Shown here: piece after piece, positions 1 to 49,508 of the stretch
Numbering within the stretch: the stretch's first letter is position 1
How the letters are laid out: the number at the start of each line of letters is the position of its first letter
DNA from: a virus
Direction: 5' to 3' (one strand)
Length of the DNA: 49,508 nucleotides
IMG/VR virus record: IMGVR_UViG_3300021960_000116
Location: 1-49,508 of that record
Notes under the pieces: generated by a model
Told to the model about the DNA's origin: nothing
Database searches by the model: none
The model's input: the letters and a program-made list of their open reading frames with translations, nothing else
Made by a program: the position numbers and the translations under genes

Positions 1-928
1 TTGAGTAAGTCACTGTGTAGTCATCTACTACCGAAAGTACTACAGCCTCTAGATTATCAAAGTCAGCGTCTGCTGTAACTCCCGAAATAATAAACTTTTG
101 TCCCTCGGTTAGTTCGTGTTTTCTATCCATGGTGACAGTAGCTACATTCGAACTTCTAGATACAGAAGCAATCTCATTGAACAAGTCAATACCCGGACGA
201 ATCTCGTCGTTGGCAAAGTCAAAGTCAAAGAGGTCAGTATTTAGCTCTCGCAAAAGGTCTTGGGCATATTGATAAGTATCTTGGCGGGTCTCTACAGTGA
301 GAGGGTTTTCTGTGCCAAAGTACTGGTCTGGAATTGTCTTTGTATTGTCAGGATTAGACACATCGACATACTCTGCATCTACAGTAATAACAGAATGTCC
401 ATTGCCGTCATCGCCCACCGTTAAAACGGTAAAGTAGCCGTTATAGAGGGTGTATCCTTCGCTCCAGTAGATATATACAGGTTCTCCGACAGTAAAGTCA
501 TACTGCCCATACCTGAGGGTCACGCTTAAAGTTCCGTTCTCTACTGCACCTACGGCCTCGTAAGAGCTATTCCAAGTCTTCCAGACAACTCGGTGAGACA
601 GGTAGCTTGTAAATTCTGCAGCTGAAACAGAAAGCACCTTGTCAATCAAGCTGTACTCGCGGGACCAGATTATGCCTCCCCACACGCAGACGCCGTTACG
701 GACTACGTACAGAGCTGTCTTAGCTGGAAGGGTGTTCTCGTAAACATTTAGGTTGTAAGTATCTTCGGTGATAGCAATGTCACCAGTAAAAGTTCCAGCT
801 TCTGTTAGCGAGCGAGAGTAGGAAACACTTCTAAACGGTATCTCAGCGAGAAGCTCGTTAGTCATAAGGTCGCAAACAAAGTAGCGGTAATCTACCGCCC
901 CGTCAACGCCTTCAGTTCTTACTGCCAT
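1..928 (-). CDS. Minor tail protein (3' part cut by window edge)
   Basis: The frame opens with ATG at 928..926 behind a good ribosome site (AAGGACAAAAG) and stays open for 309 codons to the window edge, so the C-terminus is missing. The protein begins MAVRTEGVDGAVDYRY and contains segments such as LYVVRNGVCVWGGIIW and a run of beta-rich sequence (YDFTVGEPVYIYW). This is typical of the minor tail proteins that follow the distal tail protein in actinobacteriophages, forming the tail tip or baseplate. It lies 36 bp downstream of the Dit-like gene in the same direction. The tail assignment rests on gene order and general sequence character. I see no enzymatic motif. Confidence 0.7.
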   Translation of the reverse strand, partial: MAVRTEGVDGAVDYRYFVCDLMTNELLAEIPFRSVSYSRSLTEAGTFTGDIAITEDTYNLNVYENTLPAKTALYVVRNGVCVWGGIIWSREYSLIDKVLSVSAAEFTSYLSHRVVWKTWNSSYEAVGAVENGTLSVTLRYGQYDFTVGEPVYIYWSEGYTLYNGYFTVLTVGDDGNGHSVITVDAEYVDVSNPDNTKTIPDQYFGTENPLTVETRQDTYQYAQDLLRELNTDLFDFDFANDEIRPGIDLFNEIASVSRSSNVATVTMDRKHELTEGQKFIISGVTADADFDNLEAVVLSVVDDYTVTYS

Positions 929-964
929 CTTTTGTCCTTGAGTGTCTTTGTATTAGTTTACCAG

Positions 965-1951
965 CTAGCCAATCCAACCAGAGCGGTAGTAGATGGTGGC
1001 ACTGCCTCCAGTTGGAAAATCTTGAATGGTAATGGTATTGCTTCCGGGCTGAAGGTAAATCCAGTCAACCAAAACTGCAACCTTGCTTCTACCATTAGCG
1101 ACATTAACTACAGAAGACCCCGAATATTGGACCTCCAAAACTTCTCTGTTGTACGTGTCAAGCTCTAGTCTTTTATCGCTAACAGTCGCCCCAATAATTG
1201 AAATTGCTTCGTCAGAAGTTGTATTAGTTATGGTGGGCGGGTTAGCCGAATCGGGGATACTAAATCCAAGAGATAGCTCAATAATTATTGGAACTGGAGT
1301 ATTTCCAGAATTGGTTATCGTAGTGCTGCCGCTTCCAGAGCTCTCGGTTATTGTTGTGGACTGATAGCCGTCAGGGTCCCCGTCAACAAATTCGTACTTG
1401 ATTGGGTCAACTGCCTTGAGGCCAATAGAGAAATTGTGACGACCACGAGCATTTACGCTTGTAATTTGAGGAGCCCCGCTGAGTCGGACTTTGGCAGCTC
1501 TCTTATTGGTGCCATCTTCCGTAACAATTAGGTAGCCAGAAGTCGTGGTCTTTACCATGGGCGAGAGGTAGTCCAACAGGGTTGCCCTAGCAGCTGCAGC
1601 ATCCTCTGGCTGCTGTGGCATAAAAGAACCACTTAGAGTCATAATTCTGTTTGACCATCGGCCAATAGCGTCGTAAGAACCGTCGCCCCAACCGCGGGGA
1701 AGGTCAGGAAGCTGTACCTCTGGAAGTGTCCACCATCCCTCGATATCAGACACTACCCAAACAACATTGTTGGAATCAATAGTGTTTAAGGTGAGGCCAG
1801 TTTCAGTTGCAGGGTTCCAAAGCTGAATGCCGCCCTCTAGCTTCATTCCAGAGAGGAATGGCTCTGGGTAGGGTGTTAAGGCCCTATTTACAACTTTGTT
1901 TTCTTCACCTTGGTTTGTGGTGGCATCTACGGAATCGTAAAACTCTGTCAT
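965..1951 (-). CDS. Distal tail (Dit-like) minor tail protein
   Basis: 328 aa, immediately downstream of the tape measure gene. Its ATG overlaps the tape-measure stop (TAATG), so translation is probably coupled. The N-terminal third has the pattern seen in siphovirus Dit proteins of actinophages: an opening with WVVSDIEGWW, then LPEVQLPDLPRGWGDGSY and GRWSNRIMTLSGSFM. In that family this region forms a hub ring linking the tail tube to the baseplate. The C-terminal half is Thr/Ser/Asn-rich and beta-like (TTITESSGSGSTTITNSGN), resembling a carbohydrate-binding or jelly-roll tail domain. Position, length and the N-terminal pattern agree. The exact role of the C-terminal domain is unknown. Confidence 0.8.
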   Translation of the reverse strand: MTEFYDSVDATTNQGEENKVVNRALTPYPEPFLSGMKLEGGIQLWNPATETGLTLNTIDSNNVVWVVSDIEGWWTLPEVQLPDLPRGWGDGSYDAIGRWSNRIMTLSGSFMPQQPEDAAAARATLLDYLSPMVKTTTSGYLIVTEDGTNKRAAKVRLSGAPQITSVNARGRHNFSIGLKAVDPIKYEFVDGDPDGYQSTTITESSGSGSTTITNSGNTPVPIIIELSLGFSIPDSANPPTITNTTSDEAISIIGATVSDKRLELDTYNREVLEVQYSGSSVVNVANGRSKVAVLVDWIYLQPGSNTITIQDFPTGGSATIYYRSGWIG

Positions 1952-4611
1952 TAGATGGTGCCCTTCTTAATTTCAAATGCAAGCCTTCTGGAGACGGCTG
2001 CTGCAAGCTCTCTTTCATCCATTCCAGGAGACGGGTTGACAGTAATGTTGATGCCGCCACCAGTCTTTTCTAGAGCCTCAATTAGGGCGTAGTCTCTCTT
2101 AGACAAGCCCCTGTCATCTAGGGGCTCGACACGCTCTGGCTTTCCTGCTTCTGCAATCTGAGCAATAGTTCCACCAACAGAAGGTGCAACAACTCCACCC
2201 TCTGCAAGTCTAGGAATTTTTAGAAGACGAGCTGGGGGGATGTCTAGGCTTCTACCTCCAATAAGAGGAACCCAGTCGGGTACCTTTAGTGAGTTTAGGT
2301 TCTTAAGAAGTCCGTTGTTCCAAGACTTAAGAACTTCATTGATTAGGAATTCGAAGAAGCCTATAACTCCGTTAATCATTCCCTTAATGACGTCAGCAAT
2401 GCTGAAACTCTTTATGGACTCTACAAAGTCGTCCCATCCTGCGGTGAGGTTTGTCCAAAGCGTATTAAAGAAGCTCTTTATGTTTTCTACAACAGTTCCT
2501 ACAATGTTCTGGAAAGCAGCAAAGATTTCTCTACCTTTTTCAGTCTGAGTAAAGAAAAACTGCAGGGAAAGTATCAAAGCACTTATTGCTAGACCTATAG
2601 GGCCTCCGACTAAGAACCTTCCAATCTTAAGGAAAACTCCAAGAACTCTTCCAACAATTCCAAATACAGTTCCTAGGAGGCTACCTACAAATTTAAGTGC
2701 GTTTCCAATTGCTCCAAAAATTTTGGGGCCGTTTTTCTTAAAGAACTCAAATATGCCCTTAGCGCTTAGGAATGCTCCTACAAACGCAAAAACGTTTCCA
2801 AGAATAACTAAGAAGATATTCTTGAGCTGCTCGAAGAAGAAAGTAAAAGCCGTTACGATAGCAAAACCTCTAGTTACTAAATCAATAAATTCTTTGTTCT
2901 GAGTAAAGAAGTCAGTAACTGGTCCAATTAGCTCTCTTAGCGTGTCAAAGAACAGCTGGGGAGCGCCTTCGTCAGCAAAGGCAGCAAACAGTTCTCCTAG
3001 CTCTGTAATTAGGAGAGCTAGATTCGGAGCCGCATCTGCAAATGCCTTAAAGATGTTGTCCCAGTTTTGCTGGTTGCCTTCTTCGCTAAGAATTTTAAAG
3101 AACTCACCTATGTTTGGATTAGCTCCAATTTTTAGGAATGAGTCAAAAACTTGCCCCAAGAAAGTAACTACAGGACCAAAGTTATCTGCCAAACCTTTGT
3201 ATGTCTCTCCAAGCTTTCGACCCTCTTCGCTGACATTCCCTTGGTCATCTACAAGGCTGGCAAATCCGCCTGTAAGTAGTTCTAGGTAGTCAAGAATCGA
3301 GTCAATTGCTCCAGAGTCATTGAGGATTGTAAAGAAGTCACCAAGGCCGTTAAAGATGTTGCCAATAATTCCAAAGAGTCGAGAGCCAGTAGCAAAAGCG
3401 TCACCGAAGAATGAGTCTAGGCCGTTTTTCTCTAGTTCTTCGTTCCACCCCGTTAGACTGTCTCGGACAAACTCCAAGAACTTTGTTCCAATGCCGTTTG
3501 CGTCATTGAAGAACCTAAAGAAAAGCTCAGCGAACTCTCCAATAATTTCACCAATTAGAGGAATGTTGTCTCTTAGATTGGCTAGGAACTCATCTACTTC
3601 GGCTTTCGTGCTGTCATCCAAGAAATTATCAAAGATGTTTTCTGCACCAGTACCGAGAGCAGTTCCAATTTCAGTGAGGCGCTCTTCCAAAAGAGGGAAA
3701 TACTGTTCGTCCAGCTTTATAATTTGGGCCTCAAGGACAGGCAAAAATCCTGAAGCAACGGCTTCTTTTAGTATGTCGAGTTTAGGACGAAGCCCTACAA
3801 GAAACTGAGCAAATTGTTTCTGAGATTCTGTTAGACCAGCGTATGGGTCCGAGCCACCGCCTTGATTTAGAGCCTGAGGGCCCTTAGCAACTTCGGCATT
3901 GAGGTCTTGAGTGCGGTCTTTAGCCTTGCGATATGCGAGCTCTGCTTCGTCGTAGGCAAGCTTTGCTTCACGACGAGCAGCGGAGTTTGGAGGCAGGTCA
4001 GCCGTACGGCGAAGATTTTCTAGAGCCTTCTCGAGATTAAGTGCGGCGCGGCCCTCGGATAGGGCAGCCTCTTCGGCTTGGAACTGTAGCTGCTGAAACT
4101 CTTCACGAATCTCGGCAATAGATTTGCCTAGCCCTTGGTTTTGTTTAGTTGCAGCAGCCACTGCCTGACTTATGCCGCCTAAAGCAAATTGGGCAAAAGA
4201 GGCAGCAAGTCTGACTTGTATAAATGCAGAAGCAAGACCAGCTATCGCAGGAGCCGCTCGTCCTACTGCAGCAACAAGGGCAATTAGACCACCAACAAGG
4301 GCAGCAATTCCTCCAACTAGAGCAGTAAGACCAGTTCCCACTACATAGCTAGTACGAACCAAGCTTCGGAACGCCAGACGAGCTTGCTCAGCGTCTGGAG
4401 CTAGCTGCTGGAGCCCAGAGGAAACTTTTTGGAATATGTTTCCAGAGCCAGCGTTGAAGCCTCGAGTAAAAGCTTGACCAATGCTTTCACCACCTACTCG
4501 GGCGTCAGGTAGCGCGGCACCACCGATTCTCTTAAGTTGCTGTCTTAAATCATTGTCAAAACCAGTTGTAATGGCTCTAACAATAATGTTAGCTTCACCG
4601 ACTACGGCCAT
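1951..4611 (-). CDS. Tail tape measure protein
   Basis: 886 aa, ATG behind GTGAGGTAGCAC. It sets tail length and occupies the tail lumen. At the usual ~0.15 nm per residue this length predicts a tail of about 130 nm. The sequence shows the expected architecture: an Ala/Gly-rich hydrophobic stretch near residues 100-160 (LVGGIAALVGGLIALVAAVG), a charged helical or coiled-coil region about 165-260, long alpha-helical Phe-rich segments, several strongly hydrophobic stretches at about 580-720 that could become membrane-active during DNA entry, and the common C-terminal motif GGVVAPSVGGTIAQIAEAG. It sits after the two tail chaperones and before the Dit-like gene. No peptidase or lysozyme domain is apparent. 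Confidence 0.93.
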   Translation of the reverse strand: MAVVGEANIIVRAITTGFDNDLRQQLKRIGGAALPDARVGGESIGQAFTRGFNAGSGNIFQKVSSGLQQLAPDAEQARLAFRSLVRTSYVVGTGLTALVGGIAALVGGLIALVAAVGRAAPAIAGLASAFIQVRLAASFAQFALGGISQAVAAATKQNQGLGKSIAEIREEFQQLQFQAEEAALSEGRAALNLEKALENLRRTADLPPNSAARREAKLAYDEAELAYRKAKDRTQDLNAEVAKGPQALNQGGGSDPYAGLTESQKQFAQFLVGLRPKLDILKEAVASGFLPVLEAQIIKLDEQYFPLLEERLTEIGTALGTGAENIFDNFLDDSTKAEVDEFLANLRDNIPLIGEIIGEFAELFFRFFNDANGIGTKFLEFVRDSLTGWNEELEKNGLDSFFGDAFATGSRLFGIIGNIFNGLGDFFTILNDSGAIDSILDYLELLTGGFASLVDDQGNVSEEGRKLGETYKGLADNFGPVVTFLGQVFDSFLKIGANPNIGEFFKILSEEGNQQNWDNIFKAFADAAPNLALLITELGELFAAFADEGAPQLFFDTLRELIGPVTDFFTQNKEFIDLVTRGFAIVTAFTFFFEQLKNIFLVILGNVFAFVGAFLSAKGIFEFFKKNGPKIFGAIGNALKFVGSLLGTVFGIVGRVLGVFLKIGRFLVGGPIGLAISALILSLQFFFTQTEKGREIFAAFQNIVGTVVENIKSFFNTLWTNLTAGWDDFVESIKSFSIADVIKGMINGVIGFFEFLINEVLKSWNNGLLKNLNSLKVPDWVPLIGGRSLDIPPARLLKIPRLAEGGVVAPSVGGTIAQIAEAGKPERVEPLDDRGLSKRDYALIEALEKTGGGINITVNPSPGMDERELAAAVSRRLAFEIKKGTI

Positions 4612-4629
4612 GTGCTACCTCACCCCCTC

Positions 4630-5046
4630 TTATCCAAGCGGAGCGTCTAAGTCCGAGCCAAATGGCAACACCGAATCGGGGTTGAAATTAGTCGGAGGAA
4701 TGTATGGTTTAGTCTCTCCCGTATTGAAGACAGGGTCGTCAAATCCGATATCGCTTCCAGCGTTTTTCGGAATATACGTTCTGCCATTTTGCTGGTTCCT
4801 GCTTGACACACCATATTTGTATGTCTTGTCATATAACAAGTAGAGCTGAGTTCGATATGCGGTAACCGCATCTGCTTCTTCCGCAGAAACGAAACGCATG
4901 TCATCTTCCATGAGGTAGTGGAGAACATCTGTCATTTCAGTTGCTTCCATCTCACTCAATCTCAGTCCACTAGCCAAGGCTTTACCATTCACGTAAGGCC
5001 AGAGGTCAACCGCCCAGGTTAGGATTCCTCTGGCTGCTGATTTGGG
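4630..5046 (-). CDS. Tail assembly chaperone, frameshifted C-terminal part (gpT-like)
   Basis: This frame can begin at GTG 4992 (120 aa), but it is open upstream through ILTWAVDLWPYVNGKALASG, which looks like real protein, back to the slippery heptamer at 5040-5046. I infer that it is made as a -1 frameshift extension of the preceding chaperone, giving a fusion of about 242 aa (106 residues of the first protein plus 136 here). This is the usual gpG/gpGT arrangement before the tape measure gene. The product would bind the tape measure protein and recruit tail tube subunits, and is not kept in the mature tail. The GTG start has no convincing ribosome site, which supports production by frameshifting. 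Confidence 0.8.
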   Translation of the reverse strand, partial: PKSAARGILTWAVDLWPYVNGKALASGLRLSEMEATEMTDVLHYLMEDDMRFVSAEEADAVTAYRTQLYLLYDKTYKYGVSSRNQQNGRTYIPKNAGSDIGFDDPVFNTGETKPYIPPTNFNPDSVLPFGSDLDAPLG

Positions 5047-5357
5047 CGTCCCGAGTACTCCTCAATCAACCAGCTAACGATTTCTCCCAGTGTTTCCATA
5101 GTTACAATGCGCTCTTTGTCCTCTAGAAGTGCATTGAATCTTTCTAGACTTTCGTCTACAAGAACTTTGTCAAAGAAGGTAGAAACTACCCCCATTGCTT
5201 CGACGGAATCTTCCGACTGAGACTTGGAGACCAAGTCCATCAGCACCTTACCCTGAATGGTAGGAATAGCCGTAAATTCTTCATCGTGAACTTTAAATAC
5301 AAGTGGTTCGGCGGTTATTTCTCCGCCAGAGCCAAAGTCCTTAAATCTGCTGCTCAT
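5019..5357 (-). CDS. Tail assembly chaperone (gpG-like)
   Basis: 112 aa, ATG behind AGAGGACATAA. A small acidic, largely helical protein directly upstream of the frameshift extension and the tape measure gene, which is the conserved place of the gpG-type tail assembly chaperone. The C-terminal SWLIEEYSGRPNQQPEES is Gln/Pro/Glu-rich. The slippery heptamer CCCAAAT is read as codons CCA AAT (Pro105-Asn106) just before the stop, so most ribosomes should end here and a minority continue in the -1 frame. Assignment is by position, size and frameshift signal. Confidence 0.85.
   Translation of the reverse strand: MSSRFKDFGSGGEITAEPLVFKVHDEEFTAIPTIQGKVLMDLVSKSQSEDSVEAMGVVSTFFDKVLVDESLERFNALLEDKERIVTMETLGEIVSWLIEEYSGRPNQQPEES
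5040..5046 (-). promoter_or_regulatory. Programmed -1 ribosomal frameshift site CCCAAAT
   Basis: On the minus strand the chaperone frame reads CGC CCA AAT CAG. This is a perfect X XXY YYZ slippery heptamer (CCCAAAT) 18 bases upstream of the TAA stop codon. Slipping back one base re-pairs as CCC AAA and continues into TCA GCA GCC AGA GGA ATC, joining the open gpT-like frame without a stop. Such a site at this place in siphovirus genomes is well established; the actual frequency cannot be judged from sequence. Confidence 0.85.
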
Positions 5358-5437
5358 TTATGTCCTCTATCAATAGTGTCTTTACTGGTTTTTCCAGCAA
5401 TACTATTGTACCTGAGAGGGAATGTGGTTGTTTGGGG

Positions 5438-5953
5438 CTATCTAATGTTTATAGGCCTTACGAGGTGGGTTCTCATAGGTGTAGTTAGATACCTGTTAGG
5501 TCTAGTCCCTGGGTGATTTACTGTAGGAGTTTTAATTAGTCGCGTGCCCGAACGAAATACGAGAACTGGACTTTCTTTTGCAGTAATTACGTGAGGCCTA
5601 GTCCCCTCATGGTGCATGTACGCATAGCTTTTTTTGGCACCAATCCACAGGTACTGACCAGTTACATTCCCCGAGTGCCTCATGTGAATAGAGGCCCTAA
5701 GTGCTCCTGTTTGTACGCCTACTTGTCTTTTTGCGCTTCTGACAATTGCATTGCCTCTACGCTCTAAAGCCCACCAAAGTTTTCCAGCAGGGGTGTTCAA
5801 AATTGTTCTAAGTCTGGCTTTATATAGTCTTACTCTGTAAGTAGAGTAGACCAGCGGTATGAATCCTCGGCCGCCGCCTTTACGCATATATTTGAGGCTT
5901 TTTAAGTACCTCTTTGCGTAATACCCGCCTATGCTATCTGGCAGACCATACAT
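5438..5953 (-). CDS. HK97 gp10-like head-tail/tail completion protein
   Basis: 171 aa. The central and C-terminal part matches the HK97-gp10-like family pattern: VRSAKRQVGVQTGALRASI, then YAYMHHEGTRPHVITAKES, a hydrophobic strand LVFRSG, and VNHPGTRPNRYL. In known siphoviruses members of this family act at the head-tail joint or tail terminator. The N-terminal ~60 residues are basic (KYMRKGGGRGF). It follows the connector genes and precedes the tail chaperone, as expected. I used the ATG at 5953, one base from the upstream stop. Confidence 0.75.
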   Translation of the reverse strand: MYGLPDSIGGYYAKRYLKSLKYMRKGGGRGFIPLVYSTYRVRLYKARLRTILNTPAGKLWWALERRGNAIVRSAKRQVGVQTGALRASIHMRHSGNVTGQYLWIGAKKSYAYMHHEGTRPHVITAKESPVLVFRSGTRLIKTPTVNHPGTRPNRYLTTPMRTHLVRPINIR

Positions 5954-5954
5954 T

Positions 5955-6464
5955 TTATGGGACCGCCATAGTGACTGTCATTTCAGTCGTTTGAAATCCG
6001 CCCTCTGGAGGGTTAACAGCTAGAGTGGCAATAACGCCAACTCCATACCCTGTGTCATCCCACTGGTCTAGCTGGTTGATTGATTCCATCAAAACCCAAG
6101 AGTCAATAGCCATGACCTCCGAGGCCTGCTCGATTCTCTCTGGAGCAGGAGGTCTACCGTTCTGCTGAACGATAGGGGTTTCGCGAGCAATTGAAATTGT
6201 TATGGTTGCACTCCTAGGAACGTGGCAACGCTGCGGTTCGCCAACCTCCGCTCCCGGAGAGCCTAGATACATCTGCTGGAAATAGATAACTAGCTGTTCG
6301 CAGTCAACAGCGGGAGTGGCCATCGTCCAATAACGACGACGTGGCAGCTCCACGTTGTATGACTGAAAAACAGACTGTACCCTCTCCAGTACGCCTGCCA
6401 TCATGTCTCTGAGATTTACCGCATCCTCAGAGACACCAGTTAGGTCTAGTTCCTGACTTACCAT
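5955..6464 (-). CDS. Probable head-tail connector / tail terminator protein
   Basis: 169 aa. Mixed alpha/beta protein with an N-terminal helix (VNLRDMMAGVLERVQSVFQSY) and later beta strands (SATITISIARET, GYGVGVIATLAV, TEMTVTMAVP). Its place between the adaptor-type gene and the gp10-like gene is where actinophages encode a tail terminator or stopper. Assignment is positional; I recognise no specific motif. It lies one base from the next gene and 3 bases from the previous stop. Confidence 0.5.
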   Translation of the reverse strand: MVSQELDLTGVSEDAVNLRDMMAGVLERVQSVFQSYNVELPRRRYWTMATPAVDCEQLVIYFQQMYLGSPGAEVGEPQRCHVPRSATITISIARETPIVQQNGRPPAPERIEQASEVMAIDSWVLMESINQLDQWDDTGYGVGVIATLAVNPPEGGFQTTEMTVTMAVP

Positions 6465-6467
6465 TGA

Positions 6468-6671
6468 TTACTCCGAAGGAGGTGTAACCTCGTCTAGAGT
6501 TGGAGCAGGAGCCTCTACGGTCTCCTCAACAACAGAAACAGCTGGCTCTACAACGATTGGCTCTGGCTTTGGAGCTGGAGCAGATACGCGTGGAACAAAT
6601 GCTGCCTTCTTTGGCTCAGGCTTCGCGGCACCCAGCATGTCTTGGGCACGGAAGTTAGTCTGAATTGACAT
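6468..6671 (-). CDS. Small Pro/Glu/Val-rich protein, unknown
   Basis: 67 aa. After a short start (MSIQTNFRAQDML) the protein is almost entirely Pro, Ala, Glu and Val (VSAPAPKPEPIVVEPAVSVV), a low-complexity, probably disordered chain. It lies between connector genes in the head-tail joining cluster. The ATG has a reasonable upstream site (AGAAAGAAGGAAAAAT). Such small genes occur at this place in related phages without known function. Possibly a capsid decoration or assembly linker, but nothing in the sequence proves it. Confidence 0.6.
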   Translation of the reverse strand: MSIQTNFRAQDMLGAAKPEPKKAAFVPRVSAPAPKPEPIVVEPAVSVVEETVEAPAPTLDEVTPPSE

Positions 6672-6686
6672 ATTTTTCCTTCTTTC

Positions 6687-7799
6687 TTAGTACATTGTAA
6701 CTTTTAAGTTACCTGTAGCTAGTTCGACCAGACTCTCGACACCATCACCGTCAGTGCTTGAGGCGTAAAGTGTCCATGTTCCTGGGTCCACCAACCCCAG
6801 TGCATTTTTTGCACTTGTGTAAGGAATGGTGAAATCTAGTGTGTCATCGCTGTCATCGAGAGTAATCGATGCTGCGGGCAGTGTCACAGAAGTGGTGTCT
6901 CCGTAGTTTCTCAAAATAACCTTTGGAGTGTAAGTAGAGTTTAGCGGGAAGAAGTTGCTGAGGTCCGTACCACTGTCCGTTGAGGTCCAACTGATAGAGC
7001 CCGTTGGCTGCGAAAGCGTAAGGTCGAAGTCAGCATCCGCAGTCAGCTTTAGCGGCTTAGCTGTGTATTTACGAGCACGAGGAGCATCTACAGAAAAGAC
7101 CTTAGAGCGACGGCGAGCGTTGTCTGGGTTTACAACCTTCAGGAAAAGGTCAATTTCGTAGAGACCTGTGCGGAGCTCGTCGATAAATTCTTGGTTGTCA
7201 AGGATTGTGTAAGAGACGCCCTGACGTGAAACGGAAGTCACACGCTGAGGGAGCTCGCACATTTCATCGCCCGACCAAAGGCGAGCAAACTCGATGGCTA
7301 GCTTACGAGCTGCCATCTTGCCAGCAGTTGGAACTGGAATTCCGTACTGATAAGTAATCTCAACGTTACACGGAGTCCAAGGCGTACCAGCCTTGATGTG
7401 AATAGTTGAGTGGTCTACGAGGTAGTAGCTCGATGGGTCAAGAACAACGCCGTTCTTGTTTCGCATCGAGATAATCTTAGTTACTGGACGCCCTCTGAGT
7501 CTGATTCTTGCGTCTGGCGAGAGCCCGTCAGCAGTGAGCTCAGAATATTCGTCGTAATCTCCTGACGGAATATTATAAACATCACCGCCGAATAGTACAG
7601 GACTGTTAGTCCTATCGGAAGGCCCCATGCGATTATTTCGAAGGGTGCAGGTGTAACGCTCGGTGACAATGGTCTCTCCTGTGTATTTGCGTCCAGACAT
7701 GGCCCAGAGTAAGTTAGACGCTACTTGGATAGCCTCTTCCGTATACTCGGTGTAAGAGTAGTCTCCAAGTTCGTCTGCTGTAATCCATGAATTGGTCAT
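6687..7799 (-). CDS. Head-to-tail adaptor with C-terminal beta domain
   Basis: 370 aa. Residues 1-230 look like the actinophage head-to-tail adaptor family (gp6/gp15-like): an N-terminal helical segment TEEAIQVASNLLWAMSGRKYTG, then TERYTC, GRPVTKIISM and VEITYQYGIPVP, followed by helices KMAARKLAIEFARLWSGDE. The last ~120 residues (from about KPLKLTADADFDLTL) are Thr/Ser/Asp-rich and beta-like and resemble a surface Ig-like or jelly-roll addition. This makes the protein longer than a bare adaptor. It is the first gene after the major tail protein terminator. Confidence 0.65.
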   Translation of the reverse strand: MTNSWITADELGDYSYTEYTEEAIQVASNLLWAMSGRKYTGETIVTERYTCTLRNNRMGPSDRTNSPVLFGGDVYNIPSGDYDEYSELTADGLSPDARIRLRGRPVTKIISMRNKNGVVLDPSSYYLVDHSTIHIKAGTPWTPCNVEITYQYGIPVPTAGKMAARKLAIEFARLWSGDEMCELPQRVTSVSRQGVSYTILDNQEFIDELRTGLYEIDLFLKVVNPDNARRRSKVFSVDAPRARKYTAKPLKLTADADFDLTLSQPTGSISWTSTDSGTDLSNFFPLNSTYTPKVILRNYGDTTSVTLPAASITLDDSDDTLDFTIPYTSAKNALGLVDPGTWTLYASSTDGDGVESLVELATGNLKVTMY

Positions 7800-7820
7800 T
7801 ATTACCTCTTTATAAGTTTA

Positions 7821-7861
7821 ACGGGTGGTAGCCCAAGCTAATTGCTCAAGCCACCACCCGT
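7821..7861 (-). terminator. Hairpin after major tail protein gene
   Basis: On the minus strand ACGGGTGGTGGC pairs with GCTACCACCCGT (one G-T pair) across a ~17-nt loop, followed by TAAACTTATAAAG. A strong hairpin with only a weak T-tract, placed right after the highly expressed major tail gene; it could be a partial terminator or an RNA-stabilising 3' structure. Confidence 0.55.
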
Positions 7862-7872
7862 TTCTTTAGCTA

Positions 7873-8979
7873 TTAGCTAGGGTTTTCGTTCGAAGCGATG
7901 ATGTTGTCAATGCTGTTGTCAGCGTTGTAGTCCTTGCTTCCAGGAACGTTGTAGGTAGAGCCACCAGCGTCAAGGCTTGTGGTTGCAGTGTAGCTTGCAG
8001 CCTCGGTGACGCTGTTAACAACAGTTACCTTAGCGTTACGAGATACGTTGAAGGAGCTGATGTCAGCAGTGATTCCGCTGGATACGTAGGTAACAGTGTT
8101 TCCAACAATCGAGTCAACAGCGAAGGTTCCATTGAATGGAGTTCCAACGTTCTCAATCTTGATGGAGTCACCAGCAACGATGTTCGGGTTAGCGCTGAAG
8201 GTAAGAGTTGCAGCGGTTCCAGAAAGAAGTGCTGCAGCACTGTCAACGGTAATCGAGCTTGCGTCAGTTGCGGTAGCCGAGGTGAAGTAGACAGGTCCAG
8301 TCTCGTCGGTCCAAGTGTAGAATCCGTTGAGTCCAGTTGGAGCCCAGTCTGCACGTGCGTAAGCGTATGGACGCTCAGCTGCAACTGGGAACTCCCAGCG
8401 GCCATCTGGGCCAGACTGGAATGCTGCGTTTCCAAGACCGTAGCCTTCGAAGGTGTTAGCCATCAGACCGTTTTCGATTACGCGGTCTCCAGACTGACGC
8501 ATCTTGACGAATGGGAATACCCAGTGGAAGTAAGGAAGAACAGAAGCCTTCTTACCGTCCTTAACTGCGTGGGACCATACCTCGAGAGCAACACCGTTTC
8601 CAGCTGGGTCGTCTCCGACACCAGGGGCTGCCCAACCAATTGACTTGTGGTCTGGGTCAGCTGCAGTGTTTAGGTTCTTGCGAAGTAGCAAACCACCAGA
8701 AATCAGAGCAGAAAGCTCTGGGTCTGGCTCACAAATAGCGAGCTCCATGGTGATTCTCTTAAGGGTGTCTGGGGCCTTGTATGTTACGCATACAACACCG
8801 TTGGCACCCTTCTCTGTGATTTCGTCACCCTCTTCATATTCAGGGGTGAACGAAACCCTCATGAACGCAGAAGTGGTGTATGAATCCGCACTTCCCGTCA
8901 TTAGGTTACCAGCAGCATCTAGGCGGGTGACACGGATTGACACACCCTGAATGCTGGCTGCATATTCTTGAGTAGCCAT
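7873..8979 (-). CDS. Major tail (tube) protein with C-terminal Ig-like domain
   Basis: 368 aa, ATG behind AAGGAGAATAGCTAG. The N-terminal two-thirds has the pattern of siphovirus tail tube proteins (SIRVTRLDAAGNLM, FMRVSFTPEYEEGDEITEKG, HWVFPFVKMRQSGDRVIENGL). The last ~140 residues are Ser/Thr/Ala-rich beta sequence (SITVDSAAALLSGTAATLTF) typical of an Ig-like decoration on the outside of the tail. It is unusual that this gene precedes the connector genes, right after the second capsid protein. That arrangement is seen in some actinophages with two capsid proteins. It is followed by a strong hairpin. Confidence 0.7.
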   Translation of the reverse strand: MATQEYAASIQGVSIRVTRLDAAGNLMTGSADSYTTSAFMRVSFTPEYEEGDEITEKGANGVVCVTYKAPDTLKRITMELAICEPDPELSALISGGLLLRKNLNTAADPDHKSIGWAAPGVGDDPAGNGVALEVWSHAVKDGKKASVLPYFHWVFPFVKMRQSGDRVIENGLMANTFEGYGLGNAAFQSGPDGRWEFPVAAERPYAYARADWAPTGLNGFYTWTDETGPVYFTSATATDASSITVDSAAALLSGTAATLTFSANPNIVAGDSIKIENVGTPFNGTFAVDSIVGNTVTYVSSGITADISSFNVSRNAKVTVVNSVTEAASYTATTSLDAGGSTYNVPGSKDYNADNSIDNIIASNENPS

Positions 8980-9004
8980 CTAGCTATTCTCCTTAGTTTC
9001 TTGG

Positions 9005-9883
9005 TTAAGCCGAGAGGTCAACTCTTGCGGCTAGGTGGATGGATGTGTCAAAGAGAACCGAAGCAGTTCGGAACGCTTTGATACGCATGTCATTTGCATT
9101 TCCCGACACGTCATAGCCCTGGGCTAGCGAGTCGTTTACAACCTCTGGGTTGCCAAGGTGAATTGCCATGGCTCCAGTGGCGTAAATCCATTTGTTGGTG
9201 ATGGTAGCAGCAGCTCCAGCATCACCTACAGGTCCATTACCAGAGTATCCAGCTCCGATAACAACTTTGGTTCCCAGTCTGGTGACAATTACATCGTTGT
9301 CCTTGTCAAACTGCAGCTTGGTACCCAGAACTGAAGCAACATCGGCTGTCATGTGGATAATTGGCTGCTCTCCAGTAGGGGAGATATTTCTGGCATCATG
9401 CTCTAAAGCAGCAAGAGCTAGTGCAGCGGACATAGCGGTTCCGCTGTTCAAAGTCGTGACGCTAGCTGCTTTTGTCAAGTATGGGTTGGACAGTGACTCA
9501 GCTACAGTAATTTCGCCGTCCCACAGCTCTTTCTCTACAGCCTTCTGAGTAGCTGCATCAAGCTGCTTTAGGACACGGCTGAAACGGTCCTGCCCGAGAA
9601 GTCCGAAAGTTGAGTCAAGGTCCTCTACTTCAATAAAGAAGGGGTCAAGCTCGATGAATCGGTTTGGCTTGTCTGCCGTGCTGTATACCTCTACCGCAGT
9701 GTTGTCCGTAACGTCTAGGTTACGAATGGCCTTTGGCTCGGCATCAAATTCTTGTGAGTAGCCACGTACCCAACGCTCATCGTTGGCCGTAGCGCTGTGG
9801 TTTTCTGGCTTGACAATGCTAAATAGACCCGAGTGGTTAGGGTCTAGGTCTGGTGCCGTGTAGACACCGTTTTCAAAAGCCAT
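9005..9883 (-). CDS. Second HK97-fold capsid protein (probable pentamer subunit)
   Basis: 292 aa, ATG behind AAGGATTTCAG. The order of elements is that of an HK97-like capsid protein without scaffold domain: an extended N-arm, RFIELDPFFIEVEDLDSTF, a long helix QDRFSRVLKQLDAATQKAVEKELWDG, then NISPTGEQPIIHMTADVASVLG and KVVIGAGYSGNGPVG, and a C-terminal strand HLAARVDLSA. Several actinobacteriophage groups encode separate hexamer and pentamer capsid proteins in tandem; the smaller downstream one forms the vertices. I assign this one as the pentamer type by that analogy. It could instead be a decoration protein. Confidence 0.6.
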   Translation of the reverse strand: MAFENGVYTAPDLDPNHSGLFSIVKPENHSATANDERWVRGYSQEFDAEPKAIRNLDVTDNTAVEVYSTADKPNRFIELDPFFIEVEDLDSTFGLLGQDRFSRVLKQLDAATQKAVEKELWDGEITVAESLSNPYLTKAASVTTLNSGTAMSAALALAALEHDARNISPTGEQPIIHMTADVASVLGTKLQFDKDNDVIVTRLGTKVVIGAGYSGNGPVGDAGAAATITNKWIYATGAMAIHLGNPEVVNDSLAQGYDVSGNANDMRIKAFRTASVLFDTSIHLAARVDLSA

Positions 9884-9921
9884 CTGAAATCCTTAAATTT
9901 AAAATCTTTTAGGGGGTGGGT

Positions 9922-9945
9922 GCCCCCCAGCCCGAAGGCTGGGGA
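9922..9945 (-). terminator. Strong hairpin between the two capsid genes
   Basis: Minus strand CTCCCCAGCC-TTCG-GGCTGGGGGG, a near-perfect GC stem with a UUCG tetraloop, directly after the first capsid gene. It is followed by CACCCACCCCCTAAAAGATTTT rather than a clean T-run. It may attenuate transcription so that the hexamer subunit is made in excess over the downstream protein, or protect the 3' end. Confidence 0.55.
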
Positions 9946-9974
9946 GCGAACCCTATTTTGTTGCTATTTAGTTT

Positions 9975-12221
9975 TTAGAGCTCAATAGCAGCTGCGGTTG
10001 CGCCACCAGTAGTGTCGCGGAGAGCAGCAGCCACACCGTTAACGTTAACGGCCTGAGTGATTGCTAGAGACTCGATACCTACCTTGGCAACGCCCTCGAA
10101 GGTCTCAACGAACATCTTGTAGTCGTTGGTTCCAACAAGCGAGCTGTCGCGGATGATACCTAGGTCTAGAGTTCCACCGTCTAGGAACAAGAAGGTGCCC
10201 TCTGAGAAGAGGTACCACTTGAAGCTGTCTGGGAACTCGAGTAGACCAGTTGCGCCCTGTGCACCGAATGGGGTGGCGTCAGGAGATGCAACTAGGGTTA
10301 CGTTCATGCTTGAGAGGTAGCCCTCAATCTCTGAACGAGCAACCGAAAGGGTGCCGTCACCTGGCATTGCGACCGCGAGGTCAGCTGCCATAGCGTCGTA
10401 TACCCAGTCAGGGATGATTGCCTTGAGCTGGGTGCCCTGAGCAATACGGTGGCGTGAACGGTAAGCAACAGCAGCCTTGCGCATGGTTACTAGGAAGTCA
10501 CGACCGAAGCCCAGAAGGGTTCCAGAGGTAACAGCCGTTGAACCAGCTTCAATCTTGCTGATTACGTTCTGCTCTGCCTCACGTGCGTGCTGTACAAGGG
10601 CTAGCTCGTTGTGACGGGCAATTAGCTCTGGGTAAGCACGGGTCATGAGGTTACCAAACTGCAGCTGCAAGGTGACAGCGTCAGTCACAGCGGTGTTCTC
10701 AGCAGCAGCTGAAACAGTTAGGCTGGACTTCGATGCTGGGCTTGGAGTAGTTGCAGAGTCGTTTGCAGCAGTCCAAATTCCAACAGCGTCAGCGTAGTCA
10801 CCAGAAGCAAAGCTTGGTGGGGTTACGAATCGGATACCGCCGCGGTCAGCCTGGAACTTCGGTAGGCTGTCACGTACTGGACGTGCGGTGGTGGAGCCGA
10901 GGCTGTAAATGTCGTACTTTACCTCGACTGGGGCTGCGTGGCCACCAGAAGCAACAAGTGCTTCACGGCCTACAACACCCTCGATTTTGTTCTGGTTCTC
11001 CAGTGGGTCGGTTCCTAGGAAACGGTCCTCTGGGTACTGGGTCGAGAAGGATGCAACGATGTGCTGCTCACCGTCTCCACCGTTTACACGGCGAAGAGAG
11101 TGTAGGCGCTTTTCGAATGCGCTTGCAACCTCGTCCATATCCTTCATTTCGCTTCCCGCGGTGTAGCCAGGAATGTCAGCACCAGCAGTGATAGCCACTG
11201 GAGCCTCGGTTACCTGAACTACAGGCTGGCGGTCAGCAGGGGCCTCAAAGGCCTGTTCTTCTGCGGCGCTCACTAGTGCCTGCTCCTTCTGCTCTTCTAC
11301 GAGAGCGGTAGTTGATTCGATTGTTTCTTCAGAAGAGAGCTCAGCCTCGGTCTCAACTTCAGCAACTGCTTCTGCAGTCTCCTCGGTTGAAAGCTCGGTT
11401 GCTTCCTCTGTGTTGGTTGATAGTTCAGAACCGTCTTCCTGAGCGGTTGATGCTTCTGCGGCAACCTCAGTCTCAGCTACTGCCTCTTCGGCAACAACTT
11501 CCTCTGCGATTTCCTCTGTAGACGCTTCGGCTGGTGCCTCTGCTTCTACGACAGCTTCGGTCTCTGCTTCGGCCTCAACATCAGTTTCTTCAACTGATGC
11601 CTCTGCCTCAACTGGAGCCTCAGCTACAGCCTCTTCAGCTGGAGCCTCTACCTCTTCGGTAGAAAGCTCTGCCTCTGGAGCAGCCTCTTCAACGACCTCT
11701 TCGGTAGCGGCTTCGGCCACAACCTCGGTCTCGACAGCGGCTTCGGTTACTGCCTCAGCAGACTCCTGCTCAGAAGCGGATGCTGCGATGGTCTCATCTG
11801 CAGACATTTCTTCCTCCTTCTTGTCTTCTTCTTCGGCGTCTTCCTCAGCCTCTGCCTCTGGCTCCTCTTCAGTTTCCTCCATAGGCATTTCTGCCTCTTC
11901 GGACTCTTCGGATTCTTCCATAGGCTCGTCTTCGGTCATAGCCATTTCTTCTCCCTCGTCTTCAACCTGTCCCTTGACACGGGCGGTTGCGTCAGCAGCC
12001 CTCTGAGCGAGCTCAGCGGCCTGTGCTTCGCGGTTAGATAGTTCGCCGCGAACGATGTCAAGAGAGTCAGCTAGTGACGTCATAGCATCAACTGTCTCAG
12101 GAGTAGGGTCTTCTCCCTCAACCATTTCAAACTGGCTAACGATATCTGCTTGTAGTTCAGCGAGCTGTTCGTCGCTCAACTCAGAGATAGCATCTAGCTG
12201 AGTCTTGATTTGGTCGTACAC
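9975..12221 (-). CDS. Major capsid protein with acidic N-terminal scaffold-like domain
   Basis: 748 aa, much longer than a bare HK97 capsid protein (~300-400). Start is GTG behind AGGAGGTACA. Residues ~1-90 are helical. Residues ~95-330 are extremely Glu/Ala/Val-rich with repeated EEA/AEA units and probably act as a fused scaffold (delta-domain-like) removed by the capsid protease. From about residue 345 the HK97-type core begins: a long helix (FEKRLHSLRRVN), an E-loop-like stretch, a spine helix YPELIARHNELALVQHAREA, and AVAYRSRHRIAQGTQLKAIIPDW, with a C-terminal LGIIRDSSLVGTNDYKMFVE typical of actinophage capsid hexamer proteins. It lies directly after the protease-containing gene. Confidence 0.85.
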   Translation of the reverse strand: MYDQIKTQLDAISELSDEQLAELQADIVSQFEMVEGEDPTPETVDAMTSLADSLDIVRGELSNREAQAAELAQRAADATARVKGQVEDEGEEMAMTEDEPMEESEESEEAEMPMEETEEEPEAEAEEDAEEEDKKEEEMSADETIAASASEQESAEAVTEAAVETEVVAEAATEEVVEEAAPEAELSTEEVEAPAEEAVAEAPVEAEASVEETDVEAEAETEAVVEAEAPAEASTEEIAEEVVAEEAVAETEVAAEASTAQEDGSELSTNTEEATELSTEETAEAVAEVETEAELSSEETIESTTALVEEQKEQALVSAAEEQAFEAPADRQPVVQVTEAPVAITAGADIPGYTAGSEMKDMDEVASAFEKRLHSLRRVNGGDGEQHIVASFSTQYPEDRFLGTDPLENQNKIEGVVGREALVASGGHAAPVEVKYDIYSLGSTTARPVRDSLPKFQADRGGIRFVTPPSFASGDYADAVGIWTAANDSATTPSPASKSSLTVSAAAENTAVTDAVTLQLQFGNLMTRAYPELIARHNELALVQHAREAEQNVISKIEAGSTAVTSGTLLGFGRDFLVTMRKAAVAYRSRHRIAQGTQLKAIIPDWVYDAMAADLAVAMPGDGTLSVARSEIEGYLSSMNVTLVASPDATPFGAQGATGLLEFPDSFKWYLFSEGTFLFLDGGTLDLGIIRDSSLVGTNDYKMFVETFEGVAKVGIESLAITQAVNVNGVAAALRDTTGGATAAAIEL

Positions 12222-12340
12222 TGTACCTCCTAGGCCAGTTAGTAGTGGGTGTGACTTACACCCGATTTTCAGTCAAGGCTAAGGGACTCGACACTACTGG
12301 GCGCGAGGCGCTTAAACCTACGATAATTTTACCTTATATT

Positions 12341-15300
12341 TTAGGTTAGTAGTCGGAGAAGCTTGCTCATCTCAGATTGAACCTCGCCCTGAGAGTAAAC
12401 ATCGCCTCCCGACATGTAGGATTTCAGACTCTGCGTAGCTTCATCTGCATCCTCTTTACCGATTTTTGCCTCGACCCTAGTAATCATCTGGTCGATGAGG
12501 TCCTTTAGGCCAGCGGGCAAATCGCTAAATCTAATCTTGTCTGCATCCTTACCGAAAGGCAGTGGCAGGTTAGAAATAGTCTTTCCTAGCTCTGCAGCAG
12601 TGAGACGCACGTTCTCTAGAGCTTTAGGGTTGAGTGCCTTTGTATCTAGGCGGTCAATCATTCCCAGCAGCTCGGAGCTGGCTGCAGCTGAAGCAGCGTA
12701 GTCGCCAGCAAAGTCTAGATTCTCAGCGTCTTCGACCTTCTTAAGGGCTTTTGATAGTCCAGCAACACCGAGGTCTTGCTTCAGACGGGCTAGAACTGTG
12801 CGGTACTTACCCTTAGCGTCACGAGGCTGGTTTACACCAGAAACATACTTAGGACGACCATCTTCGTCACGCTCTACGGGCTTACCCTTGTTCTTTTTTA
12901 CTTCTTCGGCAGCTTCGATTTCTTCTTCAGTTTGCTTGTCAGCTTCCTTCTTAGCTTCTTCAAGCTCTTTCAGGTCTGAATCAGAAATCTCCTCGTCTTT
13001 TGGGGCAGCAGCCACCACCGCCTCTCCAGTAAGCTCACAGCCGCAGTCTTCCTTCTTAGGCTCTAGGGAAGCAATAACAGAACGCATGGCAGCTAGCTTT
13101 TCCTCTGCCTCCATGGATGCAGCGTTCTTCCAGTGCTCTGGAACCAACATCCACTGACGGAGTTGGCGAGCACGCTTCATGATGTGCTTGCGAACCATGC
13201 GACGCTCAGATGCTTTAGAGCGTCCGTAGGCCTGAATTGCATTCTTTAGGTCTTCGATGTTACGAATTGGATACGCACCATCTGGCAAGGCTTTACCTTC
13301 CTTAGCCAGCTCTTCTCTTTCTTCTTGAGAAATCTTAGCTAGTTCGGCTACAGCGGCAGCAACAAGTGCTTTTTCACGCATCTCTGCGGCACTTGCAACA
13401 AGAGACTGCATGGTGTTTTCACGCAATTTCTTCTTTGCATCCCTGACACGGTTCTTTAGGTCTGGTGCACTGGCAGCAAGCTGTCCCAAGGTAGAGGCTT
13501 TTTCTGACAGAATGTCGCAGGAATCGCAACGCATTGCTGCCATGTAGCTTGCTCCAGCAGCAACTAGAGCCAAAACCTTTCCAGACGCAATCATTGCTCG
13601 AGCAGTCGGGAAGCCTGGTACGTTTACCTGACAGATAGCAACTAGCTCAAGGGAGCCGTTGATTGGACGCCAGTCTCCAGAGGGAGCGGAAGCGCGAAGT
13701 GCGCGAATCTGCATCTCATCAATCTCTGGGCGGATGGAGCCTGCACACCAAATTCCGTACTGGTCCTCGCCAACGTGGATGTCTGCAACAGCAGAAGCGG
13801 TGTCGTCGTAGTGCTTAGCTGCAGCAGCAGCAGTAGCATTTAGAGGAGCGTGTCCACCAGCAAGGGTCAGCTGTCCAACAGGGACATCGCTACCGTCATC
13901 AGTGCGGAGTACGCCAGTGTGGAAGTATGCGTACTTGCTACGAGAACGCGGCGGCTTGGTTGCACGAGGTAGACCGATGTGGTTTACGTTCCATGCGGCG
14001 ATGTGCCCGTAGACACGACCGTACTCGTCAACAGTTAGTGGAGTAGCTTTTGTAAGCTTCGGGTCCTTAAACCAATCTGAAGGCGGCGTCATGGGAACTT
14101 CCTGCTTTAGGAATCCAGATGCAGCGATTGGCTCTAGGTCCGCAAAGTCTTCCATGGACTCCTCGTAGACGCCATCTTCTGGGGTCACGGTATCCTCCTG
14201 TTCCCCCTCATTTTGCAGCTCAATAGAGCATTCTTGGAATGCTGGCTTAGCTACAATTGTAGCAGCCATGATTCTTGCTTTATTTATGGTAAGTTTGTCC
14301 TTGCCCATTACTTCGCCGTCATCAGCGTTTTCTTCTGCTTTTTCGGCCTTGTCTTCCTTTGCCTCAAACTGGTCAAGGTCAACAGAAACTCCACGAAGGA
14401 AGCCGTGACGTACTAGACGCTCAGCTTCGCGGCCGTATGCACCAGTGTCAAAAACTCCGTAAGCATTTCCCATTCCGCCTTCGATACGCTCGATGTAGTC
14501 GATACGGCCAACTACAACGGAGCCGTCGTGTCCAGAGCCAGTCTTAATCTGCCAAAGCAGTGGAACAGGGAGGTCTCGAACCGAGATGGCACCCTTCTTA
14601 AACTTTCTACCGTCTCCCGATTCGGCTTCTTCAGGAACCAGCATAGGAATGTAGAAGCTTGCACCCTTTTCCATAGTCGGTGCTGCAGCAACCAAGCCAA
14701 TCTTTTGACGAGCATCAGCTGCGAGTGCCGCTAGACGTGCTCTCTCAATCATTGTCTCGGATAGAGCTTCTTCAGAGCTAAACATGGAAGCAGATGCCTT
14801 GCGACCCTTCTTCTTACCAACGTTGTACTTGCTGCCCGTGTATACGCCAGTAACTTCCTTGTGGCGAAGCTGGCAGTAGCCCTTTGCACGTGGTCCCATG
14901 TACTTGGAAAGCTGACGGACACAACGGGTCCAGTCGCCAGGAGTTCCCCATCGAATCTTGAGGGCACCCTTACCACGAGTCCAGTAGCGGCGAAGGTTTT
15001 CTGCACCACCTCGGTTGCGGTCTAGCCCGCCCTTAGCTAGAAGTGGCTCTACAACCTTTTCCCAGAAGCGGTCAAAGTCATAACCAGAAGACTGAACTGG
15101 AGCGGGGGAGTTCTCGTCTGTCTCCTTGAGGACATCATTCAAAACTTCTTGGTCAGTAAGAGGAACTACTGGTGGAGGGGTTGCAGACTTTAAGTCCATC
15201 AAAATCTGAGGATTAGGTGTCCACTTGCCCTCGCGACGCTCGTAGGCTACAGGTTCAGTAGAAGTCTTAGACGCAGGTACGATTGCGACAACATCCATAA

Positions 15301-16876
15301 CTGCAGTCATGTCGTCGGGGGAAACAATAGCTAGGTACTTAGCTGGGACATCAGACTCTTTAGGAGAATTAATTTCATCAGACTTTTCTTCTCCAGCAGC
15401 GTTCAAAGGCTTGAACTGCGAGCGAAGCTTCTCTACATACTTAGGGTAGTTAGTGACAATTTCATTGGTGTCCCTAGCAGTGATGGGGGGAAGAGTCCCA
15501 GGAAGGTGTGCCAAAGGCATGTTCTTCGGAGTTCTTGGCTCTCCAAGGATTCTACTGAAGTCGATAGGCTGAGACTTAGGAGGAACTCTGCTAGGAGCAT
15601 CAAAGCTTCCTTCGGCTTCCGTGTACTTAGGGTCAACAGAAACTGTCTTACCATTGTCAAGGGCAACTATTACTCGGTTGCGCTCGTAGTCAATTCGAGT
15701 GATTTCTCCAGAGCCACGCTCTTTATCTCCTCCAACTACAGTGCGAGAGCCTACCTTTACAAAAAGTCCGTTAGCATCACGAGGCTGAGATTTAGCAAGC
15801 TCTGAACGCTCTTCAGGAGTGTAGTTTCCGTCTCTGTCAGTTGGAGACTCTCCTGCAGCGGTCATTACTCGGTCAATCATTGTGAAGTCTTCTTCAGCCA
15901 AACCTTCTGCCATAAGAGCAGTCTCTTCTGGGTCAATCTCTTCTAGCTTTACTGGCTGGAATGGGCGCTCCTGCAAGAAAGCAGAAATAACAACCGCAGA
16001 TGATGGGTCAATCAAAACGTGCGTGACATCAACAATATCTTCAGGGTCATCTAGCTCGCGGTCATATGAGTAGACGTCACCATCGACGTGTCCCATGTTG
16101 TCCCAGCCGTCGCCATCCCAAAGGTAAACTTTGCCATCAACATCAACTTTGTAGAGTCGGTCAATGCCAGAGTTGTCTAGACGAACACGAGCCATGAACT
16201 CTGGTCCCATGTACGGGTCCATCTCGTGTACCATCTTGAAAGCGTTCATGTCTGAGTCGTAATCGCGCTCATCGCCTTCATAAGTGTCTATGTGGTCCTG
16301 ATATGCAGGAGTTGTATACCCACCAGCCGTAGTGGCCTTCTTGTTCTCACGTTCGACAATTGCAGAAGCCCAGCGCTTTGCAGGCTCTCCGCCCCACAAG
16401 GCCCAAGCAATCTTTCCATTGGACGGGTAGCCGTCTTCTCCTGGGTCCCAGCCTTTGCCCTTCTTATCAACTTCGTGACGAGGGAAATATTTTGCAATGT
16501 GTCTAATCTTGCGGATGCCAATCTGACCACCCTTAGCCAGAGTGCGTGCGGTGTTTAGGCCAACAGCGGTGCCACCTCTGCCGTGCTCTTTCCGCCATTC
16601 GAGAGCTTTCTTTGCTTCTTTCTGGACGCCGCCCGGGATGGTGTACATCCTGTCACCACTAGCAGTCAAAGAATCTAGGTTAGATAGGGCTGCTTCTGCG
16701 AGTTCTAGGGTTACTTCTGAGGGGGTGCAGTCGCACGGCTCCCACTCCGCAGAGTTTGAGAAAGTCTCGAGCGTGCTTCTGTCTTCCACCATATTTAGAG
16801 TGGTGTCAATTACAACAGCCTCAGTTCCATTGGAAAAGAGCGCGAGGTCCCCAGATTTACCTAGAAATTCAACCAT
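12341..16876 (-). CDS. Giant multidomain head protein with capsid maturation protease
   Basis: 1511 aa, ATG two bases from the upstream stop. Several phage head modules can be read in order. About 75-175: an Ala/Arg-rich helical domain ending KIAWALWGGEPAKRWA. About 360-420: QPRDANGLF followed by an SH3-like VKVGSRTVVGG. About 610-690: WTRCVRQLSKYMGPRAKGYCQLRH. About 740-900: a protease-like region with VPLLWQIKTGSGHDGSVVVG and HGFLRGVSVDLDQ. About 980-1140: GRVYGHIAAWNVNHIGLP, TLAGGHAPLNATAAAAAKHY and GDWRPINGSLELVAICQV, the pattern of actinophage capsid maturation proteases. About 1225-1270: AYPIRNIEDLKNAIQAYGRS. About 1350: QPRDAKGKY. It should cleave the scaffold-like capsid N-terminus. 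Catalytic residues cannot be fixed by eye. Confidence 0.75.
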   Translation of the reverse strand: MVEFLGKSGDLALFSNGTEAVVIDTTLNMVEDRSTLETFSNSAEWEPCDCTPSEVTLELAEAALSNLDSLTASGDRMYTIPGGVQKEAKKALEWRKEHGRGGTAVGLNTARTLAKGGQIGIRKIRHIAKYFPRHEVDKKGKGWDPGEDGYPSNGKIAWALWGGEPAKRWASAIVERENKKATTAGGYTTPAYQDHIDTYEGDERDYDSDMNAFKMVHEMDPYMGPEFMARVRLDNSGIDRLYKVDVDGKVYLWDGDGWDNMGHVDGDVYSYDRELDDPEDIVDVTHVLIDPSSAVVISAFLQERPFQPVKLEEIDPEETALMAEGLAEEDFTMIDRVMTAAGESPTDRDGNYTPEERSELAKSQPRDANGLFVKVGSRTVVGGDKERGSGEITRIDYERNRVIVALDNGKTVSVDPKYTEAEGSFDAPSRVPPKSQPIDFSRILGEPRTPKNMPLAHLPGTLPPITARDTNEIVTNYPKYVEKLRSQFKPLNAAGEEKSDEINSPKESDVPAKYLAIVSPDDMTAVMDVVAIVPASKTSTEPVAYERREGKWTPNPQILMDLKSATPPPVVPLTDQEVLNDVLKETDENSPAPVQSSGYDFDRFWEKVVEPLLAKGGLDRNRGGAENLRRYWTRGKGALKIRWGTPGDWTRCVRQLSKYMGPRAKGYCQLRHKEVTGVYTGSKYNVGKKKGRKASASMFSSEEALSETMIERARLAALAADARQKIGLVAAAPTMEKGASFYIPMLVPEEAESGDGRKFKKGAISVRDLPVPLLWQIKTGSGHDGSVVVGRIDYIERIEGGMGNAYGVFDTGAYGREAERLVRHGFLRGVSVDLDQFEAKEDKAEKAEENADDGEVMGKDKLTINKARIMAATIVAKPAFQECSIELQNEGEQEDTVTPEDGVYEESMEDFADLEPIAASGFLKQEVPMTPPSDWFKDPKLTKATPLTVDEYGRVYGHIAAWNVNHIGLPRATKPPRSRSKYAYFHTGVLRTDDGSDVPVGQLTLAGGHAPLNATAAAAAKHYDDTASAVADIHVGEDQYGIWCAGSIRPEIDEMQIRALRASAPSGDWRPINGSLELVAICQVNVPGFPTARAMIASGKVLALVAAGASYMAAMRCDSCDILSEKASTLGQLAASAPDLKNRVRDAKKKLRENTMQSLVASAAEMREKALVAAAVAELAKISQEEREELAKEGKALPDGAYPIRNIEDLKNAIQAYGRSKASERRMVRKHIMKRARQLRQWMLVPEHWKNAASMEAEEKLAAMRSVIASLEPKKEDCGCELTGEAVVAAAPKDEEISDSDLKELEEAKKEADKQTEEEIEAAEEVKKNKGKPVERDEDGRPKYVSGVNQPRDAKGKYRTVLARLKQDLGVAGLSKALKKVEDAENLDFAGDYAASAAASSELLGMIDRLDTKALNPKALENVRLTAAELGKTISNLPLPFGKDADKIRFSDLPAGLKDLIDQMITRVEAKIGKEDADEATQSLKSYMSGGDVYSQGEVQSEMSKLLRLLT

Positions 16877-16877
16877 C

Positions 16878-17219
16878 TTATGCTTCTTCAGGGTCGTAAA
16901 CCAGCTTTGCGTAGTCGGTTAGGTTATCAATGGTAAGTTCGCCCTTGTCATACATTTGAATAGCTTTGTGCTCTTCGAGGGGCTCGTCGTCGTTGGTGTC
17001 CTCTAGGGCAAGATAGTCTGTGTCCCAATCGAGAACGTATGCCTCGTGAGTGGCGAGGAATTTGTCTAGTTCTGTGTCTGCACGACGAACGAACTGCCAG
17101 TCGTCTCCAGAGCGAATGCTCATCCCTAGCGGGTGATAGCAAAACACGCCGTCAATGTTCCTAGTGTCGGGGTCTACGTAGAAGTAAACATCAACGGGAA
17201 GTTTAGTGGTCTTGTTCAT
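16878..17219 (-). CDS. Conserved small acidic protein, unknown
   Basis: 113 aa. Beta-rich N-terminus (VDVYFYVDPDTRNIDGVFCY) followed by acidic sequence; no motif I recognise. ATG behind AGAGGAAAT, with a small hairpin (AGAGAG-TGT-CTCTCT) just upstream in the leader. It ends one base before the giant protease-containing gene starts, so it is probably translated together with it. Likely a head-assembly accessory by location only. Confidence 0.55.
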   Translation of the reverse strand: MNKTTKLPVDVYFYVDPDTRNIDGVFCYHPLGMSIRSGDDWQFVRRADTELDKFLATHEAYVLDWDTDYLALEDTNDDEPLEEHKAIQMYDKGELTIDNLTDYAKLVYDPEEA

Positions 17220-17272
17220 ATTTCCTCTATAGCTATAGCGAGAGAGACACTCTCTGTAATTTTATCATAGTT

Positions 17273-17530
17273 TTAGTCTAGGTTAGCGATTTCTCGGTGC
17301 ATAAGCTCCAAGTAAGCGAACTTATTCACTGGAACTAGCTCGTTTAATTCTTCAGTGGAAAGGTCCCTAAGGTCTAAGGAGCTAATTTGAGGACCGTCAA
17401 TGGTATCTACAACAGTCTCAAAATATACAGGGAAGTCTCTTCTTCTTGACCTTAAAGCCTCGTCTTCTTCCCATGCATCAATATCTAAGACGGGAGCATC
17501 GGAACGTTCTAGTTCTTCGTCGTTAGTCAA
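17273..17530 (-). CDS. Small acidic protein, unknown
   Basis: 85 aa, overlapping the end of the upstream ART/peptidase gene by 8 bp, which suggests coupled translation. Acidic (ERSDAPVLDIDAWEEDEALRS) with a C-terminal helix. I recognise no family. It is followed by a 53-bp gap with an AT-rich stretch (TATGATAAAAT) that might contain a weak internal promoter. Confidence 0.55.
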   Translation of the reverse strand: MTNDEELERSDAPVLDIDAWEEDEALRSRRRDFPVYFETVVDTIDGPQISSLDLRDLSTEELNELVPVNKFAYLELMHREIANLD

Positions 17531-20156
17531 TTAGCACCTCTTTTCCTGTTCCTACTATATCTTCTAGCCGAGGGTAAGCATTCCAAGGATATGCATACAT
17601 CTCTCTGGCCCCGCCTAGAAGTAAGACTTCAGCTTCGTTCGCAACTCCTCCCTTAAGTATCTTGAAAAAGCTCCAGATATCTTCCCTAGGAACGATTGTT
17701 GCGGTCATAGTCCCTTGGGACCCTAAAAATCGCCTAGCAATATCTTCTTCCAAAGAAAAAGAATTAATTGGTCTTGAGGGGACTACCACGGCGTTTTTCA
17801 TATCCTCCGCATTTCGCCAACCTCTATATAGAATTAGTTCCGTTATGTTTCGGTCAGCCAATACTTTCTGAGTTATGTTGTAATTGGCTCTTAGTATTTG
17901 TTTAAATAGCTTAAGCGCTTCTGGGTTCTGTTTAAACCCAGCATCTACCTGCTCTACGACCTTCTTACGCTCCGCAAATTTGTTCTCATCTGCTGTAGCT
18001 CTACCAGTTAGTGGTAAGCCGTTTTGAATATCAAATTCCTCTCTTAGGGCGTACATAGTGGCAATTCCAGAAGTGTAGTTGCTTGTGCCATTCCAGTTCT
18101 CATTCATTCTAGTCAATAGAAGTGACATCCCAAATATGGCAGGTTTGTTATCCGTGCCCATAGGAGAGAGCTCCAAGATTTTTACAATGTTTTTAAGTTG
18201 GTCTTTAGTCTCTTCTTCTCCGTACTCGCCAAGATATGGAACCTTAGCCATTTCGCTCTCTATAAGATTTTTTCCGTATTCGTTACCTGTTAGGCTGACG
18301 TCCCCCATTTTTTGTAGATTTTCTAGTGCATTTACGGCTGAGTCTGGTATGGCTCCTCGTCCTGCAGGATTAGTGCTGGCCTCGTCAGTCACCCAACGGC
18401 GAGCCTTACCTCTAATCAGACCATAGTCGTCAAGAAGTTTTTTAAACGCAGGGCTGGCTTCATCATCTACTAGCCACTTAGCATAAGCCTCTGCCCAATA
18501 CTCGTCGGTACTCTCTTCGCCATACTTAGATACTGGCTCCATCTGCTTAAGAGGGTTAACCTCTTTCTGCATTTCAGGAAGACCTTTTCTAAACCTCCAA
18601 GTAGGAGGACCCTTTTTGTATGAATTAGAGTTCAGCTCTTCGTGGTCCCAAATAACTGCCGCCATGATATGTCCAAGCTCATGGGCAACTGTGTACTTGT
18701 ACAAACTTTCCATGCTGTCCCAAGCGTTGGGCGATGCAAACTTCCTAATTAGCTCGTCTTTTCTTTCGATTGGTGCGGCGTTGTAGATGTCATTCAAGTT
18801 TGAAATTCTGTCCATAAAGACATTTATCTGAAGAGTTGCAAAATTAGTGTGAGCTAGTTCGCCCTCTAAAACTTCACCGGGGTAGTCGTCAGTGTTTTTG
18901 AAATTTATCTTTCTTACAATTTTAGACTTGTCTGGGCGAACGCTTCTATCAATTGCTTCAGTAGCAGCTTGGATGTAGTCCATATTGACGTCAGGTCTAA
19001 TTTTTCTGTCGCTGCCCTCTGGGAGCTCGATTATTGTATCCTTCGATTTGTTTATAAAATACCTTTGAGCAGGCTGTTTAGGATTAAATCCGTTAACCGT
19101 TTTCATAGCCAAAATCTTTAAAGACCAGTCGACTAAATTCGCCCGTAATCTTGATTCAGACGTGCTATTGTCATCAGCGTCTGGGTCCCGAGAGGCCAAA
19201 TCATCAAACTCTTTTTCGTCTAAAAAGTACTTCCCTATATCTGTTTTAGATTGGATGCCTTTTATCCTGAACTGCTCGGCAATTGTTCTTCCTAGAGACG
19301 ACTTTAAATCTTCGTCTTGCAGTAGCCTTTTATACTCTTGAGTTCTAGTGTGCTCTCTGTATCCTTTTATTGGAGATACGTTGAGTGGGTCCTGCATTCC
19401 CAAGCCTTGTTCTAGCACCGAGAAGCTACTGTCTTTACCGTCGTAAGTCGCTGGGAACTCGGTCTTAAGTTGTTTGTTTACTTCAGTCTGGTCTTTGGAG
19501 CTTAGATAGTCTCCATAGTTTTCAAATCCACTAGTAAATTCTCTACTAAACTCCACACGCCTTTCAATGGGTTTAAACTGATGTGAGTTTTTACGAGCTA
19601 TGTTGCTGTAAGACTTGTTGATGTCTGCATAAAATTGTTTAATAGCAGAATTCATACCCTTTATGTCGAAGTATCGCTCTCCGTCTGGGCCCTCTTTTAT
19701 ATAATCTTTGATTTGTTCGCGGACACCTATAATTTTGTAAATCATTTGAATAGGAGTAAGTTCTCCGCCATTCTCTGCGCCATCCGCGTTAGTAATCGGT
19801 AAAACTTTGTCCAAGTAGCGATTTCCAGCTGTTTCGAGCTCTGCTGAGAGTTTTCTACTATAAGCTCTCTCAAATTCTTTATTCGAGGAACTTTTAGGGA
19901 TAGCAATAAAGTCACCGCTATCTATGGATTTTTTGTAGTTGTACGTGTCTATATCAACTTCTACGCCCTCAACTGAGTCGTAATCAACTGAGCCATCATC
20001 GTCTTCGTCAGACTCGATGTCTAGTAGCTTGACATTGGCGTAATCTACGGAGCCATCGTCGTCATCATCCGACGGGATGTCCTCTAGCTTTAGAGAAGGC
20101 TGGATGTCTCTGTAATCAACTTTAGGAGCTTGGGGCCCCTCCTCCAGCCCTTCCAT
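17523..20156 (-). CDS. Zinc-peptidase motif plus ADP-ribosyltransferase head protein
   Basis: 877 aa. The N-terminus has two imperfect acidic repeats (DDDDDGSVDYANV and DEDDDGSVDYDSV). Near residue 490 is YTVAHELGHIM, a gluzincin-type HExxH motif, with a plausible downstream glutamate region (STDEYWAEAYAKWL). The C-terminal ~130 residues look like an R-S-E class ADP-ribosyltransferase: LYRGW (Arg, about 777), INSFSLEEDIARRF (STS-like, about 796), and NEAEVLLLGG (ExE, about 840). This combination resembles MuF-type phage proteins carried in or on the capsid and delivered with DNA, where they modify host targets. Targets are unknown. It lies between two other very large head-associated genes. 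Confidence 0.75.
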   Translation of the reverse strand: MEGLEEGPQAPKVDYRDIQPSLKLEDIPSDDDDDGSVDYANVKLLDIESDEDDDGSVDYDSVEGVEVDIDTYNYKKSIDSGDFIAIPKSSSNKEFERAYSRKLSAELETAGNRYLDKVLPITNADGAENGGELTPIQMIYKIIGVREQIKDYIKEGPDGERYFDIKGMNSAIKQFYADINKSYSNIARKNSHQFKPIERRVEFSREFTSGFENYGDYLSSKDQTEVNKQLKTEFPATYDGKDSSFSVLEQGLGMQDPLNVSPIKGYREHTRTQEYKRLLQDEDLKSSLGRTIAEQFRIKGIQSKTDIGKYFLDEKEFDDLASRDPDADDNSTSESRLRANLVDWSLKILAMKTVNGFNPKQPAQRYFINKSKDTIIELPEGSDRKIRPDVNMDYIQAATEAIDRSVRPDKSKIVRKINFKNTDDYPGEVLEGELAHTNFATLQINVFMDRISNLNDIYNAAPIERKDELIRKFASPNAWDSMESLYKYTVAHELGHIMAAVIWDHEELNSNSYKKGPPTWRFRKGLPEMQKEVNPLKQMEPVSKYGEESTDEYWAEAYAKWLVDDEASPAFKKLLDDYGLIRGKARRWVTDEASTNPAGRGAIPDSAVNALENLQKMGDVSLTGNEYGKNLIESEMAKVPYLGEYGEEETKDQLKNIVKILELSPMGTDNKPAIFGMSLLLTRMNENWNGTSNYTSGIATMYALREEFDIQNGLPLTGRATADENKFAERKKVVEQVDAGFKQNPEALKLFKQILRANYNITQKVLADRNITELILYRGWRNAEDMKNAVVVPSRPINSFSLEEDIARRFLGSQGTMTATIVPREDIWSFFKILKGGVANEAEVLLLGGAREMYAYPWNAYPRLEDIVGTGKEVLID

Positions 20157-20182
20157 TCTCAGCGAGGGCTGGATGGGCCCAC

Positions 20183-23029
20183 CTATTTTTTTAGATTACG
20201 AACTTCTCCGCGCTTGACGTTGGTCTTCTTGAGGTCGCCGTCTGGAGTCTTATAGACAATAATCCAAACAGGGTCACCGTCTTTATTCTTAGCAGCCTTC
20301 TTGTCTACAATCTCTCCAGCAATCTCGCCGCTCTTGTTGATGTAGGGACTTCCAATTCCTGCGGTGTCAATAGACATCGAGTTATCTGGCAAATCTGGAA
20401 TTGTTTCGGTGTCATCTATCTCATCGATAGGTACAACTTTGACCTTTTCCTTAACGGGGGTTCCATCGCTGTTGACCAGAGGCTTAGCACCCAGACGCTG
20501 AACAACCTTTTCTTCTCCCTTTATCCAAGGTGTGTACGAAGTCATAGCATCTTTGTCAGAGTCGTCGCCAGTTCCTTCTGCAACAAATACTAATGACCTA
20601 GACCTAGTCTCGATAGCTTCACTAGTAATATTTCCCTTATTGTCTAGATACTCGACAAACACATAGTCTTTGTAGTCATAAGTGCTGCCGTCAACCTCGG
20701 TGCGTTCACTCTGAGAAAGCTTCCTAACACGTCCGATGGAAACCTTGTCATCGTTGTTGAGGAACTCAACAATGTCGCCTTCTTTAAGAACCTTGCCGTC
20801 GTAGCTAACGTGAGGCTTTTCGAACATGATATCTTCACTAGAGTCCCACAGTGCCTTCCAAGCGTTAGTGGTTAGAGCACCTAGAACGCGGGCGTTCTCT
20901 TTGGGATAACGCTTCTTGTAGTTCTCGCGAATCTTGTCAATTAGACCTTGGGCAGTCTCTTCGTTTCTAGCCCAGCTTGGCATCTTGTTGGCAATTGCAA
21001 GCAGTCTAAAGGCAACATCATCAGACTTACCTTGAACCAGAGACTCGTATAGGGAGTCCGTGCTGCTCCTCAATACGTTTGCAAGCTGGCCTTCAGAGTA
21101 GTTCAGACGAACTGCGTTACCGCTAGTATTTCTGTCGAACCACTGCTCTAGAGTCATAAACCTTGCTACCTGAGTTTTGTACCAGTCCGTGTAGAGGTCT
21201 GCATCACCGTTAAACTCTTCGTCAAACTTTCTTAGGTGGTACTCGGCGCGGTCAATCTCAACCTGCTTCTTTCTGTCCGAGTCTGGGAGATTGTTGGCCT
21301 TAGCTAGTTTCTTTTCTAGGGTACTGCGAGTAATTCTTCTAGTCTTTTCAGCACTGAAGAAGTCAAGACGCTTAGCCAATGTTCCCGGTTCGAAGTAGGT
21401 CTGTAGGTCTAGCTTGCTCTCCTTGGGGTTTTCCCTTCCAGCCAGCTGGTCAGTCAGTCGGAAGATACCGTTCTTCTTTCCAAAGATAGCTTCGTAAGAG
21501 TCTCGAGTGTCGTAGTGCCACAGCTCTTTCTTGCTCCCGTCGGGAGAATCAATTTCAAAGCCGAGCATGAAAGAACCCTCGTTAGTTCTAGTAATTTTGC
21601 TAGTCAGGGTATATTCGGTACCGTCGGGGTCAGTAAACTTGCTGCGCTCTACTACAATTTCGCCCTTGTCATTGACTTTAGCGTCAGGGAGCTTATCAAT
21701 AATCTCTGCTAGAACTTCGTCGCCATCCTGAGCAAGAACGGACTTACCGTCTTTATCGAAGATTGCTAGAGGCTTGCCATTCTCGTCTAGTTCTGCAGAG
21801 AATCCGCTCTTGGAGCTTCTGGCAACTTCGTCAGACATGCCGTCTGGACGAGCAATGTCTTTGCCATCGTCTTTAGCTGCCGCGCTTGGTGGCTTGAAGT
21901 CAAGAAGTTTTTCCTTCTTTTCAAAGTCTGACGGACCCTTAGGTGCTTCTGCTTCGGGAGTCTCTGGGGCATCTGACTCTGGAGCTTCTGGAGCCTTAGC
22001 TGGTTCAGTTGGCTTAGAAGTTTCTTTAGCCTCAGAGGGCTTGGTTCGTGGAGCGGTTGGCTTCTTCTTAAACTTTGCTTTATTTGGTTTGGAGACTACT
22101 TTAACTGTTTCAGTGTTTGCAGCAGAAAGAGTTGCCCTCTTTCCAGTCTCGTCTTCCACTACTACATCTAGAGCAGAACCTTGGCTTCCCGGTTTTTGGG
22201 ATAGCTTCCTAACAATTCCTTCTTTTCCAGAAGAGAACTGAATAACGTCACCTTCAACTAGCTGCTCGACAGTTTTTTCTTTGGTTTCTACAGAATCAAA
22301 TGCTTTTGCTTTTGCAACGACGTTGTCAAGCAAAATTGTGACGTCTTCCTCGTCCAGAACCCTATCAATGAGCTCGTCCGTAAGAGTCCTGTAAAGAGGC
22401 TCGGTTTTTGCTCCGCTGCCGTCGAATGGTCGAAATCCTTCTTCTTTGGAGTCAAGTACGTCTATAAGCTCTTCTTTGGAGAGCTGCTGCTCGGCTACTG
22501 CAGGGGCAAGCTTGGCAACTGGCTCTTTTTCACGCTCTTCGCGGAGAGGAGCATCTTCATCTTCTGCAAGACCGCTAGCAAGTTCTTTGTCTAGCTCGGT
22601 AGCAGCCTGAGGATTCATCTGCTCCAAGGTCTGAGGCTGGTCTGCTAGGTCTTCAGGGAGGTCAGCTTTAGCGTCAGGGTCAATGCCGTGCTTAAGTAGG
22701 TAGTCACGGTCAAGTTTGATGCCTGTAGCCAAACTACCGTTCTTGGGGTCAATCTCTAGGATTGTGTCGGGCTTAATGCCATACTCTTCGTAGCCCTTAC
22801 CGACAAGTAGTCGGATATTATTAATTTGTCCTTTTTTGGTTGCGGTACCACCAGCAGAGCGACCCTCTATTTGAACAATTGTGCCATCTGGAAGCTCTAG
22901 CTCTGCGACAACTTTTGCACCGTAGGGGACCCAGCGTCCGTTATCATCACGTGGTTGGAGGCGTGCTCTAGCACTTTTTGCTAGACGAGAATTGCCGTCT
23001 GAGAGCAGTGGTTCAAAAATTTCGGACAT
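20183..23029 (-). CDS. Large head-associated protein with SH3-like repeats
   Basis: 948 aa if it starts at the ATG 23029 (AAGGGATGTTTG upstream; a TTG one codon earlier is possible). No enzyme motif seen. Near the N-terminus is LQPRDDNGRW followed by a small beta domain, a module also present in the 1511-aa protein. Two similar segments, LVEGDVIQFSSG..GIVRKLSQ (about 255) and LKEGDIVEFLNN..GRVRKLSQ (about 755), look like duplicated SH3/KOW-type beta barrels. A Pro/Ala/Glu/Lys-rich linker spans about 330-400. The middle (about 520-730) is helical. By location it is probably an internal capsid protein; function unknown. Confidence 0.6.
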   Translation of the reverse strand: MSEIFEPLLSDGNSRLAKSARARLQPRDDNGRWVPYGAKVVAELELPDGTIVQIEGRSAGGTATKKGQINNIRLLVGKGYEEYGIKPDTILEIDPKNGSLATGIKLDRDYLLKHGIDPDAKADLPEDLADQPQTLEQMNPQAATELDKELASGLAEDEDAPLREEREKEPVAKLAPAVAEQQLSKEELIDVLDSKEEGFRPFDGSGAKTEPLYRTLTDELIDRVLDEEDVTILLDNVVAKAKAFDSVETKEKTVEQLVEGDVIQFSSGKEGIVRKLSQKPGSQGSALDVVVEDETGKRATLSAANTETVKVVSKPNKAKFKKKPTAPRTKPSEAKETSKPTEPAKAPEAPESDAPETPEAEAPKGPSDFEKKEKLLDFKPPSAAAKDDGKDIARPDGMSDEVARSSKSGFSAELDENGKPLAIFDKDGKSVLAQDGDEVLAEIIDKLPDAKVNDKGEIVVERSKFTDPDGTEYTLTSKITRTNEGSFMLGFEIDSPDGSKKELWHYDTRDSYEAIFGKKNGIFRLTDQLAGRENPKESKLDLQTYFEPGTLAKRLDFFSAEKTRRITRSTLEKKLAKANNLPDSDRKKQVEIDRAEYHLRKFDEEFNGDADLYTDWYKTQVARFMTLEQWFDRNTSGNAVRLNYSEGQLANVLRSSTDSLYESLVQGKSDDVAFRLLAIANKMPSWARNEETAQGLIDKIRENYKKRYPKENARVLGALTTNAWKALWDSSEDIMFEKPHVSYDGKVLKEGDIVEFLNNDDKVSIGRVRKLSQSERTEVDGSTYDYKDYVFVEYLDNKGNITSEAIETRSRSLVFVAEGTGDDSDKDAMTSYTPWIKGEEKVVQRLGAKPLVNSDGTPVKEKVKVVPIDEIDDTETIPDLPDNSMSIDTAGIGSPYINKSGEIAGEIVDKKAAKNKDGDPVWIIVYKTPDGDLKKTNVKRGEVRNLKK

Positions 23030-23102
23030 CAAACATCCCTTATATGAGTATTAGCAAGCTATTTAAAATTTTACCCTACTTAGGACGTACCCGAGTGGGG
23101 TC

Positions 23103-23621
23103 TTAGAGTAGCTCTGGCGTAATCCCAGTGATGTTTGCAATACGAGAGTAGATAAGTTCTTTTGTCTCGTCAGCAACTTCGCCCGATGCAAGCAATGCCT
23201 TCAGCCGTGTGGTGGCATGAACTAGCTTGAGAGTGTCGTCGGTTGGAGTTAGGGAAGCAACAATCACTGAGCCAGCTGAAGGAGAAAGTTCGGGAGAACC
23301 AGCAATCCATGCAGCTGCTGCAACAGGGTCCAACGTAGGGTTGTCTGGGTGGCCCGAGGGGAGCATAGATGTGTACCGTTGTGTGTACTCGTTGGCGTCA
23401 CCTAGGCCGCAAGCGTAGTTTGCGTACTCCTGAAGGTCCCAAAGGATAGCGTTTGGAAGTTCTGCCTTGTCCATGTAGGAGTTGTAGTATTCGTACGCTG
23501 AAGCGGCAACTGACTCGAGGTTCTCTGCTGCAAGTTGGCGAGATTCTCCAACTAGCTCGTTTACGTCAGAGAGAATGTTTTCAATTGCATATTCAGAGAT
23601 GAAAGTCTTCCACTCACTCAT
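23103..23621 (-). CDS. Helical protein in head operon, unknown
   Basis: 172 aa, start ATG overlapping the upstream stop (TAATG). Predominantly helical and acidic (SDVNELVGESRQLAAENLES), with LDPVAAAAWIAGSP in the middle and a helical end. No recognised family. Its tight coupling to the next-upstream head gene suggests an assembly or internal virion role. A 70-bp AT-rich gap follows before the 948-aa gene. Confidence 0.55.
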   Translation of the reverse strand: MSEWKTFISEYAIENILSDVNELVGESRQLAAENLESVAASAYEYYNSYMDKAELPNAILWDLQEYANYACGLGDANEYTQRYTSMLPSGHPDNPTLDPVAAAAWIAGSPELSPSAGSVIVASLTPTDDTLKLVHATTRLKALLASGEVADETKELIYSRIANITGITPELL

Positions 23622-24538
23622 TAAATTTCCTCTTTCGGAAGTAGGTCAGCATCTGGGCTGTCATACAGCTGAGTAGCTAGCAGAGATGCTCTTTCAAACG
23701 GATTCTCTCCCGCTTTAACGCCTCTCACCCAAGCTGCTCTAATACTAGGAATTATATCATAGCCAAGTCCCGAGTACTCAGCGAACGAGTGAATGGCGTG
23801 CTCTACAGACACATAATCGTCCTGTGCAAGGAGCTTCACTTCGAGCTGAGAGTCAATGTATGAGTCAAAAGCTGAAGCAGTTAACGCCGCCGAATCTTTT
23901 TTAGAAGACTTAGGGTGACTACTGGGAAGGAGGTCGTTATCAGTGACATACTTGCTGTTCTTAGGCTTTCCAGTTCTGAGTAGGTGAAGGAAGGCGTTGA
24001 CCCTCGCCATCGCCCAGGAGTTACGATTTTGGTCGGGACGGTGAGAAGTAGAAAAAGCACCAGCACCCCTGCGATAAACCGCCTTAAGTGTTCTAACACT
24101 GGTTTTCTTGGACGCTGTGTCTCCGTGCTTTTCGTTGTGCTCATCGGCCTTCTTTTTCAGTGACCCCTCTACTTTTTTACTGAAAGTGATTGACTTACCG
24201 CCAGCAGCTGACCCCTTAGCATTTTTGCTAGAACCTTTAATTTGGTCCTTCTTGGGAGCAGGCTTAGACCCAGCAGTTGCAGCAATTGCAGCGTCTCCTG
24301 CTGGGACGCAGTTGGGTACCATCTTTCCATCTTTTTCCTTCATTCCCACTTGGACGTAGCCCTCCCAGCAGGGGTCTCCCGCTGCGGCTTCATCCTCGTG
24401 AGCATCATCACGCATTAGTGTGCCGTCTGGCATGTAGTGATAGCCCTCTGGGGCTTCTTTCTTTTCGCCATCAAGGTTTTCTGCGGGAGCCGCGTGGCCG
24501 CCCGTAGCCATAATGACTTTTTCTAGGTAATCAGACAT
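23621..24538 (-). CDS. Head-associated protein with conserved RGAGAFSTSHRP module
   Basis: 305 aa. Near residue 58 it has a Cys-containing segment (PCWEGYVQVGMKEKDGKMV, then PNCVP). From about 130 to 215 it carries a module I recognise as recurrent in phage head or portal-neighbour proteins: RTLKAVYRRGAGAFSTSHRP, NSWAMARVNAFLHLLRTGKP and SKYVTDNDLLP. The first is basic and may contact DNA. The N-terminus has MATGGHAAPAEN, sharing GGHAAP with the capsid protein. The C-terminal part is helical. It begins directly after the Dps-like stop. A scaffold or internal role is likely but not shown. Confidence 0.6.
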   Translation of the reverse strand: MSDYLEKVIMATGGHAAPAENLDGEKKEAPEGYHYMPDGTLMRDDAHEDEAAAGDPCWEGYVQVGMKEKDGKMVPNCVPAGDAAIAATAGSKPAPKKDQIKGSSKNAKGSAAGGKSITFSKKVEGSLKKKADEHNEKHGDTASKKTSVRTLKAVYRRGAGAFSTSHRPDQNRNSWAMARVNAFLHLLRTGKPKNSKYVTDNDLLPSSHPKSSKKDSAALTASAFDSYIDSQLEVKLLAQDDYVSVEHAIHSFAEYSGLGYDIIPSIRAAWVRGVKAGENPFERASLLATQLYDSPDADLLPKEEI

Positions 24539-24994
24539 TTAGCGAACTCCTAGGAATGCCTTAATCTGCCATCTCCACTTTTTGTGCATGTCTTCGCGCT
24601 GAGCGAGGAAGTCCATAAGACCAAACTCGCGGCACTTTTCTGCAATCTCTCCTGCTTCATGCAAGCAAGCAATCATCGTGTCGTTGACGCGAAGTGCTGA
24701 CTGAAGCATGAACTGAACGGAAGAACCATCGTGACGCTCTTCCTTAATTGTTGAAAGGTCTAGGTAGTCCTGTAGCAAGTATGGAGCAGGGTAGCCAACC
24801 TTAAGAATGTTTTCTGCTAGAACATCGACAGAACTCTCAACGTCTTCGTAGAGCATCCCAAAGAACTCGTGGTACTCGCCGAAGTCTGGGCCAAGTACGT
24901 TCCAGTGGTATCCCTGAAAGATAAATCTGGTTGTGATGGTGTCAGCTAGTAGTTGGGCTAGCTTCGAGCCAAGTTCTGGATTGGGGTGGTGCAT
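24539..24994 (-). CDS. dps: Dps-like ferritin (DNA protection during starvation)
   Basis: 151 aa, the usual Dps length, ATG behind GAGGCATAAAA. Dps proteins form 12-mers that oxidise Fe(II) with peroxide and store iron, limiting hydroxyl-radical damage. The signature is clear: FIFQGYHWNVLGPDFGEYHE then LYEDVESSVDVLAENI. His30, His42, Asp57 and Glu61 fit the dinuclear ferroxidase site at the dimer interface. The position equal to Asp47 of the Listeria protein is Gly46 here, so the second metal site may be weaker. There is no long basic DNA-binding tail, only MHHPNPELGS. It sits between portal and head genes, so it is expected to be expressed late. Confidence 0.88.
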   Translation of the reverse strand: MHHPNPELGSKLAQLLADTITTRFIFQGYHWNVLGPDFGEYHEFFGMLYEDVESSVDVLAENILKVGYPAPYLLQDYLDLSTIKEERHDGSSVQFMLQSALRVNDTMIACLHEAGEIAEKCREFGLMDFLAQREDMHKKWRWQIKAFLGVR

Positions 24995-24996
24995 TT

Positions 24997-26748
24997 TTAT
25001 GCCTCAGGTTCTGCTAGTGGTGGTACTGGAGGTTCGAGAGTTTGGTCGGCGGACTCATTCTCGGCTGGCTCTTCTTCAGCTACTGGCTCTCCCTGAAGGA
25101 GCTGGTCAATCTCTGGTGGGATTGGAGCACCAGTTGCTTGACTTGCATCACTTCTAATCTTGTCCATAACTTCTGGGGCAACAGAGCCAAGCATTGCCTC
25201 GGTAAGTTCTGGAGTAACCATACCCTTCTGCATTACTAGTCTTAGGGCCAGTTCTTCTGGGCTTGGTGCATCCGCCTCGGAGAATCCGTGAGCACGACGC
25301 CATGCATCAAAAGATACTGCCATCTTGTCAAAGCCCATGTCTGCATCTGCAGCGCGGTCATTACGAGTAGCAACTAGAGACGGGTCGTACCAGATGCAAA
25401 CGTTCTTAACTTCTTCTTCTGTGTACCCGTTTGCAACTAGGTATGGACGCAGATACATAACTGTAAAGGCATCAACGATGAGCAACATGAGTGGCTCGAT
25501 GTGTGCCTTATAAAGAGCTTCGTCAATTTGCAGCGCGTTCGAATACTTAACATTCGCTAGACCAGTGACTACATCCTTAGGGACGTCAAGTCCCTGCATG
25601 ATGCGCTCAAGCACACGGTCTGCACGCTGTGCCAAGGCGGGGTCGAAAGAACGCTCAAACTTGAACTGCTTGATGCGGTCGCCAAGTTCCGCAGGTCCGC
25701 GGATGATAAGCGGTACAACAGCAGATGCAGAGTCCTCGTCCTTAATAGGCGTGGTCATTGCATCAATTAGCTGGTCTTCAAACTCGTCTGCTGCTTCCTC
25801 AGCTGTGTAAGTTTCGTTGTAATTGCCATCTTCATCGTAAGGATAATCAGGGTCAGGACCAGCGGCAACAGAAAGACCGTCAGGAAGATATAGAGCGCCA
25901 GCATTGAGGCGAGAGCGAGCAGTCGCACGGAATGTCCTATTCAAAAGTAGAAGCTCAGCGCAGAGGTCTAGTAGACCGCGCAAGCTTGAGTCAGCTTCTT
26001 GAGTGTAGCGAGGGTGTGAACGCCAGATGCGTCCAACGAATGCTGACTGAGGAAGCTTGATTGCTTCTTTGCTGCCCTGAGACATTACAGATGCAGTTCC
26101 ACCGCCAACGTCACGACGAGGGTTGATTATGTAGTTACCGCGCTGGTCTACCTGAAGCTCGTCGACAGAACGAACGTCCCAAGTCTCGGGGAGCTGAGAA
26201 CCGACACGCTCTGGAATCTGTACTAGGTAGCACTCACCTGTAACCTGAAGGTTTAGGGCTGCATCTTTCAAAAGACCGGGCTGTCCACCGTAGGCAGAGC
26301 TTAGACGGTCAAGTGCGCGTTGAGCAGCTGCCGCTAGGCGGTCGTCTACCTTCTCTACGTCCTCGATAGGAGACGGTGCTTCGTTTGGGTTGTTGATTGC
26401 GGCAGCGTAAAGACGAATTCTTGAAACAACAGACGCAACAAGATTGAAAGCGTACTTAATCTCGCCGATAGAGTCGTAGTATTCCCAAGCTTCGCTCTGC
26501 CAAGCAGTGGATGCTGACTGGCGACGTGCTTTAAAGAGCTCCGCTTCGGTTTTGTCGTCTAGTTTGACCTGAGCGGCGGCGGCGGTAAGCCCTCTTGGTT
26601 GATTGAAGGCTGCTGGTTCGGCATAAACAACGCCAAAAGAGTCAACAGAAACCCCGGGAGCTACACGAGTGGCAGTTCTAGGTGCTGAAGCACGTACGCC
26701 TCTACGAGATTCGCTTGAATTCTCGTTTTCTTTCTTAAAAATAGCCAA
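24997..26748 (-). CDS. Portal protein
   Basis: 583 aa. The dodecameric portal forms the DNA entry ring and docks the terminase. The sequence has the actinophage portal pattern: WQSEAWEYYDSIGEIKYAFN, VASVVSRIRLYAAAIN, GECYLVQIPE, WRSHPRYTQEADSSLRGLLD, the long crown/stem helices, and LERIMQGLDVPKDVVTGLAN. It has an acidic, Pro-rich C-terminus. It follows the terminase by two small genes and precedes the Dps-like gene, whose start is 2 bases after the portal stop. Confidence 0.92.
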   Translation of the reverse strand: MAIFKKENENSSESRRGVRASAPRTATRVAPGVSVDSFGVVYAEPAAFNQPRGLTAAAAQVKLDDKTEAELFKARRQSASTAWQSEAWEYYDSIGEIKYAFNLVASVVSRIRLYAAAINNPNEAPSPIEDVEKVDDRLAAAAQRALDRLSSAYGGQPGLLKDAALNLQVTGECYLVQIPERVGSQLPETWDVRSVDELQVDQRGNYIINPRRDVGGGTASVMSQGSKEAIKLPQSAFVGRIWRSHPRYTQEADSSLRGLLDLCAELLLLNRTFRATARSRLNAGALYLPDGLSVAAGPDPDYPYDEDGNYNETYTAEEAADEFEDQLIDAMTTPIKDEDSASAVVPLIIRGPAELGDRIKQFKFERSFDPALAQRADRVLERIMQGLDVPKDVVTGLANVKYSNALQIDEALYKAHIEPLMLLIVDAFTVMYLRPYLVANGYTEEEVKNVCIWYDPSLVATRNDRAADADMGFDKMAVSFDAWRRAHGFSEADAPSPEELALRLVMQKGMVTPELTEAMLGSVAPEVMDKIRSDASQATGAPIPPEIDQLLQGEPVAEEEPAENESADQTLEPPVPPLAEPEA

Positions 26749-26766
26749 AAGTGGCTCCTACCTGTC

Positions 26767-27057
26767 CTATCGCTCTACTAGGGCCGAAAGTAGCCCAATT
26801 ACAGCAGAAATAGCCAATACTAATGATACCACAAGCGTAAGTTGGGGTAAAATTGAGGCTCCCGCAACGAAGAGTAGCGAGACCCAGAACCCAGTACACC
26901 AATTACAGGTGATTAGGTATCCGATTTTGGTCGTTGGACCAAATTTTGACCAGACCCAGCCGCGAAAACCGTCTGCAATGGCGTCTGTGGTGATGATGTG
27001 TGTCATTCTGTATGCTCCAAGAGCCAGAATTATGAAGTTTACAGCTGTAATTTCCAT
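26767..27057 (-). CDS. DUF1360 membrane protein
   Basis: 96 aa with two or three membrane segments (FIILALGAYRMTHIITTD at the start, FWVSLLFVAGASILPQLTLV and VLAISAVIGLLSALV at the end) and the DUF1360 signature CNWCTGFWVS. The family is common in actinobacteria and their phages between terminase and portal; its function is unknown. The ATG overlaps the upstream stop (TAATG). Confidence 0.8.
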   Translation of the reverse strand: MEITAVNFIILALGAYRMTHIITTDAIADGFRGWVWSKFGPTTKIGYLITCNWCTGFWVSLLFVAGASILPQLTLVVSLVLAISAVIGLLSALVER

Positions 27058-27422
27058 TATTCATCCTTAATCGAGTTGAGAGTCCTGTATGGATTCCAAC
27101 CTCGTAGTCGAGAACCACATCCGCAGCCTCGGTCTTTCCTAAATGCTAGCATTTTTCCCGACGTAGTGACAACATAAGAGTCGTCACCAGCGTCTTTCGA
27201 CGGTTCGAAGGTCGTATATGTCTCTCGAAATACGACTTGCGGCCCTTGAGGCCCGTCTTTTGCCACCATAATGGTCTCATCTGTAACAATCACCCTTGTA
27301 ACGTCTAAATATTTTGTGTCTTTTGTCGGTGGCTGACTGCTCAGGGAGGTTACATCGTCTGTAAAACCTGCAGGTACAGCCACTAGATTGCATGGAAACC
27401 TGTCCATGATTATCTTTGACAC
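27057..27422 (-). CDS. Small protein between terminase and DUF1360 gene
   Basis: 121 aa. GTG start overlaps the terminase stop (TAGTG) with AGGGTAAAATA as ribosome site; an internal ATG (MDRFPCNL) is possible. Beta-rich with a C-terminal Cys cluster DRGCGCGSRLRGWNPY that could bind metal. The same type of small gene is found next to actinophage terminases, but I know no function. Confidence 0.6.
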   Translation of the reverse strand: MSKIIMDRFPCNLVAVPAGFTDDVTSLSSQPPTKDTKYLDVTRVIVTDETIMVAKDGPQGPQVVFRETYTTFEPSKDAGDDSYVVTTSGKMLAFRKDRGCGCGSRLRGWNPYRTLNSIKDE

Positions 27423-28843
27423 TATTTTACCCTAAAAACTCTGCCCAACGGGCGAGTATTTGGGTTGGTGACCCCCAGTTTTCTATCTGCATAGCTCTTG
27501 GCGCGGATTTTTCCGCCGCTAAAGCCTGGAGGTGGTTTGATTAGCAGTGCAGTGAGAGCGTGGACTAGTGCATCGACGCGGTCTGGGGATTTTCCTTCGC
27601 CTGGAATCCAAGAATACATCTGAGATTCTAGGTCTTGGTGATATCCAACGTGGTGGACGCGCCCCTGTTCGTATGCAAGAACTGTAGGCTCTGCTCGAAG
27701 CTGCTTTCCGTACTTGGAGTGAACCTCTAGGACTTTGATTGTTGGGTCTATCGAGAGAATAGCGTTTTTAACAAGTGCGCCTCCTTGATTAACTTCGGCA
27801 ACAACGGGACAACCCCACTTACGAGCCATCTCCACAACCTTACGGGCCCATGTGTCTGGGGAACCATGAATTGAAGCGTCTTCAAGAACCCACGCATTTC
27901 TCTTATAGAGGTCATGTTCGGCGCTTGACGCACATACCACAATTCCACACTCATCACGGGGATTCTCAGCAACCGAAGGGTCCACGCCGATAACACGTAG
28001 CGGAGTACTGTACGGGTAAACCGACTCTCTAGCTGACTCAACCATTTCTTCAGTCCAGAGCGCACCTTCAACATCATCGAGCATCTCTCCATAAAGCTCT
28101 TGGCGGGCAAGATTAGTGCCTTCGTATACTCCCATAATAGTGTCTAGGTAAGCCTGCGATAGGTTGCCTGCGTTGTCCATCGTGGAGCCTTTTGTGACAA
28201 CAACTTTAGACACGCCTGCTCTGTCTGTTCTAGACTCCTCAATAAGTTTGTAAAGCAGCGGAACTCGCTTAGGAGTGGTTGTAACTAAAATCTGAGGGTT
28301 CTTACCAAGACGAGTACCAACGCGGAGGTTGTCGAATGCGGTCATGCCAGCAGCATCTGGAGTCTGACGCCAAGCAGCCACCTCATCGCCCCATGCGTGA
28401 GTGAACTGCGGACCACGAAGCGAGTCAGGTTCATCAGCAGTAAAAAGAGTTGCGGTATTTCCGTTGGGCCAAGTTAGACGTCGCTTCGAAGGCTCGTAGT
28501 GTGGCTTCTCCGACGGAGGCGAGACCGAGATAATTCCAGATTCACCTTCAACGATAACGTCACGAACGTCGGCAGCAGTACGGGCGGCGAGAGCAAAGCG
28601 ACGCTGTCCATCTTTTGTGTACTTGGCTTGTTCGCGAACCCACTCGGACGCAAGACGAGTTTTACCAAAACCACGACCAGCGAGAACTAGCCAAACGTTC
28701 CAGTCGCCTTCAGGAGCTTTCTGTTCGGGACGCGCCCAGACGGACCAGTCCCAGACTAGAGACTCGGGGTCCATACCCGCTAGGGCTTCAAGGCGTTCTT
28801 CTTCAGGCAGTAACGCGAGCTGCTCCATAATGCTTTTACCCAT
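27422..28843 (-). CDS. terL: Terminase large subunit
   Basis: 473 aa. The DNA-packaging motor: an N-terminal ATPase with Walker A LAGRGFGKTRLASEWV and acidic pair in THAWGDEVAAW (Walker B/catalytic region), coupling motif region ILVTTTPKR, and a C-terminal RNase H-like nuclease with VIGVDPSVAENPRDECG, VAEVNQGG and a final DRVDALVHAL. The length is normal. No separate small terminase gene could be identified in the window; the upstream kinase-like gene does not resemble one. It starts 4 bases after the kinase-fold gene, without a strong ribosome site, so translation is probably coupled. Confidence 0.95.
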   Translation of the reverse strand: MGKSIMEQLALLPEEERLEALAGMDPESLVWDWSVWARPEQKAPEGDWNVWLVLAGRGFGKTRLASEWVREQAKYTKDGQRRFALAARTAADVRDVIVEGESGIISVSPPSEKPHYEPSKRRLTWPNGNTATLFTADEPDSLRGPQFTHAWGDEVAAWRQTPDAAGMTAFDNLRVGTRLGKNPQILVTTTPKRVPLLYKLIEESRTDRAGVSKVVVTKGSTMDNAGNLSQAYLDTIMGVYEGTNLARQELYGEMLDDVEGALWTEEMVESARESVYPYSTPLRVIGVDPSVAENPRDECGIVVCASSAEHDLYKRNAWVLEDASIHGSPDTWARKVVEMARKWGCPVVAEVNQGGALVKNAILSIDPTIKVLEVHSKYGKQLRAEPTVLAYEQGRVHHVGYHQDLESQMYSWIPGEGKSPDRVDALVHALTALLIKPPPGFSGGKIRAKSYADRKLGVTNPNTRPLGRVFRVK

Positions 28844-28847
28844 GTAA

Positions 28848-29549
28848 CTAGGATAACAGGTTAAATCTTTGTAGGATATAGTCCCTGCGAGCCTTGAGCG
28901 TAGTCTTTAGATGTAGAGCAACATCTCCATCAAAAGCGGAGTCAACTAATTCATCAATATCCTGCGGAAAAATCTTAAGAAGCTTAGAAGCTGAAGCTTT
29001 TAAATCGTCCTCTGTCATGTCTCCAAAAAATCGAGAACTTCTTTGATTCCTAGCTGGGTCTCGAAGGGTGTCTAATTCAGACACTTTGTATGAGAAAGCA
29101 TTTCCCTTTTCTCCACCAAGTGCTCGGAACAGTAGTGCTCCTCCAACATCAATACGGAAGGGTGTACCCTCACTGTCAATAACTATATTGTCCTCTGCCA
29201 GACCGATGACGTCCCAGTTTGCTAGCCATGCATCAATAACGAAAGCATCTTGAATTTGCTTTTTTATCTGGGGAGTCAGCGAAGTATCTGCAAGCACTGT
29301 GCCCGAAATAATTTGAGAAAAGAGCTTTCCCTCTAATGTCCCGTCGTCTCCGTGACGCATTTTTACTGCAGGAACTTCAGCGAGTTCGTACAACAAAGAA
29401 GCTAAAATTTCATTCTGCCTGTGCAAGCTAGACAGCGGAGTCTTGACGTAATACTCGATGCCGTCAGGCGCGGCAAATGTTCCACCCCAAGTCGAGCCCA
29501 GTTGGTGGCCAACTCTGGTAAGGCTCTTGATGTCGTACGTCATTTCCAT
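28848..29549 (-). CDS. HipA-like kinase-fold protein
   Basis: 233 aa from the ATG at 29549. Pattern of the HipA/PI-kinase-like fold: GSTWGGTFAAPDGIEYYVKT (glycine-rich loop and lysine), NEILASLLYELAEVPAV, then DAWLANWDVIGLAEDNIVID (catalytic-loop Asp and metal-binding Asn, about 105-125) and FRIDVGGALLFR (DFG-equivalent Asp, about 134). The key residues look intact, so it may be an active kinase or AMPylase. Similar domains occur alone or fused to MuF proteins in phages. It heads the structural operon. The start lies 7 nt after a consensus -10 box with no ribosome site, so the mRNA is probably leaderless. Confidence 0.72.
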   Translation of the reverse strand: MEMTYDIKSLTRVGHQLGSTWGGTFAAPDGIEYYVKTPLSSLHRQNEILASLLYELAEVPAVKMRHGDDGTLEGKLFSQIISGTVLADTSLTPQIKKQIQDAFVIDAWLANWDVIGLAEDNIVIDSEGTPFRIDVGGALLFRALGGEKGNAFSYKVSELDTLRDPARNQRSSRFFGDMTEDDLKASASKLLKIFPQDIDELVDSAFDGDVALHLKTTLKARRDYILQRFNLLS

Positions 29550-29555
29550 AGGTTT

Positions 29556-29584
29556 ACTATACACACAAGAGATAAGTTTGTCAA
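29556..29584 (-). promoter_or_regulatory. Near-consensus sigma70 promoter of the structural operon
   Basis: TTGACA, 17-bp spacer, TATAGT. The start ATG of the kinase-fold gene is the seventh base after the -10 box, so transcription should begin at the A of ATG (leaderless mRNA). It probably drives the whole 29.5-kb run of head and tail genes. None of the 16-bp early elements is present here. Confidence 0.8.
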
Positions 29585-29594
29585 GTTAGATATG

Positions 29595-29666
29595 CTCCCC
29601 TTCGTGGATTCGAACCACGGACCTTAGAGTTAACAGCTCTCTGCTCTGCCGCTGAGCTAAAGGGGA
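29595..29666 (-). tRNA. tRNA-Asn (anticodon GTT)
   Basis: 72 nt fold into a cloverleaf: acceptor TCCCCTT/AAGGGGA, D stem GCTC/GAGC, anticodon loop CTGTTAA (GTT, Asn), T arm CGTGG-TTCGAAT-CCACG, discriminator G. The outer pair of the anticodon stem (27-43) is a G-A mismatch. CCA is not encoded. It lies between the small-RNA terminator and the structural promoter. No separate promoter is obvious, so read-through may supply it. Confidence 0.93.
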
Positions 29667-29672
29667 ATACCG

Positions 29673-29710
29673 TAAAAGCATAACACCCCCGTATTTCTAC
29701 GAGGGTGTTA
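29673..29710 (-). terminator. Rho-independent terminator of candidate small RNA
   Basis: Minus strand TAACACCCTCGTA-GAAA-TACGGGGGTGTTA (one mismatch) followed by TGCTTTTA: a long stem with a tetraloop, just upstream of the tRNA. Confidence 0.75.
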
Positions 29711-29890
29711 AGAGTGAGTAGGTGGGATGCATTTTACCACCAAGGCCTGGTTGCTTCGGTCTCTAAAGCCCGCTACTAAGCCTACCTACAGTTGGGTTCC
29801 ACCCAGACGTTACTCCCTGCAGTGCCTTACCACCCCATGCAACTTCGAGGTTGTTCAGCCATACTCCAGCTTTTCCGTCGAATCGCTGTT
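29681..29890 (-). ncRNA. Candidate structured small RNA, about 200 nt
   Basis: A stretch bounded by a good promoter (29897..29924) and a strong terminator (29673..29710), with no convincing gene. Within it I can see long-range pairing GTAGGTAGG with CCACCTAC and a hairpin TGGGT-GGA-ACCCA. A 47-codon frame opens with GTG and reads through RFDGKAGVWLNNLEVAWGG, but its start falls inside the -10 box and it has no ribosome site. I therefore favour an RNA. The 5' part contains GATTCGACGG, which resembles tmRNA, but no tRNA-like 3' end follows. Family unknown; phage small RNAs next to tRNA genes are common. Confidence 0.5.
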
Positions 29891-29896
29891 GGTAAT

Positions 29897-29924
29897 AGAT
29901 TAGCACTTATTAGGTTGTTGTCAA
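29897..29924 (-). promoter_or_regulatory. Promoter for candidate small RNA
   Basis: TTGACA, 16-bp spacer, TAATCT. It lies just after the katG terminator, and transcription would start near 29890 and run to the terminator at 29673..29710. Confidence 0.65.
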
Positions 29925-29941
29925 GTTGAGTTCGCTCAGAG

Positions 29942-29990
29942 CGAAAAAGACGAACCCCCGCCGTGCTCCGTCCGAAGCACCACGGGGGCT
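29942..29990 (-). terminator. Terminator of the lysis-katG operon
   Basis: Minus strand CCCCCGTGGTGCTTC... paired with GAGCACGGCGGGGG, followed by TTCGTCTTTTTC. About 80 bases after the katG stop. Confidence 0.8.
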
Positions 29991-30069
29991 CACAGCTACG
30001 TCTCAGGTCGTTGGCTAAGGTTGACCCTCGTTCACTGCAGGGTGGGCTACTGCCCTCCTATCAGATTTA

Positions 30070-32268
30070 TTATACGTCGAACCTGTCGTTGTTCATGACC
30101 TTCTCCCATGCGGCGATAAAGTCAATGACCAACTGCTGCTGGCCGTCGTCCGAAGCGTAAACCTCGGCATAGGCACGGAGAATCGAGTTAGACGCAAATA
30201 CTAGGTCTGCGCGAGATGCAATCCACTTGACTTCCTGAGTCTTGCGGTCACGTCCCTGATACAGGTTGTCTAGAACTGGGCTCCACTGAATGTCCATGTC
30301 AAGAATGTTGACAAAGAAGTCATTCGAGAGAGTTCCCTTGCGGTCGGTGAGGACACCGTGGTCATTGGTAGAAACACCAAGAGCACGTAGCCCGCCGTAA
30401 AGAGCAGTCATTTCTGGAGGAGTGAGTCCTAGCAAAGTTGCCTTGTCAATCAGCATGCGGTCAAGTGAGTCCGCGTACTTCTTGTGGCTCCAGTTGATAA
30501 ACGCATCTGCAACTGGGTAGAGGTGGTTGAATGAATCAACGTCTGTCTGCTCCTGAGTTGCATCACCACGTCCGCCTATGAAGCCAACAACAACTGGAAC
30601 TCCGCCGTCACTTGCAGCTGTCTCCACTGCGTATGAGCCAGCGAACACAATCAGGTCAGCTAGGGACATTCCAGATTCTGGCTGGATTTCCTTTAGCTTC
30701 TCGATAGTTGCAGTTACCTCAGCGTTTACTGGCCAGCTCTTCTGTGGCTCTAGAGCGATGCGTGCACCGTTTGCTCCACCACGCTTGTCAGTGTTGCGGT
30801 AGGTTGACGCAGACGCCCATGCGGCACGAATCAGCTGAGCAGGAGTTAGTCCGCAGTTGTCCAAAGCAATGCGAGTCATGTGCTTTTGAAGGATGGTTGG
30901 GTGTGAGCTCGAAGGAACTGGGTCCTGCCACAGTAGAACCTCTGACGGAACTTCTGGGCCGTGGTAGCGAGCACGTGGCCCCATGTCGCGGTGGGTCAGC
31001 TTGAACCACGCACGAGCGAAGACGTCAGTGAAGTAGTCGAAGTCCTCTAGGAACTTGCGGCAGATGCGGTCATACTCCTCGTCTCCGAAACGGAGTGCTA
31101 GGTCAGTAGTGAGCATCTTTGGAATTACGTCATCTCCGCCGTGGGCGTGAGGTGCCATGTCTCCTAGCTCAATGTTGATTGGACGCCACTGCTTTGCACC
31201 AGCAGGTGACTCTTCCATCTCCCACTCGTACTTGTAGATGAGGCGTAGGTAGTCGTTGTCCCAGCGGGTTGGGTGAGGGGTCCAAGTAACTTCTAGACCA
31301 GAGGAGATAGTGTCTCCCCCGTTTCCAGTTCCCTGTGAGTTCTCCCAGCCAAGTCCAACGGACTCAAGCTTTTCGTTAGCTTCTGGCTCTGGACCAACCT
31401 GTGCGGCATCACCAGCACCGTGAGTCTTACCGAAGGCGTGGCCTCCAGCAATCAAGGCAACGGTCTCCTCGTCGTTCATGGCCATGCGACCGAAGGTGGT
31501 GCGGATATCAGCGGCAGCAGCCTTGAAGTCTGGGTTGCCATCTGGACCCTCTGGGTTTACATAGATAAGTCCCATCTGCACAGCGGCTAGTGGGTCCTCT
31601 AGAGTGTCAGCTTCACGGCTTGCGTCGTAACGCTTGTTAGCTAGCCACTCGGTCTCGTTACCCCAGTAAGTGTTGTCTGGCTCCCAGACGTCTGCACGTC
31701 CGCCAGCAAAACCGAAGGTCGGGAATCCCATGTCTTCGAGAGCAACGTTACCCGCGAGAATCATTAGGTCAGCCCAAGAGAGCTTACGTCCGTACTTCTT
31801 CTTGACTGGCCACAGTAGGCGGCGAGCCTTGTCTAGGTTTACGTTGTCTGGCCACGAGTTAAGCGGAGCGAAACGCTGTAGGCCTTCGCCTCCACCGCCA
31901 CGTCCATCTGAAACGCGGTAGGTTCCAGCAGCGTGCCACGCCATACGGATAAAGAATGGGCCATAGTGTCCGTAGTCTGCTGGCCACCAGCTAACAGAGG
32001 TCTTCATAACCTCTGTAATTTCATCCTTAACCTCTGAAAGGTCTAGGGTGCTGAACTCTTCAACGTAGTCGAAGCCCTCTTCGTAGGGGTCACTCTTAGG
32101 GTTGCCCTTTAGAAGCGGGTCAACGCTAATCTGGTTTGGCCACCAGTCGTTGTTGGTTGTGCCTAGCTCTGCACTGGCACCTCCAGCGGTTCCCATAGCA
32201 GGACACTTAGCTGTGCTTGTTGGCTCAGACGTTTCTGCCGAGCTTTCGTTTACGTCGTAGTTACTCAA
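30070..32268 (-). CDS. katG: Catalase-peroxidase (KatG)
   Basis: 732 aa from TTG 32268, behind AAGGAGAGAGTACCG and overlapping the upstream gene by 8 bp (earlier starts would lie deep inside that gene). Heme enzyme that disproportionates H2O2 and has peroxidase activity. All signature residues are seen: distal Arg108, Trp111 and His112 ([13 protein letters not shown]); the Met-Tyr-Trp adduct partners Tyr236 (LIYVNPEGP) and Met262 (GRMAMND); proximal His277 ([12 protein letters not shown]); Trp329 and Asp389 near the heme; and the mobile Arg427 (LTHRDMGP). Both the N-terminal catalytic and C-terminal peroxidase-like domains are present, at normal length. It is the last gene of the operon that starts with the cell-wall hydrolase. 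Base usage looks like its neighbours, so acquisition is not very recent. Confidence 0.97.
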
Positions 32269-32485
32269 CGGTACTCTCTCCTTGGTCAAGGTTTGCACAG
32301 ACTGCTCTAGCCACGAGGTCTGCAAACAATAGTGTTTCTTCTACAGGGAGCATATGTATGCCACCTGCGGGCTTAAAATTTAGTTCGCTGGCAGTTCCAG
32401 CACGAATGTCATTAACTCTTGCAGCAACAAGAATAGCAAACTTTTCTTGTCGCAATGAGTTGTTGAAGTAGTCGTTGATTTCCAC
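32261..32485 (-). CDS. Small protein with weak resemblance to RNA polymerase omega
   Basis: 74 aa from GTG (AGGG ten bases upstream). The segment [21 protein letters not shown] resembles the omega-subunit motif (RFDLVLVAARRARQ type), followed by a helical region [14 protein letters not shown] where omega has its second conserved helix. The match is partial, and I would not name the gene on it alone. It lies between an HTH gene with a sigma region 4-like motif and katG; it overlaps katG, suggesting coupled translation. It could also be an unrelated small helical protein. Confidence 0.45.
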
Positions 32486-32487
32486 TA

Positions 32488-33066
32488 TTAGATTGCCCTG
32501 TTCTCCCTAATAATTGGCTCGTAAACCTTGGACTTAGCGGTAACAGGCTTCTTGTAGCCATAGCGTACAAGGCGGAATCGCAGAGCACCGTGAGTAACGC
32601 CGAGCCTCTTGGCTAGGCGGTACAGGGTAACTCCCTCAACGGTGTGTGCGTGGTTGAGCAGAGCGGTGTACTCTTCTGCCTCCTCGCGGTACTTGGTTCC
32701 GTTTGCACGAACCTGCTGGGCGTACGGCTGAAGCTCTAGCAGACGCTTAAGTGTGTCTGGGTGCGGCTCGATGTACGTTGGCTTCGGTCGTTCTGGCTTC
32801 AAAGGAGGCTCTGGGATTTCTACATCAACGTCAATGTCAAACTCTGCAGCCAACTTCTTGGACGCACTTGCAATTTGTCGGACGCGCTCTCGTGTAAGTC
32901 CACTAGCATTCGAAATTGCTTCATAAGTCCAATTGGCATCAACTAGCCCAATGATTAGTCGGTCTCTAGTTGTGTTGTCGTTTATTGCATCGAAAGCGTC
33001 GTGTATTGCTTTCGGCAACTGCTGGTTCTTTTTGATGTACTTCTTGCTGTCGCTCATAGTTGTCAT
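32488..33066 (-). CDS. Double helix-turn-helix DNA-binding protein
   Basis: About 192 aa from ATG 33066 (33057 is also possible); upstream extension would overlap the previous gene. First HTH at about 45-75: WTYEAISNASGLTRERVRQIASA, close to sigma-70 region 4 (LTRERVRQI). A Pro-rich linker (EIPEPPLKPERPKP) follows, then a C-terminal HTH: LYRLAKRLGVTHGALRFRLVRYG. The HTH-linker-HTH layout is shared with the gene at 34645, pointing to a duplicated regulator. It is co-transcribed with the lysis genes and katG. Likely a transcription regulator; its target is unknown. Confidence 0.7.
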   Translation of the reverse strand: MTTMSDSKKYIKKNQQLPKAIHDAFDAINDNTTRDRLIIGLVDANWTYEAISNASGLTRERVRQIASASKKLAAEFDIDVDVEIPEPPLKPERPKPTYIEPHPDTLKRLLELQPYAQQVRANGTKYREEAEEYTALLNHAHTVEGVTLYRLAKRLGVTHGALRFRLVRYGYKKPVTAKSKVYEPIIRENRAI

Positions 33067-33070
33067 TACC

Positions 33071-33358
33071 TTATCGTCTTTCTTTGCGAAATCTTTGTAT
33101 AGGAGTAGAGGTTTCCTCAATTATTAACTTGTAGTTAGTTCGGGCAGACTCCTCGGGGGAACTGCTCACTTTTACGTCTGTCACATGGACCATAGACTCG
33201 ATTAAGTTGACCATCTTTTCAATCTCCTTAACGTCTGAATCCAGTGGGGCCCACAGTTCAATCTTGCAGTCAGTAACCTCAAAGATTCCAGTGTCTGCAA
33301 TTCTGTCTCGGAGCTGCTCATAATTGTCAACAGTCATGGTTATTGCGTTGCTTGGCAA
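33071..33358 (-). CDS. Small protein of lysis operon, unknown
   Basis: 95 aa using TTG 33358, which overlaps the upstream stop (TAATTG) and has a good AAGGAACCC site; the later ATG (MTVDNYEQL) has none. The layout looks like a small ferredoxin-like alpha/beta fold (ITMTVDNYEQLRDRI, CKIELWAPLDSDVKEIEKMV, VHVTDVKVSSS). No family recognised. A lysis-accessory or regulatory role is possible from its position only. Confidence 0.55.
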   Translation of the reverse strand: MPSNAITMTVDNYEQLRDRIADTGIFEVTDCKIELWAPLDSDVKEIEKMVNLIESMVHVTDVKVSSSPEESARTNYKLIIEETSTPIQRFRKERR

Positions 33359-33517
33359 TTAGGGTTCCTTTCTATTCTGAGGTAGGTCAATGTCGTGAGC
33401 ATCCTTGGGCAGGAGTGCCAACCCGAAAAAAGTTATTAGTAGCAGTATCACCCAAGCAAGAAATGAACCTCCTACTAGAAGGAGCACCAGTAGTAGCCAC
33501 ATAGGCATCTCAATCAT
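33359..33517 (-). CDS. Small membrane protein, holin candidate
   Basis: 52 aa (begins MIEMPMWLLL). One long or two closely spaced membrane segments (WLLLVLLLVGGSFLAWVILL and ITFFGLALL) followed by a short charged tail ending PQNRKEP. ATG overlaps the previous stop (TAATG). Size, hydrophobicity and position after a cell-wall hydrolase suit a holin or an accessory membrane protein of lysis. Confidence 0.65.
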   Translation of the reverse strand: MIEMPMWLLLVLLLVGGSFLAWVILLLITFFGLALLPKDAHDIDLPQNRKEP

Positions 33518-33681
33518 TAGGCTTCCCTTTTTGGGGATAGAACTGCAAACGCTAGTGCAACTAATCCAAGCGGGGGAGCAAGGTCAGGCGCGATAAACGC
33601 TGATACCAAGGTAGCGATGATGAAGACGACCGAAAGGATTGCGGTCCATACGAGTGAACGTAGGAAAAGGTATAGCTTCAT
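33517..33681 (-). CDS. Small membrane protein with two segments, holin candidate
   Basis: 54 aa (begins MKLYLFLRSL). Two membrane segments, about 8-30 (VWTAILSVVFIIATLVSAFI) and 36-49 (PPLGLVALAFAVL), joined by a short Pro-rich turn, ending SPKREA. This two-segment, short-loop form with a charged C-terminus is the common class II holin layout. It starts 2 bases after the upstream stop and its own stop overlaps the next start. Confidence 0.65.
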   Translation of the reverse strand: MKLYLFLRSLVWTAILSVVFIIATLVSAFIAPDLAPPLGLVALAFAVLSPKREA

Positions 33682-33683
33682 GT

Positions 33684-33863
33684 TTAGTCTTTCTTGTCTT
33701 TGGGGAAAACAACTCCGAGGAGTGGTCCAGGCATGTTCTTTCGAATCTTGCGGAGTCTACGTCCTTCTTTTAAGTTGGTGTAGATTCCTCGTATAGCGGG
33801 GCCCGCAAGGATAAGCACAATGATTGTGAACCCGAGGGCAGGGATTAGCTTTTCGATATCCAT
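33684..33863 (-). CDS. Small single-span membrane protein of lysis operon
   Basis: 59 aa (begins MDIEKLIPAL). One membrane segment (LIPALGFTIIVLILAGPAI) and a strongly basic C-terminal part (NLKEGRRLRKIRKNM). First of three small membrane genes following the hydrolase gene. Could be a holin, a pinholin-like or a spanin-like accessory; sequence does not decide. Confidence 0.6.
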   Translation of the reverse strand: MDIEKLIPALGFTIIVLILAGPAIRGIYTNLKEGRRLRKIRKNMPGPLLGVVFPKDKKD

Positions 33864-33877
33864 AGGGTTAGCTTACA

Positions 33878-34561
33878 CTACCAGCGCAGATACACAACCC
33901 TAGAGTTTTCGCTCTCAGCAAACGAACTAACAGTCTGTAGATTGGTGTCCTTTTCAGGGTTAGAGGCGTGAATCATCAGACCTCCACCAATGTAGACGCC
34001 GATATGAAAGTAGTCGTAGGTAGCTCCGAACTTCTGGAAGGCTACGAGGTCTCCAGCAATAGGCGCGTCTACGATTTGCGAACGGATGTCGCGAACCTGT
34101 GCGGTTGCGGAGTGGATTACGTCTTGGAAACCGCGGTGATTGAGATACCACTGGGTAAGCCCAGAGCAGTCCCAGACGAGCGGAGTGTTTCCGAATCCGT
34201 AAGGTGTGGAGTCAACGTGCTTCCAAAGGTCAGTGATGGCAATGTCTACCGCAATCTGTTGGTTGTAGTAAACGTCTGCTTCAGCTTCCTCAGCTTCCTT
34301 TATTAGAAACGCCCTTGCCTCCATGGTCTCGGCGCGAAGCTTTTCCATCTCCATCTGGAATTCTTGCTGCATAGCTAGTGAAGCGAGCGGGCCTTCGTTG
34401 GCATATCTGCTGTAGAAGGACTCGTCCTGCACGTACACAATTTGCGTGGGCGAATACCCAAACGGCTCTGGGTCAGCCACTGCAACTTGTGCAGAGCCAA
34501 CCGCCGACAGTATCACCAGCAGTGAAAGTGCCTCTCCCAATTTCTTCATGATGTAACTCAC
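33878..34561 (-). CDS. Secreted NlpC/P60 peptidoglycan hydrolase
   Basis: 227 aa from GTG 34561 (AAGGTAGGTC just upstream; the internal ATG at 34549 has no site). A signal peptide is evident: MKK, a hydrophobic stretch ALSLLVILSAVGSA, and likely cleavage after VAVA (about residue 29). A helical/coiled-coil region spans about 60-100. The C-terminal NlpC/P60 domain has catalytic Cys132 (VWDCSGLTQWYL), GDLVAFQK, His186 (YFHIGVYIGGG) and third residue His198 (MIHAS). The family cleaves peptide cross-links in peptidoglycan. With three small membrane proteins next to it, it is the likely endolysin, exported by the signal peptide. Own promoter at 34614..34641. Confidence 0.85.
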   Translation of the reverse strand: MSYIMKKLGEALSLLVILSAVGSAQVAVADPEPFGYSPTQIVYVQDESFYSRYANEGPLASLAMQQEFQMEMEKLRAETMEARAFLIKEAEEAEADVYYNQQIAVDIAITDLWKHVDSTPYGFGNTPLVWDCSGLTQWYLNHRGFQDVIHSATAQVRDIRSQIVDAPIAGDLVAFQKFGATYDYFHIGVYIGGGLMIHASNPEKDTNLQTVSSFAESENSRVVYLRW

Positions 34562-34613
34562 GACCTACCTTTCCTTGCGTTAGTACTTAGTCGTTGTTTG
34601 CAATGTGTTCGAT

Positions 34614-34641
34614 TGTATAGGGGCGTTTATTGTTTTGTCAA
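34614..34641 (-). promoter_or_regulatory. Promoter of the lysis-katG operon
   Basis: TTGACA, 16-bp spacer, TATACA, starting at the stop codon of the upstream HTH gene. Predicted transcription start near 34607, giving a leader of about 45 nt. It lacks the 16-bp element of the early promoters. All genes down to katG are packed without gaps that could hold another terminator. Confidence 0.75.
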
Positions 34642-34644
34642 GTG

Positions 34645-35160
34645 CTAAAGCATAATGCGCTTGTACATTGCCCTGTAGGTAACTCCCGCTGCTTCTGCCA
34701 GCTCTTTGATAGGCACGTTGTTAGCGTGCAGTTTCTTACATAGATTTGTTAGACGCTCGTTCGCAACCGCGGGTGCAGAAGTAGATGACATGCGGGAGCG
34801 ATAGGTTCGAGCTAGTGGGGCTAGATAGTGAATCTGCTCAAGGGTGTCTGAGCTTATACCCGGAGACTCAGGGCGAACCTTTTGGTATTCGGCTGAGGTC
34901 TTTAGTTTTGGCGACGGGATAGGGGCGTCTGCGAAAAGCAAGCAAGCGTCACTGTCCCAGTTATCTTCGGCGCGTAGTACCCAGCTCCGTACGGTGGAGC
35001 GGGGGCGTTTACGCTGAAAAGACTGCCCGATGGCATCGAGCGGCCAGCCCTCATCGAAGAGCATCTTTACTCGATATATGAGAGCTTCCTTGGGGAGATT
35101 GTTGAGATACTCAACCTCTTGCGGCGGAAGCTGCTGCCCTCTTGCGGCTCTTCTAGACAT
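34645..35160 (-). CDS. Double HTH DNA-binding protein (paralogue of 32488 gene)
   Basis: 171 aa. N-terminal HTH-like region (ALIYRVKMLFDEGWPLDAIGQSFQ..RSTVRSWV), a Pro/Ser-rich linker (DAPIPSPKLKTS), and a C-terminal HTH VPIKELAEAAGVTYRAMYKR. The linker-end motif (QIHYLAPLARTYRSRM versus LLELQPYAQQVRANG) and overall layout match the gene at 32488. The ATG is preceded by TAGAAT and 6 bases, with no ribosome site, so the transcript is probably leaderless. It precedes the lysis operon promoter, so it is a candidate regulator of late genes. Confidence 0.65.
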   Translation of the reverse strand: MSRRAARGQQLPPQEVEYLNNLPKEALIYRVKMLFDEGWPLDAIGQSFQRKRPRSTVRSWVLRAEDNWDSDACLLFADAPIPSPKLKTSAEYQKVRPESPGISSDTLEQIHYLAPLARTYRSRMSSTSAPAVANERLTNLCKKLHANNVPIKELAEAAGVTYRAMYKRIML

Positions 35161-35854
35161 GGATATATTCTACCCTATGGGGAGTTGGACGAAATTTTTT
35201 GAAAAATTTTTTTCGGATTTTTTGCCCGATTTTTAGAGGGGGGTGGGGGCGTTTTTTACTTTTAGGGGGGTGTCCGTAGCGGAAGAAATAGTACCTTAAC
35301 GTTAACTGCTTTTGACGGGTGAGAACGCTGCTGCTTCCGGGAGGGCAATTCGTATTTGTTTCCAAAAACGGTAGGGGCATACCCTGTCGGGTATCAAAAA
35401 GGGTGTCATTTATTGCCACCAAAAATAGACAGTCATCTATGTAGTCTTTGTGACACTATGACTTAGGGAGTAAGGGGGGTCATCAAGTGAAAGAAGTCTA
35501 GGGGGGCTAGACTAAATAACTTCTTACGAACCTTCGTGAAAAGGTTAGGGGCTACCACCCAGGCTTTTTACCTAGACACTCTCCCCTAAGGGGAAGTCAT
35601 TTCCAAGAGGTCAAAGTCTTCGGTTACGGCATAGATAAAAAGCACCCTAAGGTGTTTGTTTTTGTGTGTCCGACTAGGGGGGTCATAGCCCTATCGCCAA
35701 CCACGCCAACGAAGGGGGGTAGTGTCGGGAGCTTCACCAAAAGTTCCTACACTGCCACCCACCTCAAGGAATCGTGAATCTATTGCCACCTATTCGGCAA
35801 GCTACGGCATAGAGATACCACCAAGCAAGCACTACGGCAAGCAAGCATTACGGC
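35161..35854. other. Gene-free, hairpin-rich intergenic region
   Basis: About 690 bases with no credible gene. It contains an A/T-run segment (35191-35236), several G6 runs, perfect hairpins ATACCC-TGTC-GGGTAT (35379-35394) and AGTCTAG-GGGGG-CTAGACT (35495-35513), the small hairpin TCCCCTAAGGGGA (35582-35594), a hairpin around GCACCCTAAGGTGTT with flanking A- and T-runs, a TAGTGT/ACACTG stem near 35720-35755, and repeats of TACGGCA(T/A)AG and GGCAAGCAAGCA (35620-35860). It separates early from late genes. A replication origin, packaging site or regulatory RNAs are possible, but nothing decides among them. Confidence 0.55.
35167..35190 (-). promoter_or_regulatory. Probable leaderless promoter for the HTH gene
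   Basis: -10 box TAGAAT at 35172..35167 with the start ATG as seventh base downstream, the same geometry as at the kinase-fold gene. The -35 is poor (TTTCGT). Confidence 0.45.
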
Positions 35855-35887
35855 AAAGCAAAACCCCTAGGGGAAATCCCTAGGGGT
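35855..35887 (-). terminator. Terminator after the last early operon
   Basis: Minus strand ACCCCTAGGGA-TTT-CCCCTAGGGGT followed by TTTGCTTTG. A strong, nearly symmetrical stem that closes the operon of two small membrane proteins. Confidence 0.75.
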
Positions 35888-35901
35888 CAATGCTTACGGC
35901 A

Positions 35902-36183
35902 CTACCTACGGCGTGGGTCAATCCTCACGGACATCTTGTAGAACCAGTCGGCTAGGTGCATCTTGATTACAAACTTGTTCTCACTCCAGCCCATAGCGAG
36001 CTTGACGGCAACTGCCAGACCAGCTATCCCACTAGCCACTAGAGCGACATCTGAAACATAGAGGTCGTAGGTGAAAGTGTTTAGAACTCCAAGTGCCTCC
36101 AGAGTGAACGGGAACGCTACTCCGAGAGCTAGGAATCCCACCCAGCTAAGAACGCCCTGCGTTACTTCGTATGCCTTGTTCAT
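35902..36183 (-). CDS. Small membrane protein, unknown
   Basis: 93 aa with two to three membrane segments (VLSWVGFLALGVAFPFTLEAL, VALVASGIAGLAVAVKLAMG) and a basic end (RIDPRRR). ATG overlaps the stop of the preceding gene (TAATG). Second gene of promoter unit a. Possibly modifies the host membrane or excludes superinfection; function not evident. Confidence 0.6.
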   Translation of the reverse strand: MNKAYEVTQGVLSWVGFLALGVAFPFTLEALGVLNTFTYDLYVSDVALVASGIAGLAVAVKLAMGWSENKFVIKMHLADWFYKMSVRIDPRRR

Positions 36184-36398
36184 TATGCACCCAACTTTCC
36201 AACTAGGTCGAGAATCTGCTTCGAGAAAGTAACGGCAACAACCCAGCCGAAACCTACTGCCCAGAAGTTCTGAATCAGTAGCCCATAGCTGGCGAATCCA
36301 CCGCTTACTAGAAACAGTCCAAAGTAAATGCCCGCATAAACAGCCAAAGCAATCGGCAGACTGATTACTGCTAGAGCAAACCTTCTAAGTGTGAACAT
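36183..36398 (-). CDS. Small membrane protein, unknown
   Basis: 71 aa from ATG 36398, chosen because AAGGAAAGAAAAG precedes it; longer readings would run back through the promoter. Two membrane segments (ALAVISLPIALAVYAGIYFGL, GFGWVVAVTFSKQIL). Overlaps the next gene start. First gene of promoter unit a. Confidence 0.65.
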   Translation of the reverse strand: MFTLRRFALAVISLPIALAVYAGIYFGLFLVSGGFASYGLLIQNFWAVGFGWVVAVTFSKQILDLVGKLGA

Positions 36399-36438
36399 CT
36401 TTTCTTTCCTTTTCCCTAGCCCCTTGCTAGATACTTCT

Positions 36439-36513
36439 AGCTTACACTTCTCCAACAATAAGTCAAGAACTATCGGCAAAGAGAGTCGGCGTGTTGTAGG
36501 AAAAAATACATAA
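36439..36513 (-). promoter_or_regulatory. Early promoter a with 16-bp upstream element
   Basis: Perfect element at 36498-36513 (minus TTATGTATTTTTTCCT), -35 TTGACT, 16-bp spacer, -10 TAAGCT. Element-to-minus-10 distance is 54 bp. Drives 36183..36398 and 35902..36183. Confidence 0.8.
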
Positions 36514-36530
36514 CTAAGAAAGAGAGTCGG

Positions 36531-36562
36531 CAAAAGAAAACCCCCCACCTTTCGGTGAGGGG
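36531..36562 (-). terminator. Rho-independent terminator
   Basis: Minus strand CCCCTCACC-GAAA-GGTGGGGGG then TTTTCTTTT, right after the 36574 gene. Confidence 0.85.
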
Positions 36563-36573
36563 CTGTCCTTTCT

Positions 36574-36912
36574 TTACTTGAATAGAGAAACAATCACTCC
36601 ATAGATTGTCTTGTCTGGCTTGTAGCAAGCCTCGTAAGCCTCGGGAAACTTCTCGGCTAGTAGTGCCTCGTCAATCCCCTTGCGAGTTCTCCAGTCATAC
36701 CTTACAAACTCGATTCCATTGTGCTTGAGAGTTGTAGCCTTAGAAGTCTTTGTCTTCTTGTCTACACCGAACGCCTTTTCGATTTCCTCGGTAAGTGCAA
36801 CCTTACGCTTTTCCAGTCTTGCAATCTCTGCCCTAACCTCGGTGAGTTCTGCAACCTGTCCCAGAGTAACTTTGTTGCCCTTTTCGGTTGTCTGTGCTGT
36901 CTGAGTTGTCAT
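36574..36912 (-). CDS. Coiled-coil phage protein, unknown
   Basis: 112 aa. Coiled coil at about 17-48 (VAELTEVRAEIARLEKRKVA), then a small beta segment LKHNGIEFVRYDWRTRKGID and FPEAYEACYKPDK. This layout (coil, 'NG..v.R', '.FPE.YE') is frequent in small phage proteins near exonuclease or recombination genes, but I know no proven function. The gene at 47792 has the same layout. ATG behind GGGGAGAAGTTAGAA. Sole gene of promoter unit b. Confidence 0.65.
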   Translation of the reverse strand: MTTQTAQTTEKGNKVTLGQVAELTEVRAEIARLEKRKVALTEEIEKAFGVDKKTKTSKATTLKHNGIEFVRYDWRTRKGIDEALLAEKFPEAYEACYKPDKTIYGVIVSLFK

Positions 36913-36966
36913 TTCTAACTTCTCCCCTTATGTAGTTTCCAAGTATCATCTTTTGATGATGTAATC

Positions 36967-37043
36967 ATCATACCGGGGTAGGCAGACAAAAAGCAAACAC
37001 CTCGGCAAAAAAGTTTCTGCGTGTCGTAGGAAAAAATACATAA
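36967..37043 (-). promoter_or_regulatory. Early promoter b with 16-bp upstream element
   Basis: Element 37028-37043, -35 TTGCTT, 18-bp spacer, -10 TATGAT; distance 56 bp. Just downstream of the -10 are two overlapping palindromes, GATGAT-TAC-ATCATC and ATCATC-AAAA-GATGAT (36942-36969), which could be an operator. Confidence 0.8.
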
Positions 37044-37080
37044 TCAAAACCCAGAGTCCCTAAACTTTTTACGAACCAAA

Positions 37081-37111
37081 AAGAAAAACCCCCCGCATTT
37101 CTGCGAGGGGC
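37081..37111 (-). terminator. Rho-independent terminator
   Basis: Minus strand CCCCTCGCA-GAAA-TGCGGGGGG then TTTTTC, after the 37126 gene. Confidence 0.85.
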
Positions 37112-37125
37112 TTTCGGGTTGTTGT

Positions 37126-37692
37126 TTAGGCGTCTATCTCTACGCTCTCGAACTTGGCTAGGTAGTCATCTTCCGACATCTGGCGAATCTCCTCAAAGGT
37201 TAGTGTTACCTCGAACACCCACTCGCCCTGCTTGTCGTCATCTTCCCGCCAATGGCGTGACCAGTAGCTAGTGAAAGTATCGGCGTCTAGGTCAATCACA
37301 TAAGCACCCTCACACCAAAGAGCGTCATTCACAAACTCTAGGTCAAGTGCTAACGGCACTAGTCCCTTAGCGTTTGCAATCAGAGAAAGAATCTCCGCAC
37401 CTGTATCTCTTGAGAGTGATGGAAAATCATTGGACCACTTCTCGCCACTCTCCATAGTCATAAAGCCCTCCATTGTTCCATCTAGATACGGCTTTATCAT
37501 TTCTTGCAGAGTGTCCTCTGTCGGCACATAGGTATTAGCTAGGTTGTCCCTCAAGTTCTGAACATTGTCCTCACTCTTGAGAAAACGAAAAGCTGTCAAG
37601 CCCTGTCCCGAGGGGTATCCATCCCATTGACCATACTGCGAGACTCTAATCTCGTCTCCGTATCGAACCTGGGTAATGTGTCTAGTTCCCAT
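37126..37692 (-). CDS. Conserved phage protein (GTRHIT...QYGQWDGYPSGQG family)
   Basis: 188 aa. The N-terminus GTRHITQVRYGDEIRVSQYG and QWDGYPSGQGLTAF is a pattern I recognise from a family of uncharacterised proteins found in many phages. The rest is acidic with ALWCEGAYVIDLD and YWSRHWREDD. No catalytic site is evident. Its ATG lies inside the end of the 51-aa gene (11-bp overlap). Confidence 0.7.
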   Translation of the reverse strand: MGTRHITQVRYGDEIRVSQYGQWDGYPSGQGLTAFRFLKSEDNVQNLRDNLANTYVPTEDTLQEMIKPYLDGTMEGFMTMESGEKWSNDFPSLSRDTGAEILSLIANAKGLVPLALDLEFVNDALWCEGAYVIDLDADTFTSYWSRHWREDDDKQGEWVFEVTLTFEEIRQMSEDDYLAKFESVEIDA

Positions 37693-37837
37693 TATCTTTC
37701 CTTTCTAGGTGGGCAATTGCCCTCTCTTGTGACGCAATTGCTTCCCGCAATCGCTTCGCTTGATACTCGCTAAGAGTAGTAAGTAGTGCAACTCTGTTAG
37801 TTGCTAAATCTCTCTTGAGACTTTCTAGTCTGTTCAT
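37682..37837 (-). CDS. Small helical protein
   Basis: 51 aa (begins MNRLESLKRD). A single amphipathic helix (LSEYQAKRLREAIASQERAI). Good ribosome site GGGGAGGTTCAGAG. First gene of promoter unit c, overlapping the next. Unknown role; possibly a small regulator or host-takeover peptide. Confidence 0.65.
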   Translation of the reverse strand: MNRLESLKRDLATNRVALLTTLSEYQAKRLREAIASQERAIAHLERKDNGN

Positions 37838-37867
37838 CTCTGAACCTCCCCTGTGTTGAATAGTTCA

Positions 37868-37940
37868 ACTATACCAAAGAGAGACTTTTACGCAAGCAAG
37901 TTCAAGCGGCGTGTCTAAACGGCAAGGAAAAAATACATAA
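37868..37940 (-). promoter_or_regulatory. Early promoter c with 16-bp upstream element
   Basis: Element 37925-37940, -35 TTGCGT, 16-bp spacer, -10 TATAGT; distance 52 bp. A small palindrome GTTGAACTATTCAAC overlaps the start region. Confidence 0.8.
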
Positions 37941-37970
37941 TGCGGCCGCAGCCATACTTTTGACGAACAA

Positions 37971-38012
37971 AAAGAAAACCCCCACTAGGAAATAGGAGAA
38001 CCTAGTGGGGGC
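37971..38012 (-). terminator. Rho-independent terminator
   Basis: Minus strand CCCCCACTAGG...CCTAGTGGGGG then TTTTCTTTTTG, after the 38032 gene. Confidence 0.85.
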
Positions 38013-38014
38013 GT

Positions 38015-38030
38015 GTTAGGGGGGACTAAC
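38015..38030 (-). other. Poly-C-loop hairpin before terminator
   Basis: Minus strand GTTAG-TCCCCC-CTAAC, one base after the stop codon of the 38032 gene and before its terminator. The same element recurs at 39017-39032. Confidence 0.6.
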
Positions 38031-38031
38031 T

Positions 38032-38325
38032 CTACATAAAGTCTTCTTCGTCTGGCTCCTCATCTGCACACCAAGGGTCTAGGTGGTGCTGAATGATTAT
38101 GTCTCTGGCAGGAGCTGTTTCGCTTCCTCGAAAACTAATGCCTTCTGGCAAAGAAATCTCCTTGTCCAAGGCATCTTCCCAGTAAGCGTCAATAGCTTCC
38201 ATACAAACTTGCACCATACTTGTCGGCACTGGAGGATAGTGGTTTACCTGTAAGTGCCAAGTGAGTGCCTGTTCCATTGTTAGCTCTGGCGTGTTTGCCA
38301 TTTCTGTTGCTTGTAAGTTTCCCAT
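38032..38325 (-). CDS. Conserved small actinophage protein, unknown
   Basis: 97 aa. TMEQALTWHLQVNHYPPVPT, SMVQVCMEAIDAYWED, ISLPEGISFRGSETAPARD and IIQHHLDPW form a pattern seen in uncharacterised actinophage proteins. Acidic end (DEEPDEEDFM). Third gene of promoter unit d. Confidence 0.65.
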   Translation of the reverse strand: MGNLQATEMANTPELTMEQALTWHLQVNHYPPVPTSMVQVCMEAIDAYWEDALDKEISLPEGISFRGSETAPARDIIIQHHLDPWCADEEPDEEDFM

Positions 38326-38328
38326 TGG

Positions 38329-38634
38329 TTACTCCTCATCTTCTTCGTCATCTTCGAACTGTCCAATTAGTGTGTGCCAAACTGAATTACCATCGGCATC
38401 TGTTTCGATAGCGTCAACGAACCTCAGTGAACACGAATCCTCATACCAACCAAGAATTGTTTCTGTGAAATCAAACGGCATCTCCTTAGTGTGGATTACT
38501 GGATACTCATACTCTCTCATCAGTTCTGTTTGCTTCGAGTCCATCAGAATGTAAATCTTGTGGCACTCGTCCCAAGCAATACTGTCGGCACGCTCTGCCC
38601 ACTCTGAAATTACTAAAGTCTTGTCAATTACCAT
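38329..38634 (-). CDS. Small acidic protein, unknown
   Basis: 101 aa, beta/alpha mix (VIDKTLVISEWAERADSIAW, KIYILMDSKQTELM) with an acidic tail (FEDDEEDEE). Starts two bases after the upstream stop region in unit d. No family recognised. Confidence 0.6.
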   Translation of the reverse strand: MVIDKTLVISEWAERADSIAWDECHKIYILMDSKQTELMREYEYPVIHTKEMPFDFTETILGWYEDSCSLRFVDAIETDADGNSVWHTLIGQFEDDEEDEE

Positions 38635-38635
38635 C

Positions 38636-38839
38636 TCAGTCGACCTTTACCCAGTTCATAGTCACCCTAAGAAGGTGGTCGTAGTCGCCTGAAGTTGCTT
38701 CGGCGTAGTAGGCGTCTCTTTCTTCCTTCTCGACACCCGCTCTGCGTAGGGCCGAACTAACTCGTCCCAGAATCGCAAAGGCGTTTCCATCTTCACCAAC
38801 CAAAGGCACTTCGACCTCTGGATACTTTATGTTGTCCAT
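38636..38839 (-). CDS. Conserved small phage protein, unknown
   Basis: 67 aa: VPLVGEDGNAFAILGRVSSA, LRRAGVEKEERDAYYAEA, SGDYDHLLRVTMNWV. This compact pattern is frequent among uncharacterised phage proteins. First gene of promoter unit d, good site GGGAAGGAGTCCAA. Confidence 0.7.
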   Translation of the reverse strand: MDNIKYPEVEVPLVGEDGNAFAILGRVSSALRRAGVEKEERDAYYAEATSGDYDHLLRVTMNWVKVD

Positions 38840-38863
38840 TTGGACTCCTTCCCTTATACCTAA

Positions 38864-38938
38864 ACCCTACTACAAACCTCCGACAAAACAAATAACTTGA
38901 CGGCAGCGAGTCACGGCAGCGTAGGAAAAAATACATAA
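38864..38938 (-). promoter_or_regulatory. Early promoter d with 16-bp upstream element
   Basis: Element 38923-38938, -35 TTGTTT, 16-bp spacer, -10 TAGGGT; distance 54 bp. Drives three genes. Confidence 0.75.
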
Positions 38939-38963
38939 TCACTTCGGCGGGTCTTCCGAGTCG

Positions 38964-38997
38964 GAAAAAAGAAAACCCCCCGAAAGAATCGGGGGGC
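38964..38997 (-). terminator. Rho-independent terminator
   Basis: Minus strand CCCCCCGATTCTTTCGGGGGG then TTTTCTTTTTTCC, after the 39045 gene. Confidence 0.85.
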
Positions 38998-39016
38998 TTT
39001 CATCATCAAGGGGGGT

Positions 39017-39032
39017 GTTAGGGGGGACTAAC
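39017..39032 (-). other. Poly-C-loop hairpin before terminator
   Basis: Minus strand GTTAG-TCCCCC-CTAAC, followed by ACACCCCCC and then the terminator. Same 16 bases as at 38015-38030. Confidence 0.6.
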
Positions 39033-39044
39033 TCTATAACTCTA

Positions 39045-39245
39045 TCATACTGAAGCTTCTTTTGTCCAATTCAGTATTTCTAATCCTGCAACATTATCTT
39101 CCCACTCTGTTTCTTCCCACTTTTGAGTTTCAGTGTTCCAAGTTCCTTCGTTCTCGGCAAAGCGGGCTGTAAAAGTTTCATCATCAGGCCAGAAAGTCTT
39201 TGTGTCTAAATCAACCATAACTACATAACGAACTTGCTTACTCAT
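39045..39245 (-). CDS. Small acidic protein, paralogue of next-upstream gene
   Basis: 66 aa. QVRYVVMVDLDTKTFWPDDE and WNTETQKWEE align with QYHYIVMVEDSGEVSIDWDT and FDPDTEEWES of the 39238 gene, so these are tandem duplicates. Overlaps it by 8 bp. Unknown function; last gene of unit e. Confidence 0.65.
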   Translation of the reverse strand: MSKQVRYVVMVDLDTKTFWPDDETFTARFAENEGTWNTETQKWEETEWEDNVAGLEILNWTKEASV

Positions 39246-39495
39246 TAGTCATCATCTCCTCGAACTTCTCAATGTCGCTAGGCGATACAGAAATCTTTTG
39301 TTCACTAAGCAAAGCAGAAAGCTTCTCGGCAATCGCTTCATACTTAGCGTTCTTGAAAGCTGACTCCCACTCCTCAGTGTCGGGGTCAAAAATAGCTCCA
39401 TCGTGCTCTTCAAGCATTACCTGCGTAGTGTCCCAGTCAATGGAAACTTCTCCACTATCTTCGACCATCACAATGTAGTGATACTGCTTACGCAT
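39238..39495 (-). CDS. Small acidic protein, unknown (tandem paralogue)
   Basis: 85 aa. Beta strand (YHYIVMVEDSGEVSI), acidic loop and C-terminal helix (KNAKYEAIAEKLSALLSEQK). Overlaps both neighbours by 8 bp. Similar to the 39045 product over the first 45 residues. Confidence 0.65.
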   Translation of the reverse strand: MRKQYHYIVMVEDSGEVSIDWDTTQVMLEEHDGAIFDPDTEEWESAFKNAKYEAIAEKLSALLSEQKISVSPSDIEKFEEMMTNE

Positions 39496-39682
39496 CTCTT
39501 ACCTCCTCAATCTCGTAAACCTCAATGTCTGTGGTTCCTTCACTCTTTGTTGTGTAGGAAATGTCCTCGGCGGCGTTCATAATAATTTCATAAGCCCTAT
39601 TGGTTGCTTGCTCTTTATCTTCGGCATCAAGTTCAATCTTGTGCTCGATGCTCTCTGTAAGAATTACCTCAAAGCGTGTCAT
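39488..39682 (-). CDS. Small acidic protein, unknown
   Basis: 64 aa from ATG 39682, which overlaps the upstream stop (TAATG); longer readings have no ribosome site. TRFEVILTESIEHKIELDAE, DKEQATNRAYEIIMNAAED and TTDIEVYEIEEV suggest a single alpha/beta domain similar in outline to the next two genes. Confidence 0.65.
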   Translation of the reverse strand: MTRFEVILTESIEHKIELDAEDKEQATNRAYEIIMNAAEDISYTTKSEGTTDIEVYEIEEVRDA

Positions 39683-39834
39683 TACTTGAACACCTCCAAC
39701 TGCTTGTTGAACCACTTATCAAAATCGGCATCACACTCGTCACAAAGTGGGTGAACGGCGCTCGCTACAACAAGAATTCTAATTTCACACTTGTAGCAGG
39801 TCATCCACTCCCAGTTGGTAACTTGAACAGTCAT
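39682..39834 (-). CDS. Small zinc-ribbon-like protein
   Basis: 50 aa (begins MTVQVTNWEW). Two Cys pairs, MTCYKCEIRI and PLCDECDADF, likely bind one zinc. Start and stop overlap the neighbours (TAATG on both sides). Unknown role. Confidence 0.65.
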   Translation of the reverse strand: MTVQVTNWEWMTCYKCEIRILVVASAVHPLCDECDADFDKWFNKQLEVFK

Positions 39835-40079
39835 TACGCTTCAACTCCCTCGGCAAAGAACTCATCCATAATTGCGGAGTGCAATCTGTGTAGGTTCAGG
39901 TCTGCCCTGTTGCTGTTTCCACTCAGGTAGAGAAGTGCTAGGTTACGCAACTTGGCGTTTCTACGGCACTCTGCCCAGATAGTCGCCTTGGTTCCCTCGG
40001 AGAAGTAATCGTCTCTCCCTGCAAGCTTCATCACCATTGAGAAGATTAGCTCTGCTTCTTGGTCTGGTCTGTTTAGCAT
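39834..40079 (-). CDS. Small helical protein, unknown
   Basis: 81 aa, helical (ELIFSMVMKLAGRDDYFSEG, IWAECRRNAKLRNLALLYLS). Strong site CAAGGAGGGCAGAA. First of five overlapping genes in unit e. Confidence 0.65.
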   Translation of the reverse strand: MLNRPDQEAELIFSMVMKLAGRDDYFSEGTKATIWAECRRNAKLRNLALLYLSGNSNRADLNLHRLHSAIMDEFFAEGVEA

Positions 40080-40104
40080 TTCTGCCCTCCTTGTTGATAC
40101 CTAA

Positions 40105-40180
40105 ACAATACCCCAATACAAAGTTTGACGCAACTATCGGCACAAACCTCGGGGGGTGTGTCGCAGGAAAAAATACATAA
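40105..40180 (-). promoter_or_regulatory. Early promoter e with 16-bp upstream element
   Basis: Element 40165-40180, -35 TTGCGT, 17-bp spacer, -10 TATTGT; distance 55 bp. Start region reads GGTATCAACAAGGAGG. Confidence 0.82.
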
Positions 40181-40258
40181 TCCTTCGCAGCGTCGCGGCC
40201 GAAGGTGCAAAACTTTTTATGTGGGTGTTCGTGAAAAGTAGCGTTGTTCCTAGCGGCA

Positions 40259-40285
40259 AGAAAAAACCCCCGCCGAAGCGGGGGC
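40259..40285 (-). terminator. Rho-independent terminator
   Basis: Minus strand CCCCCGC-TTCG-GCGGGGG then TTTTTTC, after the 40299 gene. Confidence 0.85.
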
Positions 40286-40298
40286 AGTAGCAGAATCT

Positions 40299-40619
40299 TT
40301 ATCCAAGATAAAGTTCTGCAATCTCTGGAGAAAGTTCCTCCGCAACCCAGCGGCGGCCTTCTTCAGTCAGAGTAGTGTGCAACCAGTAGCCGCAGCAGGA
40401 GTATGGGTGGTCCGATTCCCCTAACGCATAAGTCGGCGTGTCCCCAGCGTGAGCATCAGAACCTTCAAGTTCCTCAGTAAAGGAATTGTAGGCTTGACCA
40501 CCACGCCATTCGAGTCCACGCTCCTCAGCGAACTTGACGGCACAGTCCTCACAAACAACATCAGTAAAGTCGCCATCACTAATGATGAATGTGTGGTGCA
40601 AGTAAGTCTGTGTGTCCAT
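40299..40619 (-). CDS. Small Cys-containing protein, unknown
   Basis: 106 aa from ATG 40619 (AAGGGGGTG six bases upstream; a GTG three codons earlier lies inside that site). VVCEDCAVKFAEERG and YSCCGYWLHTTL provide four cysteines likely to bind zinc. Sole gene of unit f. Confidence 0.65.
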   Translation of the reverse strand: MDTQTYLHHTFIISDGDFTDVVCEDCAVKFAEERGLEWRGGQAYNSFTEELEGSDAHAGDTPTYALGESDHPYSCCGYWLHTTLTEEGRRWVAEELSPEIAELYLG

Positions 40620-40657
40620 TGTTTTCACCCCCTTAGTGAATCCTTGATGATGTTCTC

Positions 40658-40731
40658 ATCATACTGGGCGGCAGCGACACTTTCAACGAACCACGCAGCG
40701 GCAGCTGGAGATTCAAGGAAAAAATACATAA
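40658..40731 (-). promoter_or_regulatory. Early promoter f with 16-bp upstream element
   Basis: Element 40716-40731, -35 TTGAAA, 17-bp spacer, -10 TATGAT; distance 53 bp. A palindrome ATGATG-AGAA-CATCAT overlaps the -10 and start site, as at promoter b. Confidence 0.8.
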
Positions 40732-40760
40732 CGCAGCGTCACACTGAAACTTTTCACGAA

Positions 40761-40790
40761 AAAGAAAACCCCCGCACACTGGCGGGGGCT
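40761..40790 (-). terminator. Rho-independent terminator
   Basis: Minus strand CCCCCGCCAGTGTGCGGGGG then TTTTCTTTTTC, after the 40806 gene. Confidence 0.85.
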
Positions 40791-40805
40791 TCTTTGGTTC
40801 TTTGG

Positions 40806-41177
40806 CTAGCGGCGTCGTCCAGCCATTCGAGACAATCGACGGGCTAGGGGCTTGTCGTTGTTCCAATACCAATCTAACAAGTTGTCCACTTCTCGACGGG
40901 TAAACAGGTTACGGAGAATCCGCCCCTGTAGTGTGCTAGTGGTCTGCGAGTAATAACCAATGTTGAAGAAGTAAACGGCATCCCCTTCGGGACGCTCTCC
41001 CTCAATTAGGTTGATGCGAGCAATCTCAGTATCCCAATGCGTGACTGTATAAGCAGAATGGGTCTTGGTAGCAATAATGCTTCTGTTGTAGTTCTCAAAA
41101 GGAACTAGCTCCCTAAAAAGTTGGTCAATCTGGTGGTTTGCAACCCGGGTGCGTGGTCTGGTGGTGGTAGTAGTCAT
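40806..41177 (-). CDS. Small basic protein, unknown
   Basis: 123 aa. Thr/Arg-rich start (MTTTTTRPRTRV), beta-rich middle (AYTVTHWDTEIARIN, DAVYFFNIGYYSQTTS), and a basic helical end (ARRLSRMAGRRR) that could bind nucleic acid. Good site GTTAGGAGATTCAAA. Sole gene of unit g. Confidence 0.6.
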   Translation of the reverse strand: MTTTTTRPRTRVANHQIDQLFRELVPFENYNRSIIATKTHSAYTVTHWDTEIARINLIEGERPEGDAVYFFNIGYYSQTTSTLQGRILRNLFTRREVDNLLDWYWNNDKPLARRLSRMAGRRR

Positions 41178-41206
41178 TTTGAATCTCCTAACTTGATGAT
41201 GCTTTC

Positions 41207-41269
41207 AAAATAACACAAACGAACGACATTTTAGGAATACGCAAGAAGACTCAAGGAAAAAATACATAA
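41207..41269 (-). promoter_or_regulatory. Early promoter g with 16-bp upstream element
   Basis: Element 41254-41269, -10 TATTTT (distance 42 bp); no clear -35. Start region GCATCATCAAG matches promoters b, f and h. Confidence 0.6.
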
Positions 41270-41283
41270 TTACTTAGGAAATG

Positions 41284-41314
41284 AAAAAGTGGGCTGTTTA
41301 TGCACACAAGCCCA
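41284..41314 (-). terminator. Probable terminator
   Basis: Minus strand GGGCT...AGCCC stem followed by ACTTTTTCATTT, after the ClgR-like gene. Confidence 0.6.
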
Positions 41315-41324
41315 AGTGTGTTTG

Positions 41325-41618
41325 TTAGCTGGTTGCTATCAAATCCTGATACTGGTTCGCCCAGTCGAGCTGTCGAGTATCCAACTCGTCTCCTGTTGCC
41401 ATTCGATAGCCCGTTTCGAGTATGAGGTCGTATGGCTCTATACCTAGTCCGTTTGCGATTCCGTCAATCACAGACGAAGACGCTTCTTTGACTCCCCGTT
41501 CGACTTCTGAGAGAAACGAGTAGCTTATGTGGGACAAGCTCGCCAACTCTCGTAATTGCAAGCCGTTTGCAAGCCGTCGCTCTCTGACTATCGAGCCTAG
41601 TGCGTATCTAAACTGCAT
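41325..41618 (-). CDS. ClgR-like XRE-family transcription regulator
   Basis: 97 aa. HTH of the XRE/Cro type: LGSIVRERRLANGLQLRELA, SLSHISYSFLSEVERGVKEA, SSSVIDGIANGLGIEPYDLI. The SEVERG.KEASS motif is typical of actinobacterial ClgR/PopR regulators, which activate clp protease and stress genes in hosts. The phage copy could redirect that regulon or act on phage promoters. Strong site GGAGGAGGAAACGG. It follows the DUF1281-like gene in unit h. Confidence 0.8.
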   Translation of the reverse strand: MQFRYALGSIVRERRLANGLQLRELASLSHISYSFLSEVERGVKEASSSVIDGIANGLGIEPYDLILETGYRMATGDELDTRQLDWANQYQDLIATS

Positions 41619-41669
41619 CCGTTTCCTCCTCCGTCTATGGTAATAAGCAAGCCGTCAAAAGTCAAGCCG

Positions 41670-42461
41670 TTAGACCTGCTCTTCGATAATAGGCGAGCCG
41701 TCTTCATCTACAAACTCCGTCACGCCGTAATCGCTGTGTGGCTCGGGGAATGGCTTTGCACCAGTCTCCATCTCAAAGACTTCCGTTCGAGCCTGCTCCA
41801 AATCACTAGCGGTAAGCTCATAAACTCTTGTCACTCGGGCAAAGATAGTCCTCTTGCCGGGGCAATCGTCATACCAAGACTCCTTATTGTCGTCCCAGTT
41901 GCAGTTGCAATCTTCTTCCTTATCACGCTCGACATAATCGGCGTGAGAGTCGGGAATGTCCCACTCCTTCTCAACTTCGAGACATCCATCCTCGCCGACA
42001 TACTCAACTGCCCAGCCCTGCTCTTCTTCGCTGTAAATCTTGAAAGTAAGCTCGGGGTGTTGTTCAGCCATTGCTCCAAAAACTCCCTCTGGTGGAGACC
42101 AAGCTGTTTGAAATCGAACTAGCACTGACTCGGCAGTAGTGTCTATGTCTTCCACTTCAGGGTCACAAGCATCCCACTTAGTTCCCCATTCTCGAATGTT
42201 GAAGTTATACCAGTTGTTCGGCGTATCTCCACTTTCCTTACCGCCCGACCATCCGTGAGTTGCGTGATACTCGCCAGAGTCAAGCGATTCTTGTGGTGGA
42301 GCTACAAAGTTTGAAAATGAAAATCTTGGCTTTAGGTCGTCCTGCTCTTCCTTTGGATAGGACTCCCTCAATGGTGAGATAGCAGTTGCCTTTTCAATAA
42401 AAGATTCCAAGTCGGCAACCTTGCCAGAAATTGTCAAGCTGTTAGATACCCAATTTGGCAT
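41670..42461 (-). CDS. DUF1281 / YubB ferredoxin-like domain protein
   Basis: 263 aa. MPNWVSNSLTISGKVADLES at the start, NNWYNFNIREWGTKWDACD and VRFQTAWSPPEGVFGAM in the middle are the pattern of the DUF1281 (Api92-like/YubB) family found on plasmids and phages. An inserted Cys/Asp-rich region (EEDCNCNWDDNKESWYDDC) near 180-200 is unusual and could bind metal. Function of the family is unknown. First gene of unit h. Confidence 0.8.
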   Translation of the reverse strand: MPNWVSNSLTISGKVADLESFIEKATAISPLRESYPKEEQDDLKPRFSFSNFVAPPQESLDSGEYHATHGWSGGKESGDTPNNWYNFNIREWGTKWDACDPEVEDIDTTAESVLVRFQTAWSPPEGVFGAMAEQHPELTFKIYSEEEQGWAVEYVGEDGCLEVEKEWDIPDSHADYVERDKEEDCNCNWDDNKESWYDDCPGKRTIFARVTRVYELTASDLEQARTEVFEMETGAKPFPEPHSDYGVTEFVDEDGSPIIEEQV

Positions 42462-42489
42462 TTAGACCTCCTCTATTTGTGATGCTTTT

Positions 42490-42553
42490 ATCTTAGTGGA
42501 AACCTGCTACATTTTTGCAACGGCACACGAAAACTATAGGAAAAAATACATAA
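42490..42553 (-). promoter_or_regulatory. Early promoter h with 16-bp upstream element
   Basis: Element 42538-42553 directly abutting the stop codon of the previous gene; -35 TTGCAA, 19-bp spacer, -10 TAAGAT; distance 43 bp, about one helical turn less than promoters a-f. Confidence 0.75.
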
Positions 42554-42853
42554 CTAATCGAAGTCTATGTCTTCGGCAAGTGCCCAACTGTAATCTTCTT
42601 CAAGTGGTTTTCTCAGGTCGCCAGTTAGCCCATACAAAACTGGCTCCGCACATTTCATACAGACGAACCACTCTCGTTCTTCGTCGTCAATGATTAGGCA
42701 GAATGGAAAGTATTCATCTAGGGACAGGAACCCAACTGAGTCTTGACAGTAGTAGCACTCGGCGTCTTGTAGCTCCTCCAGTAGTAGCCCTACTTGGATA
42801 GCTTCGTCAATGTCCTCTGGCTCCTCAAAGGAGTGCAGTTCTAGGTTCCGCAT
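42554..42853 (-). CDS. Acidic zinc-ribbon-like protein
   Basis: 99 aa. Two Cys pairs, AECYYCQDSVGF and FVCMKCAEPVLYG, spaced as in a small zinc ribbon, within a very acidic chain. Last gene of unit i; no terminator separates it from promoter h. Confidence 0.65.
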   Translation of the reverse strand: MRNLELHSFEEPEDIDEAIQVGLLLEELQDAECYYCQDSVGFLSLDEYFPFCLIIDDEEREWFVCMKCAEPVLYGLTGDLRKPLEEDYSWALAEDIDFD

Positions 42854-42883
42854 AGGACCTAGGATACCTGCTAATTTTACCCC

Positions 42884-43156
42884 TTATTTTTTAGCGTCCT
42901 TGATGGCTCGCTTCATCTTCTTGGAGTCTTTTAGCAAGTCGTCAATCTCCTTGCGTCCAAACTCTCGCTTGATGCAAGCGACAAAGTTTTTCACGCTTCT
43001 TGGGTCAGACGGCGTCCCACCCATAAACACTTTGTTCCCTGAAATTGGGTCAGTGATTTTGTAGTGGCTGTTGTTGTTCTTGACAACAACATAGTTCAGT
43101 GCTTCTAGGTAGCTGACAATCTCCTCTACCTGCTTGCGATAGTCCTGTGAACCCAT
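42884..43156 (-). CDS. HicA-like dsRBD-fold protein
   Basis: 90 aa. YLEALNYVVVKNNNSHYKIT then NKVFMGGTPSDPRSVKNFVA resembles the HicA/YcfA fold: a helix, a 'G/N-SHYK' strand with the catalytic-type His, then a strand and a final helix. HicA proteins are mRNA interferases, normally paired with HicB. No HicB-like gene is adjacent; the neighbour at 43169 is a 66-aa unknown. So it may be an orphan, a host-mRNA degrader or an antitoxin-independent homologue. Basic C-terminus (DSKKMKRAIKDAKK). Confidence 0.6.
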   Translation of the reverse strand: MGSQDYRKQVEEIVSYLEALNYVVVKNNNSHYKITDPISGNKVFMGGTPSDPRSVKNFVACIKREFGRKEIDDLLKDSKKMKRAIKDAKK

Positions 43157-43168
43157 AACCCCTAACTC

Positions 43169-43369
43169 CTAATCCTCGATAATTTCGTAATCAAACATTT
43201 CGTCCAACAACTCTGGGTTGTTGGTGATGCTCCAACGATTGAACTCACGAGCTTCCCTGATAATCTGCAACTGCCTCTCTGCCTTTGTTCCTACGGCGAG
43301 ATAGTTACTGATAGTCACGATGTCCTCCTGAGACCTCGGCGTCACCTTTATCTTCACTTCGTTCCTCAT
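43169..43369 (-). CDS. Small protein upstream of HicA-like gene, unknown
   Basis: 66 aa, beta start (EVKIKVTPRSQEDIVTIS) and helix (TKAERQLQIIREAREFNRW), acidic end. It does not look like HicB. Good site AGAGGGAGAG. First gene of unit i. Confidence 0.6.
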   Translation of the reverse strand: MRNEVKIKVTPRSQEDIVTISNYLAVGTKAERQLQIIREAREFNRWSITNNPELLDEMFDYEIIED

Positions 43370-43411
43370 CTCTCCCTCTTTCGACTTTCACTCTATCAAG
43401 TCTTCGTAAAT

Positions 43412-43453
43412 TGTATAAGCATTGCTACTTCGTGTCAAGGAAAAAATACATAA
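43412..43453 (-). promoter_or_regulatory. Early promoter i with 16-bp element abutting -35
   Basis: Element 43438-43453 runs straight into -35 TTGACA; -10 TATACA (distance 21 bp) or TACAAT (23 bp). Shortest spacing of the set. Confidence 0.7.
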
Positions 43454-43463
43454 TCCTTGACCC

Positions 43464-43512
43464 ATAAAAAAGACTGCCCAATCTTGCGTCTCGGCACAAG
43501 TTTATTGGGCAG
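43464..43512 (-). terminator. Rho-independent terminator
   Basis: Minus strand CTGCCCAAT...ATTGGGCAG then TCTTTTTTATGG, directly after the 43519 gene. Confidence 0.8.
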
Positions 43513-43518
43513 TAAGTT

Positions 43519-43743
43519 TTAGTCCTCTGGGTCGGCGAACATTGGGTCTTCGTAAAGACTCTCGATTATTTCGTCCTTGCAGTTCGGGCACTCGGCATAC
43601 CAAGTCTCTCTGCTGTCGTCAGTCGAGCCATCTACCTCGCCCTCCCAGCGGCAGTTGGCACAAATTACTTCGAGTGTCTTCTCGATTGAGTTGATACCTG
43701 ACCCACTCATTGAGCCACCATCTCCATAGATTCCTAGATTCAT
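43519..43743 (-). CDS. Small zinc-ribbon protein
   Basis: 74 aa. VICANCRWEGEVDG and YAECPNCKDEI give a CxxC-CxxC zinc ribbon; acidic ends. Strong site AAGGAGGGACAAG. Sole gene of unit j. Possibly binds nucleic acid or RNA polymerase; unknown. Confidence 0.7.
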   Translation of the reverse strand: MNLGIYGDGGSMSGSGINSIEKTLEVICANCRWEGEVDGSTDDSRETWYAECPNCKDEIIESLYEDPMFADPED

Positions 43744-43770
43744 CTTGTCCCTCCTTTGTGAGATACCAAA

Positions 43771-43834
43771 AGGTTACAGGTTGCCAGTGACATTTTGCAA
43801 AACTTTTTATGAGTGTTGAGGAAAAAATACATAA
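43771..43834 (-). promoter_or_regulatory. Early promoter j with 16-bp upstream element
   Basis: Element 43819-43834, -35 TTGCAA, 18-bp spacer, -10 TAACCT; distance 43 bp. Confidence 0.7.
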
Positions 43835-43873
43835 TCACCTGGGGTGCACCTGGGTCCTGGAACTTTTTACGAA

Positions 43874-43914
43874 CAAAAGGCGAAAGCCCCCTGAGCTTTG
43901 CTCGAAGGGGGCTC
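43874..43914 (-). terminator. Rho-independent terminator
   Basis: Minus strand AGCCCCCTTCGAGC...GCTCAGGGGGCT then TTCGCCTTTTG, after the VWA gene. Confidence 0.8.
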
Positions 43915-43918
43915 TCTA

Positions 43919-43964
43919 TCACAACGGACTGGTAAGGGGGGGAAGGGGGGGTAGTCCGTTGTGA
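43919..43964 (-). other. 12-bp perfect hairpin with poly-C loop
   Basis: TCACAACGGACT pairs perfectly with AGTCCGTTGTGA; the 22-nt loop on the minus strand contains two C7 runs separated by TT. It begins 5 bases after the VWA stop and precedes the terminator. The plus strand carries two G7 runs. Confidence 0.75.
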
Positions 43965-43969
43965 GTTCT

Positions 43970-45808
43970 CTAGGTCTGACTACCTGCTCTCGCTAGGGCT
44001 TCCGTTGCAGTCTTCCCAATCGCTTCTGCAATCCGTTCGACTGAAAGCTCCAAGTGAACTCCCCAAGCCGTCTTCTGTATGGCGTCCCTCGCCATACCTG
44101 ACCAACACATCTCAGGAGTGACGAACACAACAGCCACGCCGTTCTGCCTGCACTCGACAAGTGCGTTCCGTAGATTCTCGGTCTCCCTCGGGGTGAACTG
44201 TCCGTCTGACACAATCACCAACATACGCACTCCGTCACCATAAGTAAGTCCAAGCTCGCCGTCTAGGGATTCCCACGCCTGACCAAACTTCTCGGTTCCG
44301 TCTGGTGCTGAGTAGATAGTCACTTGGTCTAGCCTCTCGCCAACTCGAAGCGTTGGGAAAACTCCCGACCCGAAATAAACCATAGCGGTCTTCGCCTGAA
44401 CTCGGCGACCTGCCTCTGAGAGAACCCAAGCCGTAGTCGCCATAGCTTCCATAGCTGGGCTCATTGAGCCACTAATGTCCACCATAATTCCAACCCTTAG
44501 CGTTGGGTCGTCTGTGTGCTTGCGTGACTTGGACTTCCAAGTCGGCAACTCTCCCCGCAAGCCTCGGGCTTCCATAGCCTTGTTCTGGATAGCGTTGCGA
44601 GTAATCAGTCGTCCCTGCGGAACTTGAGTCTTGCGAGTGTGGACTGACCTCTCACGATACTTTGCCTTTTCGAGTGACTTGGCAATCGAAACTGCGGAAG
44701 CTCGCTCTGCCCCTGTCGGGCTTCGGCGTTCCTTGATTCGTGAACCAGAACCAGAACCTCGCTCGTCGTGGCTCTTGTCGAAAATCTGCTTAGCAGTAGT
44801 CTTTCGCTCATTCTGATTCTTGACCTGCTTGGCTCGCTCGCTGGCTTCCTCTGACCACTGCCTCTTAGTCTGCTGTGCTTCTGCCTCGGCGTTGCTGTCC
44901 ATTTCAGTCTCAGTTGCTGACTCTTCCAACATCTCTCGAAGCGAGCCACCACTACTGCTCTTGCTCTTGCTCTCGCTGTCCTCGGACTCTTCGCTTGGCT
45001 CGCCAATTCCGAACTGAGGCTCGCCCTCTGGCTCGCCCTCGGGGTCTGCCTCTCGAAGCAACTCCACCCACTTCTCGGCAAGCTCGATACCCTTGTCCAA
45101 CTCTCTCGGGGCAACTATGGTTTGGAACTCCTGCCAAACTGCTCGAAGCTCGGCGAGTAGGTCTGCACCTAGAACATCTAGGGTCTTCTGGTGAATGTCC
45201 CTAACATCTGAGGCTTCCAAAATCCCTGCATCTAGTCGAGCTAGGGATAGCAAGCTGAGTGAGGCAACCTGCCAAACATCTCCCATTGAGTTTAGGTAGT
45301 CTTCGTTCAGGTCTTCGAGTGCAAGCTCTAGTCCCGAAGCCCTGAGGAAAACCTTGTTGTCGGGAATGAGCCTTGCTCCTAGTGCCTCGATACGAGATTC
45401 TTCTAGTCCCATAAACGCCTGAGCTACTGCCTGAGTCTTTACTCGCTCCTGCAAGTCGTCCAAGTTCCAGCTCGTGTATCGAGCGTGTAGTGCTTCGTGA
45501 TAGATAGCACCTGTGGCTTTCGGGAACTCGTAGTGAGTGTTGCTGTCCTCGTAAGAACCAACTTGGTCTGGCTGGGTAAACTCCCCGAATAGCTTGGAAA
45601 CATTTAGCTCAATCTCTGCTATGTCGGCGTAATAAGCGGCTGAGGCTTGACCCTCTGCTGTGTCGTGACCACCATAAACAACTAGGTCGTTGCGACCTGA
45701 CCAAGTGTTTACGCAAGTCCCTATGGACGAGCAAGCTCGATACCACTCGGGGGCTGTTGCCCCTGTTCTAGTTGCAAGTCTTGACTTGCTAATCGTGTAA
45801 TGTGCCAT
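43970..45808 (-). CDS. VWA-domain protein (CobT-like), partner of AAA+ ATPase
   Basis: 612 aa. The N-terminal third has a helical domain with IYHEALHARYTSWNLDDLQE (HEALH, a possible HExxH-like metal site) and EESRIEALGARLIPD. The middle is a long acidic Ser/Glu-rich linker (GEPSEESEDSESKSKSSSGG). The C-terminus is a von Willebrand A domain with MIDAS motif VGIMVDISGSMSP (Asp about 444), and later SDGQFTPRETE. This resembles CobT-type subunits that work with MoxR/CobS AAA+ ATPases as chelatase-like or remodelling complexes. It is transcribed just after the ATPase gene, from promoter k. The target is unknown; such pairs occur in several phages. Confidence 0.82.
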   Translation of the reverse strand: MAHYTISKSRLATRTGATAPEWYRACSSIGTCVNTWSGRNDLVVYGGHDTAEGQASAAYYADIAEIELNVSKLFGEFTQPDQVGSYEDSNTHYEFPKATGAIYHEALHARYTSWNLDDLQERVKTQAVAQAFMGLEESRIEALGARLIPDNKVFLRASGLELALEDLNEDYLNSMGDVWQVASLSLLSLARLDAGILEASDVRDIHQKTLDVLGADLLAELRAVWQEFQTIVAPRELDKGIELAEKWVELLREADPEGEPEGEPQFGIGEPSEESEDSESKSKSSSGGSLREMLEESATETEMDSNAEAEAQQTKRQWSEEASERAKQVKNQNERKTTAKQIFDKSHDERGSGSGSRIKERRSPTGAERASAVSIAKSLEKAKYRERSVHTRKTQVPQGRLITRNAIQNKAMEARGLRGELPTWKSKSRKHTDDPTLRVGIMVDISGSMSPAMEAMATTAWVLSEAGRRVQAKTAMVYFGSGVFPTLRVGERLDQVTIYSAPDGTEKFGQAWESLDGELGLTYGDGVRMLVIVSDGQFTPRETENLRNALVECRQNGVAVVFVTPEMCWSGMARDAIQKTAWGVHLELSVERIAEAIGKTATEALARAGSQT

Positions 45809-45841
45809 TTCCCTTACCTCTTCCCTATGGCTTATACATAA

Positions 45842-45893
45842 ATAATACAGGTGTTGGGGGATAAGTCAAGAACTTTTTTCGAAAAATACATAA
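45842..45893 (-). promoter_or_regulatory. Early promoter k with degenerate upstream element
   Basis: Element 45878-45893 (minus TTATGTATTTTTCGAA), -35 TTGACT, 16-bp spacer, -10 TATTAT; distance 31 bp. The -35 lies in one arm of a 14-bp inverted repeat. Confidence 0.7.
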
Positions 45894-45907
45894 TTGACTT
45901 ATCCCCC
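45856..45907. repeat. 14-bp perfect inverted repeat around promoter k element
   Basis: GGGGGATAAGTCAA (45856-45869) and TTGACTTATCCCCC (45894-45907) flank 24 bases holding most of the upstream element. As RNA it would form a stable hairpin at the end of the ATPase message; as DNA it duplicates the -35 box in opposite orientation. Confidence 0.85.
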
Positions 45908-45931
45908 GCATTTAGTCGGGGACGAGTCCGA

Positions 45932-46948
45932 CTAAATCTTCGCTGGTAACATCTGCTCTCCGAAGACACGACCAAACACATCTGAGGCGACTGGTCTGTC
46001 GAGTTCGGGTGCGGAAGCCAACAAGTTCTGAATAGCGAACTTGCTTCCAAACTTCTTAGTCAAGTCTCGGAAAGCTAGTAGCTCTCTCATCTGAGGCGAC
46101 CAAGAAACTTCGCCTGACTCCTGCTTCTTGGATAGATTCTGGGAAGCCACGACTGCTGAGTTTGGAACTCCAAGCTTCTTAGCCAATGCCCAGTCAGTAG
46201 TCATTTCTGCCTGCACTGAGAAACGAGAGAGTAGTGCCTCTGAGAGTCGAACTCCCGGTGCGTTGGGGTTGGTTGCTCCCACAACATAAAAACCCTCTTC
46301 TGCCTTTACAGTCCCACGCTCGGGGTTGGCTGTCACGACGAGTTCCTTTCTTCCGTCCATTAGTCCATAGACGACTGAGAGAACCTTAGGGTCAATCAAA
46401 CCAATCTCGTCAATTAGGAGAACCTTGCCCTCGGAAGCGGCTCGGGTCAAACTTCCGTCCACCCACTCGAAACCGCCACTCGGGGTCTGAACATAGCCAC
46501 CCACTAGGTCGGCAACCTCTGTATCGCCAGAACCAAGAATGGTGTAAAGCTCGTCGGGGAATGAAGCCTCGACCATAGCTGTCTTACCAGTTCCCGGAAC
46601 TCCATACAGTAGAACTGGCTGTCCTAGCTCTCGGCACTGGCGTAGCACCTCGACATCTGTAAAGTCGCCCCACTTGCGAGCGAAGTAGTCTTCGCCATTT
46701 GGTCGCTTGTATGATTCCTCGCCCTGCAACTCTGTGACCTCGATTTCTGGCTTGTCCAGAATTGAGCTTACCTTAGGTGCTGAACCCTTAGTTCCGGGCT
46801 TGGCTCTGAGGGTTGCTCGACCCTCGGGAGTGAGGAAACTATCTAAGCTAGTAGTGCTTCCCTTTGGGTCTAGCACTTCGTAAAGTGCTTCGAGCGTGTT
46901 CTCTGGTAGTGATACATCTGATTCTGCAAAAATCTTCTCTATAAACAT
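45932..46948 (-). CDS. MoxR/CobS-type AAA+ ATPase
   Basis: 338 aa from ATG 46948 (AAAGGACGAGAA upstream; the longer reading has no site). Walker A VLLYGVPGTGKTAMVEAS (about 110-125), GDTEVADLVGGYVQTPSGGF (MoxR-type insertion), Walker B KVLLIDEIGLIDP (about 172-185), sensor 1 region YVVGATNPNAPG and the arginine-finger region SEALLSRFSVQAEM. An N-terminal ~100-residue extension precedes the AAA core. Such ATPases pair with VWA proteins, here the next gene, to remodel or insert metal into target proteins. Stem ATTTAGTCGG/CCGACTAAAT spans its stop codon. Confidence 0.9.
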   Translation of the reverse strand: MFIEKIFAESDVSLPENTLEALYEVLDPKGSTTSLDSFLTPEGRATLRAKPGTKGSAPKVSSILDKPEIEVTELQGEESYKRPNGEDYFARKWGDFTDVEVLRQCRELGQPVLLYGVPGTGKTAMVEASFPDELYTILGSGDTEVADLVGGYVQTPSGGFEWVDGSLTRAASEGKVLLIDEIGLIDPKVLSVVYGLMDGRKELVVTANPERGTVKAEEGFYVVGATNPNAPGVRLSEALLSRFSVQAEMTTDWALAKKLGVPNSAVVASQNLSKKQESGEVSWSPQMRELLAFRDLTKKFGSKFAIQNLLASAPELDRPVASDVFGRVFGEQMLPAKI

Positions 46949-46976
46949 TTCTCGTCCTTTCCTGTTTATACCTGAA

Positions 46977-47606
46977 TTATGCCAGCTTTTCTGGGAAATT
47001 GTCAAGCGAATTACGAACCTTGTTGATTCGGCGAATAACTGCTTGTGGGGTCTTGCTCTCACGAACAATCTGTAGGTCGTCTGTAGTGACCTCTACAACT
47101 ATTGTCTTGTTCTCACGAACAATCCAACCCTGCATAGCAACCTGCTTAGTCTCGCCCTTTTCCTCGACATAATCAGTCGAGAGTATGAGCTTCTTTATGG
47201 TGTAGTCCAAGTGTCGCTTAGTTGCCCTGAGCAAGTCTTCCTTTGCCATTAGGTCTTGATTACCCTTTTTTATCTGCTGATAATCAAGGTAAGTCTCTCG
47301 ATAGTAGCTCGGGGTATCGTCGTCATTAGTCTCGACTACTGGGGTGATTCTGCTAGTAATGTCCCACTGAGCCCTGGGGCTAATCTCGGAAACAACTCGG
47401 GACATACCAACTGCCCTGTGAGTCTTCCCAGAGTCGTCTTCCCAAGCGGGAAAAATAATGACCTGCTTGGTCGGGTTATACCTGTGTTCAGTAGATACTC
47501 GATAACGCTTGTCTTCGTCTAGCTCTGGGTCAATGACCAGCTCTAGGTAAACAGCCTTGCCAGCCAGCTTTGGGGGCAAAACTTCTTTAGGTGCTACAAC
47601 ACTCAT
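46977..47606 (-). CDS. Protein preceding the AAA+/VWA pair, unknown
   Basis: 209 aa from ATG 47606 (AAAGGACGAGAATT, almost the same ribosome site as the ATPase gene). Alpha/beta with VYLELVIDPELDEDKRYRVS, QVIIFPAWEDDSGKTHRAVG, a helical KEDLLRATKRHLDYTIKKLI and QGWIVRENKTIVVEVTTDDL. No recognised family. Co-transcribed with the ATPase (29-bp gap), so it may be a substrate or adaptor of the complex. Confidence 0.6.
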   Translation of the reverse strand: MSVVAPKEVLPPKLAGKAVYLELVIDPELDEDKRYRVSTEHRYNPTKQVIIFPAWEDDSGKTHRAVGMSRVVSEISPRAQWDITSRITPVVETNDDDTPSYYRETYLDYQQIKKGNQDLMAKEDLLRATKRHLDYTIKKLILSTDYVEEKGETKQVAMQGWIVRENKTIVVEVTTDDLQIVRESKTPQAVIRRINKVRNSLDNFPEKLA

Positions 47607-47645
47607 AATTCTCGTCCTTTCGTTGTGCTGTTTTGTTGTATCTAA

Positions 47646-47720
47646 ATCAAACCACACTTGGAGACGACACGCAAGTTTTTGTTTCGGCGTGTCTAATACC
47701 TCGTAGGAAAAAATACATAA
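47646..47720 (-). promoter_or_regulatory. Early promoter l with 16-bp upstream element
   Basis: Element 47705-47720, -35 TTGCGT, 17-bp spacer, -10 TTTGAT; distance 54 bp. Drives the 46977 and ATPase genes. Confidence 0.78.
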
Positions 47721-47730
47721 TTTTTAGTTT

Positions 47731-47785
47731 TAGAAAAAAGAGGGGAAGTTGAGGGAGAGGGCTCCTCGTCCGAACCCTCCCCCTA
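47731..47785 (-). terminator. Possible terminator
   Basis: Minus strand AGGGGGAGGGTT...AGCCCTCTCCCT, then a CT-rich stretch and TTTTTTC about 13 bases later; weaker than the others. Confidence 0.45.
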
Positions 47786-47791
47786 ACGCCC

Positions 47792-48136
47792 CTACTTGGT
47801 GTCCAGCTCGACTCGCTTGGACGGGAGTGCCAGCTCCTCGAAGACATCTGGACGGAACTCCAGAAGCCTTGCCTTAGAGACTGACATAGAGGTCTCGACT
47901 GAGACCTTGCCCACAACCTTGTTGTTGTGAACGAGGACAGCTGATTCCTCGGAACCAGCTTCGGCAAGGATGAGCTTACGAAGCTCGCCTGCCTGCTTGT
48001 TGAGCTCATTGAGCTCCTTGCGCACCCTAGCTAGGGCTTCGAGGTTCTGCTTCGCCTCTCGGGAAACCTTGACGGCTCCCTTAGGCAAGGACTGACCTCG
48101 GGTGACCCGAGGGTGTGGAGTCTTGAGATTACTCAA
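47792..48136 (-). CDS. Coiled-coil phage protein, unknown
   Basis: 114 aa from TTG 48136, six bases after AGGAGG; the ATG two codons earlier touches that site directly and is less likely. Coiled coil KQNLEALARVRKELNELNKQ, then VHNNKVVGKVSVETSMSVSK and EFRPDVFEELALPS. Same layout (coil, small beta segment, 'F.P..FE') as the 36574 product; possibly distant paralogues. Sole gene of unit m. Confidence 0.6.
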   Translation of the reverse strand: MSNLKTPHPRVTRGQSLPKGAVKVSREAKQNLEALARVRKELNELNKQAGELRKLILAEAGSEESAVLVHNNKVVGKVSVETSMSVSKARLLEFRPDVFEELALPSKRVELDTK

Positions 48137-48189
48137 GGGCATCCTCCTTGGTTGGTTCCCTTACTTCTTGTTCGGGGAAGTTACCTATA

Positions 48190-48264
48190 AGGTAACGGCA
48201 CCCACAGACATTTTGCAAGCGATTTATGTAACAGGTTTATAACGAAAAAGGAAAAAATACATAA
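48190..48264 (-). promoter_or_regulatory. Early promoter m with 16-bp upstream element
   Basis: Element 48249-48264, -35 TTGCAA, 17-bp spacer, -10 TTACCT; distance 54 bp. A small palindrome GTTACCTTATAGGTAAC covers the -10 and start region. Confidence 0.75.
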
Positions 48265-48274
48265 TTGACTTGGA

Positions 48275-48304
48275 CAAAAAAATACCCCCTCTTTCGAGGG
48301 GGCT
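48275..48304 (-). terminator. Rho-independent terminator
   Basis: Minus strand CCCCCTC-GAAA-GAGGGGG then TATTTTTTTG, after the 48318 gene. Confidence 0.88.
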
Positions 48305-48317
48305 GGGTTGAGAAGGA

Positions 48318-48500
48318 CTAGTCCTCCTCAGACACTCCATCATCACGCACTAGCATTTCTAGTGGCTCAGGTAGTGGCGAGTTGTTGGCAACGAATTCCT
48401 CAATCTCTGAAATCAGAGCTTGAGCGAGTTCGAAAGCTTCGTTCTCGTCCTTGGCTTCGACAGTAGTCCAAGCCTCGAAGTCAATAGTGAACCTCTTCAA
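48318..48500 (-). CDS. Small acidic protein, unknown
   Basis: 60 aa from TTG 48500, with AAGGAGG about nine bases upstream. KRFTIDFEAWTTVEAKDENE and AFELAQALISEIEEFVANNS suggest a beta strand plus helix, similar in outline to small proteins of unit e. Second gene of unit n. Confidence 0.6.
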   Translation of the reverse strand: MKRFTIDFEAWTTVEAKDENEAFELAQALISEIEEFVANNSPLPEPLEMLVRDDGVSEED

Positions 48501-48518
48501 TGGGCATCCCCTCCTTCC

Positions 48519-48686
48519 CTAACTAGACATCCCGCAGAGAGTCTGCCACTCTCCGCAGTTTAGGCACTCTTGTGCGTAGCACTCTGGGTCTCCGCACTCG
48601 TCGTGCTCGTGCCAATACTCAGTGGCGCCCCATTCGGCGTTGCACTGTTCAGTGTGCTCGAGCTTTGACTCATCTAACTTTGCCAT
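48519..48686 (-). CDS. Small Cys/His-rich protein
   Basis: 55 aa (begins MAKLDESKLE). EYWHEHDECGDPECYAQECL and NCGEWQTLCG: five or more Cys and two His, likely zinc binding, very acidic. Good site CCAAGGAGGGTAA. First gene of unit n. Confidence 0.65.
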   Translation of the reverse strand: MAKLDESKLEHTEQCNAEWGATEYWHEHDECGDPECYAQECLNCGEWQTLCGMSS

Positions 48687-48710
48687 TTACCCTCCTTGGC
48701 TGTTGTTTAG

Positions 48711-48773
48711 ATGGTAGCACATAGTGCAGACAGCACAAGTAGGAGTCGGGGCGCTATAGGAAAAAATACATAA
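48711..48773 (-). promoter_or_regulatory. Early promoter n with 16-bp upstream element
   Basis: Element 48758-48773 abuts the stop codon of the HTH gene; -35 TTGTGC, 16-bp spacer, -10 TACCAT; distance 42 bp. Confidence 0.65.
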
Positions 48774-49217
48774 TTAGAAATAGCGTCGACGAAGCAAGTA
48801 GACGTATTGAGGGTCATCTTGCATCTTGTCAAAAAGTTCTTCACCATCAATGAGAAAAGTCCAGCCATCAACCTGAATTTTCTCCAGCTCGTATCTTCTT
48901 ATCAACTTATAAACAAGAGCTCGAGTCACGCCCAGTGTGCGAGAAGTTTCTTGAATCGTCAAAAGATTACCCTCGTGCTGCGTCTTGTATCTCTTGATTC
49001 GTTCGTCTGGCATTGCGTCCAATAGCTGAGTCCTAGGTACCAATTGGCCATACGGTTTGTTGCTTCTCTTGCTGATTCGCTTGGGTACTGTAAGTATCCG
49101 TTTGGTCTTTATCCAGTAGCGGATGGTCTCTGGAGAAACTTGAGCAATGCGGGCCGCTTCGCTTATCTCGTAAAAAGTTTCAGTGTGCTGCACGCCGTTA
49201 TTGATTGTTGAAGTCAT
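48774..49217 (-). CDS. Double MerR/excisionase-like HTH protein
   Basis: 147 aa. First winged HTH: YEISEAARIAQVSPETIRYW then IKTKRILTVPKRISKRSN; second: LTIQETSRTLGVTRALVYKL then IRRYELEKIQVDGWTFLID. Both are of the excisionase/MerR type used for architectural or regulatory DNA binding. It is the first regulator upstream of the 14 repeated promoters in this window, so it is one candidate for binding the 16-bp element. It overlaps the upstream gene by 20 bp. Confidence 0.75.
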   Translation of the reverse strand: MTSTINNGVQHTETFYEISEAARIAQVSPETIRYWIKTKRILTVPKRISKRSNKPYGQLVPRTQLLDAMPDERIKRYKTQHEGNLLTIQETSRTLGVTRALVYKLIRRYELEKIQVDGWTFLIDGEELFDKMQDDPQYVYLLRRRYF

Positions 49218-49482
49218 CTGGAGTTACCTCGTCTTCTATGTCATCCGTTAGGCGGGCCAAGGCGTAGGCCTCTATGGCATCACCCATGTAGGTAGCGAGC
49301 CCGTCGCGGTATTCATCATAGATTCCAGCAAAGCGACCGTCGGTTCGGTACTTGTTTGCTAGCAGCAGGTAGGTCTTCTGGTCTCGCCGCAAGTATTCTA
49401 CAACCCATCCGTGGTGGTCCGCCATCACATCAAGGACCTCTTCGGAATCTGCAGGCACGCCGTTCTCCATAAACGCAGCCAT
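49198..49482 (-). CDS. Small acidic protein, unknown
   Basis: 94 aa. Helical (EEVLDVMADHHGWVVEYLRR, DEYRDGLATYMGDAIEAYAL) with an acidic end. ATG at 49482 has a weak ribosome site; upstream context is cut by the window edge, so the start is uncertain. Confidence 0.55.
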   Translation of the reverse strand: MAAFMENGVPADSEEVLDVMADHHGWVVEYLRRDQKTYLLLANKYRTDGRFAGIYDEYRDGLATYMGDAIEAYALARLTDDIEDEVTPDDFNNQ

Positions 49483-49508
49483 CTTTTTATTTACGTCAAC
49501 AGCTGTCT

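Follow-up and report, generated by a model that had tools for sequence, protein, structure and literature searches.

The window analysed here, the whole stretch of 49,508 nucleotides that constitutes positions 1 to 49,508 of the IMG/VR virus record IMGVR_UViG_3300021960_000116, represents part of a phage, the relatives of which are as large as 125-154 kb. Its source is a large uncultivated phage, probably with a host among the Actinobacteria. The window contains a module of small genes that is syntenic in relatives and in DSL-LC01, and within this module a 16-bp element, TTATGTATTTTTTCCT, is found in 13 exact copies, all on the same strand (shuffle expectation 0.47 at ≤3 mismatches). The opposite strand of the window contains no copy, and the element is confined to positions 36498-48773, with no copies in the rest of the window. 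A 14th copy, TTATGTATTTTTCGAA, is degenerate and carries T5 instead of T6 due to the deletion of one T. Each copy is preceded by the terminator or stop codon that closes the previous unit, and is followed by a predicted promoter. These counts agree with the original prediction of 13 perfect copies and one degenerate copy in a single orientation, and the placement that it described, after the previous unit and before a sigma70-like promoter, was seen at all 14 copies, the promoters being predicted. The features are as follows.

36183..48686, minus strand: small-gene module downstream of the element promoters (ORF and family calls)
36498..36513, minus strand: copy a of the 16-bp element (TTATGTATTTTTTCCT), exact; predicted -10 at 36439-36444
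37028..37043, minus strand: copy b, exact; predicted -10 at 36967-36972
37925..37940, minus strand: copy c, exact; predicted -10 at 37868-37873
38923..38938, minus strand: copy d, exact; predicted -10 at 38864-38869
40165..40180, minus strand: copy e, exact; predicted -10 at 40105-40110
40716..40731, minus strand: copy f, exact; predicted -10 at 40658-40663
41254..41269, minus strand: copy g, exact; ambiguous -10 at 41207-41212 (original reading) or 41228-41233 (promoter model, posterior 0.81)
42538..42553, minus strand: copy h, exact; predicted -10 at 42490-42495
43438..43453, minus strand: copy i, exact; predicted -10 at 43410-43415
43819..43834, minus strand: copy j, exact; predicted -10 at 43771-43776
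45932-46947 and 43970-45808, minus strand: AAA-ATPase/VWA pair inside the small-gene module (ORF and family calls)
45878..45893, minus strand: copy k, degenerate (TTATGTATTTTTCGAA), read from the sequence; predicted -10 at 45842-45847
47705..47720, minus strand: copy l, exact; predicted -10 at 47646-47651
48249..48264, minus strand: copy m, exact; predicted -10 at 48190-48195
48758..48773, minus strand: copy n, exact; predicted -10 at 48711-48716
48774..49217, minus strand: gene of P0001, a candidate binder of 147 aa with two tandem MerR/Xis/BldC-type winged HTH domains (Pfam HTH_17/MerR)

The promoters of the window are sigmaA-like and were predicted with an EM promoter model whose position prior was uniform and which includes a -35 sequence TTGnnn. 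We infer from gene content and position that they are early promoters. The distances from the element to the -10 sequence are 54, 56, 52, 54, 55, 53, (21 or 42), 43, 23, 43, 31, 54, 54 and 42 bp for copies a to n, which reproduces the distances counted earlier at 13 of the 14 promoters. The exception is copy g, where the model favours a -10 sequence at 21 bp; the initial choice at 42 bp is kept as plausible because it is supported by an extended -10 (TGTGTTATTTT) and by the AAAATGTC spacer motif of relatives. Copy i adjoins the -35 sequence of its promoter (TTGACA-17-TACAAT) and occupies a class II-like position. In the window alone, the distances are concentrated in phase at 10.5 bp (R 0.80, n 14), and the step, originally given as about 11 bp, is corrected to this value.

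Relatives were collected via the terminase or an endolysin-like gene, and the exact TTATGTATTTTTTCCT tag is absent from the relatives found by either route. In the motif search in relatives that had been proposed with the original prediction, none of 50 terminase relatives contained more than one match to the window's own element at ≤2 mismatches; where the region is present, many of them bear other alleles. Exact matches to the 16-mer across IMG/VR were present on 47 contigs in a single copy each and were regarded as chance. Many relatives contain an array of 12-25 tag copies in one orientation within a homologous module of 13-17 kb, and these tags are related to TTATGTATTTTTTCCT but phage-specific (GTATTTATTTTTTCTG, ATAGTTATTTTTTCTG, GTATCCACTTTTTTAC and others). 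The lineage-specific sites have the general form kTAnnnA-T6-(C/G/A)(T/A), of which only the first five T are invariant across phages; the bases flanking the T-run, including G and C, are fixed within one phage and differ between phages. Orthologous promoters retain the tag, while its spelling is altered in concert over all copies of a phage, and alleles vary even among phages with 80-90% identical terminases. Between orthologous promoters, the element distances differ mostly by 0-4, 9-13 or 20-24 bp.

The helical stepping, which was doubtful at n=14, was replicated in 183 further predicted promoters from 19 other phages, whose tags are mostly different. For the combined set of 197 predicted promoters from 20 phages, the distances between tag and -10 sequence are quantised at 10.5 bp with R 0.476, as compared to a largest value of 0.257 among 3,000 nulls. 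In the same 20-phage comparison, control distances from the tag to the start codon or to the upstream stop codon showed no periodicity, so that the one-face arrangement expected of a class I/II activator-type site is seen at predicted promoters but not in these controls. A separate set of 73 predicted promoters gave R 0.487 with the period fixed beforehand, and 72 promoters outside the main distance class of their phage were still in phase (V-test p 4e-7). The tag centres lie at about -41, -51, -62, -72, -82 and -93, with -72 as the main class; the positions originally named (-41, -50, -62 and -73) were recovered and the series was extended to -82 and -93.

These data are best explained by assuming that a phage-encoded activator binds to the element and contacts RNA polymerase from a single helix face, which we consider probable. 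The observations behind this proposal are single-orientation, phage-specific repeats in one module, their concerted change, and the 10.5-bp quantisation at class I/II registers. A phage-encoded, sequence-specific protein would bind the asymmetric element in a single orientation and would activate the downstream promoter by touching RNA polymerase, most likely via the flexible alphaCTD, and the module could then represent an early or middle regulon that is switched on together. The original prediction had allowed for either a phage activator or the RNA polymerase alphaCTD on the T-tract; phasing across phages supports binding on one face, but the alphaCTD reading the T-tract alone is insufficient, because the bases around the T-run, G and C included, are constant in each phage but not from one phage to another.

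CRP acts from -41.5 in class II promoters and from -61.5 or more distant upstream positions in class I (PMC2859248), and the tag is found near these positions and at further upstream turns. Like CRP-type promoters, the array promoters combine an upstream one-face site with a predicted sigma70/sigmaA-type promoter (PMC2859248). In contrast to them, the putative activator site is asymmetric and in a single orientation, precedes 12-25 promoters per module, varies in sequence between phages and also uses -51. A position near -51 is unusual for sigma70/CRP, as CRP acts weakly on sigma70 promoters from there (PMC2859248). Some predicted promoters place the element near -51, which is a counterpoint to the activator proposal. 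A phage precedent is protein p4 of phi29, which reads CTTTTT/A-tract sites and activates the late promoter A3 via RNA polymerase contact (PMC3100819), a contact with the alpha subunit being cited in the same review. Both cases would share a phage activator, T/A-tracts upstream of a promoter and the proposed polymerase contact, but p4 recognises inverted repeats (CTTTTT-15-AAAATG) within a single intergenic region (PMC3100819), whereas here a single asymmetric site precedes many promoters. The MotA box of T4 is likewise a phage element repeated at many host-polymerase promoters; MotA acts as a monomer and its box replaces the -35 sequence at a fixed -30 (PMC2988021). In the array phages, a -35 sequence is part of the promoter model and the element shifts by whole helical turns of 10.5 bp. 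Short repeats also precede 5-19 genes in actinophages, namely SAS/ESAS in Cluster K and the repeats of Microbacterium EC/EF/EG/EI phages, and the ESAS consensus varies between phages (PMC3203893, PMC7302621). SAS and EF motifs coincide with the ribosome-binding site, while EC and EG repeats begin to be found closer to the gene, with 14-30 bp separating them from the start codon; the passages covered do not mention helical phasing for SAS/ESAS or EC/EF/EG/EI repeats (PMC3203893, PMC7302621). Different from these, the element is mostly situated 40-75 bp upstream of a predicted -10 sequence and lacks a start-codon register.

Such sites could also serve a phage repressor or a protein of the host. 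In Cluster A mycobacteriophages, stoperators are many asymmetric, oriented intergenic sites, which vary in sequence among related phages and are mostly not associated with promoters (PMC9283540, PMC6550527). An immunity repressor that blocks initiation and read-through in this manner would account for many asymmetric sites with one orientation to transcription, for their short intergenic spaces and for a specificity that differs among related phages, and P0001 shares the presence of two DNA-binding domains with the Cluster A repressor. Nevertheless, a repressor function appears unlikely: all 14 window copies and the scored copies of relatives precede a predicted promoter, with which they keep helical register, and a roadblock to upstream transcription provides no reason for this 10.5-bp register with the downstream promoter. 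Moreover, the elements sit upstream of the -35 sequence, neither over nor downstream of the start, and no integrase was seen among the scanned proteins of the window, which is only a phage fragment.

Even less likely is an effect without a dedicated protein, in which the T-run is either bound by the host alphaCTD or causes a DNA bend that is phased with the promoter. UP elements consist of A/T only and are located at about -40 to -60. Both alphaCTD binding and bending are expected to depend on the helix face, the first five T are the sole invariant part across phages, and A-rich stretches are present near the promoters at -43..-37 and -55..-50. The latter stretch is, however, not element-specific, because it is also found in promoters of array-less phages, and the A-rich stretches were rejected as an array-specific alphaCTD signature. 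In addition, about ten more bases, including G and C, are nearly invariant within a phage and different between phages (TTATGTA..CCT; GTATCCAC), GTATCCACTTTTTTAC violates the A/T rule, and the main class is at -72. The least probable reading is that a host nucleoid-associated protein or global activator reads the element and that the alleles mirror different hosts. In its favour, hosts may differ between phages, and neither profiling nor the 63-family screen revealed a cognate phage protein, but the allele spread among phages with 80-90% identical terminases suits a phage factor better.

For the proposed phage activator, P0001 is a candidate. Its structure model (pLDDT 79) contains two HTH units and partially matches the folds of Pukovnik Xis (4j2n) and BldC (6ama), albeit with weak Foldseek E-values, and homologues occupy a syntenic position at the array head in G020, G021 and G022. 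According to profile searches, the double-HTH family is present in eight array phages, and G010, G012 and G068, in which no array was observed, carry a version cut down to a single HTH. The same searches found no double-HTH protein in the array phage G030 (129.6 kb) or in G056 and G057, which are part records. G063 possesses the protein, and no array was seen in the stretch of it that was analysed. G020 and G021 share the same element, yet their double-HTH recognition helices are dissimilar. P0001 was thus rejected as a universal cognate, since several array phages lack its family and the family does not track the element type; as binder of the window's element, the evidence points both ways and is suggestive, not decisive. 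The conserved sigma-region-4-like protein (32488-33120) was rejected as reader of the variable bases because both of its HTHs hardly change from one element type to another. Presence/absence profiling across phages did not reveal a convincing cognate, nor did a 63-family covariation screen against element distance, in which no protein convincingly followed the element type; the top matches of both were structural or doubtful ORFs.

The array tags of about 20 related phages point to a phage-specific activator protein, and predict that large aquatic phages encode a regulator whose specificity changes rapidly. More tentatively, this protein may belong to an undescribed, fast-diversifying activator family with an asymmetric 7-mer-plus-T6 site, 12-25 promoters, six helical registers and lineage-specific sites, in which regulon specificity would differ in a similar way as the immunity types of temperate phages. 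Elsewhere, dependence on the face of the helix has been established on individual promoters and on engineered ones. Here, approximately 200 naturally varied predicted promoters present one kind of site at helical intervals between -41 and -93, and this dependence can be read from comparative sequence alone.

A GACA...TGTC dyad over the promoters was also considered and discarded, as its co-occurrence was not significant (p 0.28). Two of the copies directly touch a coding region: for copy h, the immediately adjoining stop codon belongs to the gene at 42554-42853, and for copy n to the double-HTH gene.

The 16-bp element TTATGTATTTTTTCCT is far more frequent in the window than expected by chance (0.47 copies), and all 13 exact copies have the same orientation, as originally predicted.

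36498-48773: 13 exact copies of TTATGTATTTTTTCCT, read in gene direction
45878-45893: shortened TTATGTATTTTTTCCT, the predicted degenerate 14th copy
48214-48245 (approximate): CGTTAYnAAnnTGTTAYnAAA, a tandem repeat (period 11 bp) that separates element and promoter
48774-49217, minus strand: P0001, a 147-aa double-HTH protein

A stop codon or terminator lies before every copy and a predicted promoter after it, which also agrees with the prediction. The flanking regions do not align to each other, which argues that the copies are maintained by selection rather than by recent duplication. The tandem repeat is also found upstream of an AAA-ATPase operon in the relatives G020, G022 and G029, and in the array-less G041; it is possibly the site of a second regulator.

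All element promoters are predicted by a scoring model, which was fitted by EM with a flat position prior to 130 sites from nine phages, dereplicated at 70% identity over 80 bp with some relatedness persisting. The model converged on TTG(C/A)nn, a mainly 17-bp spacer and an extended -10 sequence TGgTAnnnT. It reproduces the originally proposed distances between element and -10 box for 13 of the 14 window promoters; at the remaining one, copy g, either of two -10 boxes is plausible. TGTC (often AAAATGTC) starts at about -28, within the -35/-10 spacer, in 53 of 197 element promoters.

The proposed stepping of these distances by one helical turn is borne out. The best period was 10.5 bp in a first set of 128 promoters with a posterior of at least 0.5 (phase concentration R 0.473), and scoring 11 additional records with the model unchanged gave a second set, 73 promoters, with R 0.487 at this period; the pooled 197 promoters from 20 phages reached 0.476 versus a null maximum of 0.257. 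Replacing the EM model by a plain regular expression yielded R 0.44 (158 sites). The spacing of the element from the start codon (R 0.13) or from the upstream stop codon (R 0.12) shows no period. Because a single narrow preferred distance would likewise yield a high R, a further test was restricted to promoters lying more than 5.25 bp away from the main distance class of their own phage; most of these 72 are offset by about 10 or 20 bp in either direction (V 0.41, p 4e-7). Differences of 0-4, 9-13 or 20-24 bp between orthologous promoter pairs, which are non-independent, are commoner than in-between values. The element centres lie near -41, -51, -62, -72, -82 and -93, with -72 as the main class; they include the activator-like positions suggested before and match class II and class I activator registers (PMC2859248), the -51 class being atypical.

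As an array, TTATGTATTTTTTCCT was found neither by exact search of IMG/VR nor in 50 terminase relatives. The homologous region of many relatives contains arrays of a related site, the spelling of which differs by phage.

Array sites in relative phages (G) and stretches of relatives (L); the list is partial and further spellings exist
GTATTTATTTTTTGTC: G020, G021
ATAGTTATTTTTTCTG: G022, G023, L190
GTATCCACTTTTTTAC: G029, G030, G038, L196
GTATTTATTTTTTCTG: G050, L209, L226
GTATTCATTTTTTATC: G046
TTTTTCATTTTTAC: G049

No such array was seen in G010, G012, G035, G041, G042 and G045. In G020, G021, G030 and G050 (130-154 kb), the array is limited to 13-17 kb with nearly all copies on the same strand; a few copies with the opposite orientation lie inside the array or close it off (G020 67566 and 72551, G021 122239; minus strand). 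Alignment on the T-run revealed a common TA near the start, an A (or C) preceding the run and five invariant T, while the remaining bases are constant inside one phage and variable among phages. The first genes of the window's units have orthologs elsewhere, with an element at most 230 bp upstream in 43 of 66 cases. Since these orthologous promoters keep the element in the other phage's spelling, the sequences indicate that all copies in a phage, orthologous promoters included, changed together. Such concerted change is characteristic of a trans-acting factor. In a sister clade (L158, which is DSL-LC01 24794-43304, and L217-L225), phage-specific repeats are fused with the -10 box, their position being constant; DSL-LC01 contains about 16 copies of TTCTAAAGATGTTATAAT, and other members have AAGTTGTTATAAT, CCTGATATAAT and TCCAGAGTTTATATAAT. 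This arrangement is unlike the element arrays, yet there is likewise one spelling per phage.

Nearly all large ORFs of this 49.5-kb record are on the minus strand, and contigs holding terminase relatives reach up to 154 kb. The nearest named records are DSL-LC01, a lake phage assembled from a metagenome (PMC10611076), and Microbacterium phages of 186-195 kb (terminase identity 74% versus 61-65%); all other relatives are metagenomic as well. Based on these terminase matches, the host is probably an actinobacterium. Two further genes were noted.

30070-32325, minus strand: 751-aa protein with a catalase-peroxidase-like haem peroxidase domain (PF00141, E 3.6e-66), encoded between lysis region and terminase
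32488-33120, minus strand: protein with two HTHs, one sigma-region-4-like and the other C-terminal, highly conserved in array and array-less relatives alike

Most economically, a phage protein would bind the asymmetric element and make contact with the host polymerase at its alphaCTD; we infer the labels 'activator', 'phage-encoded' and 'early' for this system. Among phage activators, phi29 p4 sets a precedent, as it recognises T/A-tracts and makes contact with RNA polymerase (PMC3100819). An UP element or a bend alone would leave the fixed G/C bases of the site unexplained, and a stoperator-type role predicts no register between the site and the downstream promoter. A ribosome-binding role of the SAS type is excluded by the element position. 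No description of this element was found in the open-access papers searched.

The best local candidate for the phage protein binding the element, albeit a doubtful one, is P0001, whose gene ends exactly where the first element starts. Its structure model contains two winged HTH units, Xis- and BldC-like with weak fold-search E-values, which would suit an asymmetric site in the manner of the two-domain Cluster A repressor (PMC9283540). Three array phages carry syntenic homologs and others more distantly related ones, and where no array was seen, in L166 1480-1701 (G010), L165 (G012) and G068, the homolog is reduced to the first HTH (73-77 aa). Against P0001, its family is missing from several array phages, and G020 and G021 have dissimilar recognition helices despite sharing the same element. 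Neither profiling nor covariation screens brought out a convincing candidate. A gene for a TipAS ligand-binding domain adjoins a separate MerR-like double-HTH gene (window 49198-49506, minus strand; L163 1077-1436), as if the two halves of the TipA regulator were encoded separately.
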